DNA of 64,000 nucleotides from contig JAULBX010028049.1 of NCBI GenBank assembly GCA_032358255.1, positions 145,444-209,443 on the forward strand. The letters are read 5' to 3'. Positions 1 to 64,000 of this stretch are shown here, in pieces. Source of the DNA: Heterotrichella gracilis (taxonomy: Eukaryota > Sar > Xanthophyceae > Tribonematales > Xanthonemataceae). Numbering within the stretch: position 1 is the stretch's first letter; each line of letters starts with the position of its first letter. The notes beneath the pieces were generated by a model. It saw nothing but the letters and a program-made list of their open reading frames with translations. It did no database searches and was not told the DNA's origin. The position numbers and the translations under genes are program-made.

Positions 1-108
1 CTGTGCAAATGGGCATGGGCAATGCAAGCTGTCCACATATCCAGGTATTCTGCGTGTCCAGGGACCAACTAGCTGTGCAAATGGGCCTGGGCCTTGCAAG
101 CTGTCCAA
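1..108. repeat. Short direct repeat at the window edge
   Basis: Two imperfect copies of a block of about 36 bases lie at 1-36 and 73-108. Both begin ctgtgcaaatgggc and end gcaagctgtcca. The spacing is 72 bases. The repeat may continue to the left, outside the window. Confidence 0.7.
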
Positions 109-1917
109 TAGAAACAAGTAACAGGTTAGCGGTGTTACCTTGAGGGCGGGAGGAGTGCCCAACGTATGCCAAGCCCCCAAGTGGCCACAGGAGGATGGCA
201 TGTACCTCGGCCCCCACCCTTCTGGAAGCTAGGCAGTGGCCCATTTCGTGCACCAACACAGTTATGCCCAGGATAGGTCCAAAGAGCAACACCGTGAACC
301 AAAAGCCTTCCCAGGAGCGGGTGCCCGCCCAGTTTGTGACGAGGCTGATAAGTATAATGACTGGAAAGAGCACTGCAGTGGAAAAGGGTGGTTTGACGGC
401 ACATTTGGGTTGTGGGTGTACACATGTGGGCACTAGGCATGCATTGCATGTATGCTGGGCGAGTACAATGCCTACGGAATCGACGCTTTCCAGGTCACCT
501 TTGCACCCAGTGCTAGATTTTATATACTCATTTCGGCGTGATGGAGCTGAAAAAGCTTTCAGTACACCAGGCCTTCAATCCTGGGCTTCAAACGGCATGC
601 GTACCATGTAATCGCACGGGCACTCCCGCTACGGAGCCAAAGGAGAAGCTGTGACCTTGGAGAACCATACTGCTGTGTCTTTGAACACTGTCAACAAAGC
701 GCTAACGAAGTCGCTCCTCACACGGAGTGCATAAACCTCCCACGCAGGCACCTCATCGCATCACACTGGTCAACACACAAATACGGCATGCTATTGTCTT
801 TCTCGCAAGGTGTAAAGCAATGGAGGCAGACTTGCTGTTTGGCACAAGAAAGGGGCTGTGACAAACCTTTTGCCACAACTCTCGGCTGTTCCCAAGAAAC
901 GTCACGTGCCAGCACACCCAGACCCTAAAACCCTAAACCCTAGCATTGCCCTACTAGGCTAGGTTTCAACTCTATAGACCTTGTAGGGCCTCTGCCCTTG
1001 CTTGCGGCCACTGCATGTGCCACATGAGTCTAAGTGCAATCCAGGATGGTGCGCTTATCAGTGAATGCTACGCTTCGATTCTATGCCACAGGTCGGCTTT
1101 TATTGCCATGTGAGTTGGCAATGAGATGGTGAACATCTGCTCGAAATGACCTGGGTGTTCTGTCTCAACTTCATGTTCCCAAAAGCGCACCCCACAAGCA
1201 GTACATTTGAGGTGCACACAGCACAGTGCCATACCCCACAGTGATGCAGTTGCCCATATGCCTCTGCGCCAATGCACGGGAGTGGTCGCCTGTGTGGAGG
1301 AGAAGTTCAAGCTACCCTCAACAGTGCACTGGTTTTCCAAGACAGCAGCCGCCCAGACGGTATGCGCCTGCAGCCAGCATGGCTGCAAACAAACTGTGGT
1401 CGAGTGTCGTTCATGTGTTACAAAACTGCAGAGAGCATGTTTGTGCATGCAATGCCACATAGAGGACATATGGTGCCTTTGTGAAACATTGGGCATCGTC
1501 AGGGATGGGGTAGGTCAAAGTGACAACCCCTTGGCACAAAAGTTATGATAAAAGTTTGAAGTGCTGCAACAATACTTGTCATGCCATCTGTCAAGCAGTT
1601 CTAAGGGACGGTTGTGTGTCAGGGGTAAGACGTACAAAGAAAAAAGCAAAGGAAACCAACGAGCTGTACTCAAGGCTCCCCTTACGGTTGGATGCCAACA
1701 TTCTGCTTGCTTGTCAGCCAAGATCCGTTATTGAGCGCTTGAACACATCCAGGATCATGTGGGCGATGTAGTGCCACTAGGTGAGAGCAACTAGCCCACT
1801 TCCCCAAACAGCAGGAGCGTGGACTACAACCCCCAGGGGAATAGCATGCTGAAACTGATGCTACTGGGCCCCACAGTGAAAAATACCCTATTATGTGACA
1901 TGGGCAGAGGGGCTTGC
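109..1917. other. Intergenic; no supported gene
   Basis: Open frames on both strands are short, with no recognisable domain and no coherent exon chain. A short plant-type telomere-like stretch (cctaaaaccctaaaccctag) lies at about 926-945. I see no tRNA or rRNA. Confidence 0.5.
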
Positions 1918-2346
1918 TCAGAAGGATGACACGCCATAAATAGGGCCTCTGATCCTCCGCGCTAGCTGCAGGTCCTTGGGCATTATGGTGACCCGCTTGG
2001 CGTGGATGGCGCACAGGTTTGTGTCCTCAAACAGGTGCACGATGAAGTCCTCGGTTGCTTCTTGTAACGCCAGCAGGGCTTCTGCCGTCCACCGGAAGGG
2101 CTCTGGCGCGACCATGTTGGTGATCTCCCTCGCTAACCGCGCAAAGGGCAGCTTCCGTATTAACAGCTCCGTGCTGCGCTGGAAACGCCGTATCTCGCGC
2201 AGGGCTACGGTGCCTGGCCGGTATCTGTGGGGCTTGCGTGCTGCCGGTGCTGTCGTGGGTGTCCGGCTTGGGGTCTTACTGGGGCTGCCGGCTGCTGGTT
2301 TCTTGCCTTTGCCTTTGCCAGGAGGCTTTTGCTTCACGCGGGCCAT
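1918..2346 (-). CDS. CENH3: Centromeric histone H3 variant (CENP-A/CENH3-like)
   Basis: A 142-residue, single-exon histone-fold protein. The tail (about residues 1-38) is rich in Lys, Pro and Ser but keeps an H3-like ARxKQ start. The N-terminal helix and helix 1 are H3-like ([20 protein letters not shown]). Two features mark the centromeric class. Loop 1 is one residue longer than in canonical H3: 17 rather than 16 residues between REI and ALQEA. The loop also reads [14 protein letters not shown], close to plant CENH3. The C-terminal half ([14 protein letters not shown]) is almost canonical H3, and the usual C-terminal ERA is replaced by PIYGVSSF. By family, it would replace H3 in centromeric nucleosomes and seed the kinetochore. 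The start is the ATG at 2346. It is the only clearly intronless gene among intron-rich neighbours. A divergent non-centromeric H3 variant is the alternative. Confidence 0.9.
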
Positions 2347-4077
2347 GGCTGTGTCTCTGCCGCGCGCTTGCCTTCACAGGAAAAATACGGTAATGCCTAA
2401 GAGGGGTATGGTAGTGGCCACTGCAAGTACTCAGGGGTTTCAAGGCGTGTGGTGGGTATGCAGGCCAAGTTGACGCAGCAAGCGCAGCAGGAAGCAAGGA
2501 AACAGGTGGAATGGTGGAGCGGGCCGCAAAAGGTTCGCACAACCGGATGTTTAGCGACCTTGCGTTGATGGTTTCCCTAAATGCATGCTGGTTTTTCAAA
2601 AACTCGTTTGACAAAAGGGTGCTTATATATCAGGACGACGGGACAGTGCATGCATGCAAAACGGAATGTGCGTTCACGTTGCCAGCGTCGTTGGCAGGCT
2701 ACACACGGATACGAAGGGAGTATAGAAGTCGTAACCTGTTGGTGCCTGAGCCCCTATCCCATCATGCGCTGTAATGAGGCATATGCACAATGCATGCATT
2801 GGAAAGGTCTCTGAATGCATCCTAACCTGCAAACGACTCACGTTTCCGGTTGACCAAACTGTCTGAAGCCCACTTCGTAGTTTGTGGTAAACTACCTAGA
2901 CAAATATGCCAGCAGACGGGGTTTACGCTTAAGGGGGTTGTTCTGTTTCACAGTCCACAGGCAGGTTGAGCGTCAAGCAGTATTTTCTCCCATAGTCTGG
3001 GTCTGGTATTGGGCCAGATGACCTCAGGCTGCAGGGTACTGGGTCTATTTGGACCAAATATCCTGCACCAGGTGCTGTATCTGTCACTCCTCCCCGCTTT
3101 GCAAGTGCAGCCTTGGCCACGCGCAACTACACAGCCACATGCCACCCCGTTGGAGTGCCAGGGCCATGCCCACAAAGGTCGTTCAATCTTGGCAATAAAC
3201 TACACACCAGGACCTTGCAATAGTGTTGGAGGTTGGGCCAGAACTGAACCTGCAACTTTGGTAGCTGGCAACAGCCGTCAACTACCATGGTCACCACTTC
3301 CAACAACGTGCAGGGTTACATTGTACCAACGAGAAACAGTACTGCAGGCTATCCAAAGTGATCGACTCTATCCAAAAGTGATACATACACCAAATAGAAG
3401 AAAATTTGCACACTTTCTGGCCAAGTATTTGCTAACTAAGTTCTGCTGACCAAGGTAAAAGTTGAGCTACATCGCCAGGCCCCGCACAAAAGGGGGGATT
3501 ATTTAAAACAAGAACCGCGTGGGCGCCACGAATACTCTCCTGGTAAAAGCACGCAACCTAGGGGTTGTACACTAAGGTCCATCAGCACACGAAGCAGGGT
3601 AGCGGTAGGCGTACGGTCTGAGGTTAATTGCACGTAAGTAGGATTTTGTGAGTAGCAAAGGAATAAAGGGTACAAGAGCAACCGCTCAGTGAGTCACTAG
3701 AATAGACCATCCCTACTGGCTCGCACTTGGAAGGCAAAAGCTACCATGTATGAACAACAAGCTCCCCCGAACTACTGATACAATAAGACAAGGCTGGCTG
3801 CATTCGCAGGTATGTGGAGTGTGGCAAAGCACGCCTCCGTATCTTGAAGCAAACTGAAAAAGTAAGCAGAATAAACTAACCAACTCACGTGCACAATAGT
3901 GGGTCGCTTGGCGATACCAGCTGTTCTGCCGTTCAAAGGCACCCATGGAAAAATAAGAGAATAATAGTAATACCCTGATTGTGACTACAGTGGGTGATCG
4001 CAGTAGCCTATGGCGAGCACTTTGGCCACAGCTCGCACCGGCATGCAGGCGCCAATGGTCGGCCACCTGGCGCATGA
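2347..4077. other. Intergenic; no supported gene
   Basis: This holds the upstream region of the CENH3 gene and the downstream flank of the PWWP gene. An AT-rich tatatat stretch at about 2625-2632 lies roughly 280 bases upstream of the CENH3 ATG and could be a TATA element, but I cannot support that further. Open frames here show no domain. Confidence 0.45.
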
Positions 4078-7000
4078 TCAGGTGCTGACGCGCTGCGCCT
4101 CTGGCATGTGCCACAGAGTGGCCGCCACCTCGCGCCCCTTGGCTGCATCGTCTGCACCTGTTGGGGCAACACGCGGTGTTACAGGCACAGCCACAAGGAA
4201 GGCATTTTCCCAGCATGTGCAACAAGGAAAAGTACAGGGACCTAGCATTTACAGAGCCGCAGCACCCCGCCATGGCTCTGAATTGCACCACCACATTAAG
4301 ACAAGGAAGCAAACAATATACTGATTAGGTTTTGTGGTTTAGGGTTTCACCTGCCACCGGGATGTCTGGGCGGACCAGCCCCAGCGCCAGCCAGGCGTCG
4401 TTCACCGCCTGCTGCATGCGAGGGTCCTTGCGCGCCACATGCTTCTCGTACCCCACCACCCACGGTTGCACGCATCCCGGGGGCACCCAGCCGTAGCTGT
4501 TGTCCCCCAGGAAAACCACAAAGTAGTCGCCGGCCTTGTGCCGCTTGGCCAGGTGCTCGGGCAGCGTGGGCTCCGCCACCTGCGGGTGGGGGGTGGGATT
4601 GGTGGGTGGAGGGCATGCGAGTGGGTGTGGGTGGGCGGTGGTGGTCTGGTACTGTCAGCGAGGACATACAGAGACCTCAGGTGGCATGTGGGGGTTGTAT
4701 GGGGGCTGCGACGGGTTCCAATGCAAACACGTGGGATAATACCCCTGACCAGCGTGTTGCCTATGACTCTCTCAGCTGCGACGGGTAATACATGATTATC
4801 ATCAATTTATCACTTTTCCATGCAAACAGTCACGCATGCACACAGCCGGCAGTACAGCATATACCATGGCCATCAGCCATCAGCCTGATGCCCATAGGCC
4901 GCCCTGCATGCTACAGCAGCCGCACAGCACACCCTGCCACCATACCTGCGCCGGCCACCAGGGGTAGGAGTGTATCTTGGCCCACACGATGGCGTTGACC
5001 TTGAAGCGCCCATCCACAGGCAGGCCCCAGGTCTGGTGCGCCTTCCCGGCAGCTGCCGCCTGCTTGCTCGCCGCCTGCTTCCCCACTTGCTTGCCACTAG
5101 CCCCCTGCTTCCCCGCCTGCTTGCCAAACCCAGCCTTAGCCGCGGCGCCCTGCCTGCTGGACTTGGCGGGCGAGGGGGGCGCGGCCCCCGCAGGCGACCC
5201 CCCGCTCCCCGCATGCTGCTGTGACATGTCATTGGCGCTGGCCTTGCGCTTCAGCAGGTTGGGGATTCTGATGATGGGCAGCCCGCTGCTGCTGGTCCGG
5301 GCGGGCGCTGCAACATCCTGCGGCGACGCCACGTGGCCGTTGGCTGCGCCAGGTGGCGACGCGTCGCGGCACCCCGTCCCAGGGACCAGGCCCGCCACAT
5401 GCTCCACCCCGTTGGCCCGCAGCAGCGCGATGGTTTCCGCGCTCAGCCCCTGCGCCTTGGCCTTGCTGGCGGGCACAAACTTGCCGCACCCGTCCCGGTG
5501 CGCGTGCCGGTACTGGTCCCCAGAGTCGGCCCCCATGGACCCGTCGGGGGTGGTCCCATCCCCGGGACCATAGTGCACCTCGCCCACGGTGTAGGTGACG
5601 CTGGGGGAGAGCTTCATGGGGCGGCCCTTGGCTTTGAGCTTGGTGGCCCCGCACTGGCTGAGCGCGTCTGGGGGACGTTTCCCGGGGGGGCGCCCCGGGC
5701 GCCGCTTGGCGGGGCCCGCCTGGGGTTGTTTCTGGCGGTGCGGCTGGTGCTGGGATTGGTGGTGATGGTCATCGGGGACGGTCTGGTACCCCTCGTGGTC
5801 TTGGTAGCCAGGGGGGGAGGAGGAGTGGTGCTGCTCGCTGTACTCCTGTGCCTGATCGCTGCCTTCATCCTGCTGCATGAGATCGGGCTGCTGGTACTGG
5901 CGATCGCCGCGGTCCCCTGAGCCCTGCTGAGGGTACTGGCTAGGGTACTCGTCGCTGCCATGACCCTCCATGTAGCTCTGCTGTGCGTCATGCCCAGCAT
6001 AGCCAATCGGCCCATCGCGCTGCATTTGTTCTCTCTTCATGCGATGGCCATCCCCCCCATGCACATACTGCTGCTGCTGGTGGTGGTGTTGCTGATGGTG
6101 GAGTGGGTGGTGAAAGGGCTGCGCAGGGCCATACGATACCCAATGCCCCCCATGCGTGCCCTGACCATGCGCAGGCCCATACGAAACCAGCTGCGCCCCA
6201 TGTGGAACCTGCACCTGCGCCTGGCCATGCGCAGGCGCATACGAAACCACGTGCGCCCCAGGTGGAGGAACATACGCCACCTCCGGCACCCCTTGCGCAG
6301 GCCCCTGCGAACCCTCGGCCGCCCCCTGGGACCCCTGCGACCCCTGCGCCAGTGCCGCCCTGCTGCGCACTCGGCTCATGCTCTGGTACCGCCCCTGTGG
6401 CCGGTCCCGCTGCACCAGGCGCCCGTGCTGCACGCTGAAGCTGCGCGAGAAGGCCTTGCCATCCGGCTCCTGCCCAGGATGGAGCGGTTGTTGGTTGTCC
6501 ATGACTGGCAGCGAGCTGATCTTGCGCAGGCCGCCCTGGTGGGGGCCGTGCGCGCCAGGTGGCGTTCCATGGTGCAGGGCTGTGGGCGAGGTGGAAGGGT
6601 GCTGGACCGCCATGGTGGGGTGGTCGGGCCTGTGAGAAGGAAGGGGTGGCAGCTGAGTGAGAAGGAAGGGGTGGCAGGTGAGTGGGTCATGGAGCCAGTG
6701 GAGGGGGCATCGGGGTGCAGGCGAAGGCTGGGTGTGGGGCGTGGATGTGATGTGGGTGTGGGTGGAGGCTGGAAGTGATTCTGAACCATGACTTGATGTC
6801 CACGCCTGCCATTTTAGCCCCGCTGCCGCTGCCTGCTCCAAGGTGTGCTTAGTTGAAGATGCACCTCGATTGGATTTGAGATGCACCCGACCACGCAACA
6901 GCGTCCACTGCTTCCACATATGTGCGGTGCATGCATATGGACCCCCTAAATTAGGGTTTAGGGTGTGACCTACCTGTACTGCGGAGCGTACACCACCGGC

Positions 7001-7761
7001 GCCGGCCCCGCCGCGGGGGCCACGCACACCACCTGGACCGGCATCCCCATGGGGCCCCCATACCCAGGCACATAGCCGACTGGCCCTGCCGCCGCTGTCT
7101 GAATGTGCTCCCCACCACCTGCCACATGCTGGCCTGGATGGTGGCTGACCAGCGACCCCTGGGGCACCATTGTGATTGGCGGCCCTGCGACTGGCGCCGG
7201 CTGCAGCATGTGGAGCTGTGGGCTGGTGCCAGGTGGCGTGTGCACATGCCCCGAGGTGGGGGTGGCAGCCATGGGCACCTGCTGCATGAGGGTGCCGCTG
7301 GATGCGGGGGCGTAGGACAGCTGCAGCTGCATGCCGGGTGGAGGCTGGGTGTAGAGCAGGTGCGCTCCATGCATGGCTGGCAGCGGCCGCAGGGTTGGGA
7401 CGCGGGCAATGGGTGGCGCAGCGGGGATGTTTTGCGGCGATGCCGCATGGCTCCCTGGCTGCGGTTCGCCGTATGGCGACGCCACCTGCATTGCCGGCTG
7501 CGCAAAGGGCGACGCCGCAACCATCACCGCCGGCGGCGCCTCGGCATAGGGGGAGGCCACATGCGCCGCTGGCTGCGGCGGGGACATGTGCAGCGCTGCC
7601 CCCCCACCCCATTGCCCCGCCCACTGCTGCTGCTCCAAGGTGGGGGGGTCGCCAAATGGCAGGGGTTCAGGGTCTGGGCCAGGCAGGTCGTGTAGGGGTA
7701 GGTCCCCATCGTCATCCCACCCCTTGAGAAGCTCAAGGTCTAGCTCCTCAAAGTCGTCCAT
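4078..7761 (-). CDS. PWWP-domain chromatin protein with AT-hook
   Basis: Four exons: 7761-6974, 6629-4946, 4579-4351 and 4157-4078, giving 926 residues. The first 800 residues are low complexity: Pro/Ala/Gln/His-rich, with repeats such as VSYxPAHGQ. An AT-hook-like KRRPGRPPGKRP lies at about 569-580. The PWWP domain (about 801-858) is cut by the second intron. The first half carries KVNAIVWAKIHSYPWWPAQ, and the second continues through DYFVVFLGDNSYGWVPP. PWWP domains bind methylated histone H3 tails and DNA, so a nuclear chromatin-reader role is inferred. The start is the ATG at 7761 (MDDFEELDLELLKGW), just downstream of an acceptor-like site, so an untranslated first exon is possible. If the third intron were retained, the protein would end at 4325 instead. 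I do not recognise the specific orthologue. Confidence 0.82.
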
Positions 7762-10284
7762 GTGTGATATGCCTCCCTGCGAGAAAAGGAGCAGGTTTAG
7801 GGTTTTTGGGTGGGAGAAGCTTGACAAGCAGTTGCCTTGGGAAAACAGGTGAAAGCAACTGCTGGGAGGTGTGGCGCACGGCAGGGCTGGGGTGTTGTTG
7901 TGTGTAGTATGGGTGTGTGCCTTTCACTTGGGATGTGGTAGGTTTGAAGACAAGCACTGCAGGGCTGGGGTGTTCAGAGGTAAGACAGAGGGCAGCGCAA
8001 CCAAGCAACAGCGGTGAGTACACTCCTGCCTTGCTCTTGGACAGAGCAGGTAGCTGGCTGTGTAGCTATGTGCATGCCCTGGGTGGTATGCGTCCACAAC
8101 CACTAAGGGTGCTTACTAATCCATTGCTGCTGGGTGCCAGCCCCAAGTAAGCCTCTGTCAACAAGGTCTGCTTGGCGCATATTCCAACTTCCATATTCTT
8201 ACTTCCAGGGCTCCCACCTGACCACACCCCTCCAGGTAGCAGGGGGTCCCTAACGCAACCTAACATTTAGGGAGGTGCTTTCGTGCTCCCCAGCAGTACA
8301 ACCAGGTGGTTAAGTCAGCCTTGCACAAGCATGCGCCACTCAGCCCTGTCCCTGGCAGTGCTTACACAACCTGAACTCCATTCAGGAGTTGTTCTTACTC
8401 AAGTCTGCGCACCTAGGTGGGGCTCTCCATTCTGAAGGGTGCGCGTGGTTCTGAAGGGTGGTTGGAGGGCATGGTACCGCTGCTGCACACGCCTCTGTAG
8501 AAACATACGCTTGTTAAGGCGGCAGGCAAGTACACAGGACACCTCCCTTCTGAAGGGGAGGGCAAAGACCCCTGGTGTGCAACTCCTAACTGTAGAGCGA
8601 ACAGGTGCTGCCTGATGGCACACCTGCCAACCAGTATCAGTATATACCAAGGGCTGAACAGTGCTTCTTGTTGGCAGGCGTGATTTGATATGCAGGCTTG
8701 ATATTCCTTGCTTGTGCGCGTGCACTTGTTGCCATACAACGTGTACAAATCGTCACTATTAGTATGTGCTTCGCGTACCTGCAGGTCCGGTTCAAAGCAT
8801 ATTGCGCAGACACATCTGCAAGACGCAGTTAGTAGTTTTCCTCCAGCGCGGGTCGTTCAAACGTGTTGGCTTCTCCAGGCCTACACGTTTGTCACTGCTT
8901 GTACTGGAGATATCTCCAGTACTCACTGCCCAGGAAGCTTCTAGATTTCGTAGCCACTACCACTCAGGCATGGCCACCGCTAAACAAGCGAACTGCGGGC
9001 CAGCTTCGGTGTCCTTGAAGGATGATCCGACAGGCCGCGAGGCGTACCCACACCTGCACACGCAAGGTGCAGGGGAAACAACGTCTGACAGGGCTTACGT
9101 TGACGTGGTGTTGCCGCTCGCATCCTTGTGGATTGGATTGCAAGGCTGTACGGCGAGTAACCCACTTAAACCATGCGAAGCGCTTTGCAGGTAGGTCGTG
9201 TACGTATATCTGTTGCAGCAGTGACATGGGCAGTGTGTAGTTGTTTGTGAAGTGGACCGAATAAGGCTCTTATGAGGTCGTGAAGTGGACTTGTCCTAGC
9301 TGCACCCTCGCTTTCCACACATCAGCTTATATTATGCAACGGCACACGGGTACAAAATACACGAGCAGGGAGGCAGACGTCAAACTGAAAACTCTTCCTG
9401 ACACATACTGCTGTCGGAATCCGGCACAACCAGAGGCATCGCCCAGTGGAAGCGACGACTCACCATGCGGAGGGTAGTCGGTGTCGGGGTGCTTGGAAAG
9501 ACTCTGGGTAACCGGACGGTTTGGCAAACACCTCTTTTATGGCCGATCATTGACGGTGCTTGGGAAGAGCCTCTGCTCGCAGCAAGTGGCACGCGTCCCG
9601 TTTAGTAGATCTTCGCTGCCAAAGCACGTGGGCGTTGTCCATTCAGCCATGCGGGCGACCAAAGGGACAAGTTGCACAACTAGTTGAAAAGGCTACGAAG
9701 GCTGAACAGGTGCTTGGAGGAGTGAAAAGTGTGATCCCTGGAGCCACACGTTCAGAACACTGCAAGATGCTTCGCTACTTGCGTACAACCTAGGCCACCT
9801 GTCGTCTTGCTGTTCAAGCCCGCCACTTGCAAGCTGGCGAGGCTGAACGTTCAGCAAATTGATTCTTGGATGATCGCTGCTGGTTTCCGCTCCCCGTTGC
9901 CAATGCATGGTATGCCATTTTGGGGCATGGTTCACCTGAGCCATGTGATGCGCCAGCTCGGCGATCACAAAGGCCAGCACACAGGATAGCGCTAGCCTCA
10001 ACTTTCGAAGGCTTCAGCACCCCAACATCTCTTCGATCACTCTCTGTTTTTCAAAGGATCTGACTGGAAGTGAGGCAAGAGAGGGCGCAAACACTTGTCA
10101 AGGGCAGGGTGGTCATGGGCACATTTTGTTGGATATCGGAGTACTGAAGCAAACGCGTTCACCCGGACCCAATCCTGGTTGCCAATAGCCGACGTTTCCT
10201 ATCAGCTGCTATCAAATAATCGTGTGTCTTTTGGTGCCGTGTTAGCCACAGCACTGACCTAGGAACCACTTCAAAGGTCCTGCA
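7762..10284. other. Intergenic; no supported gene
   Basis: About 2.5 kb between two divergently transcribed genes. Open frames up to about 140 codons occur on both strands but overlap each other and show no domain. The one sharp element is a 22-base perfect palindrome at 8901-8922, listed separately. Confidence 0.45.
8901..8922. repeat. 22-bp perfect palindrome
   Basis: The half-site gtactggagat is followed directly by its reverse complement, with no spacer. It lies alone in the intergenic region. A dimeric-protein binding site is possible but unproven. Confidence 0.6.
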
Positions 10285-11409
10285 ATGGGAGGCTGCCTGT
10301 CTGTCCCTCCACAGAACGCCCAACAAACAACGGTCGTCGCTTCGACAAGGAACGACTTCGAATTGGTAAGCAACGGGTGCCAACCGTATGCTTTCCTAGA
10401 TGCGTACCCCATCCCAAGTTTTGGGCACCCACCACATGTCATCACTGTGACATCACTTTATATCGTTTTGACTGCAGGTCATTCGAGTCTCCAAAGACTT
10501 GGAGCACCTGCTTGATGAGGAGTTCCACGCTCAGGGGAAGGGGTTGCACGAGAAAATCAGCTCCGTGCAGCACCACCTGCCACAGGTGAGTGCCCAACCT
10601 AGCCATGGGTTTCAAACCCTACCTAGCTATGGTTTCAAACGGGGCGCAGGTGGTTGCCTGCGCACTGTGTACTTGTTCATGTTCCTTTGACCCTGGTGAA
10701 AGGAGCTCCCGGGGTTAGCTACGGCGCTGCCGCCCTTGTGAGCTATCTATCTGTCTATCATGGTTTCACAGTTTCAAAGCCATGTACTAAACCCACCACC
10801 GTCAGCCATGTCAGTCACACATACCCTACAGCCTCTCACACGGCTTCTCACACCACCACAAACCAGTCCTTGCTGAGCCTTGACACTGTACCTTGTATTG
10901 TCCCCCCAGCCGCTGGTGAAGCGGATGCGCTACCTGGCCACCATACGCAACAAGCTGGTGCACGAGTTTGACTTCAATGGCATACCGGTACGCACATGTG
11001 GCTGGGAAACAAGGGCGGGGTGGGGCGAGGTAGCTACGGGAAATCCTGGTGCCAGTGGCGTGTTTGGGTCAATGGGACCCACACTGGCATGGGTTTGGAT
11101 ATGGCTTGTCAGCGGCTTGAAAAATCAGGAGGGCATGCCGCGTGGCCACTGTTGGTGGATAAACCCCACATTGGGCACACATGGCGCTGTGACTGGGATA
11201 CCGCCATGCCTCCCTGGCACACCCCCCTCTGCTGACCTAGCAAGCAGCATGCTGCCCCATTTCTTATTCGCCATTCTCCCCCCTGTCGCCCCCCGCAGGA
11301 CCGCCCCGGCTTTGTGCAAGCCTACGAGCAGTCCAAACTGGAGCTGGGCACCATCCTGCAGCAGCGCGGGCGCAGCAAGCCAGTCCCCGAGACCTGCCGC
11401 CTGTCGTGA
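10285..11409 (+). CDS. Small DUF4145/HEPN-like protein with N-myristoylation signal
   Basis: Four exons, all joined in phase 0: 10285-10365, 10478-10585, 10910-10987 and 11299-11409, giving 125 residues. The N-terminus MGGCLSVPP fits an N-myristoylation site (Gly2) with Cys4 available for palmitoylation, so membrane attachment is inferred. Residues 30-110 form a compact helical core: KDLEHLLDEEF, then GKGLHEKISSVQHHLPQ, then MRYLATIRNKLVHEFDF. The pattern of a short paired-helix domain with RNKxVHE resembles bacterial DUF4145 proteins, which are HEPN-like. HEPN proteins include nucleases with RxxxxH motifs. Here the R-N-K-L-V-H run supplies Arg and His with four residues between them. The biochemical role is unknown. 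The gene converges on the WD40 gene at 11930. The structure comes from splice consensus only, but every junction fits. Confidence 0.72.
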
Positions 11410-11929
11410 TGCATAGCGCTGCTGCTGGGCACGTGGCTCCTGTGGCTCCTGTGGCGCCACCTTTTTTGGGCGGTCCTCCTGTCGCCAGTCGTTGTGGGGC
11501 TGGCGTCCTTTTGGCGCCACCTGGCCGGCAGCACATGAGCGTGCAAGGGGTGCAGCAGCAGTGGGTGCAGGGGGTGCAAGGGGAGGAGTGGCAGCGCCCT
11601 GTGAGGACGCTCCTGGTCCCGGGGAGCTGTGACAAGGAGTTGTTGCAGCAGCCCACTGGTTGACAGTGTCAAACTTACACCCCACCAGCCACTGCATGTG
11701 CAGCCAAAAGGAGCGATTGCGTGGATGAGTAGTCGTGCATGCGTGCCACGCACAGCAACTGGCTTAAATGCCTGGCAACGGTGGCCAGTGGTGCAAAGAG
11801 CGGCCCTGACCACAACCTCTATTCAGTCAAAGCACTCTATGCTGACAGCGCTGCTCGCTACATTGGACGATACCCCTAGATTATCCCACCGAGCCTTGCT
11901 CCATCATAACTACATACTACATACCCCGC
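11410..11929. other. Convergent intergenic spacer
   Basis: 520 bases between the stop codons of two convergent genes. I see no coding signal, and no clear TGTAA poly(A) motif on either side. Confidence 0.4.
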
Positions 11930-14900
11930 CTAGGCACTAGGAGTTGTTTTCCGCCCCGTTGCCTTTTTCACGCGGCCAAACTTGTTCACCCCCAGCTTCT
12001 TCCTCGCCTTCTCCCCCTTGAGCTGCAGCATCTTGCGCTGCGCCCGCATGGACGGCATGCGGAACTCTTCCCCTGGCTTTGAAAGCACCTCCTTCTTTCT
12101 GGACTTCCTCTTGGGCGCATAGCTTTGCTTCACCTGCTGCGCATGCTGGGCGGCTGCCACGTCCATGAAGTCAACCACCCCCTCGCTTGTAACAGTACCA
12201 AAGCTGCCCACCTCCTTCACGGCCGCGCCCATCGCACCCCCCTTGGGCTTATCCCCCCCCGTCTTGTCTTTCCGATGCTCGCCCCCCTGCTTGCCAGTCT
12301 GAGACCCAGGCGCCTGAGCGGGCGCCGGTTGTTGTGGGGCGCGCTTGCCAGGCTGTGGTTCGGCATCGCCAGGGCTGGGCCGGGGCTTGAGTAGCTGCTT
12401 GGCTGGCGCTGCGCCGTCGCCGGCGGCCTGCGGCGGTTTCCGCTCGTGCCCCGCCTTTTGCTGCTTGTGCTTCTTCTTCTCTTTCCTGCGCGCGCACAGC
12501 AAAGAACACTTCATAAATGAGTAGTTTGTCAGCAGCTGCGGGGCATGCTGGCATCATGCAACAATCACATGGTGCCTTGCCTTGTCCGCACAGGCTGCAG
12601 CACAGCGCCATGCCATGTGGACTGCATGCACCACAGCCATCACACCGCGCACCAGCATGTGAGCTGTGTGCGCCACAGCTCTGGCCTAAGGCTTGTGCAT
12701 GCACCACACCATGCAGCAGCACCGTGCCGCAGGCATACGTACATAATGTTGCATGGGTTTAGGGAGGAGGGCAATGCCATTTCTCTTCCCATGATGCCCT
12801 ATTGCGCCAGGCCCTGTCCAATTTGGCAGTCATGGACATGTAATTTAAAATAATAAAACACGCAATTAACGCAAGTAATCTCTGAGGATCAATCCCGCAA
12901 TAAAGTAGCAGTTTCTTGTCAAAAAGAAAGCATTTCACTTACTTTTGCTTCTTCCTCGCCACCTCCAGCACCGCCTGCTGCTCCCTCAACCGCTGAGGTG
13001 GCGCCACCGCAGTCAGGCAGGTGAGGCGCGCTGACGTGGAGGCGCTGCACAGCTCGCTGCAAGACTCCCTGCAAGAGGTGTTCAAATTCAAAATCAACCA
13101 TCACGAAAGCATAAACAGTCAGTGGGACACTGTGTGGCATCCCGACAGGCTCCTTGTGGCACATCATTGATACCCCATACACACATTACATCCAACCTCA
13201 CAGCATCGCCAGCCATTCTTACACCCTGCGTCCCCAAAAGCTTGGACCACCCACCATCCATCCCCCAGCCGCACATACAATGACGCTCCTCAGTGACAAC
13301 TACAAGAAGGGCAGCCCATCCTGCGCCGACTTCCCACCCCGCCACCCACCTGCCATCTGCCCGCCGCACATCCCAGGTCTTGATGACCCCGTCAGAGGAG
13401 CATGAGGCAATGAGGTGGGCCCCGCTGCTGCCTGGCAATGCCCCGCAGGTGGTCACGCCACGCACGCGGTTGGCATGGGCACCCACCACTGTGGCGGCGG
13501 GATGGGCGGGGGCGCGGGTGTCCCACAGCCTCAGGGCACCATCGTCGCAGCCTGCGGGTGGGGCAAGGGGAGGGGGGTAATGGGGGATGAGAAGGGGGAC
13601 GGGATGCCCAATACGGGTCGGTTGGGCGATGGGATGCACATAGATGACAGCGACAAACCCTGCACTTGGAGCTGCACACCCCTACCTGTGATGATGGAGG
13701 TGGGCCTGCAGACAAACCCTATCCCTGCAGTGTAGAAAAAACCCTACCAAACCCTTACAGAACCCTCGCACGCCCCACCTGTGATGATGGAGTTGGGCCC
13801 ATCCACCGCCGCGCACAGCACCGGGCGCTGGTGCTCCATCACCGCCGTCGTGATTCCCTCCCCTCCCAGGTCGTGCACAGTCACCTTGCTGCCAGCCGCC
13901 ATCATGTAGGCCTGGGTCCCTGGGAGGAAGGCGATGATGTCTGCGTTAAAGGTGAGGGCCAGCGAGAAGCTGCTGCGCCCCTTGACCATGTTCCACATGC
14001 GCAGGGTCTTGTCCCTGCGGGTTGTAGGGTTTTAGGGTCAGGACTTGGGGTTTTTGAGGGTATCCAGGGCAGCCAGAAGCTGCTGCGGCCCTTGGACATG
14101 TCCCACATGCGCCCATGTCGGCACACGCAACCACATGCAAGCATATGGTCCCACATGCACCCGCATGCCCTCATGTACCATCATGCACCCACATGCATCC
14201 GCTCATGCGCCCGAAACCCCCTGTGCCTCACCTTGCCGCTGTCAGCGCCAGCCTGCCCGTCTCATGCATGGCAATGCTGTCCACCACGCCCCTGTGGCCG
14301 TACATGGTCTTCAGACAGTCCCAGGAGCCGCCGGCCTGCGGGGCAAAAGGGGTGCGCTGTGGGCGGGAAAGAAATTGCAGCATTGCAAAATAAATTGTTT
14401 CAAGATGTCCTCAGATCCAAAGAGGGTGTGAAATGCATTCCCAGATAAACAGCCTGACCCTAGGTTACAATTGCGCTTACATACATGTCTCAAGTGGGAG
14501 GCATGCACCCACCGTGGCCACACGCCATGCAACCCTACCCTTCTGTAACCCTTAACCCTGAACCGTCCCCGCTGATCCTCGGCTCTCAGCTCCCACACAC
14601 ACACCACTTCGTCCGCACGGTGACGGTGATGGCACTACTCCTGGCGCTCTTGAACAAAACCCAGATCCCTGGCACTGCGGCAGACCTTTAACCCTAATTC
14701 TTAAACCCTGCATCCTAATTCATTGCGCCTTCCACCCTCACCTCCCACCCCGCACACCACCCCGTCCGCCGTGCCACTGAGCAAAAGGCTGGCCGCCACC
14801 CTGCACCCTCCGGGCACATCTGCAGCGCGGTGATGGCACCGTCGCTGGAGCTTGTAACCCCCCCCAGATCCCTGGCATATTAGCAGACCCTATACCCTAA

Positions 14901-16071
14901 TTCCCAAACCCTGAGCTCCAATTCCCAGACCCTAAGCCTTCCATCCTCACCTCCCACACACACACCACCCCGTCCGCCGCGCCACTGAGCAGGTGGCTGG
15001 GCGCCACCGCACCCTGTGGGGTGAACATCTGCAGCGCCGTGATGGCCCCGTCGCTGGGGCTCATCAGAAACCCTAGGTCCTTTGCGTCGTGCACGTTGTA
15101 CAGGTGGATGAGGTCATCTGCACCCCCTGAGGCCACAAAGGGCCCGCCTGAGGTGATGCACTTGACGGTGCTCTGGGGGAAAGGTGGAGAGGGTCTATGG
15201 GTGAGGGAAAGCGAGCAAGGCATGGTGACCATCATCTTCTTGTTTTGCACATAGCTGAAAAATGATATATTTTCATGTTGTACGATGGTTTTTTCCAACA
15301 AATCATGTCTGGTCAGGGGCCACAAATGGCCCGCCTGAGGCGATGCACTTGACTGTGCTCTGGGGAGGGGGTCAGGGGGTTGAGGGTTCTGTGTGGTGGT
15401 CAGGTGGTGTCGGCTGCTAGGGTTGGGAGGATGGGAGCTCTGGGTGCGGTGGTAATATTAAACATACAGATTGACTGGAAGGCGTGCACAATGCATCTGT
15501 GGGCGGGTGCAACTCCTTGGGGGTGGGTGCGCATGTGTGAACCCTCCTAGGGTCTACGGTTGCGTACCTTGTGTGCTGGGTAGGTGAAGCCCCGCTCCAG
15601 TGAAAAACCCTGCAGCACCGATCACCAGTCAGGGATGTACTCACGCGCAGTGCAAACTGCCCTCTGGAATAGGGTGCGATATAAAAGGACTGCGTGTATA
15701 TGCAGCGCCCCTGCTCACTCACGGATGCGGCACTAGTACTTGGGAGCAGGTGGGTAGTGGCACGGGGCTGTTGCCTCACTATGAGTTCTCATAAAGGCCA
15801 CCAACGTCGATCAGTGGACCATCAATGGAGCATGTTGTTGACACTACATGGCCCTGTACCCTAAGGTCACTGCTGCACCTTGTTTGGAGGCATGCACATG
15901 GCGGTGCAAACGCAGTTAACAGGCAAGCGTGCAACAAACCACTTGCAAACAAAGCATAACTTATGCGTGCGCATGATAGTCACAGCAGCGCCCCACCTGC
16001 TCCCCTTCGCCAGCCTCCAAGTCGAACCCGAACAGGAACCTCTCATAGGAGCCAGCCACCAGCGTCGCCAT
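11930..16071 (-). CDS. PAK1IP1: PAK1IP1/MAK11-family WD40 ribosome-biogenesis factor
   Basis: Eight exons, all phase-consistent: 16071-15997, 15609-15568, 15172-14951, 14335-14232, 14014-13779, 13551-13350, 13068-12943 and 12485-11930, giving 520 residues. It starts MATLVAGSYERFLFGF, matching the family opening, and runs through WD repeats that follow PAK1IP1 in order: ASGGADDLIHLYN, LSGAADGVVCVWE, LTAARDKTLRMWNMVKGRS, ASCSSDGVIKTWD and ARLTCLTAVAP. The last exon (about 185 codons) is Lys/Arg-rich with several nuclear or nucleolar signal-like clusters, as in the family but longer. Yeast Mak11 and PAK1IP1 act in 60S subunit assembly, recruiting Rlp24 in yeast. The ATG at 16071 is fixed by the match to the family N-terminus. 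Introns of this gene carry degenerate copies of its own exon edges (see repeats). Confidence 0.93.
13683..14115. repeat. Exon-edge echoes flanking PAK1IP1 exon 5
   Basis: On the 3' side of exon 13779-14014, bases 13683-13712 repeat the exon end and donor at 13774-13802 (shared cctgtgatgatggag). On the 5' side, 14063-14115 repeat the exon edge 13957-14008 (shared agaagctgctgcg; ccacatgcgc). Both copies are degenerate and lie in introns. Confidence 0.7.
14573..15063. repeat. Triplicated block covering the donor edge of PAK1IP1 exon 3
   Basis: Three diverged tandem units start at about 14573, 14735 and 14944. The rightmost is the end of the real exon with its donor. The middle copy repeats cactgagca, catctgcagcgc and gatggc, then an intron tail containing cagatccctggca. 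The left copy repeats the donor edge (ctcccacacacacaccac) and the same tail. A further echo of the acceptor edge (15131-15179) lies at 15318-15367. The copies no longer read through in frame. Confidence 0.8.
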
Positions 16072-16955
16072 CGCGGGATCGAACCCTCGTCCTCCGAGCA
16101 GCAACTCAAGTGCTAGCACTCACTAATTATTACCAGATTATTGCCAGCAGCGTAAAGGCGGAAAGAGCTCGCCCAGGTCGTTGACTAGATGGAGCGTATG
16201 CATGCATGCATTCTCGGTGTGCATGCATATGTTCAAATTGGGGTCTAACAGCGGCAACCAAGGAGGCGACACTATGTCGAGCTGAACAGTGGCACACGCC
16301 TGTCGACTGCCCGCTTTCGTAGGCGTCGAGCTTTGGAGGCACAACCCTGGTTTGCGAGGCCGCCACATCAGGGGGGATACTCGTAAAGTATCGCTGATAC
16401 ACTAGGGTTTTTCTAGGGTTTTAGGGCTTACGAGAGAAAGACAGGGGATATTCAAAAAAAAAAAAAAGGTAAAGCCCTACGCGAGACGCGTAATTTTGGG
16501 GACGAACCCGAGGAGATATTCACAAAGGCTTACAACGCTGATCAGGCCTTGAGGCCCGAAACTTCACTACAGCAAAAATACTTCTGACAAATGCTGCAAT
16601 GCATGCAATGTTCCTCTTCAAGTCTCGCACCCCTGTGCCTAAGGGTTCTAGGGCTGTTTCCTGCCTGACACCTTTAGCACCCAGCAACAGCCAATCAGAC
16701 CACCTGCAGGACCAGACCTGCAACCCAGCGGGTTGGCCATTCGCCAACTGGAAATGCAGCGCCCTGCCAGACCCACACAACGCAACATCTGCATATCCCA
16801 TTTGATACGCAAACCCACCCGCGCACCCAACAGTCGGCTCAAGACTGCACTCTGCGAGATGCAGGACTGACTGAGGCGTATGTCTGCGCCTGTGGATATA
16901 TCCTGCACACATCCTGCATGGCTTGCTGGCAGATGATGGATCCCACTACCCCTTG
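16072..16955. other. Spacer between two minus-strand genes, with echo of ARMC9 3' end
   Basis: No gene seen. Bases 16731-16826 are a degraded copy of 16961-17049, the terminal coding exon of the ARMC9 gene (shared tggccattcgcc and gcagcgccctgccag). There is an A-rich run at 16454-16467 and a telomere-like tagggtttttctagggtttt stretch at about 16404-16428. Confidence 0.55.
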
Positions 16956-19900
16956 TCAATACTGCAGCGCCCTGCCAGGCCCGCCCGGTGCAAACTCTGC
17001 ACTCCCATTGGCCGACCCATACCCCCCCGCGTGGCCATTCGCCGCTGGGTAGTCATGGAGGGAGGTGGAGGAGGCGGAGTGGGTGGAGAGGCCCCGCCTG
17101 TGGCTGGTGCTGGCTGCTGAGGGGGAGTAACGCGAGGGGGGAAAGGGGTGGGGATCTGAGGGGCTGGGGGGGACAGGGCTGGTGGTGGCTGTGGCCAGGA
17201 ACCCACCCGCCAGCAGCTCCTCGCCTGCGGGCATGCCTGCACATGGGGGTTGGGGGGGTTGAGAAGGGGGGATGGGGCAGGACACCTGCAATTGCACTTA
17301 CTGTGACATGTACCCACGCTGTTCATTTGTTACCCCGAAGGAGAGACAATTACCAGGCTGTCAAGCCGACATGATGACGACAAGGGCCGTTAGAGTAAAT
17401 CGAAATATGAAGCATGGATCACTTTACTTTGTCACGTGAAATTACTGAGTAATAGGCATTGCCATGCACCTGGTGTCCACCCCTCAAGGCTGCACATCAC
17501 AAGAGCTCGGACACTCATACCCAATAGCTACCAAAATAGATGATGGAGTGCAAGCAAATGAACAGAATTTCTTCTTTATTTCTTCTGTACCTTGTGCCAG
17601 CTCGCCCAGCGCCTCTTCCTCCCCCTCCTCCATCTCGTAATAATCCTGGTCATACTCCTGGCCTGCAGTGCACAGGCCAAACAGCACGCTCAACATCCAA
17701 GCGGGCACAGGCTAAATAGGCATGGTCACCCTGCATGCGGTCACCAGTACACACAATAGGCCCTCACTCGACCCTTACAGCCCCCCTGCTCATTCCCTAA
17801 TGGAGCCCCATGCAACTCTAGGGCAAACCCTAACGGCACGTGAACCCCTGACCGCCACCTAGCAGCACAGACAGCCCTGCAGGGCAGCCTCAGGAGGATG
17901 ACCATGGCAGGGATGGACATAGGGATGGCCATGGCAGGGATGCACACAAAATTTGACCATGGCAGAGATGCACACAAGGATGCCCATGACCACCAGAATG
18001 CCCAAGACCAAGGATGCCCTGCACTCCCTCCGCCCACCAAATTACCCCCACCCCTCCACCACTCCCGCAGCCAAACCACCACTCACCTGCCTCCTCCTCC
18101 TCCTCCCCACCTGCCACCTCCCCCTCCGGCTGCTCCAGCGCATCCAGGGTGTACTGCAGCTGGCGGGAGAACACGGCGTCGCTGCGGCTGGCCACATCCC
18201 TCAGGTGCGCCACCATGCCCTGCTCTCGACACCGCTCCCTGTGGGGTAGGTGGGGAAAGGGGGGTTAGAACCATATCCTGGGCATGGGATGCTGGTCAAT
18301 GGTGGGGGAACGAGCCTTGGCCCCACAGTCAGTGGCGTCAGGGACGTGGCGGCGTGGGATGGGGAGTAGAAAATCACGCTCTTGCATGACCGGTGGCTGT
18401 GGGACCTTGTGGGAGGGTAGGAGCCATTCCACCAGCTACACCAACCAATACCACCACCCTGCTCCCCTCCCCATTGGAAACCAACCACTCCACCCCTCAC
18501 CTCATGACCTCATCTTTGGTGATCAGGAACAGGCAGCCATTCACATAGCTCCGCACGCGCATGCTGTCGCTCTCACACAGCCCCTTGAGCAGCGCCAGCA
18601 CCCCTTCGCCACAGGAGCGGCAGGCGGCCCGGCCAGGTGCGCGCATGAGGAGGTTCATGAGCAGGGCGCAGCCGTGCTCTACCTCACCCTCGGGTAGGGT
18701 TTCGGGGTCCTGCAGAACAGGGGTTGAAGTTTTGGGGTCTTGCAGGGCGGAAGTTGAAGGTTTTGGGTGTTGCAGGATTGGGGTTGGGATTTTTCTAGGG
18801 GTGGCGTATGACCCAATACTTGCATTTTGGCAGGTGCAAAGGTAGGACTATGCGCCGCCAGAATCTGCTTCAGCAGCACCTAGCCAGCCAAGGCAGTGAC
18901 CACACATGTGACCAAAACTACACCCACCTGCATCAGCTCCACCAGCCATGCCAGCGCGCCATGTGCCACCAGGCCACGCTGCGCCACCTGGCGGAAGCTC
19001 AGCTGGTGGAACGCAGCCAGCAGGTGGCGTCGCACAAGGGGGGGAACCGCAGCCGAACCAACGGGTAACGGGGAGGAACTGGAGGCTTCGGGCTGACCGG
19101 CGCCCAAGGACCGCCCCCCATTAGCCCCGTCCGGGTTTTCGGCCTCGCCATTTGCCATCTCCAAATCCCCACTGGATGGCCCCTCGTCCCCGTTTGCAGA
19201 CAGGATCGAACCTCTGCTATCCTGGGGGCCTCCGTCACCTCCCCCTGGATTTGAAATTTCCGCCGCGCGGTGCGTGGGGATGGGTTGGTCCTCGGGGTTT
19301 TGCCAGGCCTGCCTGTTTGCTGCCAGCTGCATGAGCAGGTCGATGGCATGCGCAGAGGGGTGGAGGAGGTAGCTCCTGCCCGAGGGGTCGCAAGAGATGG
19401 CATGGACCAGGCGCGCCAGCTCGGAGGTCACTGGAGTACTGCGTGCAACAAGGGTTGTTCAACTTGGTTGGCTGTGAGCAGGCCATTATTAAGCTGGCTC
19501 ACTGCATGGAAACAATGGCACCTGTTGGTTGGTTAGGAATCAAGTGGGAGGCGAGGCGTCCACTCACCTGTGCCAGGCACGCGCGCAATACACGAAACTC
19601 TACACCCTAAAACCCCAATCCCTGCTCGGGCATCCGTGCACCCACCCTACGTGCTGCGCCAGGCATGCGCGCATGACTGGGCTCCCGTCCCCCGCGCTTG
19701 AGCACTTGAGCACGTCCATGCGCACGTAGGTCATCAGCAGCGCGTGGCGGTCGGAGGGCAGCGGGCAGCGTGTGAGGCGGCAGCGCAGGGCGGCCAGGAG
19801 GGCGGCGGCGAGGGGGGAGTCGGGACCCTACGGGTGTGGGGGAAAGGGGTGGGAACAGTGTAGCCACACATAAGAAAAAGAAGGGAAAACAAAAAATGTG

Positions 19901-22900
19901 AAGTAAAAAATACATATTTCTTACACAATACCCTAGACGCTTGCTACATGCAGAGCAGCGGCTAGGGCAAAACGCTAGCTACACGCAAGCACTGCATAGA
20001 CTAATGCCATGCAAGCAGTGTGTTAAGTATTGGCAGTAAGCACTATGTAGGATGCCGCCACGCAGCACAGCCCCCTGGAGGGTGTGGGGTTCGTATTAGG
20101 GTATTTGCTAGGCACCTGGAGGGTTTTGACAATCTTGGAGTAGTTGAGCGGGGGCAGGGCAGGGCGGCCGCCTGGGGTGAGCAGTACAGTGGGCTGTGAA
20201 GGGGAGGGCGTGGCAGCTGAGGGGCCCAGGGGGGGCGATGGGGGCTTGATGGGCGTGACTGCACCAAGGAGGAGGGAGGGGTGTTGAGGTGCTGTGGGGA
20301 GAGGGGGAGCCCGGCGGTGTGGGTAATGGGGAGGTATGATGGGGGCGGGTGAGGGGCACCATCAAGCATTGCGGAAAGGGAGGCGCTGGGCTTAGGAGAC
20401 CCACCGGATGTGCATGTCTGCAAAATGCAACATGCGCAGGTGCATGCTCATGTGAATGGCTGGTTACGAACGAGCATGGGTCATCCAACACATGTGCTTG
20501 CTGATGGCTGGACCCAGGCCCGCACCCAAATTTTGTTATTATTTTGACTCTTTATATTCGATTTCTTAATTTCAATTCATGTTGCTGGACATGTGCATGT
20601 GCACCAGCGGCCCTGCATGTGCACAACCGGCCCTGCATGCGCATGGCCATGCGGATGGTTGCCACCAAAGGAGCATGCGCCACCATGTACATGGCTGCGT
20701 GGACCCTCATGACTGGACCCAGGCTGCACTCCAATGCCCACCTCCCAGCAACCCCACGCACTCCCCACTCAAGTGACCTCCGCACTGCCTATTTCACTGC
20801 ACCTTGCATGCGCCCCATACCCAAATCCCCACCCACCTGTCACACTGGGCTGGGGAGACAGCGGCACAGCCTCATCCCCAATGCCAGACACTGCCATTGG
20901 GGTGGTGTCAATCTCTTCCGACACGCCGACTGCATGCTCCATCGCCGGTGCTGCATTGCCGGTGCTGCACTGTTCCGCTGATGACTGGATTTCCGGGAGC
21001 GACCCCGATCCCCGGGAGCCAGGTCGGGCTTCGTCATCCCCGCTCCGCCCTAGGCATAGCATTAGGATGGGCGGTGAGCGGTAGGCAGCGAGTGTGGCTG
21101 GCGGGCGCTTGCCACACGAGATGATTCACCATATGCTATGCAACCAACCCCCCGAAACCACGCGCAAGGCGCATGATACATGTGCATAGACGGTCGTCGC
21201 TGGGGGATAAGATGCACAGCCTAGCACCGGGCTGTGGTGCATTCATAATTGAAACTGTCCCGATGCCAGGATGCTAAACCCGCATTGCAGTTTGCATCCA
21301 CCGCCGCACAAGAGAACTTGCGGGGGTGGGTGGTGGGTGGGTGCCAATGATAGCATGTGCATGTGCATGTGCATGTGCAAGAGTCCATGAACCGCCACTT
21401 GCATGTGCACCGCATGCGTACATGGATGTGCATGCACATGCATATATGTCTGCATGCATCATAAGCACATGCAGGCATGCATGCAGTGGCCGTGGACATA
21501 AGCAAGCGCCTCACCTGCCGCTGCATCCACATTGGCCCCTGAGACACTGGGGGAGGCACCTGCACCCAGGTGGCAGTGATCACATGATGCCGCACTTGCA
21601 TCACATTTGGTGCAAACAATGATGTTGTTCTGCAATGGACCTGGTGGCCTAGCCCAGGCATAGGTGATCAGCGCCAGATGAAGACTAATGCATGCAGGCT
21701 AGCTGATGGACCAATGATGTGTTAAATGCCAGTCACAAACAGCATAAAAAAGCAATCATTATTGCAAATTTGTCATTCAAAGGCACCAGGGCCGGTTCAA
21801 AGGACCCAAAAGGAGGCTGCATTGGTGGTACATATAAAGAAATTTAAAGCAAGCGCATATGCATACAATGCCCCTAGCATTGGGCATACATGCTTGTGTA
21901 CGCCACACCCGCCGTGCCACATCGCTTCGCCCCCTTGCATGCAACCGATGGCATTCCGGCTTGCTCCTCGCACCTTGCTTGTACGCTCCAATCAGCTTCC
22001 TGATGAGCGGCACCTCCTGCCTGCCGGGCACCTCCTGGAGCACCCCCTCAAGCTCCCCTTGCAGCTGCAGGGCCCACTGGGCGCTCACCTGCTGCCGGAA
22101 CTGGGGGTGGCTGCCGGGGTCGGTGACATAGGGCAGGGCAAAGTAGGGTAGCAAGCTGGTGTCTGCCGCGAATTTCTGCCCGTGGCTGTCCAGGAATGCC
22201 CGGAAGAGGCTGCGCGCGTGCGCTGCCTGCACTTGCTGGCCTGCGGGGGTGACGCATTGTATGATTTTGGTGAGTGGGTGCATGGAAGCAGCACCATCAA
22301 TGTCGCTGCATTTGTGTATGTAGTAATGGGTCAGTGTGAAATTTGCGCCCAGAAGAGGCTGCGCGCGAGCGATGCCTGCACTGCTGCCGGTGAATGATGC
22401 TATGAGCAATGCATGGTTAGATGAAGCACCAGCGCCGTGCCGCTCAACTTGCGTGGGTGACAGTGGGATCAGTGTGAACAGTCTTAACACCGCATGGGTA
22501 TGTATTGTTGTGGAGCCCCCAAGCTGGCTTTGTGGGGGTCCGTTCACCTTCCGAGGGCTTCAGATATGGGTAGAAGGTGAAGTACACATGCAGGAGGAAC
22601 TCGACCTGCATTGTAACAAAATTGGAATCAGAAGTCAAAAGCAACCCGAGACCTGGAACGAGGCCACACCTGCCTGGTCAGCGTTTTGTTATAGGCTGTG
22701 TACCTGCTTGGCATGCTCGTTCTTGTCGATCCACTCCACGTTGCAGTAGGCCCTCCAGGCAAACCAGAAGGTGTCTTGCCTGCCTTCTTGAAAAGCATTG
22801 ATCTGCAATGCACCACAGGGCAGGGCTCAAGGCTCTGTGCAAGATTCACAGTTTGACAGCTACAGCAGGGAAACACAGTTCACCTCTTACCAGTGAGTAG

Positions 22901-23149
22901 TACAGCTCCTGCCTCTCATGCTCCGTCACAACCCCATCCCTCTCAAGAAAAGGATCTTCTTTTTCTTTGATAAGGGCCTGCGGTGCCAGCATTCAGGCGA
23001 CACTTCCAGATCACCTCGAGAATAGGTGCATGCATGCATAGTCAATTTATTGATTGATCGTGGCTAGAACGTACCTGTAGGGTTTCGTGGAAGTTTGAGT
23101 GCTGGAGGTATTCCTCCACGAGCTCAGTTGTGTCTAGAATACCGCTCAT
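16956..23149 (-). CDS. ARMC9: ARMC9 homologue (LisH and armadillo repeats, ciliary)
   Basis: Fourteen phase-consistent exons: 23149-23075, 22977-22891, 22802-22704, 22605-22548, 22240-21974, 21559-21515, 21049-20837, 20216-20116, 19827-19646, 19438-18928, 18709-18501, 18238-18087, 17662-17591 and 17236-16956, giving 783 residues (human about 820). The N-terminus carries a LisH-like helix pair (ELVEEYLQHSNFHETLQAL). LLPYFALPYVTDPGSHPQF matches the ARMC9 segment after it. Armadillo-type helices follow (LPPLNYSKIVKTL; LARLVHAISCDPSGRSYLL; GLVAHGALAWLVELM; HGCALLMNLLMRAPG; VRSYVNGCLF), then an acidic stretch and a Pro/Ser tail. ARMC9 is a basal-body and ciliary protein linked to Joubert syndrome and works with TOGARAM1. 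Its presence suggests the organism builds flagella or kept such genes. The short linker exon 21559-21515 and the tail are the least certain parts. Confidence 0.88.
17897..17990. repeat. Intronic tandem repeat (ccatggcag unit)
   Basis: About three copies of a unit of roughly 30 bases containing gaccatggcagggatg lie in the intron between exons 12 and 13 of the ARMC9 gene. Confidence 0.6.
18695..18795. repeat. Three tandem copies of an ARMC9 acceptor edge
   Basis: The start of exon 11 (right edge 18709) and its acceptor are followed by two more diverged copies of the same segment: ttcggggtcctgcag, then ttttggggtcttgcag, then ttttgggtgttgcag. Each includes a cag acceptor when read on the minus strand. 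Only the first continues into the armadillo reading frame. Confidence 0.7.
21354..21378. repeat. atgtgc microsatellite
   Basis: About four copies of gcatgt in an ARMC9 intron. Confidence 0.8.
22347..22395. repeat. Echo of the ARMC9 exon 5 edge
   Basis: This intronic stretch repeats 22198-22243, the right edge of exon 5. Shared segments include aagaggctgcgcgcg and gatgcctgcact versus gctgcctgcact. The matching exon codes for a conserved helix; the copy is degenerate. Confidence 0.75.
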
Positions 23150-23590
23150 TGTAGCTGTGGTGTGCGCCTGGCAATAAGACATGGACCCATGCCTCCTCTG
23201 GGAACCGCCATCACCGGATAGTGGTCAGCAAGGTGTGCTTTCTTCAAACACACATTGGCATTGTACTTAATCACAAACACGTTTAAACACTCGACCATGG
23301 CACCGGTTTTGCTGCAAAGACTTTCAAATGCAGGGAGGCTGCTGACGTTAAAAATGGGGGGCTCATTCTAAATGGGGTGTTTTTCTTTGCCTGAACATTT
23401 CGCTGCGTTTAATTTGCGGCACCCTCTGAAAAAAGGGCCCCAACGCCACCGCTGACCGCCGCTCATCATCAGGCCGTCCGGGCTTCCTGCGAAGAAACAG
23501 TACTTGAAGAGTTGCGGCGCTACCCAGCATCCCTCTTTCCAGTCGCCCCTGTTGAAACCTTGTGCCCGCGGGTCAGCAGCAGAGGCAACG
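23150..23590. promoter_or_regulatory. Divergent promoter region, ARMC9 / eS21
   Basis: The start codons of ARMC9 (minus) and eS21 (plus) are only 441 bases apart and point away from each other, so both promoters must lie here or overlap. I see no clear TATA box. Confidence 0.5.
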
Positions 23591-24315
23591 ATGATCAACG
23601 ACGAGGGAGAGGTCGTCGACCTGTACATCCCCCGCAAGTGGTGAGCACTGCCAGCCGCCTCCACCCTCCATGCATCTTGCAGCCAAAACATCCTGGCATA
23701 ACCCACGATTGTGGCTAAACTGACGTGTGTATCTGCAGCTCATGGACTAACAAGCTTATCACTGCCAAGGACCACGGCAGCGTGCAGCTGAACGTCGGCC
23801 ACCTGGACGAGAACGGTGTCTACACAGGCCAGTTCACCACCTTTGCTTTGGGCGGACGGGTTCGGGCCATGGTGAGGCTGCAGGGGCTTGCAAAACCAGC
23901 TGGTTGCGTGGGATTACTGGGTATACACCCCTGCTGGGACAGGTTCAAGCAGTTGGATGGAAATGGGATACACATGCATGTTATGCACTCCATCTCTCCA
24001 AATTACAGCCAACTACAGACTGGCCTGGAGACAGAAAGGTGGTGCAGTAGGGTGCAGACGTGAGAGGGTGGTCAGCGAATCATCATCCAGGAGGCAACCT
24101 TGCACACTGTTCTAGAGTATGTGTGCAAATGGGCGGTGATGATGCCCTGCCTGCGTATGGCCGCTGTGGCTCAATGTACCACAGACGGGCAGTGCATCAG
24201 CTTGCAGTCTGTTCACTGCCACAACCTGTTAACATGATGCTGTGCCTTGCAGGGTGAGGGTGACTCCGCACTGGACCACTTGTGGGCCAAGAAGAAGGCA
24301 GACCTTGACCAATAA
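23591..24315 (+). CDS. RPS21: Cytosolic small-subunit ribosomal protein eS21
   Basis: Three exons: 23591-23640, 23739-23871 and 24253-24315, giving 81 residues, the usual eS21 length. The N-terminus [20 protein letters not shown] matches the eukaryotic family pattern (xNxxGExVDLYxPRKCS). [16 protein letters not shown] and [20 protein letters not shown] match the remaining conserved blocks, and the protein ends DLDQ. It belongs to the 40S subunit and is needed for late processing of small-subunit rRNA. The first intron splits the Cys codon of the PRKCS motif (TG|C). The ATG at 23591 fits the conserved N-terminus exactly. Confidence 0.97.
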
Positions 24316-24350
24316 GCAGCCGGTGTTTTGCAAGTGGGCCTGGAGGCCAT

Positions 24351-24355
24351 TGTAA
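24351..24355 (+). promoter_or_regulatory. Candidate poly(A) signal TGTAA for eS21
   Basis: TGTAA begins 36 bases after the eS21 stop codon. Chlorophyte nuclear genes commonly use TGTAA as the polyadenylation signal, so the position fits. Confidence 0.55.
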
Positions 24356-24834
24356 CATACACAACCCTCTGACAAAGGATTGGAATCGACCCACAGCCAG
24401 CTTGCACCGCAAGTTTGTAGTGGCGCTCTTGCCGGCGTGCACAGCATGCGTTTAAGGCCATGGTAAGATGATGCCCCTTGGGACCAGCACAGTATTGCAG
24501 CAAGGGTGCAGTGTGACAGCAGATAAATGCATCGCAGTGCGCAGTCTACAACAATTATGCGCATGCTGTTTGGGATACTAAGGGGCGCTGCATATTGGGT
24601 GTACTATTACAGCATATCAACTGGGGAGCGCTGCACGGCATGCCTGCACTGTTTGCATCTTGCACTGGCGAATCCTGCACTGGGGAGTGTACACTGCTAT
24701 TGAACATAGCTGTGCACTGCCAGTTCAGGCGGGGAGGTTGCATCCGCTAGCGTCTGCAAACTGCGCCTTTATTGTGTGGGCTTTAGCATACCCATCACAC
24801 ATGGTGCTGTGTTGTTGGTTCTCCACCCAGGCTA
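24356..24834. other. Convergent spacer between eS21 and cyclin C
   Basis: No gene seen. A short direct repeat around 24600-24720 repeats gcactgggga-type segments (ctggggagcgctgcac; ctggcgaatcctgcactgggg). Confidence 0.4.
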
Positions 24835-26342
24835 TCACGCCAGCACACTGAGGTACCGCAAGCACACTTCAGGCGTGATCAGCTCTCTCAACTTGTCATA
24901 CAAGCTCAGCAGGTCCATGCTGACCTTGTACACCTGCGGTGGGACATGAACCGCATCATCAAGCAGGGGCATTGCAAACCTGGAGCTGGCATTCTGCAGC
25001 AGGATTCAGGGTTTTGTTCAGAACCATTTGTACCTCGTTCACGTCGGCGCCAGACTTGCTGAGCCAGGGCTCGACTGCCTTCTTGTGCAAAACGCAGGCC
25101 TGCAACCCATAATAATAAGTTGCTGCAAGTCCAATGTATGTCCAAACACACACACACACACACACAGGGTTGCATTTTGGAGGCAGCTCGGTGTTTGGCG
25201 GCCCCTTGGGAAAGTGTTGCAAACAGGTTCGCAGCTGGGACACGTACCACCACCAGGCATGCGGCAGCAATGTCCTGCTTCTCGTATAGCAAGTGGACGT
25301 GAGACCGATACGAGTCATTCAATACGGCCCTGCACAGTGCCAAAACGCAGGGTGAGCTGCCGCTGCCGCACACAGTATAAGGGCGACACACACACACAGC
25401 TGCAAGTTTGCTGAAAAGCAAAAAGCCTACCAGGCGTGAGAGGCAATGCTGGTGAGCTGTGCCTCCTTGAGCAAGGCTGCCAAGGGGTCGTAGGGGTGGA
25501 AGACAAGCAGGTCATAATCCAGCTCTTCCAGGAGCATCATCTCGAGGTCTAGCAACTGTTTGAGGTCCAACGCTGGGGAAAACATGAACCGACCTGCAGT
25601 GGGTGCGTCGGTGCTTTGTAAGAAGGTGAATAGAATCAATGCCACTGGAAAAGTGGACCAGAAACCAAGGGCAACCCATGTAAGTGTCTCACCAGAGAGT
25701 CGCTTCACGTAGTGGATAAGGACTTTGGCTTGGATGGGTGACTCCTCTGCTTTGGAGGCCAGGTACACACAGGTGGGGGCAATGAGCTTTGGGCTGTGCT
25801 TGCAGAAGTCGTGCTTGACGTAGAACCGTTGGAAGTACACAGCAGCAGTGGCAACCACCCTGCACGGAAAGCTGATAAGAAAACTGGGCACTTGGCACAC
25901 GTCTGCGAGCTTGTACCAACCGCAAGTGACTATCACCTTTGCCTCAGCAGCTGCTGCGTGGCTTTGGCCAGCTCTCCCATATCTGAGGGTTGGGGAAAAC
26001 GAAGCCGTGTGAGTTGCAGGAAACTACAGATGCTCATAACAAACAGAAAAGGGCACTGGGGCCTTACAGAAGATGAAGAAGGACATGAGCTCGCCAATTT
26101 GCAGCTCACTCAGCCCCTTTTGCCGGTCCAGCTGGTGTGCGCGTGCGATGAGAGCATACGTCTTTCCTTTCCTGAAGCAAGCCAAGGCGCTGGTAAGCAA
26201 AGTGTTCTAGCCACCAAATCCAGCGAGGCCTGAAGATACACAAATGAACCCAGTTGAGGTTCCAAAAGGGCCCCCGCTGTGCAGGCACTTGCCTTCCTAC
26301 TGGGTCGAGAACCAGGTTTGCTGTGTGGGCTTCAGCAGCCAT
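24835..26342 (-). CDS. CCNC: Cyclin C (Mediator CDK8-module cyclin)
   Basis: Eight phase-consistent exons: 26342-26293, 26171-26068, 25982-25937, 25859-25693, 25593-25431, 25329-25248, 25099-25034 and 24933-24835, giving 258 residues, normal for cyclin C. The first cyclin box is clear: RVVATAAVYFQRFYVKHDF, then SPKLIAPTCVYLASKAEES and IQAKVLIHYVKRL. It is followed by LEMMLLEELDYDLLVFHPYDP and AWAVLNDSYRS, which match the conserved second half. Cyclin C partners CDK8 in the Mediator kinase module that regulates RNA polymerase II. Two oddities appear. The first intron has a GC donor (AAG|GCAAGT). The N-terminus lacks the usual conserved NFW...H start of the family, so an upstream exon may be missing from the model. 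A (ca)n run lies in intron 7 (about 25139-25167). Confidence 0.92.
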
Positions 26343-27424
26343 TCTCCTCCACTGGTTCAGATTCGAGCCTGAGGTTCCTGCAGTTCTGAATCTTGCTGGT
26401 GTACACCTCACACTGCTACCCCCCCCCCTGTGCCCAAAAGATGACCTGCTGAGCTCACATGCCGTGTGTGTGTTGAAGCTTTTTGGAAGGGTTATTTCCT
26501 CCAGCACCCAGATACGACTTGTGGGTTCCAAATCTTCAGGACAATGGCCGTTTCCACCAGATGACTGGCTCTTACGTTGCGTTACCTAGGCACACATTGC
26601 ATGCATGCATAAACTACGGTGTGTAATTGCGGGGGTAACAAACATAGAAACAGAGGACGGTCCAGCGCGCACTATGCAGTATGTAGTGGGCAACGCCAAC
26701 CCTTTACCAGTTGCATGCAGTCCTATTAGGCAGCAGCGACTTCGCTATACCAGCTAAAAACGTCTAAAATATGCACAAATCCCTAGGAAGCCTCGTTACA
26801 TGTATGCATTGCAAAATCATGCACACCTCCCCCTTGTGCGACGCCAGCTCGCCGCCGGCGGTGGGTGCTCGCACGGCGCACGATCGCAGCACTGCTGGGC
26901 ATTTCTTCCACAGGGACCTCCCACATGCGATCATCAAAGCGGTGCATTCCGGGACAGCTGCAGCGGCCAAAAAATGAGAACCCTTTTGCTGCGCGCTAAC
27001 GCAAACGCCCAAACGCTTCGTGGCTGGAACTGAACGCTGGCAGATACGCCAGGGCATTGCCATGGTGGCACCACCAAAACGATGCCAGGGCCAAGTTTGG
27101 TCGGCAATCTTCGGCTCTCAGGCAATTTCGAAACGCCAATTCAAACGTGGGGCCAGTCAGGGTAGAGTTGAACTACAGGCATGCGATAGCGCGGACACCT
27201 GAGCATCGGACCCGTCACCGGGTACCAGCCAGGCAGTCGATCACGCGTGAACCACCCACGTTGCTGGGTGGCTTCCCCTCGCACATTCGCCCACACATCA
27301 CTAGAAAAGGTCATCTTTGAGTGCATCTGGGCGCTTGCAAGGCACGTTAGCAGCTGCGCAGTGGGATGCCATACGAAAAGCGCTGTATTGCAGCGAGCCG
27401 AGGGTGATTAGCGGATAGGCACAC
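26343..27424. other. Divergent intergenic region, cyclin C / RLT
   Basis: 1.1 kb between two start codons pointing apart. It presumably holds both promoters. A run of nine C lies at about 26420-26430 just upstream of the cyclin C start. No coding signal seen. Confidence 0.45.
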
Positions 27425-30400
27425 ATGGACGCGGAAGGGGACTACGCGGACTACCCTCAACAAGGTAAGCACTGCAAGCCATGCCCCACTGCACGCTTTC
27501 AACGAGATTTAGCTGCCCATTTGCGGTCCACCGACAAGGATGTAGGGACGTGAGGGGGTGGATCGGGCGATGATGAGGTGGCCTTTGAAAGTACGGCTGA
27601 CGTTGGATATGGTGCCTATCCCCCGGGCACCACCAACGCATCATTGACACAGTTGGGCACGTTAGCTCACAGTAGTCCACTTTGGTCCTCTGCACAGCGA
27701 TGTTATTATATATGAGGTCTCGATGAGCATGTATTCGACCGTTTCCCTGCTTTCGGGCATCGAGGCTGGGTTCTGTGCCCACGCAGGGGAGTACGAGGAT
27801 GAGCCGGGGGACAATGCACTTGGCGAGGGCTACCCAGCGCAGCCTGGCTCTAAGGCCAAGCGGTCAAGCGGTGGTGGGGCTGGCAAGCAGAGGGCAATCA
27901 AAACGCCCCTCCAGAAGGAGGCCCTCGAGGCTGCTTACATGAGTACGTGGAAGGCCCTGCCATCCTCAAGTGTGCACACCACCGGCCACACACTTCCATG
28001 CCATCACCTTGCCTGGAGCTATGCTGCATGCCTTCACACACAGTGTTTCTTGGCTCCACTGCATTGCAAAAGCGACATTGGCCCCGACAAGTGGCTTCTG
28101 AAGCACTTCGCTCCAGGCACCTGCAGCACCATTTGACCTGCATCATTGCCAACCCAGGGGGTGGGGAACCCATCGCCAGCTTCAGACTCAATGGGCACTC
28201 CACCCACCCCTAAATGCATGCAATGCCCCCCAAATGCAGAGGGAAGTCAGTGGACAGGAGGGCAACACCTTTCCTCCTCGGTAACTTCCTAAGAAGAAAA
28301 ACCCACTGTTCAAGGGCAGGCTGCCTATCATCCTTTTTTCTATATTTTCTCACTGCGCCGTGTGTGCTGACGGCCCATTCGTGTGCTGGTGTGCAGTCAA
28401 CCCCTTCCCATCAGAGGAGGTGCGCAGCGCGCTGGGTGAGAGGATTGGGCTCACGGGGCAGCAGGTTCAGGTAAGCCCACCAAAACCCTAAAACCCTACG
28501 CGCCACACCTGCCACGGCACACAAGAAGCCAACACTTGCGCCTAGGCAGTGCCTGGGCCTAGTCTCCGCACCTGTTGTGTTCACACATGTTGTGGCGGAC
28601 GTGGCCGTGAAGGTGGGGTGTCGGTGGACAAGTCCGGGCACCTGCCGCCACAAGTGCGCCATACCCACAGCCTCTCAGCACTGCCCGCCAAGCCACTGGC
28701 ATTGACAGCGGCTTTGGCCACATACAGGATATGTGGGTGCTTACAAACTGCGTGCCAATCTCCCCAAGGTTGCATATTGAGGCGCTGGCTGGTAGGCGCG
28801 GCGCCAAGCTGCGTAGCCATGTTTCAAGGCGAAAATACTCCATCCCTGCATCTCTTACTGGCAAGCACACATTTGACACTGCTGCGTGAACAAGGCATTG
28901 TGGTTGCCCCCTTACCGCTACCCCTTGTGTACCCTAGGTGTGGTTCTCCCACAAGCGGCGCAAGGAGAAGCGGCCTGAAAAGGACCAGGACCAGGACCAG
29001 GCACCTCCACCCAACCCGCCAGCCCCCGGACCTGCGCCCTACGTGTCGCCCCCAGTGGCACCGCCACCAGCCCCCACCCCTGCCGCCAAGCCCTCGCCGG
29101 CAGCCAGGACCCCCAAGCCGCCATCCTCCAAAAAGAAGCCTGCAGCGGCGCCAAAATTGGCCCCTCCCATCCTCGGGGCTGAGCCCATCCCCAGAAGGCC
29201 TTTCCAAACGCATTTCCCTGACCTCCCGGCGTCGCCGGCGGCCCCCGCACACGTGGCGGTGCACCCCCTCCCGCCAGCATACCACCCCCCGCCACCCCAC
29301 CACCCTGCAGCGCCAGCGGAGCAAGGGGGGGTGGGCGAAGATGAAGAAACCGAGGTGGAGGATGCGGGGGAGCCCCAGGATCCTGCGGATGAGATGCAGG
29401 AGCTGCTATTGGCTGCCCAGGCCGCCCTCCCCGTCCCCTTCCGCCCCGATGGTCCCCCCCTTGGGTTTGAGTTTGACAAGATCCCTGGCCCTTACAGGAA
29501 CAAGTGGAAACACCCTCGGCCCGTGGATTTGGATGACGAGGCGCAAGGGGGGCTGGGGGGCAGCGAGGAAGGGGGGTTCAAGAAGCAAAAGGGCTCAAAG
29601 GGGTACGTGGGTGGAGTGCATGTAGCGAAAGCAAGGTCTGGGGCAGCACTCCAAGCAAGGGGGAGGGGCCTTGCATATGGCACTAGTTCCTTCCTTCGTA
29701 TTATTCCACGAGGGCGGTTATTGCGGGATTGGGGATCACTTGCATGAGCAGGACACCATGCAAAACCTGGACAGTGCATCCCCTCCAAAAAGCGGCTCAC
29801 ATGTGCCAAACCCGCTGTCCATGCGCCCAATCTGAAGCAATTCGTGCCCCCACCTTGACAAGGGGCGACGCGCCGTGCGTGAGATTGAGCGGGCTCTGCA
29901 TCTGCTGCAGCGCCTTGATGGCACCATGCTGCCCACTACTCTTTGCATACCCCCCTAAAACCCCGCTGATATTCTTGCCAAACCTCCATGAAATGCAGCG
30001 GCTCCTTCCCCCGCCCCACCGATGAGCGGCGCGCTGTGCTCGAGATTGAGTGCACGTACCTAAGCTGCAGCGGAAGCTCCGCCGCCAGGGGGGCACCAAG
30101 ATGCGCATCACCCTTAACTCTAAACCCTGCATCCTCTCAAACCCCAGCGCATACGTTGCCACTCCTAAATCCCGACTCACACATACCAAACCCCCCATGA
30201 ATTGCAGGGGCTCTTTCCGCCCCGACGAGGAGCGCCGCGCCGTGCGTGAGATAGAGCGCGCCCACCAGCTGCAGCGCCGCCTTGAGGGCACCATGAAGAA
30301 GGAGCAGGACCGGCTGGAGAAGGACAGGCAGCGCCAGCAGGAGAAGCTGATGAAGGAGCGGGAGAAGGTGCGCAGGGTGGTGGTGTGGTGGTGGGTGGTT

Positions 30401-33400
30401 AGTAACATGCATCCCAGCACTACACTTTAGGTCAGCACCGCCCCTTGCTCCCTACCCCCCTCAAGAGTGTGCGCGCCTGGAGGAGGAGCGCCAACGCCAC
30501 CTCAAGCGCGACCGCGCCAAGGGCGACCCTGCCCCCCCCCTCTCCCCCCCACCCACCCCCAAACCCTCGGCCACCACACACCCCATTCGCCTGCCTCCCA
30601 CCACACAAACCCCACCCCCGCAGGAGTTTGAGCGCCTCGAAAAAGAGCGCCAACGCCACCTGGAGCGCCTTGAGCGGGAGCGCGCCAAGGATGACTTGAA
30701 GCGGCGCAAGGAGGAGGAGCGTCTGCTCCAGCAGCAGGAGAAGGAGGTGCGGCGCATGGAGGCGGCAAGGGAGAAGGAGCAACGGGCGGAGGAGAGGAGG
30801 AAGGTGCTGGAGGAGAAGAGGAGGTGCGCGTTGTTTTTTTGGGTGGGGCGGGGGGAGTCGAATAGTGTTGATAGAGTTTATTCATGCCACATGGCACATG
30901 GAGGGGAACAGGGAGGTGCTGGACGAAAAGAGGAGGTGGATTTGATGGGGTCGGTGGGGGGCGAGGGGGGATCCAAGCACTGGTAGGTACCCTTGCAAAA
31001 CACCTTGAATTGGAATGCCTTTCTGTAACTTTTTTGGAAGTAGTTGTAAGAGGAGCTGGAATATGATAATTAGTTATTAAAAATCAGAAACTGTTCTTAT
31101 TTTAAGGGGCGAGGGTGGGCTTTCTGTACATGGTAGTGCCTCTACTGACATGGTACCCCACCCCCTGCGCAGGGAGAAGGAGATGCTGCGCGCGCTTGCC
31201 CAGCAGGAGAAGCAGGTCACCCGCATGCGCCAGCGCAATGATGCGGGTCCCAGGGATGACCTGGACATCGAGTGGGACCGGCTCATGGAGGAGCACAGGA
31301 GGGAGGGGTGAGGGGAGGGATTGGGGCACAGGGAAGCAATGGATGAATTGCTAGTACATTGTCTATATGCAGTCCTTTTATGTTGCATTATACTTCATGC
31401 AAGATTCAATATCGGAAAGACTACGTCAATGGGTGAAAATGCACTAAAATTGTCCTTAGAAGACCGCGTATGCAATAGATATAAATATGGGTTTGAGACT
31501 GTTCTCGGGGTTTGCTGTGCGCGGTGGGCACAGGAAAGTTGTGTACATACAGGAGGAAATGATTGTGGCATTAAGGACGGCCCATCAAAATTGCAGAATA
31601 AGCGTGCAAGGAGCTGTTACATCCTAGCCCACGTCTTGGTCAAGAGCGACCCTAATTCAGTGTCATCAAAGATCATTTAGGCAGCCTTGCACACCACTCA
31701 CCCCCGATCCCTTATCCCCACAGCTACGGCTCCGACACCGAGGGCGCCGCCGCCCCCGCCGCCCTCCCCACGCGCCCCCCCTTCCCGCCCCCCACCGTCC
31801 CCCTTGCCCCCGCCTTCCCCCCCCACCTGTTCCCCTCCGTGGGCCCAGAGCTGCTCATGATTTGGTCCTTTTTGCACGCATTTTCCGACATTTTGGGCCT
31901 GTGGCCCTGCACCGTGGAGGAGGTGGGGGCCGCGCTGGTGGGGGGCGCCAGGTGTCGCCTGCTGGGTGAGGTCCACGTGGCGCTGCTGCGGCTGGTGCAG
32001 GCGGATATGGAGGAGTCGCACGCCACCGGGGTGATGCAGGTGGGCGGGGTGGGTGTGGGAGGTAACAGTTGGGGGATTGAGGAGGAGGTGCTTGTGTGAG
32101 GGGGGTAGGGGTGTGTGTCACTATGCTGTGGTGGGGGTGGAGGCGAGTGCCTGCCCGCCTGCCCCATTGCAGTACTTGACACCCAAGTAACTACAGTAAT
32201 GCCCTTCTCTTTGCTATCTGCACTGTCATTCACCAAGGTCAGGCTGCAGAATCTTGAATCGTGATTGTTGGCCTTTACTCAATTGTTAACCCCCTTCCCA
32301 TTCACCCCGCTGTCACCCCAGAGCCAGCCTGGCGCCTTCACTGACCGCTCAGTGTGGGGCTGCGCCTCCACCCTGGAGGAGGCGTGGGCCTGGGGGTTTG
32401 ACGTGGACGTGTGGCGGGCGCACCTCAACGCAACCACCTGGCCGGAGGTGCTCAGACAGGTGCGAGCTTGCATTTGTGCAGGCATGGTGCACACCCTAAA
32501 CCCTAAGTCGACATGGCCTGTGGTGCTCAGACAGCTGCGAGTTTGCACATCGGAGTCCAGTCACATGGTATATATGTATGACTTTGATGCATGTTTGATA
32601 TGTGGTGCGGGAGACGGCGTAGGGCGTTGATTCACACCATGCATACATGTAACAATTGCCAGGGACCAAACTCCTCAAATGGGGCATAATCGTACATCCA
32701 AGTGGGAGGATTTATTGAACATTCAGTGGTGCATTTCGAATTTGCCATTTCCCCCTTTGTAACTTTCACTGATATATTCTGCTGTATTGTATTGTATTGC
32801 AATATTGTATGGTGTACGTTGTGCAAATTGTGATGATGTATGGCTGTGGCAGGTGGCGGTGGCTGCTGGCCTAGGTCGCAAGCGCCCTAAGCCCAAGAAG
32901 GAGGCCAAACCCAAGCTGGGGACCGAGGGGGAGGACATAGTGATGGACGAGGGAGGGGGGCTCAAGCTGCGCCTGCCCCTGCGCTTTGTGGTGGGGACTG
33001 TCAAGGCGGCGGCGTGGCAGGTGGGGGGTTGGGGGATGTTTGGAGGGCAGGGGGGGATGGCAGGTTGTTTGGAGCAGCCTTTGGTTGTGAGACCCTCAAT
33101 CCTTGAAGATAACTATCACTCTCAAACGCTACAGCCCGGCCACAAAACCTACAGTTCGGGCCCTGACTCAGGTGTTCGCCGAGGCTGGTCTACTTTGGCA
33201 TGACCACCACCATTGGCACAAACCCTGGCAGCCCTGGCCCAAATCCTAAAACCCTTGCCCAAAGCCTAGCACCCTGACCCAAACCCTTCCCCCCAGGTGC
33301 TTGCCGAGGCTGGCCCCCTTGGTCTGACCATCGGCGAGATTGCTCGGCGCATCCAGAAGAGCGGGCTCAGGGACCTGCGCACCAGCAGGACGCCAGAGGT

Positions 33401-36400
33401 GGGGGGGGGTTGCTGGGGGGTGGTGGGGGGGTGGTCCCACAGGGACGGCGGCAGGGCAGGTGGTGTTGCCGTTACTTGAGAGCTGGAAGCCTTGTACTGT
33501 TGAGCCTGGGTGCACCTCCACACTTGATTCGTTGCGAGGTGATGGGTTGCGGGGTTGGCTGGGCCGGTGAGAGTGTCTCGTTGGTGATGGTGGCTGGAGG
33601 ACAGGCGGATGTGTGGTGTCACATCACTGATGTGGGGTACTGCATGTACCCTTGCTGGGTGCATGCTGGCGGCATGCCTCCCAGCGTCCTCCCCTGTGCA
33701 CAACTCCCGCACACCCTGCGCACACCGCGCCATGACATCCCCATTCACCCACCACCCCGCAGGCGTCGGTGGCCGGCGCCCTCTCCCGCGATGTCATCTT
33801 TGCGCGCACCGCCCCCGCCACCTATGCCTTGCAGGCGATCATGTCCTACCACCGCACCCTGGCCAGGCAAGGGGGCGAGGCGGGGCAGGCAGCAGGGGAG
33901 GTCAAGGGGGAGGCAGGTGCGCCATCAACCAATTGTTGCATTTAATTACTGAATATTGGCAGGCTTTACAACTCCTCCCTGTAGTTCTGTTTCTGCATTA
34001 GTCTGGGTTCTGTCACCATGTGAGTGCGTGTGTGGTTTTGTTGGTGTGTACAATAGGGCGAGGCTAAGGGTTTTGTCGGCTGTCAAAATGGTGCAGGATG
34101 CTGAAGCATTTGGTCTTTGTGATATGTAACGTTGTTATTACATGTCCCTCAACATCGTCTACATGACTCTATGTTTGACTCTAAAACATTAAGCATTATG
34201 GTTACTCACCCGATGTCCGCTGGGGATGATCTATTGGCCTGTCGGAATTAAGCACTTCAAAATAGAAATGTGGAAATGCCCATGCCCTCCCCCCCTCTGC
34301 AGGGGCCCCTGCCTTGGCAACAGGCACTGTGGAGGTGCTGGGTGGTGGTGGTGGTGTGGGCCACATCCAGGTGGTTAAGGTGGAGGCTGTGGAGGGGGGT
34401 GCGGCACCAGGGGGGGAGCATGACGAAGAGGAGGATGAGAGTGACGAGGACGATGAGGACGAGGATGAAGAGGAGGTGGGTGAACCCTGAACCCTAAACT
34501 CTGAACCTTAGACAGAGGACGAGGATGAAGAGGAGATGGGTAGGGGGCCCATGATTCATGTGTTGTTTGGAGATGATTTTAGTGTCGTCAGGTCACCAGG
34601 AGGGCTCTTGAGGCGATGCGCCCGTGTACACCCAAATATGTGTGAATACCTACATCTGTGTTTACCTTGGTGTTCCTCGCTACTCACTGATGAAATCGTC
34701 CATCCACCCACCCACCCACCTGCCTTGCCCACCCCCCCATCCCACCCCCACTCCAGGGCAAGCACGGTGCCTGGGTCCGCACCCTGTGCAATTCAGACCA
34801 TGACCGGATCCCCCTGCCACACATGGTGGCTGTGCTTGGCTCTCTCCCTGACACCCTGCACACCCACACCCCTCGCACATCTACACCCACACAAACCACC
34901 TCATTACCACCCCTTTTCACCCCGCAGGGCAAGCACGAGGGCGCCGCCTGGGTGCGCACCCTGTGCGAGTCCGACTATGACGCGCTCCCCCTGCAAGACC
35001 GCGTGGCCGTGCTGGGGTCCCTTGTGCAGATGGCCATGGATGGGCCCAGCGTGCGCGCCTGCCTGGACCAGCGCCTGGAGGAGAGCCAGCGCATCCGCAA
35101 GCAGATGTGGGAGGAGGCGAAGGTGGAGAAGCGGCGGCGGCAGGAGGAGGCGGCGGCAAAGGTGGAGTTTTGAATGTCTAGGATTGGAGTAGGCTTGAAG
35201 TAGAGCTGTTGGGGTTATTGCATCACACCATGGCCCCCTCCCCCTCCCGACTACCCACTGCCCCTCCCCATCACTCACCCACCTTCCCCCCGGCTGCTCT
35301 CCAGGCCAAGCTGGCAGGGATGAGGCCATGGCCCGCAGGCCTGGACCATGCATGCCCCCCCTCATGACATTCACCTTGGTCCCCCATCACCCTCACGCGT
35401 AACTGCAGCCATATTATGGCGTTCGCGTCCCAATCCCCAACCACCCACCTCCGCACCCACCCCCTGCCCCCCAGGCCAAGCAAGCTGCGGATGAGGCCAT
35501 GGCACGCCTACGCGACGCCGGCCTGGCCCTCCCCGCAGGCCTTGACCATGCATACAACTCCCTGCCGGGGACGACCGTCACCACCCCCGCCCCACACCCC
35601 GCCAGCACCCCCGCCATGGGGGGCTCTGGGGGCTCAAACGCATCTGCGGCCCCACGCACCCACCAGCAAGGTTAGGCACTGCTCAGGAGGAAATGCAGCG
35701 GTTTGCATGCAATATAACTCTGGAAGCGGAGGGCAACCTGTGTGCCGCACTATTGTACCCTTAAACTCTAACACAGCTCCTTTCTAGGGTCGCCATTTTG
35801 GCGCCATCGTTGTACAGTAATGTGCAACAACCAGACCTCTTAATGATATTTGTTGCATTCAATTACCACCCCACAGGGGAGGGCAATACGACAAGAAGAG
35901 AGGACGACCTGAGCGCCGCAGCGGGCGCCCGCCAGCGCCAGCAGCAACTCTAAACCCTAAAATAGTAACCTTGAAACCCCAAAAAACAGTCCTATTCTGC
36001 CCCTCCTAAGCACACCTCCATTGCCATCCCACAGGTGAGGGCAACACTCGACAGGAAGAGGAGGACGACCTGAGCGCCGCGGCAGGCGCCCGGCAGCGAC
36101 AGCAGCACCGAGCCGAGACCATCCGGCGTGCCGAGGAGGCCAACTCCATTCGCTGCGAGCCCATGGGGTTGGACCGGCGCCACAACAAGTACTGGCGGTT
36201 CATGGCGGGGGGCGAGGGCGGGCAGGACGCGGGGCGGGTCCTGGTGGAGAGCTACGAGGATGGCAGCTTCAGGTACCCTAAACCCTACTCCCTACACCCC
36301 ACACCCTAAATCTTGTGGATTGTGTGGTAAACCCTAAACCCTGTGGGTGGTGGGGTGGCTGGCGTGGCAATGAATGCAGACCTCACAGTTGATTTAAACC

Positions 36401-39400
36401 ACTGGGCTGGATCTTCCTGGCGCATGCGGCTGCAAAGTTGCAAATGTGGACATTTTGGAGGTTCCTGGTTTATCACAAAAATGCCGATGCGACGTTACCC
36501 CCCCTCCCACCTAACCTTCCCCACCCCCCACCCCCCACCCGCAGCATGATCGGCACCGCCCAGGGCCTGGAGGCGCTCATGGATGCGCTTGACCGGCGGG
36601 GGGCACGGGAGGGTGCCCTGTACAGCGCGCTGGTGCGCCACAAGGGGTCGCTGGAGCGGGCCATGCCTGTGGGGCCGCTGGTGCTGGCGCAGCCTGGGGG
36701 GGAGGGGCTGGACAGCCAGGTGGGTGGTGGTGGTGACGGGGGGGTTTGAGGGGACGTGGCTGCTGCTCCTGCATGTTGGAGGGCGTCGTGGTGGCCAAGG
36801 GGGCGATGTGGGTATGGTGGGCTTGTATGCCCATTTTAATGGCTGTGCGACATGGCGGATTAAGGCGGGGACTTGGCATTGCATGCGATGCAAAGCAGCC
36901 CCCAACCGCAACCATCTCCCCCGCATCTGCGTTCTGTGATCCTCTACCCCCACCCCGGCCCCCACCGCAGGCCGCCCAGCAGGACCGGTCTTGGCTGTGG
37001 GGCGCCACCCTGTGTGCCGGCACCCTGGTTCCCCCCACCCACAGCCTCATCACCAGCCGCAACGGGGCGCCCACCTTTGACGTGCAGCCATTCAGGCAGG
37101 GGGACAGCCAGGCGGTGACGAAGCTCAAGGCGGTAAGGGCCTGACAGAACCCTACAGCCTTAGAACTCTAAACCCTAACGACTGCGGGCAGGGCGGCAGC
37201 AAGGCGGTCACAAAGGGCAAGGCAGTAAGGGCATGCACAAAACCCTCGTGCCTTGACACCGAAACCCTTTAGGCAGGAGGACGGCTGGGTGGCGAACAAA
37301 CATAAGGCGGTCGGGGCATGCAGGAAACCCTTAGCCTGGCCCTGGCGCATGGAGTTGCCCTCGCCCAGTCCAGGTCTGGGTTAATCATGTCCAAAGCACG
37401 CACAAACGTCTTGAACTGCACCTTGCAATTGTCTTCACCCCTTGATCCCACGAGCCCTAGCCAGCCTCCAAGCTCTCCCATCCGCCCATGGGCACCATCC
37501 ACCACTCCCTCTCCACCCTAATCCCTTATCCTCACCCCAAATCCTATCGCCCCCCACGACATGCTGCGAGTGAATGACGCGATCGCGCGCGAGGCCCTCT
37601 CACTCAGTACCCTGATCCTCACCCAATACCCTCACCTGCACCCTACCGCCCCCAGGACATGCTGCGGGTGAAGGACGCGATCGCACGCGAGGCCCTCTCC
37701 CCTGGCTTTGACAAGGCGGCATGGGCAGCTAGGGTGAAGCTGGCTGACACCCTACCTGAGCTGCGGGGGCTGCTGGCGGAGCTTGAGGGGGGGGTGGCGG
37801 AGGGGTGGCTGGCGCCCAGCTTTGCGCACACCCCACCGGTGCTGTTGCGGGGGGCGTGGCTGACAGGTGGGGGGTGGGGAGGGGTGGGGGGTGGGGGCAA
37901 GCGGCATACCTGTGGGTGGACTTGTTGTTGTTGTTGTTGTAGGGTTGAAATCTGCACCCACCGCATGGTTGAGCACCCAGGGATACAGTTCCAAGCGTGC
38001 CCTGCCCCCCACCAACAATGACCATGCACTATGCCCTCTTGCCTTCAACCAGAACTGATTAGGGTTTAGGGATTTAAATCTTGCCGATTGCCAGCCGCAT
38101 TCCCACTGCTGCCTGTAAGGTCCCAAGTACACCCCACACACACCCACACCCCGCACACCCACACCCACACACCACACACACAGCCCATCCACCCCACTCA
38201 ATCTACCTTCACAGGCTCCGTCCTCCCCGGCGAAGGCCCCGAGGCAGGCGTCACCCCTGACGCCCCCCACCCCCCACCCCCACCTCCCACCGGTGAGCCC
38301 CTGGGGTGGTTACCAGCCACCACCGCCGCCCTGGCGCTGCGACTACAGTCCTTCGATGCCGCGCTGGTGTACCGACCCGGGGGCAAGCCTGCACGGCTGA
38401 CGCTGGCGGTGCGTGTGGGGGGTGGGATGGGGTGGGGTGGGGAACAGGGGTGTGTGGTGCTGTGTGGTGCTGCAGCGTGTGTATGTATACATGGCTGTGA
38501 CTTGGACGTGGCACGGGGCCCTAAAACCCAGAACAGGGGCTCTATGGCGTGGCGGTGCTGCAGGTGATTGTGTATGTGGCAGGAAAAGGGTGGGAGGCGT
38601 GCTTGAATACCTCTCCTTCCCTTCCCTCTTGCCTTGTGAACAATGGGCCAAAACCAACCCTTACACCCTAGATCCCCTGCATTTTGAACAATCAACCCTC
38701 TCCAATCACACCCCCCTCCCCCCCACCCCTCCAGGCATACAAGTACATCCAGCGCCCCGCGCTGCCCATGCCCGCGGGGGATGGTGGCGCCAGCCTGAGC
38801 AGCCAGGGGGGCACTAAGATGGTCAGCTCAGCGGTGGTGTGTGGGGCTCCCATCGGGCGGGGGGGGAGGGCCAGGCCATCTGTCTTCCCGCCATTCCCTC
38901 AGGTACTGCCGGTGGGGGAGTGGGGGTTGTGCAGAGAAGCGGGCGGGGATGGTTGCCAGGGCTGCCTTTTGGTGCTTTGCAGTGTGCCTGATGGGGTGGC
39001 CTGAAGTCGCATATGGGCAAGGGTATACTAATATATCACCGCAAGCACATGTGGGGTGCCATTAGCATATTGGTACACCCCTGATGTCGGCAAGCGCATG
39101 TGACTGGCTGCACATATGAACAGCTATGCTTAGTCTGCTCCACCACACCACATCACACCCTCAATCCTCAATCCTCACTCGGATGCACCACCCCACAACC
39201 ACCACCGCCCCACCTGACGCCCTCCACCCCTTGCCCCCGCAGAACGCCCTCCCCTCCATGCCCGTCGACTTCCTGTTCCCTGTCGACGCGTTCCGCCAGG
39301 AGGTGGCTGGTGGGGAGGCTGCCAGGGCTGCGCAGCCAGCCCCTACTCAGCCACCCGCGGGGCTCTCCATCAAGCTGGGCAAGGGGCTGGGCAGGTGAAT

Positions 39401-40400
39401 GGGGGGGAAGTATGTGGACAAGGGGTGCAGGGTGTAACTTGCAGGGGCTGGCTGGGGCCGCCTCTCAAGCTCGGCCATGGGGCTGGGCAGGAAGTGGTGG
39501 TGTGGGATCAGGGTCTAGGGATTTCGCTGATGGGGATGCGCAAGAAGTCAACCCCACCCTCTTATGCCATATCTAGGGTCTAGCATGACCCTGTGTGAGC
39601 CATACCCAGATTGCTACCCTGACATCAAAATGTGGAACGCGCCCCTTCTCACATACCGTGATTCACGCCCGCAGGGGCCGGGGCCTTGGTGTGAAGCCGC
39701 TGCCCGCCAAGCCCAAGCCTCGCCCCAAGGGCAAGAAGTCAGCCCTGCGGGAGGAGATGGACGCAGCTGTGTCCTCGGCAGATGAAGAGGACGACTATGG
39801 CGATGATGGCTATGGCCCTGCGCCCATGTATGAGGGGGCAGGGGGCTACAGCACGGGGGGTTACAACTCCGGGACACCAGCAGGGACCGCGGGGGGGTAC
39901 TCTGAGCAGTATGAAGGTAGGGGGGGAGGGGGCTGGTGGAGGAGTGGAGGGCTGGTGCTGGTGCTGGGCCTGCATGGCTTCTCAGAATTGGAATGGAGGT
40001 GCACGTGATCTGCCGATGTATGTACATGGTGATTTACAGGATGTACCTCGATTTTGCAGGAAATGCTTACTTTATACCCGATTGGCACCCACACTATTCC
40101 ATTTACATTTCCCTCCTTGCAAGCGCCCTTGACAAACCACTAGTTTGAGGTTTACCACTGCTTTCAAGGTTTACCTGTTCCCTAATACTCTTGTTCCCCG
40201 CCCCCCCTGCAGGCGCCCCCAATGTGCCTGAGGAGTCCAATGAGCAGCGTGTGGAGGAGGACGAGGATGCTGAGATCTCCTCAGACGAGGAGGGGGGGCA
40301 AGGGGGGGATAGCGACTATGAGTCGGGGTTGGCGGGGATGGATGAGAGATATGGGGCAGTGGAGGAAGGGATGGAGTGGGCCCCCACAGGGCCACAGTAG
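27425..40400 (+). CDS. RLT: RLT-type homeobox-DDT-WHIM chromatin-remodelling subunit
   Basis: Twenty-four phase-consistent exons: 27425-27464, 27787-27942, 28397-28470, 28938-29602, 30208-30367, 30624-30823, 31173-31307, 31724-32039, 32322-32459, 32853-33020, 33297-33398, 33763-33916, 34303-34475, 34928-35161, 35475-35670, 36035-36272, 36545-36719, 36971-37132, 37656-37866, 38215-38408, 38735-38902, 39243-39394, 39675-39916 and 40213-40400, giving 1546 residues. In order: acidic N-terminus; homeodomain about 42-101 ending VWFSHKRRKEK; Pro-rich linker; long charged coiled coil about 312-476; DDT domain about 518-575 (LLMIWSFLHAFSDILGLWP); WSD/HARE-type helix domain about 665-755 (IGEIARRIQKSGLRDLRTS); WHIM1 about 830-885; WHIM2 with GLDRRHNKYWRF about 1010-1020; acidic tail. 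Plant RLT1/2 pair with ISWI remodelers to space nucleosomes. Homeodomain Asn51 is His, as I recall for plant RLT proteins. The donor after exon 14 (AAG|GTGGAG) is weak. Confidence 0.92.
29845..30300. repeat. Two echoes upstream of RLT exon 5
   Basis: The real exon edge (30195-30300) has two diverged copies in the preceding intron, at about 29860-29935 and 29985-30105. All three contain versions of gatgagcggcgcgctgtg / gagattgag and the following cagc...gccgcc stretch coding for the basic helix. The middle copy even keeps an acceptor-like aaatgcag. Confidence 0.8.
30464..30695. repeat. Echo of RLT exon 6
   Basis: Bases 30464-30530 copy 30624-30690 (shared gaggagcgccaacgccacct versus aaagagcgccaacgccacct, then gcgccaag). 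The echo frame is still open, but it lacks a donor site. After exon 6, 30895-30935 also copies the donor edge 30795-30830 (gaggtgctgga...gagaggaggtg). Confidence 0.75.
34450..35030. repeat. Echoes of RLT exon 13 donor and exon 14 acceptor
   Basis: Bases 34512-34540 repeat the acidic edge at 34458-34480 (gaggacgaggatgaagagga). Bases 34750-34850 copy 34922-35022 including the acceptor (ccag|ggcaagcacg). The second echo remains open for about 30 codons with a protein sequence recognisably like the real exon, so it could be an alternative exon. Confidence 0.8.
35300..36105. repeat. Echoes before RLT exons 15 and 16
   Basis: Bases 35300-35360 copy the exon 15 edge 35466-35555 with internal deletions (ccaggccaag; gatgaggccatggc; gcaggcc...gaccatgca). 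Bases 35868-35945 copy the exon 16 edge 36026-36105 (gaggacgacctgagcgccgc shared exactly), again with an acceptor. Confidence 0.85.
37090..37705. repeat. Echoes around RLT exons 18 and 19
   Basis: The exon 18 donor edge (37093-37140) is followed by two diverged copies at 37178-37240 and 37268-37325 (caaggcggtcac; aaggcagtaagggc). The exon 19 acceptor edge (37648-37705) is preceded by a close copy at 37550-37605 (gacatgctgcg; gacgcgatcgc; cgcgaggccctctc). Confidence 0.85.
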
Positions 40401-41542
40401 GGTTCCATTCATTGGTTCTCTTTCTGTCAAGGACCATGCCGGAGGCTTGTGCCCAGGGGGGTGATTACTAGTATGAATGGGGTGGGGGCTGGATTGGTAG
40501 TACCCATGTGCAAGGGGGGTTGGTGTAGGAGAGGCGCTGGTGGTGTTAATATTACATCATTAGGTGTGGGTGTGAGACTACAGCTCCTGACCTGCAGGTG
40601 GATTTAGGGTTTAGGATTCGATGTAGGAAACACAGTAGTACTACAGTAAGGTCCTGCAAGTGTATTAGTGTGAAGATATTTTTTCTGTCCCTTTTCACCC
40701 TGCCTATTGTGTCGCCCACGGGCACGCCTCCTCGCGGGGCCCAATGAAGGGGGTGGGACACTGTTGTGTAGACTAGAGACACGGTAAACACTTTGTAAAA
40801 AATGCCAGCTTCTCGACGACAGCTTCAAGCCTTGCATTTGTATCGAAAAGCAAGGCAGATCCACAGTCACTGCGACTCAAGTTTTATGACACTGTCACGG
40901 TAGACCAGATGTTGACGGTCAGAAAAAGATAAAAAGGTTCCACGCACAATGGCAATGCCACAATGATTGTGGTGTCGACTCCAAGTCCTTGAGCACTTTC
41001 TGATATCGTTAGTATATTACCTAGATTGTCCACTCAATGCACAATCCAATTTGGCCGGCGGCGCCTTGTGCCATGATTGCTCAGCATAGTTTGAGCTACA
41101 GAACGAGTGGGCCAGTGGCACACGGTATAGGAGAACTTATGGAGTGACTCATGGAGTCGACCACTCATGCAACTGTTACACATTGTGTCATTGACAAGCG
41201 GGCAGGCCATCAATGATAATCAAAATTGCCAATCATTGGCAATTTAAATCCCTTGCAAAGGATTGTCACAATGCACATCGGAAGGGACCCTGTGATGTCA
41301 TATAGCAATGATTGCTCGCAGTGCAGTATGTACCTCTTTTCCATTGTCAATGAGAGTGGGCCAGTGCTACCCATTTCATCTGATACTGTCAGTGGAGCAC
41401 ATGGTCCAGGTTGCTGAAAGGGTAATTAACTAATAAATGCAAGAAAATGCCCATCCATCGCGAATCAAACTGACCCCTTGGACTGCACTCTGCATGCACA
41501 TGTCTAAGTCATGTATTTGTCCCCGCTTTTCGAAATAAACTC
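40401..41542. other. Convergent spacer; left part of the duplicated F-box block
   Basis: No gene seen. From about 41240 the sequence begins to match the region left of the second F-box copy. Confidence 0.45.
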
Positions 41543-43031
41543 TCATCCTTTTGCTGCGTTGCACAGCCACTCCATCACCAGCTCCCGCTCCTCCCTCGCC
41601 TCGCGCACCAAATCAGCACCTGGCGGAGTGTCCTCGGGGGGCGCTCCCTTGCGCGGTTTCATGCTCACCCCACGATCACCGTCTGAATCCACGCCCATAC
41701 TGTACATGGCATGCCGCCCCTTGATGCTGACCACATCCAACTGCGACCACAATCCTGGAGTATCGTCAACTTCCCAGAGACCCCAACCACGTGATGTAGG
41801 TTTTTCAGGTACATTACCGGACCAATCCGCCAGGCGAGGTTGGGGTTGATGGGCACCTGCAGCTGCACGCCGTGCGCATTGCTCACCTGCAGCCGCGTGA
41901 GGCTGGGTAAGACCGGGAGCATCACTGGCCCCGCCACGGAGGAGACGTCCAGTTCCACCAGGTTGGCGAGGCTGGTGAGGTCATGGAGCCAGAGTTCCTT
42001 CTCCATCGTGCTGATGCTCAGCTTCTGGAGGTTGGTTAGGCTGGCCAGGGCAGGGGCCACATGCCCAACATTGCGACCGTCCAAGGCGAGGGATGTCAGG
42101 TGGACGAGGTCGGGGAGGAGCGCCCTGGCATCGACAAACATGTCGGAATCCATGCAGTAGATGGCCAGCGATCGTAGTGACGTGGGGAAGCAGGTGAACA
42201 GTTTTGCTCCTCTGCTGCGCTCCATACTGATGCTCTCCAGCTGCGTGAGCTGCCGCAACGAGATGCCAACGCTTGCTCCAGTGAACAGGTCTCCTTCTGC
42301 CAGCTCCAGCCTTGTCAGCGCAGGCTGGTTGGCTAGCAGTGGGACATAGTCCGCCCCGTTCACCCATAGCTTTACTTGGGAAAGCTTGGGCAAGCACGGG
42401 AGCTCTGGCCACCAGCCTGAGGGCTGGATCCTGGGCTGTGTACTGACGTTGACATCCAGCTCGAGCTGCTCCAGCTTGACCAGTGCTGCCATGGCTGGCA
42501 TGCAGTGCGCCGCCTGCTCCGGGGTGCAGTGCAGGCACAGGTGCAAAGAGCGTAGGGAGGTGAGGCGGAAGGTGGCCTCAAGCAGCTGCCCAACACAGGC
42601 CCCGTGATAAGCACGCACCAAGGGATCGGTATTGCCAAAATACTCTTTCTCATTGGTGAGAGAAGTAAGGCAAGATGGGTTGAGGGAGTTGAGCACTTGC
42701 CTCTGGATTGCCTTGAGTAAACTTTATTGACCTGGTCGCTGCAAGCCTGGGGCACACCCAATCCAGAAACTGTTTGCCCCAGCTGAACTGACACACCATG
42801 TCTGCCCATGCCTCACCCGCCAGGGCCTGGCGCCAGCACTTGCACACCAGCAGCAGCTTTGCTCTGTGTTGCTGCTTGTCTGCTTGATACTTGCAGGCTC
42901 GCAAGGGTACTTTCTTGACGATGCGCTGGAGCAAGGTCGTCTGGGAGGGAGTGTAGGGGGCACCCATCGCACTGCTGGTCTAGCACCGCAGTGCTGCTGC
43001 TGCTGGCTAAGGCGCCTGCTGACTGGTCCAT
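41543..43031 (-). pseudogene. F-box/LRR-like gene copy A, frameshifted
   Basis: The gene reads from the ATG at 43031 in four successive frames. An F-box-like start (CPLHSLPDDL) breaks at about 42938 by one extra base and resumes as LLQRIVKKVPLR. It breaks again at about 42695 by loss of 8 bases relative to copy B, then reads about 290 leucine-rich residues (LTRLELAEGDL; LTSLRSLHL; LASLTNLQKLS). One base is missing at about 41825, and the last 60 residues lie in another frame. F-box/LRR proteins select substrates for SCF ubiquitin ligases. At least three lesions make this copy almost certainly non-functional unless the assembly has errors. Confidence 0.82.
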
Positions 43032-44213
43032 AACGAGCTGGGTGCTAGAAGTCTGCGTGGCAGAGCAGGAGACAGTGGGAGGCTAAGGAGGCAGGAAGGC
43101 AATAATAGACAGCAGAAAGTTGGTACCTTGGCTACAAGGTGTGCAGGAGCTGAAATTCGGCAACATCCAGTAGACGCAAAACACAAAGGGTGCTTTAACC
43201 TGGTTCAGAATTGTCGCAAACAACAAATATGGGTTTCAATCGACCCAGAAACTGAACATAGTTCACTTGGATATGATTAATAGACTCCTTTGCAGTGTAG
43301 TGCGTGCAACACTGTTGGAAGACCGCTTCCAACTAAGTTCCACTGCTGCCCGTTTCTAAGGCTTGACGGTACGCCTGCCAAGTTGCAAGCACGCGCTTGG
43401 GCGTTCAATGGGTCCAAGTTGCATGCACTGGTCCAACCCACCTGACGTGGTGCCCGACAGTTGTTTGGCCGCTGCAGCTTATTGTTTCGGTGGCTGAAGG
43501 AGAGAAGGTAGAAGCGTGACGGTGACTTTTGGAAGTGCGTTCACAACAGACGAAGCAAAATAGGGTGAAACCCAGAGGATGCATGCATACAGGAAACCAA
43601 CGCCGTTGGACTTCAAAAGTAAAATAATATGTGGTTTCAACAAAAAAAGTATAATTTTTTCCACCCATTATTTTGCTTTATTTACGTTGACAACCAATAA
43701 CTTCTGAAATATTTCAGTGCTTGGTGGACACATGGGTACCCTATGATTGAACTGAATGGTTAAACACTGAATGATTCCATTTAATGCAACTGTTACACCA
43801 CCAGGCAGGCCCCACAGGGCATGCTGTTTTAAATTACGTATTGGATACGCACTGCGTACTGGTTACTACTACCACAACCAGCCTGATGTGATGGCGACAG
43901 TGACAGTCATATTATGTTATTAACCAACAGCCCCACCCGTCACCATACTGCCACGCACAACCAATGTCACACTGGTTGTTCAATGGCAACAGCAGTTCAC
44001 ATCCTTTGTCACAATGCAAAATGGCAGGGTGATACTGTTGCGGTATGCAGCTCTAACCCATTGAGGGTGCTATCAATTGTATCTGATACTGCCAGTGGAG
44101 CACCAAAATACTGATAAGTAAAATGCAAGAAAATGCCCTATCAAATGGCTGACCCCTTGGATGTACTTTGCATGCACATGAATAAATCATGTTTGTGTCC
44201 CAGTGAAAAGCTC

Positions 44214-45682
44214 TCACCATTTTGCCGCACTGTACAGCCAATCCATCACCTGCTCCCGCTCCTCCCTCGCCTTGCGCACCAAATCAGCACCTGCCAGAGT
44301 GTCCTCGGGGAGCGCTGCCTTGCGCGGTCTCATGCTCACCGCATAACCCCCGTCTGAATCCACGCCCATGCTGTACATGGCGTGCCGCCCCTTGATGCTG
44401 ACCACGTCCAACTGCGACCACAGGCCTTGTATGCTACGGTCCTCCCAGGTAGGCGCCTCTGGTACCTTGCCGTGCCAATCTATCAGGCGCAGGTCGGGGT
44501 TGATGGGCAGCTGCAGCTCCAAGCCGTGCGCGTCGCTCACCCTGAGCAGCGAGAGGCTGGGCAAGGCCGGGAGCACCACTGGCCCTGAAAGGGAGGAGAC
44601 CTCCAATTCCTCCAGGTTGGCGAGGCTGGTGAGGTCAGCAAGCCAGAGTTCCTCCTCCACCCTGCCGATGCTCAGCTCCTGGAGGTTGGTGAGGCTGGCT
44701 AGGGCAGGGGCCACATCCACAATGCCGTGACTCTGTAGGACCAGTGATGTCAGGTGGATGAGGTCTGGGAGGAGAGCCATGGCATCCACATACATGTCCG
44801 GTTCCGAGCAGTAGATGGCAAGCGATCGTAGTGACGTGGGGAAGCAGATGGACAGTTCTTCTCCCTTGTCACACTCCATACTGATGCTCTCCAGCTGCGT
44901 GAGCTGCCCCAAGGAGATGCAATCGCTCCCTCCCGTGTACAGGTCTCCGTCTGTCAGTTCCAGCCTGGTCAGTGCAGGCTGGTTGGCTAGCAGTGGGACG
45001 TAGTCCGCCCCGTTCACCCACAGCTTTGCTTGGGAAAGCTTGGGCAAGCACGGGAGCTCTGGCCACCAGGGCTGGACCTTGGGCTGGGTCCTGGAATGGC
45101 GACCAGGGCTGGGTCCTGGACTGTTGACGTCAAGCTGGAGCTCCTCCAGCTTGACCAGTGCTGCCATGGCTGGCATGCAGTGCGCCACGTGCAGCGCAGG
45201 CTCAGGTGCAGGGAGCGCAGGGAGGTGAAGCGGAAGGTGGCCTCAACCAGCTGCCCAACGCAGGCCCCGTGATACGCATGCCCCAAGGGATCAGTAGTGC
45301 CAAAAAACCCTTGCTCGTTGGTGAGAGAAATGAGGCAAGATGGGTTGAGGGAGTTGAGCACTGGAAGCTTGTCCTCTGGATTGCCTTGAGAAAACGTTAT
45401 TGACCTGGTCGCTGCAAGCCTGGGGCACACCCAGTCCAGGAACTGTTTGCCCCAGCTGAACTGACACACCATGTCTGCCCATGCCTCACCCGCCAGGGCC
45501 CGGCGCCAGCGCTTGCACACCAGCTGCAGCTTTGCTCTGTATTGCTGCTTGTCTGATTGATGCTGATAGGCTCGCAAGGGTACTTTCTTTATGATGCGCT
45601 GCAGTAGGTCGTCTGGGAGGGAGTGTATGGGGCACCCATCGCAGTGCTGATCCAGCACCGCAGTGCTGCTGCTGCTGGTCAT
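44214..45682 (-). pseudogene. F-box/LRR-like gene copy B, one frameshift
   Basis: Starting at the ATG at 45682, it reads an F-box (CPIHSLPDDLLQRIIKKVPL, then LQLVCKRWRRAL). Near 45190 a 10-base deletion relative to copy A (TGCACGTGGCGCAC in place of the longer copy A segment) shifts the frame. The rest, to the stop at 44214, is intact over 320 residues of leucine-rich repeats (LTRLELTDGDLYTGG; LTSLVLQSHGIVDVAPALA; LTNLQELSIGRVEEELW). The upstream ATG used by copy A is lost here through a one-base deletion, so the start differs. The lesions of A and B are at different places, so each decayed on its own. A split gene with two products is the less likely alternative. Confidence 0.8.
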
Positions 45683-46270
45683 GGCAACTGCCGACTGGTC
45701 ATAACGAGCTGGGTGCTAGAAGTCTGCGTGGCAGAGGAGGAGACAGTGAGAGGCTAGGGAGGCAGCAGGCAGGGGCAGTCAGCAGAAAGTTGGTACCTTG
45801 GCTACAAGGTGTGCAGGAGCTGAAATGTGGCAACACCCAGTAGAAGCTAAACACGAAGGATGTTCAAACCTGGTTTAGACTTGTTGGAAACAACAAATAT
45901 GGCTTTCGATCAACCCAGAAACTAAACATAGAGTTCAGGTTGGGTATGACTAATAGTGACAACACCTCACTCTGGCAGGGTACTGCGTGCAACACTGTTG
46001 GAAGACCGCTTCCATCTGGTTACACTGTTGCCCAGTTTCAAAGGGCTGAACGGCACGTCTGTCAAGTTGCAAGCACGCGCATGGGTGTTCAACGGGTCCA
46101 TTTGCACCCAACCCACCTGAGTAGTACCCAGCAGTTGTTTGGCCGCTGCAGCTAAGGTTGTGGTGGCTGAAGGAGAAGTTACAAGCGCTACGGGTGTCGT
46201 ATACAAAGTGTGGTCACAACGGGTGAAGCAAATAGGGTGAAAGGCATATGATGCATGCATGTGGAAACCA

Positions 46271-47418
46271 ATGCATGCAATTTATATATTTCTTCGACAT
46301 TAAAACTTTAGTGTAATTATAAAATTAGTTTGACAAGTTTTACAACTAATTGATGCCTGGCCAACTGTTTGTCCGCTCGGTGGACAGCCACCTTGCACCT
46401 CTGGTGTCTGCCACTCAGGTCGTAAGCCTCTAGTGACCCTTCTCAACCCCACGGTTAACCATTTAAATCGCCTTATGCGCTACGATCCCCATCGCAATCA
46501 GGCTGAGAAGGCTGCCCAAGCACAGCTTCAAATTTTGTGCTTCAAACTTTCAAAGCTTGTCCACACGCGTACTACTAGGCCTAAATTGCGCCAGAGAGGT
46601 GACTACTATTTGCTTCAATGTCAGTACTGCTGCAGAAAACAGTCACATAGTATTACTCTGTATAGACGGGAGACCAAGACCAGGTATCACGACCATACCC
46701 CCTAACGGTATTATAGCAGTGACATTTAAATCCCATTGACAACAATGAATGTTGTCCCATTTTGAAAGCAGACACAGCTGATCTGATCTGTTAGACGCAC
46801 AGGAGCACAGAATAGCCCAAGACTGCTCGCGTGGGGGACCACTGCAAAACTCCCCCAAAACTCAAACAAAACGCTCTTCCTTGAGTCACTAGATACATCA
46901 CAGCCGGGGCTACAAACGCTCTGAATGTGCACAATGCAGATAGGCATGCAAATTGTTAAGGCATACCACCCGGCACATGCTGTCGGTGAATGTTGCCCGC
47001 TGTGAGGGAGTGCACATTCCATGCTACAGAACCTGGGATTCGTAACCAACAACTTGTGTCTCAGGGCCGTGTGCATCCTACATCACTTGGGCTGATGTCA
47101 ATGTGATATGGCAAAAATGGGGAATTGGCCTGCAGCTGCTGAGGCCATGCCGGGGCGCCGCACCCCCGGCAATCTTGCTGGCTCCCACCCGTGCGCAGCC
47201 CCGCAGGCTGATCAGACCACGCTTGTTGGATCATGCCGATCGGACCATCCTGGCGCAGCGATCGACCCCATGTTGATGAGGTTGCGCTAGCTGTCCACCC
47301 ATAGAAGCTTCAATACTGGCAGCCCTGCTTGCCCCTGCCCGTGCGCATGGGGCCAGGCCATGCGCAGCACTGCGCTGCTACATGATCACCCCCCGCTGCT
47401 GCAGACAATCCCGCAGTG
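46271..47418. other. Intergenic; no supported gene
   Basis: Right of the F-box duplication. AT-richer than its surroundings up to about 46350. Open frames are short and without domains. Confidence 0.4.
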
Positions 47419-49558
47419 CTATAGGAACATCCTGGCTGCTGTGCTGATGAGGTTGCGGTAGTTGTTCACCCACCGCACGGTGGCGTTGGAGAAGCGCGGG
47501 TAGAAGTAGCTGTACTCGTTCAGCCGCACCTCCCAGCCCTTGACCGCGTAAACGATGTTGATCCCGCCAAAGTAGGAGGCCATGACGGAGTTTCCCCCTT
47601 GCACGCTGATGAACCTGTCGCAGTTGGCGTGCAGCATGAGCTGCAGCCGGTTGTAGCTGTAGGTGCGCTTGTACTGGTCATACAGGTCGTTGAACAGGAT
47701 GACCCCCGTGTAGCGCTTGAGCAGGGCATACTCATTCAGGTCCTTGTAAATGTCCATTTCGTCGCTGAACCCCGACACGCTCTGCCCGCCCACGTGCCGG
47801 ATGTACACGATGGTGTAGCGCCCCCGCAGTATCTTCACCAGGCGCTTGAGGGTGGGCTTGTTGATGAAGTTGACGGGCTCGTCGTCCCACTCCACGTTGT
47901 ACTTGTTGTGGATGATGAGCAGCGGCTTCTCAAACTTGAGCACGTCGTTCTGGTACACCAGCTTGTAGGGCGGGGGCACCCACTCCTTGAAGTTGAAGTC
48001 AAGCGTGTGCACCTGGCAGTGGGACAATTCATTCAGTTCATTTACATTGATTAATTGAGTAGTAACATGCATCCTACTCCTTGAAGGTGCAAGGCAAGCG
48101 CTTGCACTTGCGGTGGGACATTCCATCAAATGAATTATATTAGCATTTAATTAGTGGCATGCAACCCATTTACATGGGGGCTGGCACTCATTAGCAGGTT
48201 GGCAAAGGCTAAGAATGGATTGCATGTGGCTGGTGGATGCATCCCAGCAGGCCAGTCATGAGCAGTCAGCATTGCACATGCAGCGCCAAACAGTCCACTT
48301 CACAACCATTTGCACGACCTACGGTCGCGTTAGGTCAAGTCATCCCATGTGGCCCAGGGCATACCTTGGGGTGCGTGTGGCCACCATACAAGCACACATG
48401 GCGCTGCCCAATCTCGATGTGCTCCCGAGCAAAGAAGTAGAGCGGCCGTGTGCCCACTGAGCTGACCGTCTTCTTCAAATGCCCATTGAGAAACATGTAG
48501 TACAGGTAGGGTATATGTATTTGGAGCTCGTAGCCAAACTCCCCATAGTACGCTGCGTGAAAGTCGATTTTCTTGCCCGCGGGCTGGAAGCAGTAGCACC
48601 AGCACTGCAGCTCGGCGGCGCACTCGCCTGCAGGGAATACAAACCCATATGTCATGCAGGAGGAATCATGCATTGCATATAAAAGTGATGACATGCGAGC
48701 AAATGCAAAAGCAATAGGCACTAGGCCTATCTGGAGCATGTTGTTGGTGTAGCACGGCAAGACATAGTAGTAGTGGTTGTGTGGTCAGCTGAATGCGCCA
48801 GCCCCATGCTTCACCGCTGTTGCCCACGCACCTTCAAGCCCCCAGTCATAGCACTGCTTTGAGAGCTCGCCTTGCATCGACATCTGCTGCCCAACTGCAA
48901 TCTTGTTGAACTCCTGCACCAGGGACATTGCGGGCCCTGGAGCCGCCGCCACCGCTGGAGCCGTGCCATCCCTGTTCCCCTCTGTGGCTCCCTGGCTGGC
49001 CTTGATGCCCTCTCGCTGTAGCAGCTTCACCAGACCCTTGGGCTTGGAGGTCAGTGGTTCGCTCTGCTTGGCGCTGAGCGGCTCACCCAAGACCGCAGGG
49101 CACCGCCAATGCAGTGAGAGGACCTGGGAGGAGGTGTGGCACGGGGTGAACGTCGCGCCACACCACGCCGTGGTGGCTATTTGTTCACTAAAGGTGGGCA
49201 CACGCCATGCATTTCTGTGTCGCACAAGCTGCTTCCAAGTGCCAGCCCCATATACACCTAAGCCCAGATCCAACCTTAATAGTGCACCTGGTTGTCAGTG
49301 TAAACAGGCAGAGCATACCTGGTATGCTGGCATAGAGAGCTAGGGGATACTGGGGATGTTGTTGACGCACAAACGTCCAAAATGCCGTAAGTGCTGCCAT
49401 AATTGGCACAAGCTGTGCAAGGATGACTTTTAATCCAACTGTACTGCCGCATGCACATAACTAGATGCATACCAGGCATAGTTGCACCGTTGCCAGAAGT
49501 TGCTTCGGTTGAAGTTGGAACAGACGTAGGGAGCTGCGCTTATGCTCCATAGAGCATA
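47419..49558 (-). CDS. Glycosyltransferase-like protein, 5' end unresolved (partial)
   Basis: Four exons joined in phase: 49558-49473, 49187-48832, 48627-48365 and 48012-47419. The 3' two-thirds is well defined: AAYYGEFGYELQIHIPYLYY, LKKTVSSVGTRPLYFFAREH, VQGGNSVMASYFGGINIVYA and VKGWEVRLNEYSYFYPRF. This arrangement, with a conserved GEFGYEL start and a GGNSVMAS block near the end, resembles nucleotide-sugar glycosyltransferases such as DUF563/GT61-like proteins, but I cannot fix the family. The 5' part is Cys-rich (NFNRSNFWQRCNYA) and suggests a lumenal or secreted location. I found no convincing start codon exon, so at least one 5' exon with the likely membrane anchor lies to the right. The acceptor at 49187 is inferred from phase. 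The stop codon is at 47419-47421. Confidence 0.62.
48076..48124. repeat. Echo of the glycosyltransferase-like last-exon acceptor edge
   Basis: Bases 48076-48124 copy 47982-48029 across the exon edge and acceptor. Shared stretches are actccttgaag, gcaagcg/tcaagcg, tgcacctg/tgcacttg and gtgggaca. The copy lies in the adjacent intron. Confidence 0.8.
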
Positions 49559-51123
49559 CTGCAGGCAAACCCGTTGTGTAGTATGTGTTCACACCATGCT
49601 GCTCAATCCACAGTGGGAATACAACTGCCAGGTGTGCTGCCGTCACATTCCCCCCCTTCAGCTCCCAGCACAGGGGAGGCTGCACCTGCATTGCGGGTGT
49701 TTGTTTCAAAAACACTTCCAAGCTTTCAGTGCATTCACCAGTTGAAGCTTACCAAGCTACACCTAGGCAACCTGTAAACTAGCACACCACGGTACCAGCG
49801 CACTGCCCAACCAGCAGGTAGTCAAACGAGCACACTACAGTACTAGCACAGAAATGTGATTCACTGGGACAACCAGCAGGCACCACAAAGGACGTTTACA
49901 GCAGAGCCACCAACCGTGGGAGAGCAGGAGGAGCGAGCAACCGCCAGGACACCAGGCATGCCAATACAACACCCCATGCTTGAATGACCAGGCCAACACG
50001 CGTCGTTCAGTGGTAAAACCAAATAAACACTCACTACAGTGACAATTGGCGACAATTTGGCAGTACAGCAAGCTGCGTCGAGTGGGTGTGCGTCAGCTGC
50101 AACGCCAAGATCTCATGTCAATACTCACCGTCAACTGCGTGCAGAGCAGACTACGGCGAGTCTCACAACAATCGGATTTATGCAGACTTGCAGAGCTGCG
50201 GGGAGAGCTCCTTTGCTGCAACTGTGTGCAAGGTGTTTTGATCTGGTCAGGTGGATAGGGGTGCTGTCAAACTGCTCTGCTCAGACCGTGCCACAACCGA
50301 CTGACTCTCTTCTAGAGAAACGTGACGCACAAAGGCTTGCTACGAGCAGAACATGGTGCACCGACCAAACGGCCGCCAAGTCGTGTTGTGTTCTAGCTTT
50401 GCCATAAAACGTGATTGGGTAAGCCTCCAGCCGTATTGCTGCAAGGGTAATTGAGGATGAAAGGCTCGCAGTGGTTTGTTCCCTGGCGATGACTGGCAAA
50501 CGGCTGCAATAGGCATCCTCAGTCGCAGGTGTGAATGGAAGGCTGGGGTCACCGATATCCGCCTAAAAAGTACATGAAGGAGAGTCAACTTGAAAAGGTG
50601 CCTTTTTTAGGGTTTCCGTGAAAGAGATAAAAGTGAGATGTGACGAGGGTGTCGATCCAATTACCAACAAGCTTTCCAAGAGCCTACATAGTTGGGTAGC
50701 AGTGCTTGCTGCAATAATAACGTGAATCCTAACCTGCCTTCGATCAGTGGCACAGCGCGCAAGGAAGGCAGCCATCAACACCATCGGCATCCCGCAACAT
50801 TGCATGCTGTGCATTGTGGCGTTTGATACGACAGTTAAATCTGTGCTTTATCTGAGGTTGGCATAGGCTGATGTTTATTGGTCACAAACCCAGCAATATA
50901 GTGCCTGGCACGACCCGAAAGCAGGCTACCTGTTGGAGCAAAAGCGCAATGTTCCGGGAACCACAATCACCCTCTGGGCACTGAAGCTCTGGAAAAAATG
51001 GCTGGTGAGAGAACAACCTTCGTTGCGTGCACTTTAAAACTGCAACGAGCACTTAATTATTTTCCACAGTTTGTCTGCAGTGCTGCTCCTGTTATCGATT
51101 CTGTCCTGTCCACCTGTGTCCAT
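49559..51123. other. Divergent region with no resolved gene
   Basis: It must hold the missing 5' exon(s) of the glycosyltransferase-like gene and the promoter of the SMP gene. A minus-strand hydrophobic frame at about 49870-49990 could encode a membrane anchor but does not join cleanly. A possible upstream plus-strand mini-exon (ATGGCTG|GTGAGA) lies at 50998. Confidence 0.4.
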
Positions 51124-54100
51124 ATGCATGCATTTCGCTCCTTGGAAGTGGCTGATGGATCACTTTCTGGTGGCAGGTGACAGCGGTACTGCACAGCAGC
51201 AACCGGAAACCTTCCGTTTGTTGCTTGTCTTGAGGTAAGTGTGTCGTCACCGCTCCACATCCTCTGCAATGGTTGACTTGCTCACAGTGCTTGCTACTGA
51301 CCTCGGACTGTTTGGTGATATGCAGCGTTCCAGTGCTCCTATTCTTCCTGGTCTATGTTCTACCCTTGTTTCTGGTGGGATCCACAGCCTTGCTGAGCTT
51401 CCTACTGGGAGTATTGACCACCGTTGGCCTCCTGGGACTGGCAGTGGTGGGTTCCTAGTGGCTTCTATATAGGAACCCCACTTGTGCGTGCCAGTTGACA
51501 AAGCGCAAGCACCACTCCACGCCGCTGACAGTAGCATTGTCTAGTCACAACCCCACCCTCCTTCTGCGCATCTCCCTTTGCACCCCAGTTGTGTGCCACC
51601 CAGCCTGTGCGCGCCCCACCGGGCAAACCCTCACCACCACCCGCACCCCGTGCAGGTCGCGGCAGTAGTCACAGCTACCAAACAGGCGGAGAGCGAGCTG
51701 GCGGCCTTTGCGTCCCTCCAAGCAACCTCCCACAAGCTCGACCATGGCACCCACCCCACCCCACTCAGCGCCCTCATCTCCCCCGAGGTGCTCAACAACA
51801 AGGGCGCCACAGTGACAGTCAGCAGGCAGCCACCCCACACGCTCTCCCACAACGGCGCCTACCAGGGGGTGGTGTGGACCACGCGCACCTCCACCTTTGA
51901 CTGCACAGACACCTTCCACAACTGGCCACCCACCACCGGTCCCCAGGGCGCGGTGGACAAGTGGTACGCCGCCACCGATGGCCATCAGCTGGTGCTGGTG
52001 CCCCTGCAGCAGGCTGCACCCAAAGCCAGGAGGGGCGGGAATGGCAAAGCCCAGCAGCAGGGCGCCGACCCTGTCCCAGCCAAGCAGGTGGACCTGCGCT
52101 CCACCGTGCAAATACCCTTGGCAGGGTGCTCCCTGCGCCTGGTGGTGGACGCGCTGCAGGGCAGGAGCAAATGGCTGCGCAAGGCGCCGCTCAAGCTGCA
52201 GGTATGTGGCACGAGTACATTGTCATGCCCATATGCACGTGTGGAAGGCACGACTGCCACCAAACAGATGCAGTACCCCTGCAGATGCCCATGAAGATTG
52301 CACGTGTGTGCCATGCGCCACAGCCTTTGACAACAAATGTACTTGCCCATGACATACATGGTGTAGCCTATGACGACGAATGTGAGGCTGACTGATCATC
52401 TTGCCCACTGTTTTGAGTGATCACATGGAATAGTAAAACGGTAAAATTGTTGACGTATTTGACTTGGCCACGACGTGCAGCACCAGTCGCGCGTGCTGCT
52501 GTACGGGGAGACAGACTTCCTCATGTTTGCCTGGGACGCGGCAGCCAAGGAGCAGTGGCATGTGGCGCTGTTTTGGGGGTGTGCGGGCGGGGGCCCAGTC
52601 AAGGCAGTGCAGCAGCTGTTCCAGCAATACTCCAGCGCGGCGCTGGCAAGGGCGCCCGGCAGGTTTCCTCAGGTGGGTAGTGTGGCTAGGTGACATCATT
52701 GCTAACCCCTCATGGTTGGGTGGTGCACCATCCACTGGCTGCATTGTTCACTAAATCACGCTGGTATGGTTGTGGTTCACCACACGGTTACTCTGAGGGT
52801 CACAGTCACTACGAGGGTCACAGTCACTATGAGGGTCACCATATCATGATGAATTATATAATTGGTGAAACACAATACCATTATGGTAGGATGAGGCACA
52901 CCTCAGGTTCATCTTGTGCATTGCAAGGCCGCAATGCGCAGTTGCCATGCGTTGCATGCACATGCGCTGTATCTTCACAGTGGGTAATTGGAGCATAGTG
53001 CCATTTAGGGTTGATCTTGCTAGGCCATTTGTGGGAATTGGTGTGAGGCTAGTGGTTGCTGCATTCCAGGCCCTCGGCCCCTCTCATCACGAGGGCGATG
53101 CGGCGCACCCAGAGGGCCAGGCCAAACCTGATGCCAGACAAAAGAGGGGGTGGGCGTTCAGGCTGCCTACGAGGCACGCAAGGCAGAAGGAGCAAGGGGG
53201 AGTGAAGAAGACTGCCGACAAGAAGGAGGTCGTTGAGCATCATAAACCTGGTGCGTTCAAACTCGTACTTCTTTCGCTGACGGGGCCAGGGTTAACCTGT
53301 TAGCCTGACGGGGCCAGGGTTAATGTTTTGTACGGTGCAACCTACTGTGCCATCCCTCCTTGTCTTGGTCCCTCACCCCCCCTGTGTCCCCCCGTAGATA
53401 CGTTCATCAACCCCGACGAGATGGAGCGCCTGTGGTTTGTGTCTGGGGCCCGCAGCGCGCACTCCTCCCCGCCCCCCTCCACCCACGACCCCTGGGAGCA
53501 CGGGGATGCACTCACAGACAGCCTGCAGGATGCCTCGCTACAGGCTGAGCAGGCGCCAGCAGGTAAAGGCGTCTGGATGGGTCATGCCATGAGGGTGTGG
53601 CGCATGTGCGCAGCATGTGATTGCCAGCATGAGGTGTATGGTCCGACTGGTGTGTGCAGCATGTAGGTGCCTGCATGGGGTGTAGGGTCCGACTGGCTTG
53701 CAGCATGTGGTTATTGCCTGCATGAGCCATAGCGAACGTACATTGTGCAGCATGTGACTCAGCATTGGGCTGCCTGCATATAGCACCCCATGACCAACCA
53801 CGCGCATGCGCTATCTGACGCTGCTACAACCCACCTTGCAGGCCTGTTGGCATCAGAGGGGGCTGCGCAGGAGCCGGTGGACTCTCCCTCCACCCAACCG
53901 CCCCCAATCCCAACGCCACAGCCGGCAGCCACCCCAAGCGCCGCAGGGGCCCTTGAGCCTGGCAGCATCACCCGTGGCGCCGGTCTGCAGCTCGACCTCA
54001 ATCCACCGGATGCCGCAACCGCAGCCGCCGCGCGCGCCGCCACTGCCGCCGCCGCGGCTGCGCCGTCGACGTCGCCCATGTCCCGGGCCGCGAGCGCGGC

Positions 54101-57100
54101 GCAGCCGCCCACCCCTTCCTCCCCTGGCGCGTACCCCCCACCAGCTGCCGAGCCAGGGCATGCTGAGGCGCCGCCAGCTGTTGAGCAGGGGGCAGGGCTG
54201 GCAGTGGAGTACGGGATCAACATGCTGCTGGCCAGGGTGGCGTTTGACGCCATACGAAACCCCGCGGTCAAGGCGGAGCACATTGTCAAGTGGGTGCCCA
54301 AGTTAGGGTCTAGGATTTATGCGGGGCGCACATTGACAAGTGAGCTGCTTCTGCAAGCTGCAGAAGAGGACTGCATTTTTCAAACATAATGCAGATAATT
54401 GTAACACTTGTTTGTATCATAATGTTTTTTTTTTTGTATGTGCAGGATGCAGAAGAAGCTTGACCTCCAGCACAAGCCCGACTATGTGAGCGCTGTGAAG
54501 GTGCTGGACATAGACTTGGGGCCAAACTTCCCAACCATCGCAAACCTGCGGGCGCTGCCACTGGCCGGGGGCACCATCTGGCCGCAGCTCATGTTCGATG
54601 TGCACTACGAGGGTAAGCAGACCTTGATTGTTTTTGCTGTATTTTTGTTTGTTGTTGTGCAGCCATCAGCATGCAAAACAGTTAGTGTACCAAAGTGTAC
54701 CAAAGGTATATATGAGCTAGGTACTTAATCCCAGCCCTACGGCTGTGCTGGGCAGGCACAGGCGTTCTTAACTGTTCCTCAAACCCCTGCAACCCTAAAC
54801 AAATTAGGCTAAATTTATCTCAAGCCCGCCTTCTGCGCACCCACAGGTGGCCTGAAGCTGTTCCTGGAGGCCAAGCTAGAGCTGCGTGAGGCGGCCGCAT
54901 GGTCCCGAGTGGATGCAGCCATCAGCTTTGTGGAGGGGAGCAAAAAATCCCAATCCCAGCTGCAATCCCCGCTCCAGTCCCAGGGCTCCGACCCCGCCCC
55001 CCAGGAGCAGCCGTCTCCCCCACCTGGGGCCGATGCGGAGCCTGAGGGGGAGGGGGTGGGGCCCAGCGGGGGTGGCAAGGCCAAGGGAAGGTGGGCGGGG
55101 CTGCGGAAGGCGGCGGCTAACCGGCTGCGCCAGTGGGCGGACAACACTGCCGCCACCATCGCCAGGTAAGCGCGCAACACTAGGCAGCACATGCACATGC
55201 CAATCATCTGTGGCGGCGGGCGGATTGCACGTCTGTTAGCATAGCCAGGCACGTGCACCATTGGAGGCGCGTGCCGCAAGCACATGCGCATGCGCAGAGG
55301 TGGATGGCAGCTGTTGGTGGGTCTGCCTCAGGAACCTTGCAGGCCAAGGTGGCAGAGGTGTGCAGGTGTACTGGCTGGGTCAAGTGAGCGCCTGGATTGG
55401 CTGTGTGTGTAGGTGACTGTGTGTGCTCGTGCAGGTTGCCGCTACGCCTGAACGTGCACGTGCACAGCCTGCGCGGGACCATGTACGTGTGGCTGCCCCC
55501 GCCACCTGGCGACAGGCTGTGGGTGTCATTCGTCACGCCGCCTGACCTGGACCTTACCGCAACTCCAGAGGTGCGCCCAGAAGGGGTTTGAAAGGGCTTT
55601 TGTGTTTGCCAACTTGGCTTGTTTGGCCAGCCTTTGTGAAAAGCATTTATTGCTGATCATAGATAATGCTGCAGTGCCGATAACGCTTTTTATTATATGT
55701 TACAGTGTACTGCATTGCAATCTTGGATGGAATACGCAAGAACAGGTAGAATGATAGTAAAGGGAATGGGAATTTGTTGCAGATCGCTGGCCGCGCGCTC
55801 AAGTACTCGTACCAGGCCGGATGGGCCTCCAAGTGGATTGAGCAGCGCATGCGCAACGCGCTTGTGAAGAGCATGGTGTTCCCCTGCTGCAACGACATCC
55901 ACCTGCATGCGCTCATGGGGCTGGACAATGCGGCGGTGGACGCACCGCTACCGGTGCCGGTGGAGGTAGCGGAGAGGGGTGCGTGGCCAGTTGGTGGCGG
56001 TGCTTTTCAGGTTGAAAGGGACTTAATTTCATGTGTACCTTTTACGGGATGTGGGGAAGTACGCAGCTGGGGGACTGTTTGCAAAAGCATGCTGGCTGTG
56101 CGTCAGTAGAGCCCGCCATCGCTGCACACACATCATGAGTTCCGGCGTGTGTTGATGGTGTACTTGGCCATGTCTGCTTGGGCGCCATGGGGTACTGGCA
56201 TGCTGTCCCCACTGATGCTCAACACTGTACGCGCTGACCCACCACTGGCTTTTTCCAGGTCCTCGCCGTGGCTCGCACCCCCGCGCCGCTCCCGGGGACG
56301 ACGCCGATCAGATCACGCTGGCGGCGGCCCTGGCGGCAGCCGAGGCGGGCATGCGCGCTGAGGTGGACACTGAAGATGACATGGACGATGACGAGTCAGT
56401 CGCTGACGTGGCGCTGCCGCCGCTGGCCCCAGGGACAAGGGGGATGGAGAGGCCGGGGAGGAGCGGGTCTGGTGGGGAGGGCGGTGGGGGGTACGGGATG
56501 CCGCACGCCAGCAGCGCGCCGGCGGTGCAGGCAGTGGGTGGTGGCGGAGGGGTGGTGGGTGGTGGTGGGGTCTCCGTCTCGTTCTCCGGCCCTACGGAGG
56601 GTGGTGGGGCGCTCAAGGCCAGCAGCAGCGCCCCGCATGCGGAGCAAATGGGCGTTGAGCCTGTGGTGCACCACCCACCTGAGCCTGCGATTGGCACTGC
56701 CATGAGTGCCATGAAGGGGATAGAGACAGGGGATTCTGGGGCAGGGGCCCTCAGCATGCCTGGCAGCCAGACCTCGGGGGTACCACCTGTGCCCCAGGGG
56801 CTGGGTCCAGTACCCATTGGTGGTGGGGAGGCTGGGGCAGGTGGGGCGGGGAATGGCACCCCACCCATGTCACCACTGGCTGCCTCTGCTGTGGTGCCGG
56901 ACGCTGTCAATGGTCCGCCCACCTTGCCACCACCCCTGCTCATCCCACCCTCAACTAGGGCAGGCGCGATCCCCGATGTCAACGCTGGGGATGACATGGG
57001 GCACCTGCCGTCCCCGCCTGTCTCCCCAGCAGGTGTGGCGCGCTCAGTCAGCGACACAGGCATGGAGCCGGATTCCGCCACCTGGCACCCGCTGGGTGGC

Positions 57101-57815
57101 CCCGCGCTGTCAAGTGGCAGTGGGAGCGGCTGGGATAGGACAGGTATGGCCCCACAGGCAAGTGTGGGGCCGCTGCAGCAGGGAGCGCAGGCGCTGGGCA
57201 GCTCGCCGCGCTCGCAGGTGTGTGGGCAAGTGTTTTGCCGTGCATGGTTGTTAGTAATGCGTATGGAGCATTACATCCTCTGTCCATGTCAATCTGTGCA
57301 TGCGGCTCGCACCATACCCATTGCGCCACAGATCAAGCCCACTGGGCCATGCTGTCACATGCATGCGGCTCACATTGCATGCACTGTCCCGTGCTGTCAT
57401 GAGCATGTAGCTTCACATCCCCCACTGTCCCATGCAAGACTTTGGCACCCCTTGCCACCTCGAGCCGCCCTGGTACAGGGCCAGGTGAAAAATGAAAACA
57501 ACACAACTAAAAATTAGCCTATGTGGCCCCCTTTTGTCCCACAGCTCACTGGAAAATAAGACTGAGACCCATTTACTGCCACATGGTCTTTGCTCAGAAC
57601 AAGATTTCGTAATGACCACATGTTATTCCATGCAGGACTCGGGCAGCCCCGGCAGCGCGCAGTCTGGCCGCCCCGCCTGGGGCACGTCCCTGGGCGAGCG
57701 CTGGCGCAGCACCCGTGAGCAGCTCAAGGAGCACAGCAGCCGCCTGTCCACGCAGCTGAAGAGCAACATGGAGGCGCGCAAGCGGGATCGGGGCGCGCAA
57801 CACAAGCAGGAGTAG
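51124..57815 (+). CDS. TEX2-like SMP-domain lipid-transfer protein
   Basis: Thirteen phase-consistent exons: 51124-51176, 51326-51446, 51656-52201, 52481-52672, 53070-53250, 53398-53562, 53842-54293, 54453-54612, 54847-55165, 55435-55570, 55783-55978, 56259-57217 and 57636-57815, giving 1219 residues. Residues 18-58 are a strongly hydrophobic hairpin or pair of membrane helices (VLLFFLVYVLPLFLVGS). A PH-like region with YGETDFLMFAW lies at about 60-300. The SMP domain runs from about 542 to 825: EYGINMLLARVAFDAIRN, VKVLDIDLGPNFPTIANLRA, LFLEAKLELR and RLPLRLNVHVHSLRGTMYVW, interrupted by a 60-residue low-complexity insert. SMP proteins such as TEX2 and Nvj2 sit in the ER and move lipids at membrane contact sites. 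The C-terminal 380 residues are Gly/Pro/Ser-rich. The start codon is uncertain; an upstream exon may exist. Confidence 0.87.
52794..52839. repeat. 18-bp intronic tandem repeat
   Basis: The unit gagggtcacagtcactac occurs about two and a half times in the intron after exon 4 of the SMP gene. Confidence 0.85.
53615..53740. repeat. Minisatellite of about 54 bp in an SMP-gene intron
   Basis: Roughly two and a half units contain gcagcatgt, gcctgcatg and ggtgtagggtccgactgg. They follow the exon 6 donor. Confidence 0.7.
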
Positions 57816-58887
57816 GAAGGACTGAGGGTTTTTGGGGGGATAGGTGTGCTAGGAGTAAGGTAGAGGTAGGCGCGGACCCCAGGCTTAAGTGGCGTTTCCA
57901 GCCGAGCTCTGGAGTAGTTTGCTTGAAGGGCAATATGGAGGGGTGTCAGCGGGAATGGGGCGCGCAGCACAAGCAGGAGTGATGGGTGCTAGGCTGAGGC
58001 CCTCAGTGAGGTTGCAGGAGTGAGGAGGGCTCTTGAGTAGCCCTCTTGAGTGAGGAGGGTCTCAAGAGTAGCTGAACAGGACTGATCAGTAGGCTTAGTT
58101 TGGGTGGTATGCAATGCGGACTGGCACATACATGTATATGTAGCAAGATAACAGTAGCGCTTCGAGAAATGTGCGAGAATCATGGTATCTTTTTGGCAAG
58201 TGAGTTATGCCGACGTGCGGCACCCCCAGCTGGTCATTCAGGGTGCTGTGCACCACTTTTTGTGTGCAAAATAGACGCGGTGTCCCATTGCAGAGCCGTT
58301 TGTGCGTTTCTAGCGAGGTTTTCAAAGTTCTTGGGCTTGTGGGGAACACTATGCAATACCCTATACTAGGGTTGTTGCACCAACACGGTTAGCAAGTGTG
58401 CTACGGTACCAACATTTTGTGGCCGTGACGTGTCACCATCTGTCAGATCAATGCACATATTTTGGCTTGACAGTCTTGCCTGTCAATAACCGAAACAATA
58501 TTATGGAAATCATGATGGAAAATAAGCCAGCCTCCAAGGTTTCACCTGTGTTCAGTTGACAATAATTTGATCCCCTGGATAAAGGATAAGGTGCAAACTT
58601 TTCACTGTGGGTGTTTATAGACATCGCCTGGGCGCTGGTACTTGATTCTTCTTGCAGCACGTAGTCCGGTGTAAGGACTCGTCAGCTTAGTCGTGAGCAT
58701 GCCGCGTAGTTGACTGCGCTGTTCATACATCAGACCACCCTCCACTGCCGCCTTATCCATCAACAAACTTGCAACCCATCAACCTGCGGGCTCCTCCTCT
58801 GAACGTATTGTAGCCCTGAGTTTGGGATCGTTACACTAGCTATTGTATAAGAGCTATACGTTGGCAGTGGCTGAGGCCCGGTTCACT
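57816..58887. other. Spacer with echo of the SMP gene 3' end
   Basis: Bases 57905-57985 copy the last coding bases 57745-57830: aagagcaacatggagg versus aagggcaatatggagg, then gcgggat(c/g)ggggcgcgcaacacaagcaggag. The copy includes a stop after the same Lys-Gln-Glu ending. Further short direct repeats (gtgaggagggctcttgagtag) lie at 58019-58075. No gene seen in the rest. Confidence 0.6.
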
Positions 58888-61800
58888 ATGGCTCAGCTCT
58901 CCATCCAGGCGTCCCTGCCTCAACAAGCACACTGCACACCTGGCCGTGCCCAGCTGACCAGGGTTGCCCACCGAAGGCCTCACAACGCACAGACACTCTA
59001 TCATGCAGCCAGTAGCTCCAACAGGTGAGGAAGCACTACCTGCCTGCCACTAAAGAACGGGACAGGGCCATATGATGGCACTTTTAAAACCCACCCAGTA
59101 TGGGTTACCAGGTTCTGCCACATACTTGGGACAATACGTGCTTGGTTGTTAAGGTTAAGATCAGACAGGCTGTCTTGTTTCAGTGCACATTGCTGTGCAC
59201 TTCATATTGCACTGCAAGGTGTGGTGGTGGTGTCACTGTGACTCCACTGGTGCAGGCTTCGTGCTGCCAGTGAAAGGGACGTGCCCAGTATCTCCGAGGA
59301 TGAGGAACTGGAGGACAAGGTGGAGGAGTTTCTGAGGAGGCAAGCAGCGATCGAAAGCGGTAAGCGCAGCCATTGATTGCAGTAGATGGTTGGTGGGTGG
59401 GGCTTGTGTCGTGCAAAGGGGGAGCTGGTTTGCTGGGCGCTTTGGGTTGCTAGGTCTGGGTGCGTACCAGCCAATGCAGCGGTGCTCAGCATCAGCACTG
59501 CTGTGGTTCTGAATGGTATTGCTGGTCCTGCTCTTGTTTGCCTTCCTATGCCTGCCACCAGCCAGCTCCACGCAGCTTCACTGCTGGTGGCGGCCAAGGT
59601 GGACCTTAAACCCTAATCCGTCAATCGCCTTACCCATGCCCGCCACCAGCATGGGCGAGACTAGCACCACAGCACTGGCCGTGGCTGATGGTTGAGCACC
59701 GCTGCATCAGCTGTCGAGGGCCTGGTGGCACCCACCCACCGCACCCGCAGCATGGTTGCGCCACTGGCATTTGACACCCCCAACGTGCTGTGGCGTGGTG
59801 CAGGCATCGCAGAGGCGAAGCCAGACCTGTCAAAGGTGGTTGGGGTGGACAAGGTCTCAGATGAGGTGAGTTGGTTGGGGTTGCGGCTCGTGGGCACACC
59901 ACCGTCTGAGGCAAATAACATAAGTCATTTGTGTATCGGGGTTGGTGGGCGGTGCATGCACTGCCGCCAAGCAGTCTTCTGGACAGTGCAAGGAGATGCA
60001 GCAACCATGCTTCTGACTGGCACCCATGTTTAGGGTTTAGGGTTCCATGTCAGCACTGCACAAGTGGACGGTGCCTTTTGGATTGTACGAGCATCAAGGG
60101 TCCAATCTCTAAACCCTAATGTCCTTGTTGTTCCAGGAAGCCAAGGAGTTCTGCAGAGAGATCGTGGCCTGCTTGAAAACCCTGCGCGAGAACCGCGAGA
60201 TGCCCTTCAACGAGGTGAAGCTGGTGATTGCCATTGAGGACCCGCGCGCAAGGGAGCAGAGGCAACAGATGGGCATTGAGGTGCGGGGGTGGGGGGGGGG
60301 ACGTGGCACAACATCGCGTGCTGTCATACGCGGACGCATGAGCAAGGAGTTTGCTGCATGTGGCACTGAGCGATGGCCGCAAGAACGCACAAGCTGCCGT
60401 CAATTAATGCGATGTCAGAAATCATGACTCATAATCAGCATGGAGAGATAATACACCAGCTGAATCAGGGTTGCATCTTATGAGGCTGAGGGGCAAGCTG
60501 GGTGATTAAATGCATAAAAAACACCATCTTTCGGATCTGACTGCCGCAAGGCCTGCTGATACCCTATGCCGTATGACAGCTTCCCCCCACCTCCTCAGCC
60601 CACATACCCATGCCTAGCTTGAACCTGATGCTGTAAGGTGCCAAACAGCGTGGCAATGCAGCAAGAGCTGCCTATCTGTGTTGCACATGACCACATCTGC
60701 CTAAAATGCCACCATGCACACATGCCACAAGTGCGCCCACCACGCATACATGCCGCAAATGCACTCATCACCATGCACATGCGCTGACCCAATCATATTC
60801 GTCTGCTTGGGGGTGTGCTTGCTGTGCCACCCACCCACCTGCACATGCACACCCACCACACCCTCCCTCCACCAGCCCCCCCACCCTCCCACCCTCCCCG
60901 TGCCATCCAGGCTGAGTCCGGCGTGTCGCGTGACGAGATTGCCTTGGCCCTGAACGATGTGATTGAGGGCAGGATCCCCAAGGTGAGGCGTGAAGGGTTT
61001 TGCAGTTTGTGTGATTGTGTGCTTTCGCCTGCATGGAGGGGTCATCTGCTCTTGCATGCATGCCTCCCCGGGATGGGGAATTGTTTCGGCCGGGAGCTGC
61101 CTGTGGATTTTCAGCCCCTACTGCGGCGGGTGTTCTGTTTCATTTTCAGCATTTTCCATCCTCAACCTATGCTGTCATTGCATCATCCGCCAGGACCGCA
61201 CCTACTGTTTCATATGATCACCCCCCAGGACTGCATGTCTTGTTGATATCATCATCCCCTAGGATGATCGCCCCTTTATGCGCCATTATGCTGCTCCCCA
61301 GGACCGCATCGCGCTGCGTGAGCTCCACCGCGAGATGACCAACTGGCCATTCCTGGACAAGGAGGATGAGGCACCAGCCGCCATGGGAGAGTATGAAGGT
61401 GGGTGCGAGGGGTGGGGGGTGGGGGTGCTGTGTTGGAAAGTGGTATATGATGGGGTGGGAGGGGACGCGGGGGAGGGAGTGGTTGGTAGGAAACGTCTGG
61501 CCGGCACTATTGTTGCCCACTATCCGCACCAGCTTCACACGCACCACCAAATTTCCAGCCCCATTCAAGGGGAAATCTCTGTTTGCACCTACCCTCAAAG
61601 GTCATCCTCCGCAATATGAATATTTCATTCTATGGTTTCAGTGAAAATTTTTTGTCAAAAAACATTGTGCTTATCTTGGTCAATTTTAATCATGTTGCCC
61701 CCCGCCCCATCGCAGGCGTGGATTCGGAGGTCCCCCTCGCGGAGGACCTACCCAACGCGCAGGGGTGGCGGTCGGGCCAGGCGCGGCCGCCGGTGGGCCG

Positions 61801-61939
61801 CGCCGACGAGGTGCCCCAGTCATTCACCGACATGCTGCCCGACTGGGTGGGGTACGGGTTCCTGTACTTCATATCGGTGCTGCCCGCAATCATCGCTGGA
61901 TCAGTGGTGCTCATCCTGTTCCTCAACAGCCTCAAATAG
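58888..61939 (+). CDS. Putative plastid-targeted membrane protein, green-lineage type
   Basis: Seven phase-consistent exons: 58888-59024, 59256-59359, 59711-59865, 60137-60280, 60911-60982, 61302-61398 and 61716-61939, giving 310 residues. The first 45 residues are rich in Ala, Ser, Gln and Arg with almost no acidic residues, like a chloroplast transit peptide (MAQLSIQASLPQQ). The middle contains a soluble helical domain: EVKLVIAIEDPRAREQRQQM, SGVSRDEIALALNDVIEGRI and ALRELHREMTNWPFLDKE. The C-terminus is one hydrophobic span (GYGFLYFISVLPAIIAGSVVL), ending LFLNSLK. I recall similar uncharacterised plastid proteins in land plants, but this is not verified and I give no function. The third-exon acceptor (gcatcag at 59704-59710) lacks a good pyrimidine tract and was chosen by phase. 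Confidence 0.75.
61185..61320. repeat. Repeated acceptor edge before exon 6 of the plastid protein
   Basis: Three copies of a ccaggaccgca / ccaggactgcat segment occur at about 61191, 61226 and 61299. Only the last continues into the conserved reading frame. The copies resemble the exon-edge echoes in other genes. Confidence 0.65.
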
Positions 61940-62205
61940 GGGATGTGCTGGATCGAGTTGGATCAGGTTGGATTGGGTTGGATCAGATTGGATGAGGTTT
62001 GAGGTGGAATGGGCTCGGCTGGGCTGCAGCTTGCGGTCAGAAGTCATGATGATCGTGGGGTGGGTGTTGCTAATCCTGTTCCTCAATAGCTTCAAGCAGG
62101 GAGGGGGTGGATGGCACGGGGGGTTTGGTTGAATTGATTGGCCTGTATTGGATAGGTGGCGCTTATCCTGTTTCCTCACAGCCTTGACTAATGAGGGGGG
62201 ACGAG
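61905..62205. repeat. Two 3' echoes of the plastid protein's last exon
   Basis: The end of the coding exon (61905-61945, tcatcctgttcctcaacagc) is repeated, diverged, at 62068-62110 and 62160-62205 (taatcctgttcctcaatagc; ttatcctgtttcctcacagc). The coding frame is broken in the copies. Confidence 0.8.
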
Positions 62206-63923
62206 ATGTGGATGGTGGGGCTAGTGTAAGAGACGGGTGGTATTTTTGTTGGGTTGCTTTGCATGGTTGGGGAGTGGATTGCGAAATTTGGTGGGTGTCG
62301 GTGCCGATGACTAAACAGGGCAATCAGCAATGCTCATTAGGTGGTGGTCATAGGCAATCATCTATACTTTGTTGGAGACATCGCTGGGCAGGAAATGCTT
62401 GTAAATTACTGCTTATAATACGGGATACATGGTATTCTTTTGCCCCACGCCACCCCTTGCTCGGCGGAGCACATCTAGCCATCGAGTGCTGACCTTAACC
62501 TTGGAGGTAGGCCACACCTGTGTGCACGTTTAGACGAGGCAAGTGGTGCCACATGCAAAACACATGTTGCAACAGGTATGGTGCACCACGCCATTGCTAA
62601 AATCGTATTTTAACCCTAAACCCTAAGCGCAGCCATTGGTTGGCATGGTTGCTTGTCCCCTGCCTTGCAACGCTGACCTCAAGGATTAACTTTCAAAAGG
62701 CGTTCAGAAAGTGGTTTCTTCGTTTGACCCACGTTGCTGAGTAATGTGCATGCATGCATGCATATACATGTGGCAGTGCATAATCCCGGTAAGTGCTAGA
62801 GAATATTCAGCCGTGAGCTTTCACTGCAAGTTTCAAAGTAACTGTTGTGCTTTGAGTCATTGTGGGTCTGTACATTGAGCTGTATGGACAATGTTGTTTG
62901 GGATACCGCCGGTGGTATCGACTTGGTTTGGTATGTGGCTCCAGCTGAGCTTCCACTCTCGTTATCGCATGTCGTATACTTGTTACAAGCACAAGTACTC
63001 AAGTTTACTTATTCAACCTGGCCGCGCAACGCTCAACAACCCTTTTCTGCCACACCTGTAAAGCTGGTGTGTTGGCTTTGAAAACGGGTGTGTTCGAAAC
63101 GAACGCACTGGCCTTGTCTGGCAATGGGTGACATGGAGCCCTAGGCCCCAACAGCGTAAACGGGCTTCCTTTGAGCGTATAATCCTTCTATGTGCACTGT
63201 CATGGCAACAGCCGTACGCTTGAAAAGTCACTTGGCACTCGCTGGTCTCTTGAGGGCCATATGAAAGTGCATGCACCGCCCAGGGACAGCTTGCGATGTA
63301 CACGGGCATGGCCATGCCAGTAGCGAGATGAGGTCTACTCTATCCGTCCTGCCTGTCTAGCCTCTTGCAGCAGATGGGCGTCTCAGCACCCCGCGGTCTG
63401 TGGGCATTACAGTGGCTGTTCCTACTGGTGAGTGTGTACACAACGTCATGTGACGTAAACATGGGCTAGGTGAGACCCTGTTTTCTGTGCATGCAACGTG
63501 CACGGCTATGCTGCGTGCGCCGACCCACTGCAAAGTGCTTTGCTGCATTGAGGTGTATGCTGTGCGTGCATCCAATTCGATCTGGCCGAGGTCATCCAGG
63601 CTGGAACTAGGTGTGAGGGCCAACACCCAATGGGTTGCACGCACACTGCCCCAGACAAACTCCGACACACCGTGCGATATGCATGCAGTTTGTAATAGTG
63701 TGCAGCCTTTTCAACTTCGACTTTTTGCAGCTGTTTTGAGCACGTACCTGACGAGTGTTCACTGCATACATCCACACCAGGCTTGCCCTTACTAGGGATC
63801 CCCACCCTTGGGTTCAAGTACATTAATACCTCTTTCCAAACACCTCCCTCCCATCTCAAGCCCACTGCGACACAAACCCCACACCTTAAACCCACTGTGA
63901 CGTAAACCCCACTCCCGCTGGCT
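62206..63923. other. Intergenic; no supported gene
   Basis: Only short overlapping frames. A telomere-like taaccctaaaccctaag lies at about 62611-62627, and a gcatgcatgcatgcatat run at about 62749-62766. Confidence 0.45.
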
Positions 63924-63989
<66 letters not shown>

Positions 63990-64000
63990 CGGGGGCGGGG
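63924..64000. repeat. 66-base poly(G) run at the window end
   Basis: Bases 63924-63989 are all G, followed by cgggggcgggg. It may be a real G-tract or an assembly or sequencing artefact, and it continues to the window edge. Confidence 0.9.

Follow-up and report, generated by a model that had tools for sequence, protein, structure and literature searches.

The window, a 64,000-nucleotide stretch of the Heterotrichella gracilis genome, raises the question of why non-coding DNA beside its exons contains degraded copies of those same exon edges. A preliminary description had counted about twenty such copies, here called echoes, at both donors and acceptors and also beyond stop codons, in the same orientation, 50-300 bases away and normally including the splice site. 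It had attributed them to local tandem duplication acting as a main source of intron length.

Copies of exon edges in adjacent non-coding DNA

The main sample consisted of 314 kb (the window and 25 loci of the same genome), for which our own self-trained gene models gave 483 exons and 419 introns. Five of six window proteins submitted had a Pfam family match; a search of viral contigs with one query, the S21e protein, gave no relative. Light-harvesting matches in the genome numbered 43, which together with its TTTAGGG telomeres would suggest a green alga.

Echoes were found in the same orientation at 67 of 786 exon edges, compared with 0 of 786 for reverse-complemented flanks and 1 of 15,375 for the flanks of other exons. 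They occurred at donors (35/349), acceptors (25/355) and stop codons (7/45), and at none of 37 start codons. This comparison of adjacent with unrelated flanks was run on the 314 kb instead of the whole genome, and the claim survived it; the echoes are confirmed as genuine and far above chance. In the window alone, 14 of 165 edges carried an echo, and a more sensitive listing, which had no control of its own, gave 22 echoes at 21 edges, close to the number first described. The commonest offsets were 80-140 and 155-215 bp, within the range originally given.

Self-BLAST of the window returned 20 direct pairs, 19 at an offset of 50-400 bp and one at 2-5 kb, and one inverted pair with arms more than 10 kb apart. 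Across 26 ten-kilobase chunks (20 other loci and 60 kb of the window), direct pairs numbered 78 at offsets of 50-400 bp and a further 12 at 600-10,000 bp, and no pair was inverted at any distance. When 119 direct pairs at 30-600 bp were sorted by the gene models, 81 were exon/non-coding, 16 were non-coding on both sides, 21 touched coding sequence on both sides and one was borderline. The exon arm contained the exon boundary in 66 of the 81; copies usually take in this boundary, in agreement with the preliminary description.

Echoes drift as neutral DNA, as judged from how far they have diverged at the three codon positions (10.8, 9.0 and 20.0%) and from the gaps in their exon parts, 21 of 22 of which shift the frame; selection on echoes as coding DNA is rejected by the same evidence. 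The copies are 67-97% identical, with independent substitutions, and intron parts within the alignments have diverged by 18.8%, compared with roughly 9% for second codon positions. Past the aligned part, homology had a median z of 0.4 and exceeded 2 in 12 of 59 cases. The offset was divisible by 3 in five of five wholly coding pairs, which indicates that duplication also hits exons and that selection filters the outcome.

Telomere repeats between the copies

The spacer between copies is usually unrelated sequence rich in TTTAGGG, which is identified as the organism's telomere repeat by the arrays at the start of contigs C70 and C140. An unbiased 7-mer screen compared 84 echo introns with 315 others: the top seven 7-mers were the seven rotations of AAACCCT, and at least one AACCCTA site was present in 48 of 84 echo introns versus 76 of 315 others (p=2e-8). 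Telomere 7-mers covered 1,058 of 8,647 spacer bp (12.2%), compared with 3.4% of the rest of echo introns, 1.8% of other introns, 2.3% at distance-matched edges lacking echoes, 0.9% of intergenic DNA and about 0.2% (0.23%) of coding DNA. Among 83 single-echo edges, the tract was in the spacer only at 31, beyond only at 5, in both at 14 and in neither at 33, where the spacer and the 90 bp beyond both lack a telomere 7-mer. About half of all spacers have no telomere signal: a tolerant search found it in 42 of 94 nearest-echo spacers versus 144 of 1,878 controls at score 24, and in 50 of 94 versus 226 of 1,878 at score 20.

The association was also recovered starting from the tracts. In a masked, tract-centred test, direct repeats flanked 63 of 145 intronic tracts versus 136 of 2,175 distance-matched sites, and reverse-complemented repeats flanked one of 145. 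With wholly non-coding flanks, repeats were present at 10 of 30 tracts versus 7 of 262 controls. Intergenic tracts had no excess (1/20 versus 4/200), though the masking in that comparison was faulty, its letter matching itself. A second set comprised 45 perfect interstitial telomere tracts outside the 314 kb, on many contigs; 44 were 1 kb or more away from any contig end and one (L056) about 140 bp. Direct repeats flanked 21 of the 45 at both score 28 and score 32, compared with 0 of 45 for reversed flanks and, for mismatched flank pairs, 11 of 1,980 at score 28 and 2 of 1,980 at score 32. These duplications were 18-106 bp long (median 32), and perfect ones of 18-32 bp occur. The arrangement of copy, tract and copy, here written S - tract - S', is shown in these data, in excess over controls.

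Tracts are also concentrated at predicted exon edges, with 73 of 145 within 30 bp of one versus 27.4 expected, a position that provides independent evidence for an edge preference. They read C-rich on the coding strand in 59 versus 16 cases near acceptors and 43 versus 27 near donors.

The window displays this arrangement in several genes. In PAK1IP1 (reverse strand), a telomere-like tract (14025-14038) lies in the spacer between exon 13779-14014 and its acceptor-side echo at 14067-14112 (exon arm 13957-14002; 87% identity, offset 110). In the same gene, 14624-14852 is a decayed copy (76%, offset 204) of 14828-15061, which contains the 3' part of an exon, its donor and intron. Two telomere-like 8-mers (14690-14697 and 14702-14709) stand between these copies, and the gene finder's exon 14742-14819 is probably decayed copy rather than exon; a further decayed copy of the exon 3' end (14946-14977) is at 14585-14616 (offset 361). 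Among echoes on the forward strand, the donor echo of the RLT-like exon 32322-32459 lies 4 bp after tract ACCCTAAACCCTAA (32493-32506), which separates it from the exon (32511-32546, from 32436-32471; 86%, offset 75). The spacer of the acceptor echo at 33169-33206 (from 33294-33330; 81%, offset 125) has three telomere-like 7-mers within 33220-33287. A telomere-like tract (34490-34499) occupies the spacer 3' of exon 34303-34475, whose donor edge 34455-34481 is echoed at 34515-34541 (96%, offset 60), and tract CTAAACCCTAAA (35950-35961) lies 3 bp after the acceptor echo 35866-35946 (from 36024-36107; 87%, offset 158). The SMP-like donor echo at 57924-57980 (from 57757-57813; 84%, offset 167) has one telomere 7-mer in its spacer (57825-57831).

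Other window spacers contain no telomere 7-mer. On the reverse strand, these belong to the acceptor echo at 15318-15365 (from 15131-15178, PAK1IP1 exon 14951-15172; 94%, offset 187), the echo past the ARMC9 stop codon at 16755-16823 (from 16963-17031; offset 208), the ARMC9 acceptor echo at 22347-22386 (from 22198-22238; 90%, offset 148), the echo past the glycosyltransferase-like stop codon at 47271-47301 (from 47442-47472; offset 171) and the acceptor echo at 48073-48118 (from 47979-48024; 83%, offset 94). On the forward strand, they belong to the acceptor echo at 37551-37601 (from 37649-37699; 92%, offset 98) and the echo past the SMP-like stop codon at 62064-62101 (from 61904-61941; 84%, offset 160), which is accompanied by a second at 62149-62184.

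Proposed break repair and competing explanations

We propose, with a probability of about 0.7, that many echoes each represent one of the two arms of a target-site duplication, left where a staggered break was repaired by inserting telomere repeats and filling in the overhangs. Such a DNA break, frequently right at an exon-intron junction or close to one, would leave single-strand overhangs of roughly 20-100 bases containing the exon tail, the splice site and a bit of intron. TTTAGGG repeats would be added to one end, presumably by telomerase, both overhangs would be filled in, and the ends would be joined to give S - telomere repeats - S'. S would be kept in the mRNA under selection, while S', dispensable inside the intron, would decay neutrally along with the tract; repeated events would produce several copies. 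A gene for a predicted telomerase is present, with the telomerase RNA-binding domain PF12009 found as two exon pieces on contig C626. Why breaks should prefer exon edges is something we infer.

Several observations count against this mechanism or complicate it. At threshold, 24 of the 45 perfect tracts have no flanking duplication, and only 9 of 21 window echo edges have a telomere 7-mer. Among the 21 duplication-flanked perfect tracts, the repeats come to within 5 bp of the tract on both sides in 3, on the left in 9 and on the right in 8; since several duplications lie 40-130 bp away and few abut, extra filler must be assumed. Of the three cleanest perfect-tract cases, L058 and L081 are outside predicted introns, in short loci with weak models. 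Telomere-phase match at perfect-tract flanks was 2.53 of 8 before and 2.69 of 8 after (about 2.0 expected), favouring neither side as the priming side, and no shared sequence was prominent in a search for telomerase-RNA-derived flanks. In the arrays at L005 6234-6484 and L024 7541-7813, copy and tract are repeated together, as later tandem duplication would do.

The original attribution to local tandem duplication is supported in part: the copies are real, but most are non-contiguous and the spacer is often telomere repeat. Plain duplication across exon junctions, whether by slippage or by insert-free fill-in of staggered breaks, would have the exon act as a preserved reference while the non-coding parts fade first, leaving only the exon edge visible. 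The neutral drift of echoes and the divergence of their intron parts agree with this, as do the wholly coding offsets and contiguous cases such as L008 2409-2609 and L007 4703-4988. Homology length does not generally equal the offset, however, and a minority of pairs are contiguous: the median ratio of copy length to offset is 0.47, and 87.5% of 24 exon-intron pairs with at least 88% identity cover less than 0.6 of the offset, versus 2-59% in simulated contiguous duplications of uniform age. Uniform age is rejected, as it gives an exon-intron to non-coding ratio of only 0.7-1.0 (observed 81:16) and homology that is too long. Simulating events of one age (T=0.15, indel 0.5) yields a ratio of 4.7, but this puts 63% of exon arms wholly in exons (observed 18.5%) and needs one old age for all events, whereas perfect 18-32 bp duplications flank tracts. 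A single old burst comes near the observed ratio and lengths, but the existence of young perfect duplications removes the need for it. The telomere repeats between copies are left unexplained, and we regard plain duplication as unlikely. When an insert was simulated, with copies of 25-150 bp and inserts of 20-150 bp, the model agreed with the observed identity, length and exon share at T 0.1-0.15 but gave a ratio of only 0.4-1.0, or 0.45-0.8 with BLAST and masking. The ratio rises to as much as 2.4 at T 0.15-0.2 with BLAST and masking and to 2.8-5.0 at T 0.2-0.3, where median identity is 78-81% (observed 83%) and homology is shorter. Because the ratios are low at fitting ages and closer at older ones, detection bias by itself explains the surplus of exon-edge pairs poorly, although it could conceivably do so.

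It is improbable that pre-existing fragile telomere-like tracts drove duplication of their surroundings through replication stalling or inter-tract crossing-over. Interstitial telomeric sequences are reported to be breakage-prone (PMC11626172), copy and tract are repeated in arrays (L005 6142-6484), and echo frequency per locus correlates with tract density (rho 0.61, 31 chunks). That correlation is not unique, as 60 letter-permuted motifs, which may include repeat rotations, gave rho values of up to 0.65 (95th percentile 0.39); crossing-over also predicts tracts outside the copies, where they were found beyond only at 5 edges against 31 in the spacer only, and coding DNA, the origin of one copy, is almost free of telomere 7-mers. 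Retention for splicing, with CCCTAAA as a branch-point-like, pyrimidine-rich signal near acceptors and echoes as decoys, is a shade less probable again. The position and C-rich orientation of the tracts agree with it, but the same bias is expected, we infer, if TTTAG|G is a harmful false acceptor that is purged; echoes drift neutrally with frame-shifting gaps, and the flanking duplications require a mutational cause. Insertion of a transposable element, or of an introner, whose ends resemble telomere repeats would account for flanking duplications as target sites, and introners make introns in many eukaryotes (PMC9860276). We consider this very improbable, since duplication length is variable and no shared element was found among the inserts: the commonest non-telomeric 9-mers, in a control-free count, occurred in no more than 6 of the 94 spacers and resembled telomere variants or CCACC runs. 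An assembly or alignment artefact is hardly credible; the assembly is a draft of 903 contigs and the gene models are our own, but substitutions are independent between copies, the inverted counterpart is absent and duplicated flanks occur on many contigs.

Intron growth and known systems

Introns with echoes are longer (n=85, median 365 bp, 228 after subtraction of the offset) than those without (n=335, median 275 bp). Nevertheless, summed detected offsets amount to 12,779 of 150,011 intron bp (8.5%), which does not bear out the claim of a main source of intron length. No echo abutted the far intron end in 75 rows, the closest being 42 bp away; intron birth from echoes was thus not seen, and existing introns grow instead of new ones arising. 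We tentatively suggest that in this alga introns may keep growing through junction breaks sealed by telomere repeats and filled-in overhangs. Each event would add roughly 60-200 bp and leave a spare splice site, and the coding-strand orientation of the tract would then be filtered by splicing. If true, this would be a concrete answer to the unusually long introns of some green algae, and a testable candidate mechanism in a genome whose telomere repeat type has been termed ancestral to green algae in the cited literature. The conserved exon would serve as a reference for reading each scar's age, giving a datable record, and spare splice sites beside real ones would be raw material for alternative splicing.

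Several known systems resemble parts of this picture. Plant telo boxes are likewise interstitial telomere motifs within genes, and telomerase action on free 3' ends has been proposed for their spread (PMC3022908). They are single units, densest in 5' UTRs, with 150.7 per Mb in introns of Arabidopsis and 72 in rice, whereas the density of AAACCCTA here, with both strands counted, is 1,213 per Mb for introns and 327 for intergenic DNA (strand counting in PMC3022908 may differ) and tracts are often duplication-flanked. Introner-driven intron gain (PMC9860276) shares the shaping of introns by DNA insertion, but in this genome neither a common element nor the birth of an intron was seen. The tandem duplication of an intron-exon boundary in a potato RdRp gene similarly duplicated an exon edge with its splice signals and gave a new intron (PMC4974935), unlike the present case, in which no echo is at the far intron end. 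In small tandem duplications made when CST-guided polymerase alpha-primase fills in staggered breaks (PMC8355091), the overhang is duplicated with the involvement of a complex known from telomeres; a telomere-repeat insert is not described in the part of that source drawn on here, while in this genome a tract often separates the copies. There is a likeness, too, to mammalian short interstitial telomeric sequences, in which repeats are inserted at breaks and the target may be duplicated where breaks are staggered (PMC2246262, PMC7215372); here too the organism's own telomere repeat lies at internal sites with break-repair marks at the flanks. Direct duplication is a minority outcome in mammals (6/130 rodent and 4/25 primate loci, PMC2246262; 3/66 horse loci, PMC7215372), with empty sites as the reference, and whether a locus falls in an intron seems to be a matter of chance (31% of human loci; PMC2246262, PMC7215372). 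In this genome, by contrast, direct repeats flank 63/145 intronic and 21/45 perfect tracts, and tracts crowd exon edges: telomere-repeat insertion with a duplicated target, known in mammals from a minority of loci, appears frequent here, at splice junctions and tied to longer introns.

Gene models and local copies of exon edges

Gene models were obtained with a splice-aware hidden Markov gene finder, self-trained on 314 kb comprising the window and 25 other loci of the same genome (L001-L025), and all exon edges used in the counts are predicted. At convergence it yielded 483 exons and 419 introns with a median intron length of 298 bp, having learned CAG|GTG as the donor and TGCAG|G as the acceptor consensus. 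The window is the terminal part of contig C553, in a genome of 68.5 Mb in 903 contigs, and its genes were recognizable among the predictions. In a Pfam scan of six predicted window proteins, five matched families (histone, WD40, ARMC9, cyclin N-terminal domain and ribosomal S21e) and the glycosyltransferase-like protein matched none; the names PAK1IP1, RLT and SMP were assigned in the preliminary description. An intron-less predicted gene on the minus strand (window 1918-2346) encodes a core histone fold (Pfam Histone, 2.3e-41) with a divergent N-terminal tail and presumably resembles centromeric H3 (CENP-A). A predicted leucine-rich gene, also on the minus strand (41543-45167), encodes a protein with two similar halves, as judged by eye from its translation. 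The contig ends in a near-pure G run of ~77 bases (63924-64000), and no such run was present at the tip of the 21 other contig ends inspected.

Self-comparison of the window gave 20 direct pairs, 19 of them with a copy-to-copy offset of 50-400 bp, and one inverted pair more than 10 kb apart. No inverted pair was detected across 26 chunks of 10 kb (20 from other loci); direct pairs numbered 78 at offsets of 50-400 bp and 12 at 600-10,000 bp. The effect is local and same-oriented. The 60 coding bases bordering each of 786 exon edges, at the exon's start or end, were aligned with the adjoining non-coding flank; at score 32, 67 edges matched, versus 0 of 786 with reverse-complemented flanks and 1 of 15,375 with the flanks of other exons. 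These decayed copies, or echoes, exceed chance, and the preliminary description, which had reported about twenty in the window, is borne out in this respect. The window is not special, since 53 of 621 edges outside it also matched. Exon was paired with non-coding sequence in 81 of 119 BLAST pairs, and the exon boundary lay inside 66 of those 81. Offsets in the 314 kb were bimodal (~80-140 and 155-215 bp), and the longer mode may represent two units or a nucleosome-scale length. Small predicted exons in PAK1IP1 introns (13686-13724 and 14742-14819) are probably decayed echoes taken for exons, and annotation pipelines may likewise call echoes exons elsewhere.

Echo frequency was heterogeneous among loci (chi-square 56, 24 degrees of freedom), ranging at score 28 from none in L011-L013, L017-L019 and L023 to 8 of 28 edges in L008. 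Exon-echo mismatches fell at codon positions 1, 2 and 3 in 125 of 1,160, 105 of 1,165 and 230 of 1,152 cases, respectively; gaps in the exon part of the alignments were frameshifting in 21 of 22, and the aligned intron parts diverged by 18.8%. This pattern is that of a neutral echo opposite a conserved exon. In pairs with both arms wholly coding, offsets were divisible by three in five of five, as expected if selection filters duplications within exons.

Telomere repeats between the copies

Arrays of TTTAGGG stand at the start of contigs C70 and C140, and this motif is therefore identified as the telomere repeat. When all 7-mers were compared, with no preset motif, between 84 echo introns and 315 others, the seven rotations of AAACCCT ranked highest. 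GCATGCA, the top 7-mer in the first 26 chunks, behaved in the opposite way to the telomere motif, being depleted in echo introns (34 in 34.7 kb versus 241 in 113.9 kb of the others). Telomere 7-mers covered 12.2% of the sequence separating exon from echo (the spacer), 3.4% of the rest of the same introns, 1.8% of other introns and 2.3% of the sequence at distance-matched edges without an echo. At 83 single-echo edges, tracts of the repeat lay in the spacer only at 31, beyond the echo only at 5, in both at 14 and in neither at 33; a telomere 7-mer lay in the spacer at 9 of the 21 echo edges of the window. Telomere signal is absent from about half of the spacers, which may be explained by fill-in that did not involve telomerase, by other filler or by decay. 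Locus echo frequency rose with telomere-motif density at a rho of 0.61, a value to be read against the 0.65 that permuted motifs reach.

A direct repeat flanked 63 of 145 intronic tracts on both sides, compared with 136 of 2,175 distance-matched sites (with masking), and 10 of 30 tracts with wholly non-coding flanks, compared with 7 of 262 matched sites. Half of the intronic tracts (73 of 145) lay within 30 bp of an exon edge, versus 27.4 expected if tracts were spread evenly over the introns that hold them; the crowding extended to introns in which no echo was detected (66 tracts; mean percentile 0.31, SE 0.037, expected 0.5). Candidate causes of such an edge preference of breaks are G-rich intron ends, exon nucleosome edges and transcription. 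On the coding strand, 102 intronic tracts were C-rich and 43 G-rich, most strongly so near acceptors (59 versus 16), a bias that purging of TTTAG|G false acceptors would yield.

Duplications flanking perfect tracts

Four perfect units gave 211 overlapping matches genome-wide, and the reversed pattern gave none. A second set of 45 perfect-tract sites (tract at least 26 bp), taken in order from the head of the list, comprised five of six first-cut loci (L048 duplicates L047) and 40 listed sites, with the telomeric C70 and C140 excluded. L056 was ~140 bp from the end of its contig; the other 44 sites were separated from contig ends by 1 kb or more. Flanking direct repeats were found at 21 of 45 sites at score 28 and likewise at score 32; reversed flanks gave 0 of 45, and mismatched pairs 11 and 2 of 1,980, respectively. 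In L058 (19 bp), L081 (32 bp) and L090 (18 bp) the two copies were identical and each came to within 2 bp of the tract; duplications close to the tract were also seen in L069 (40 bp, 97%, gaps 0 and 6), L049 (45 bp, 93%, gaps 7 and 0) and L061 (28 bp, 96%, gaps 0 and 18). Duplications abutted the tract within 5 bp on both sides in 3 of 21 cases, on the left in 9 and on the right in 8, the others lying farther off. From this spread of gaps and identities, the events would range from young to old, many with further filler. By an uncontrolled count, 24 of the 45 tracts were in predicted introns, 14 of those within 30 bp of a predicted edge; the other 21, including L049, L058, L069 and L081, were in intergenic or unassigned sequence, mostly in loci ~520 bp long where gene models are weak.

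Origin of the copies and intron length

Contiguous duplication produces homology as long as the offset. Here the ratio of homology length to offset had a median of 0.47 and was usually about half or less; among 24 exon-intron pairs of at least 88% identity, 87.5% fell under 0.6 of the offset, versus 2-59% in uniform-age simulations of contiguous duplication. Plain tandem duplication thus fails for most copies, the homology being too short for the offset, and the local tandem duplication across junctions put forward in the preliminary description holds for direct local copies and, in most cases, not for their contiguity. No echo abutted the far end of an intron in 75 tabulated cases (nearest 42 bp), and there is therefore no sign of intron birth by duplication. 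Exon conservation could bias detection towards exon-intron pairs; simulated at the best-fitting age, this gave a ratio of exon-intron to non-coding pairs of 0.4-1.0, versus 81:16 observed, and ratios of 2.8-5.0 arose only at greater ages, at which identity and homology length both fell below the observed values.

Introns with echoes were longer than others (medians 365 and 275 bp), although longer introns also offer more room for a match, and with the offset subtracted they measured 228 bp, below the others. Summed detected offsets amount to 8.5% of intron bases, which is a floor because copies fade; echoes accompany longer introns, and their proposed role as the main source of intron length is not upheld by this figure.

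We consider it probable, at about 0.7, that echoes often are target duplications at staggered breaks healed by telomere repeats, a figure set by the few of the 21 duplications that abut the tract on both sides. A staggered break followed by telomere-repeat addition, fill-in and joining would give two copies flanking a tract in one step. The genome encodes a telomerase RNA-binding domain. Among the open-licence papers listed by literature searches, no title or abstract opening described intron lengthening by telomere inserts that carry duplicated exon edges. Telomeric insertions with direct duplication are described in mammals in excerpts of two papers (PMC2246262, PMC7215372), and an excerpt of a third (PMC8355091) shows small tandem duplications arising in mammalian cells when CST and polymerase alpha-primase fill in staggered ends.
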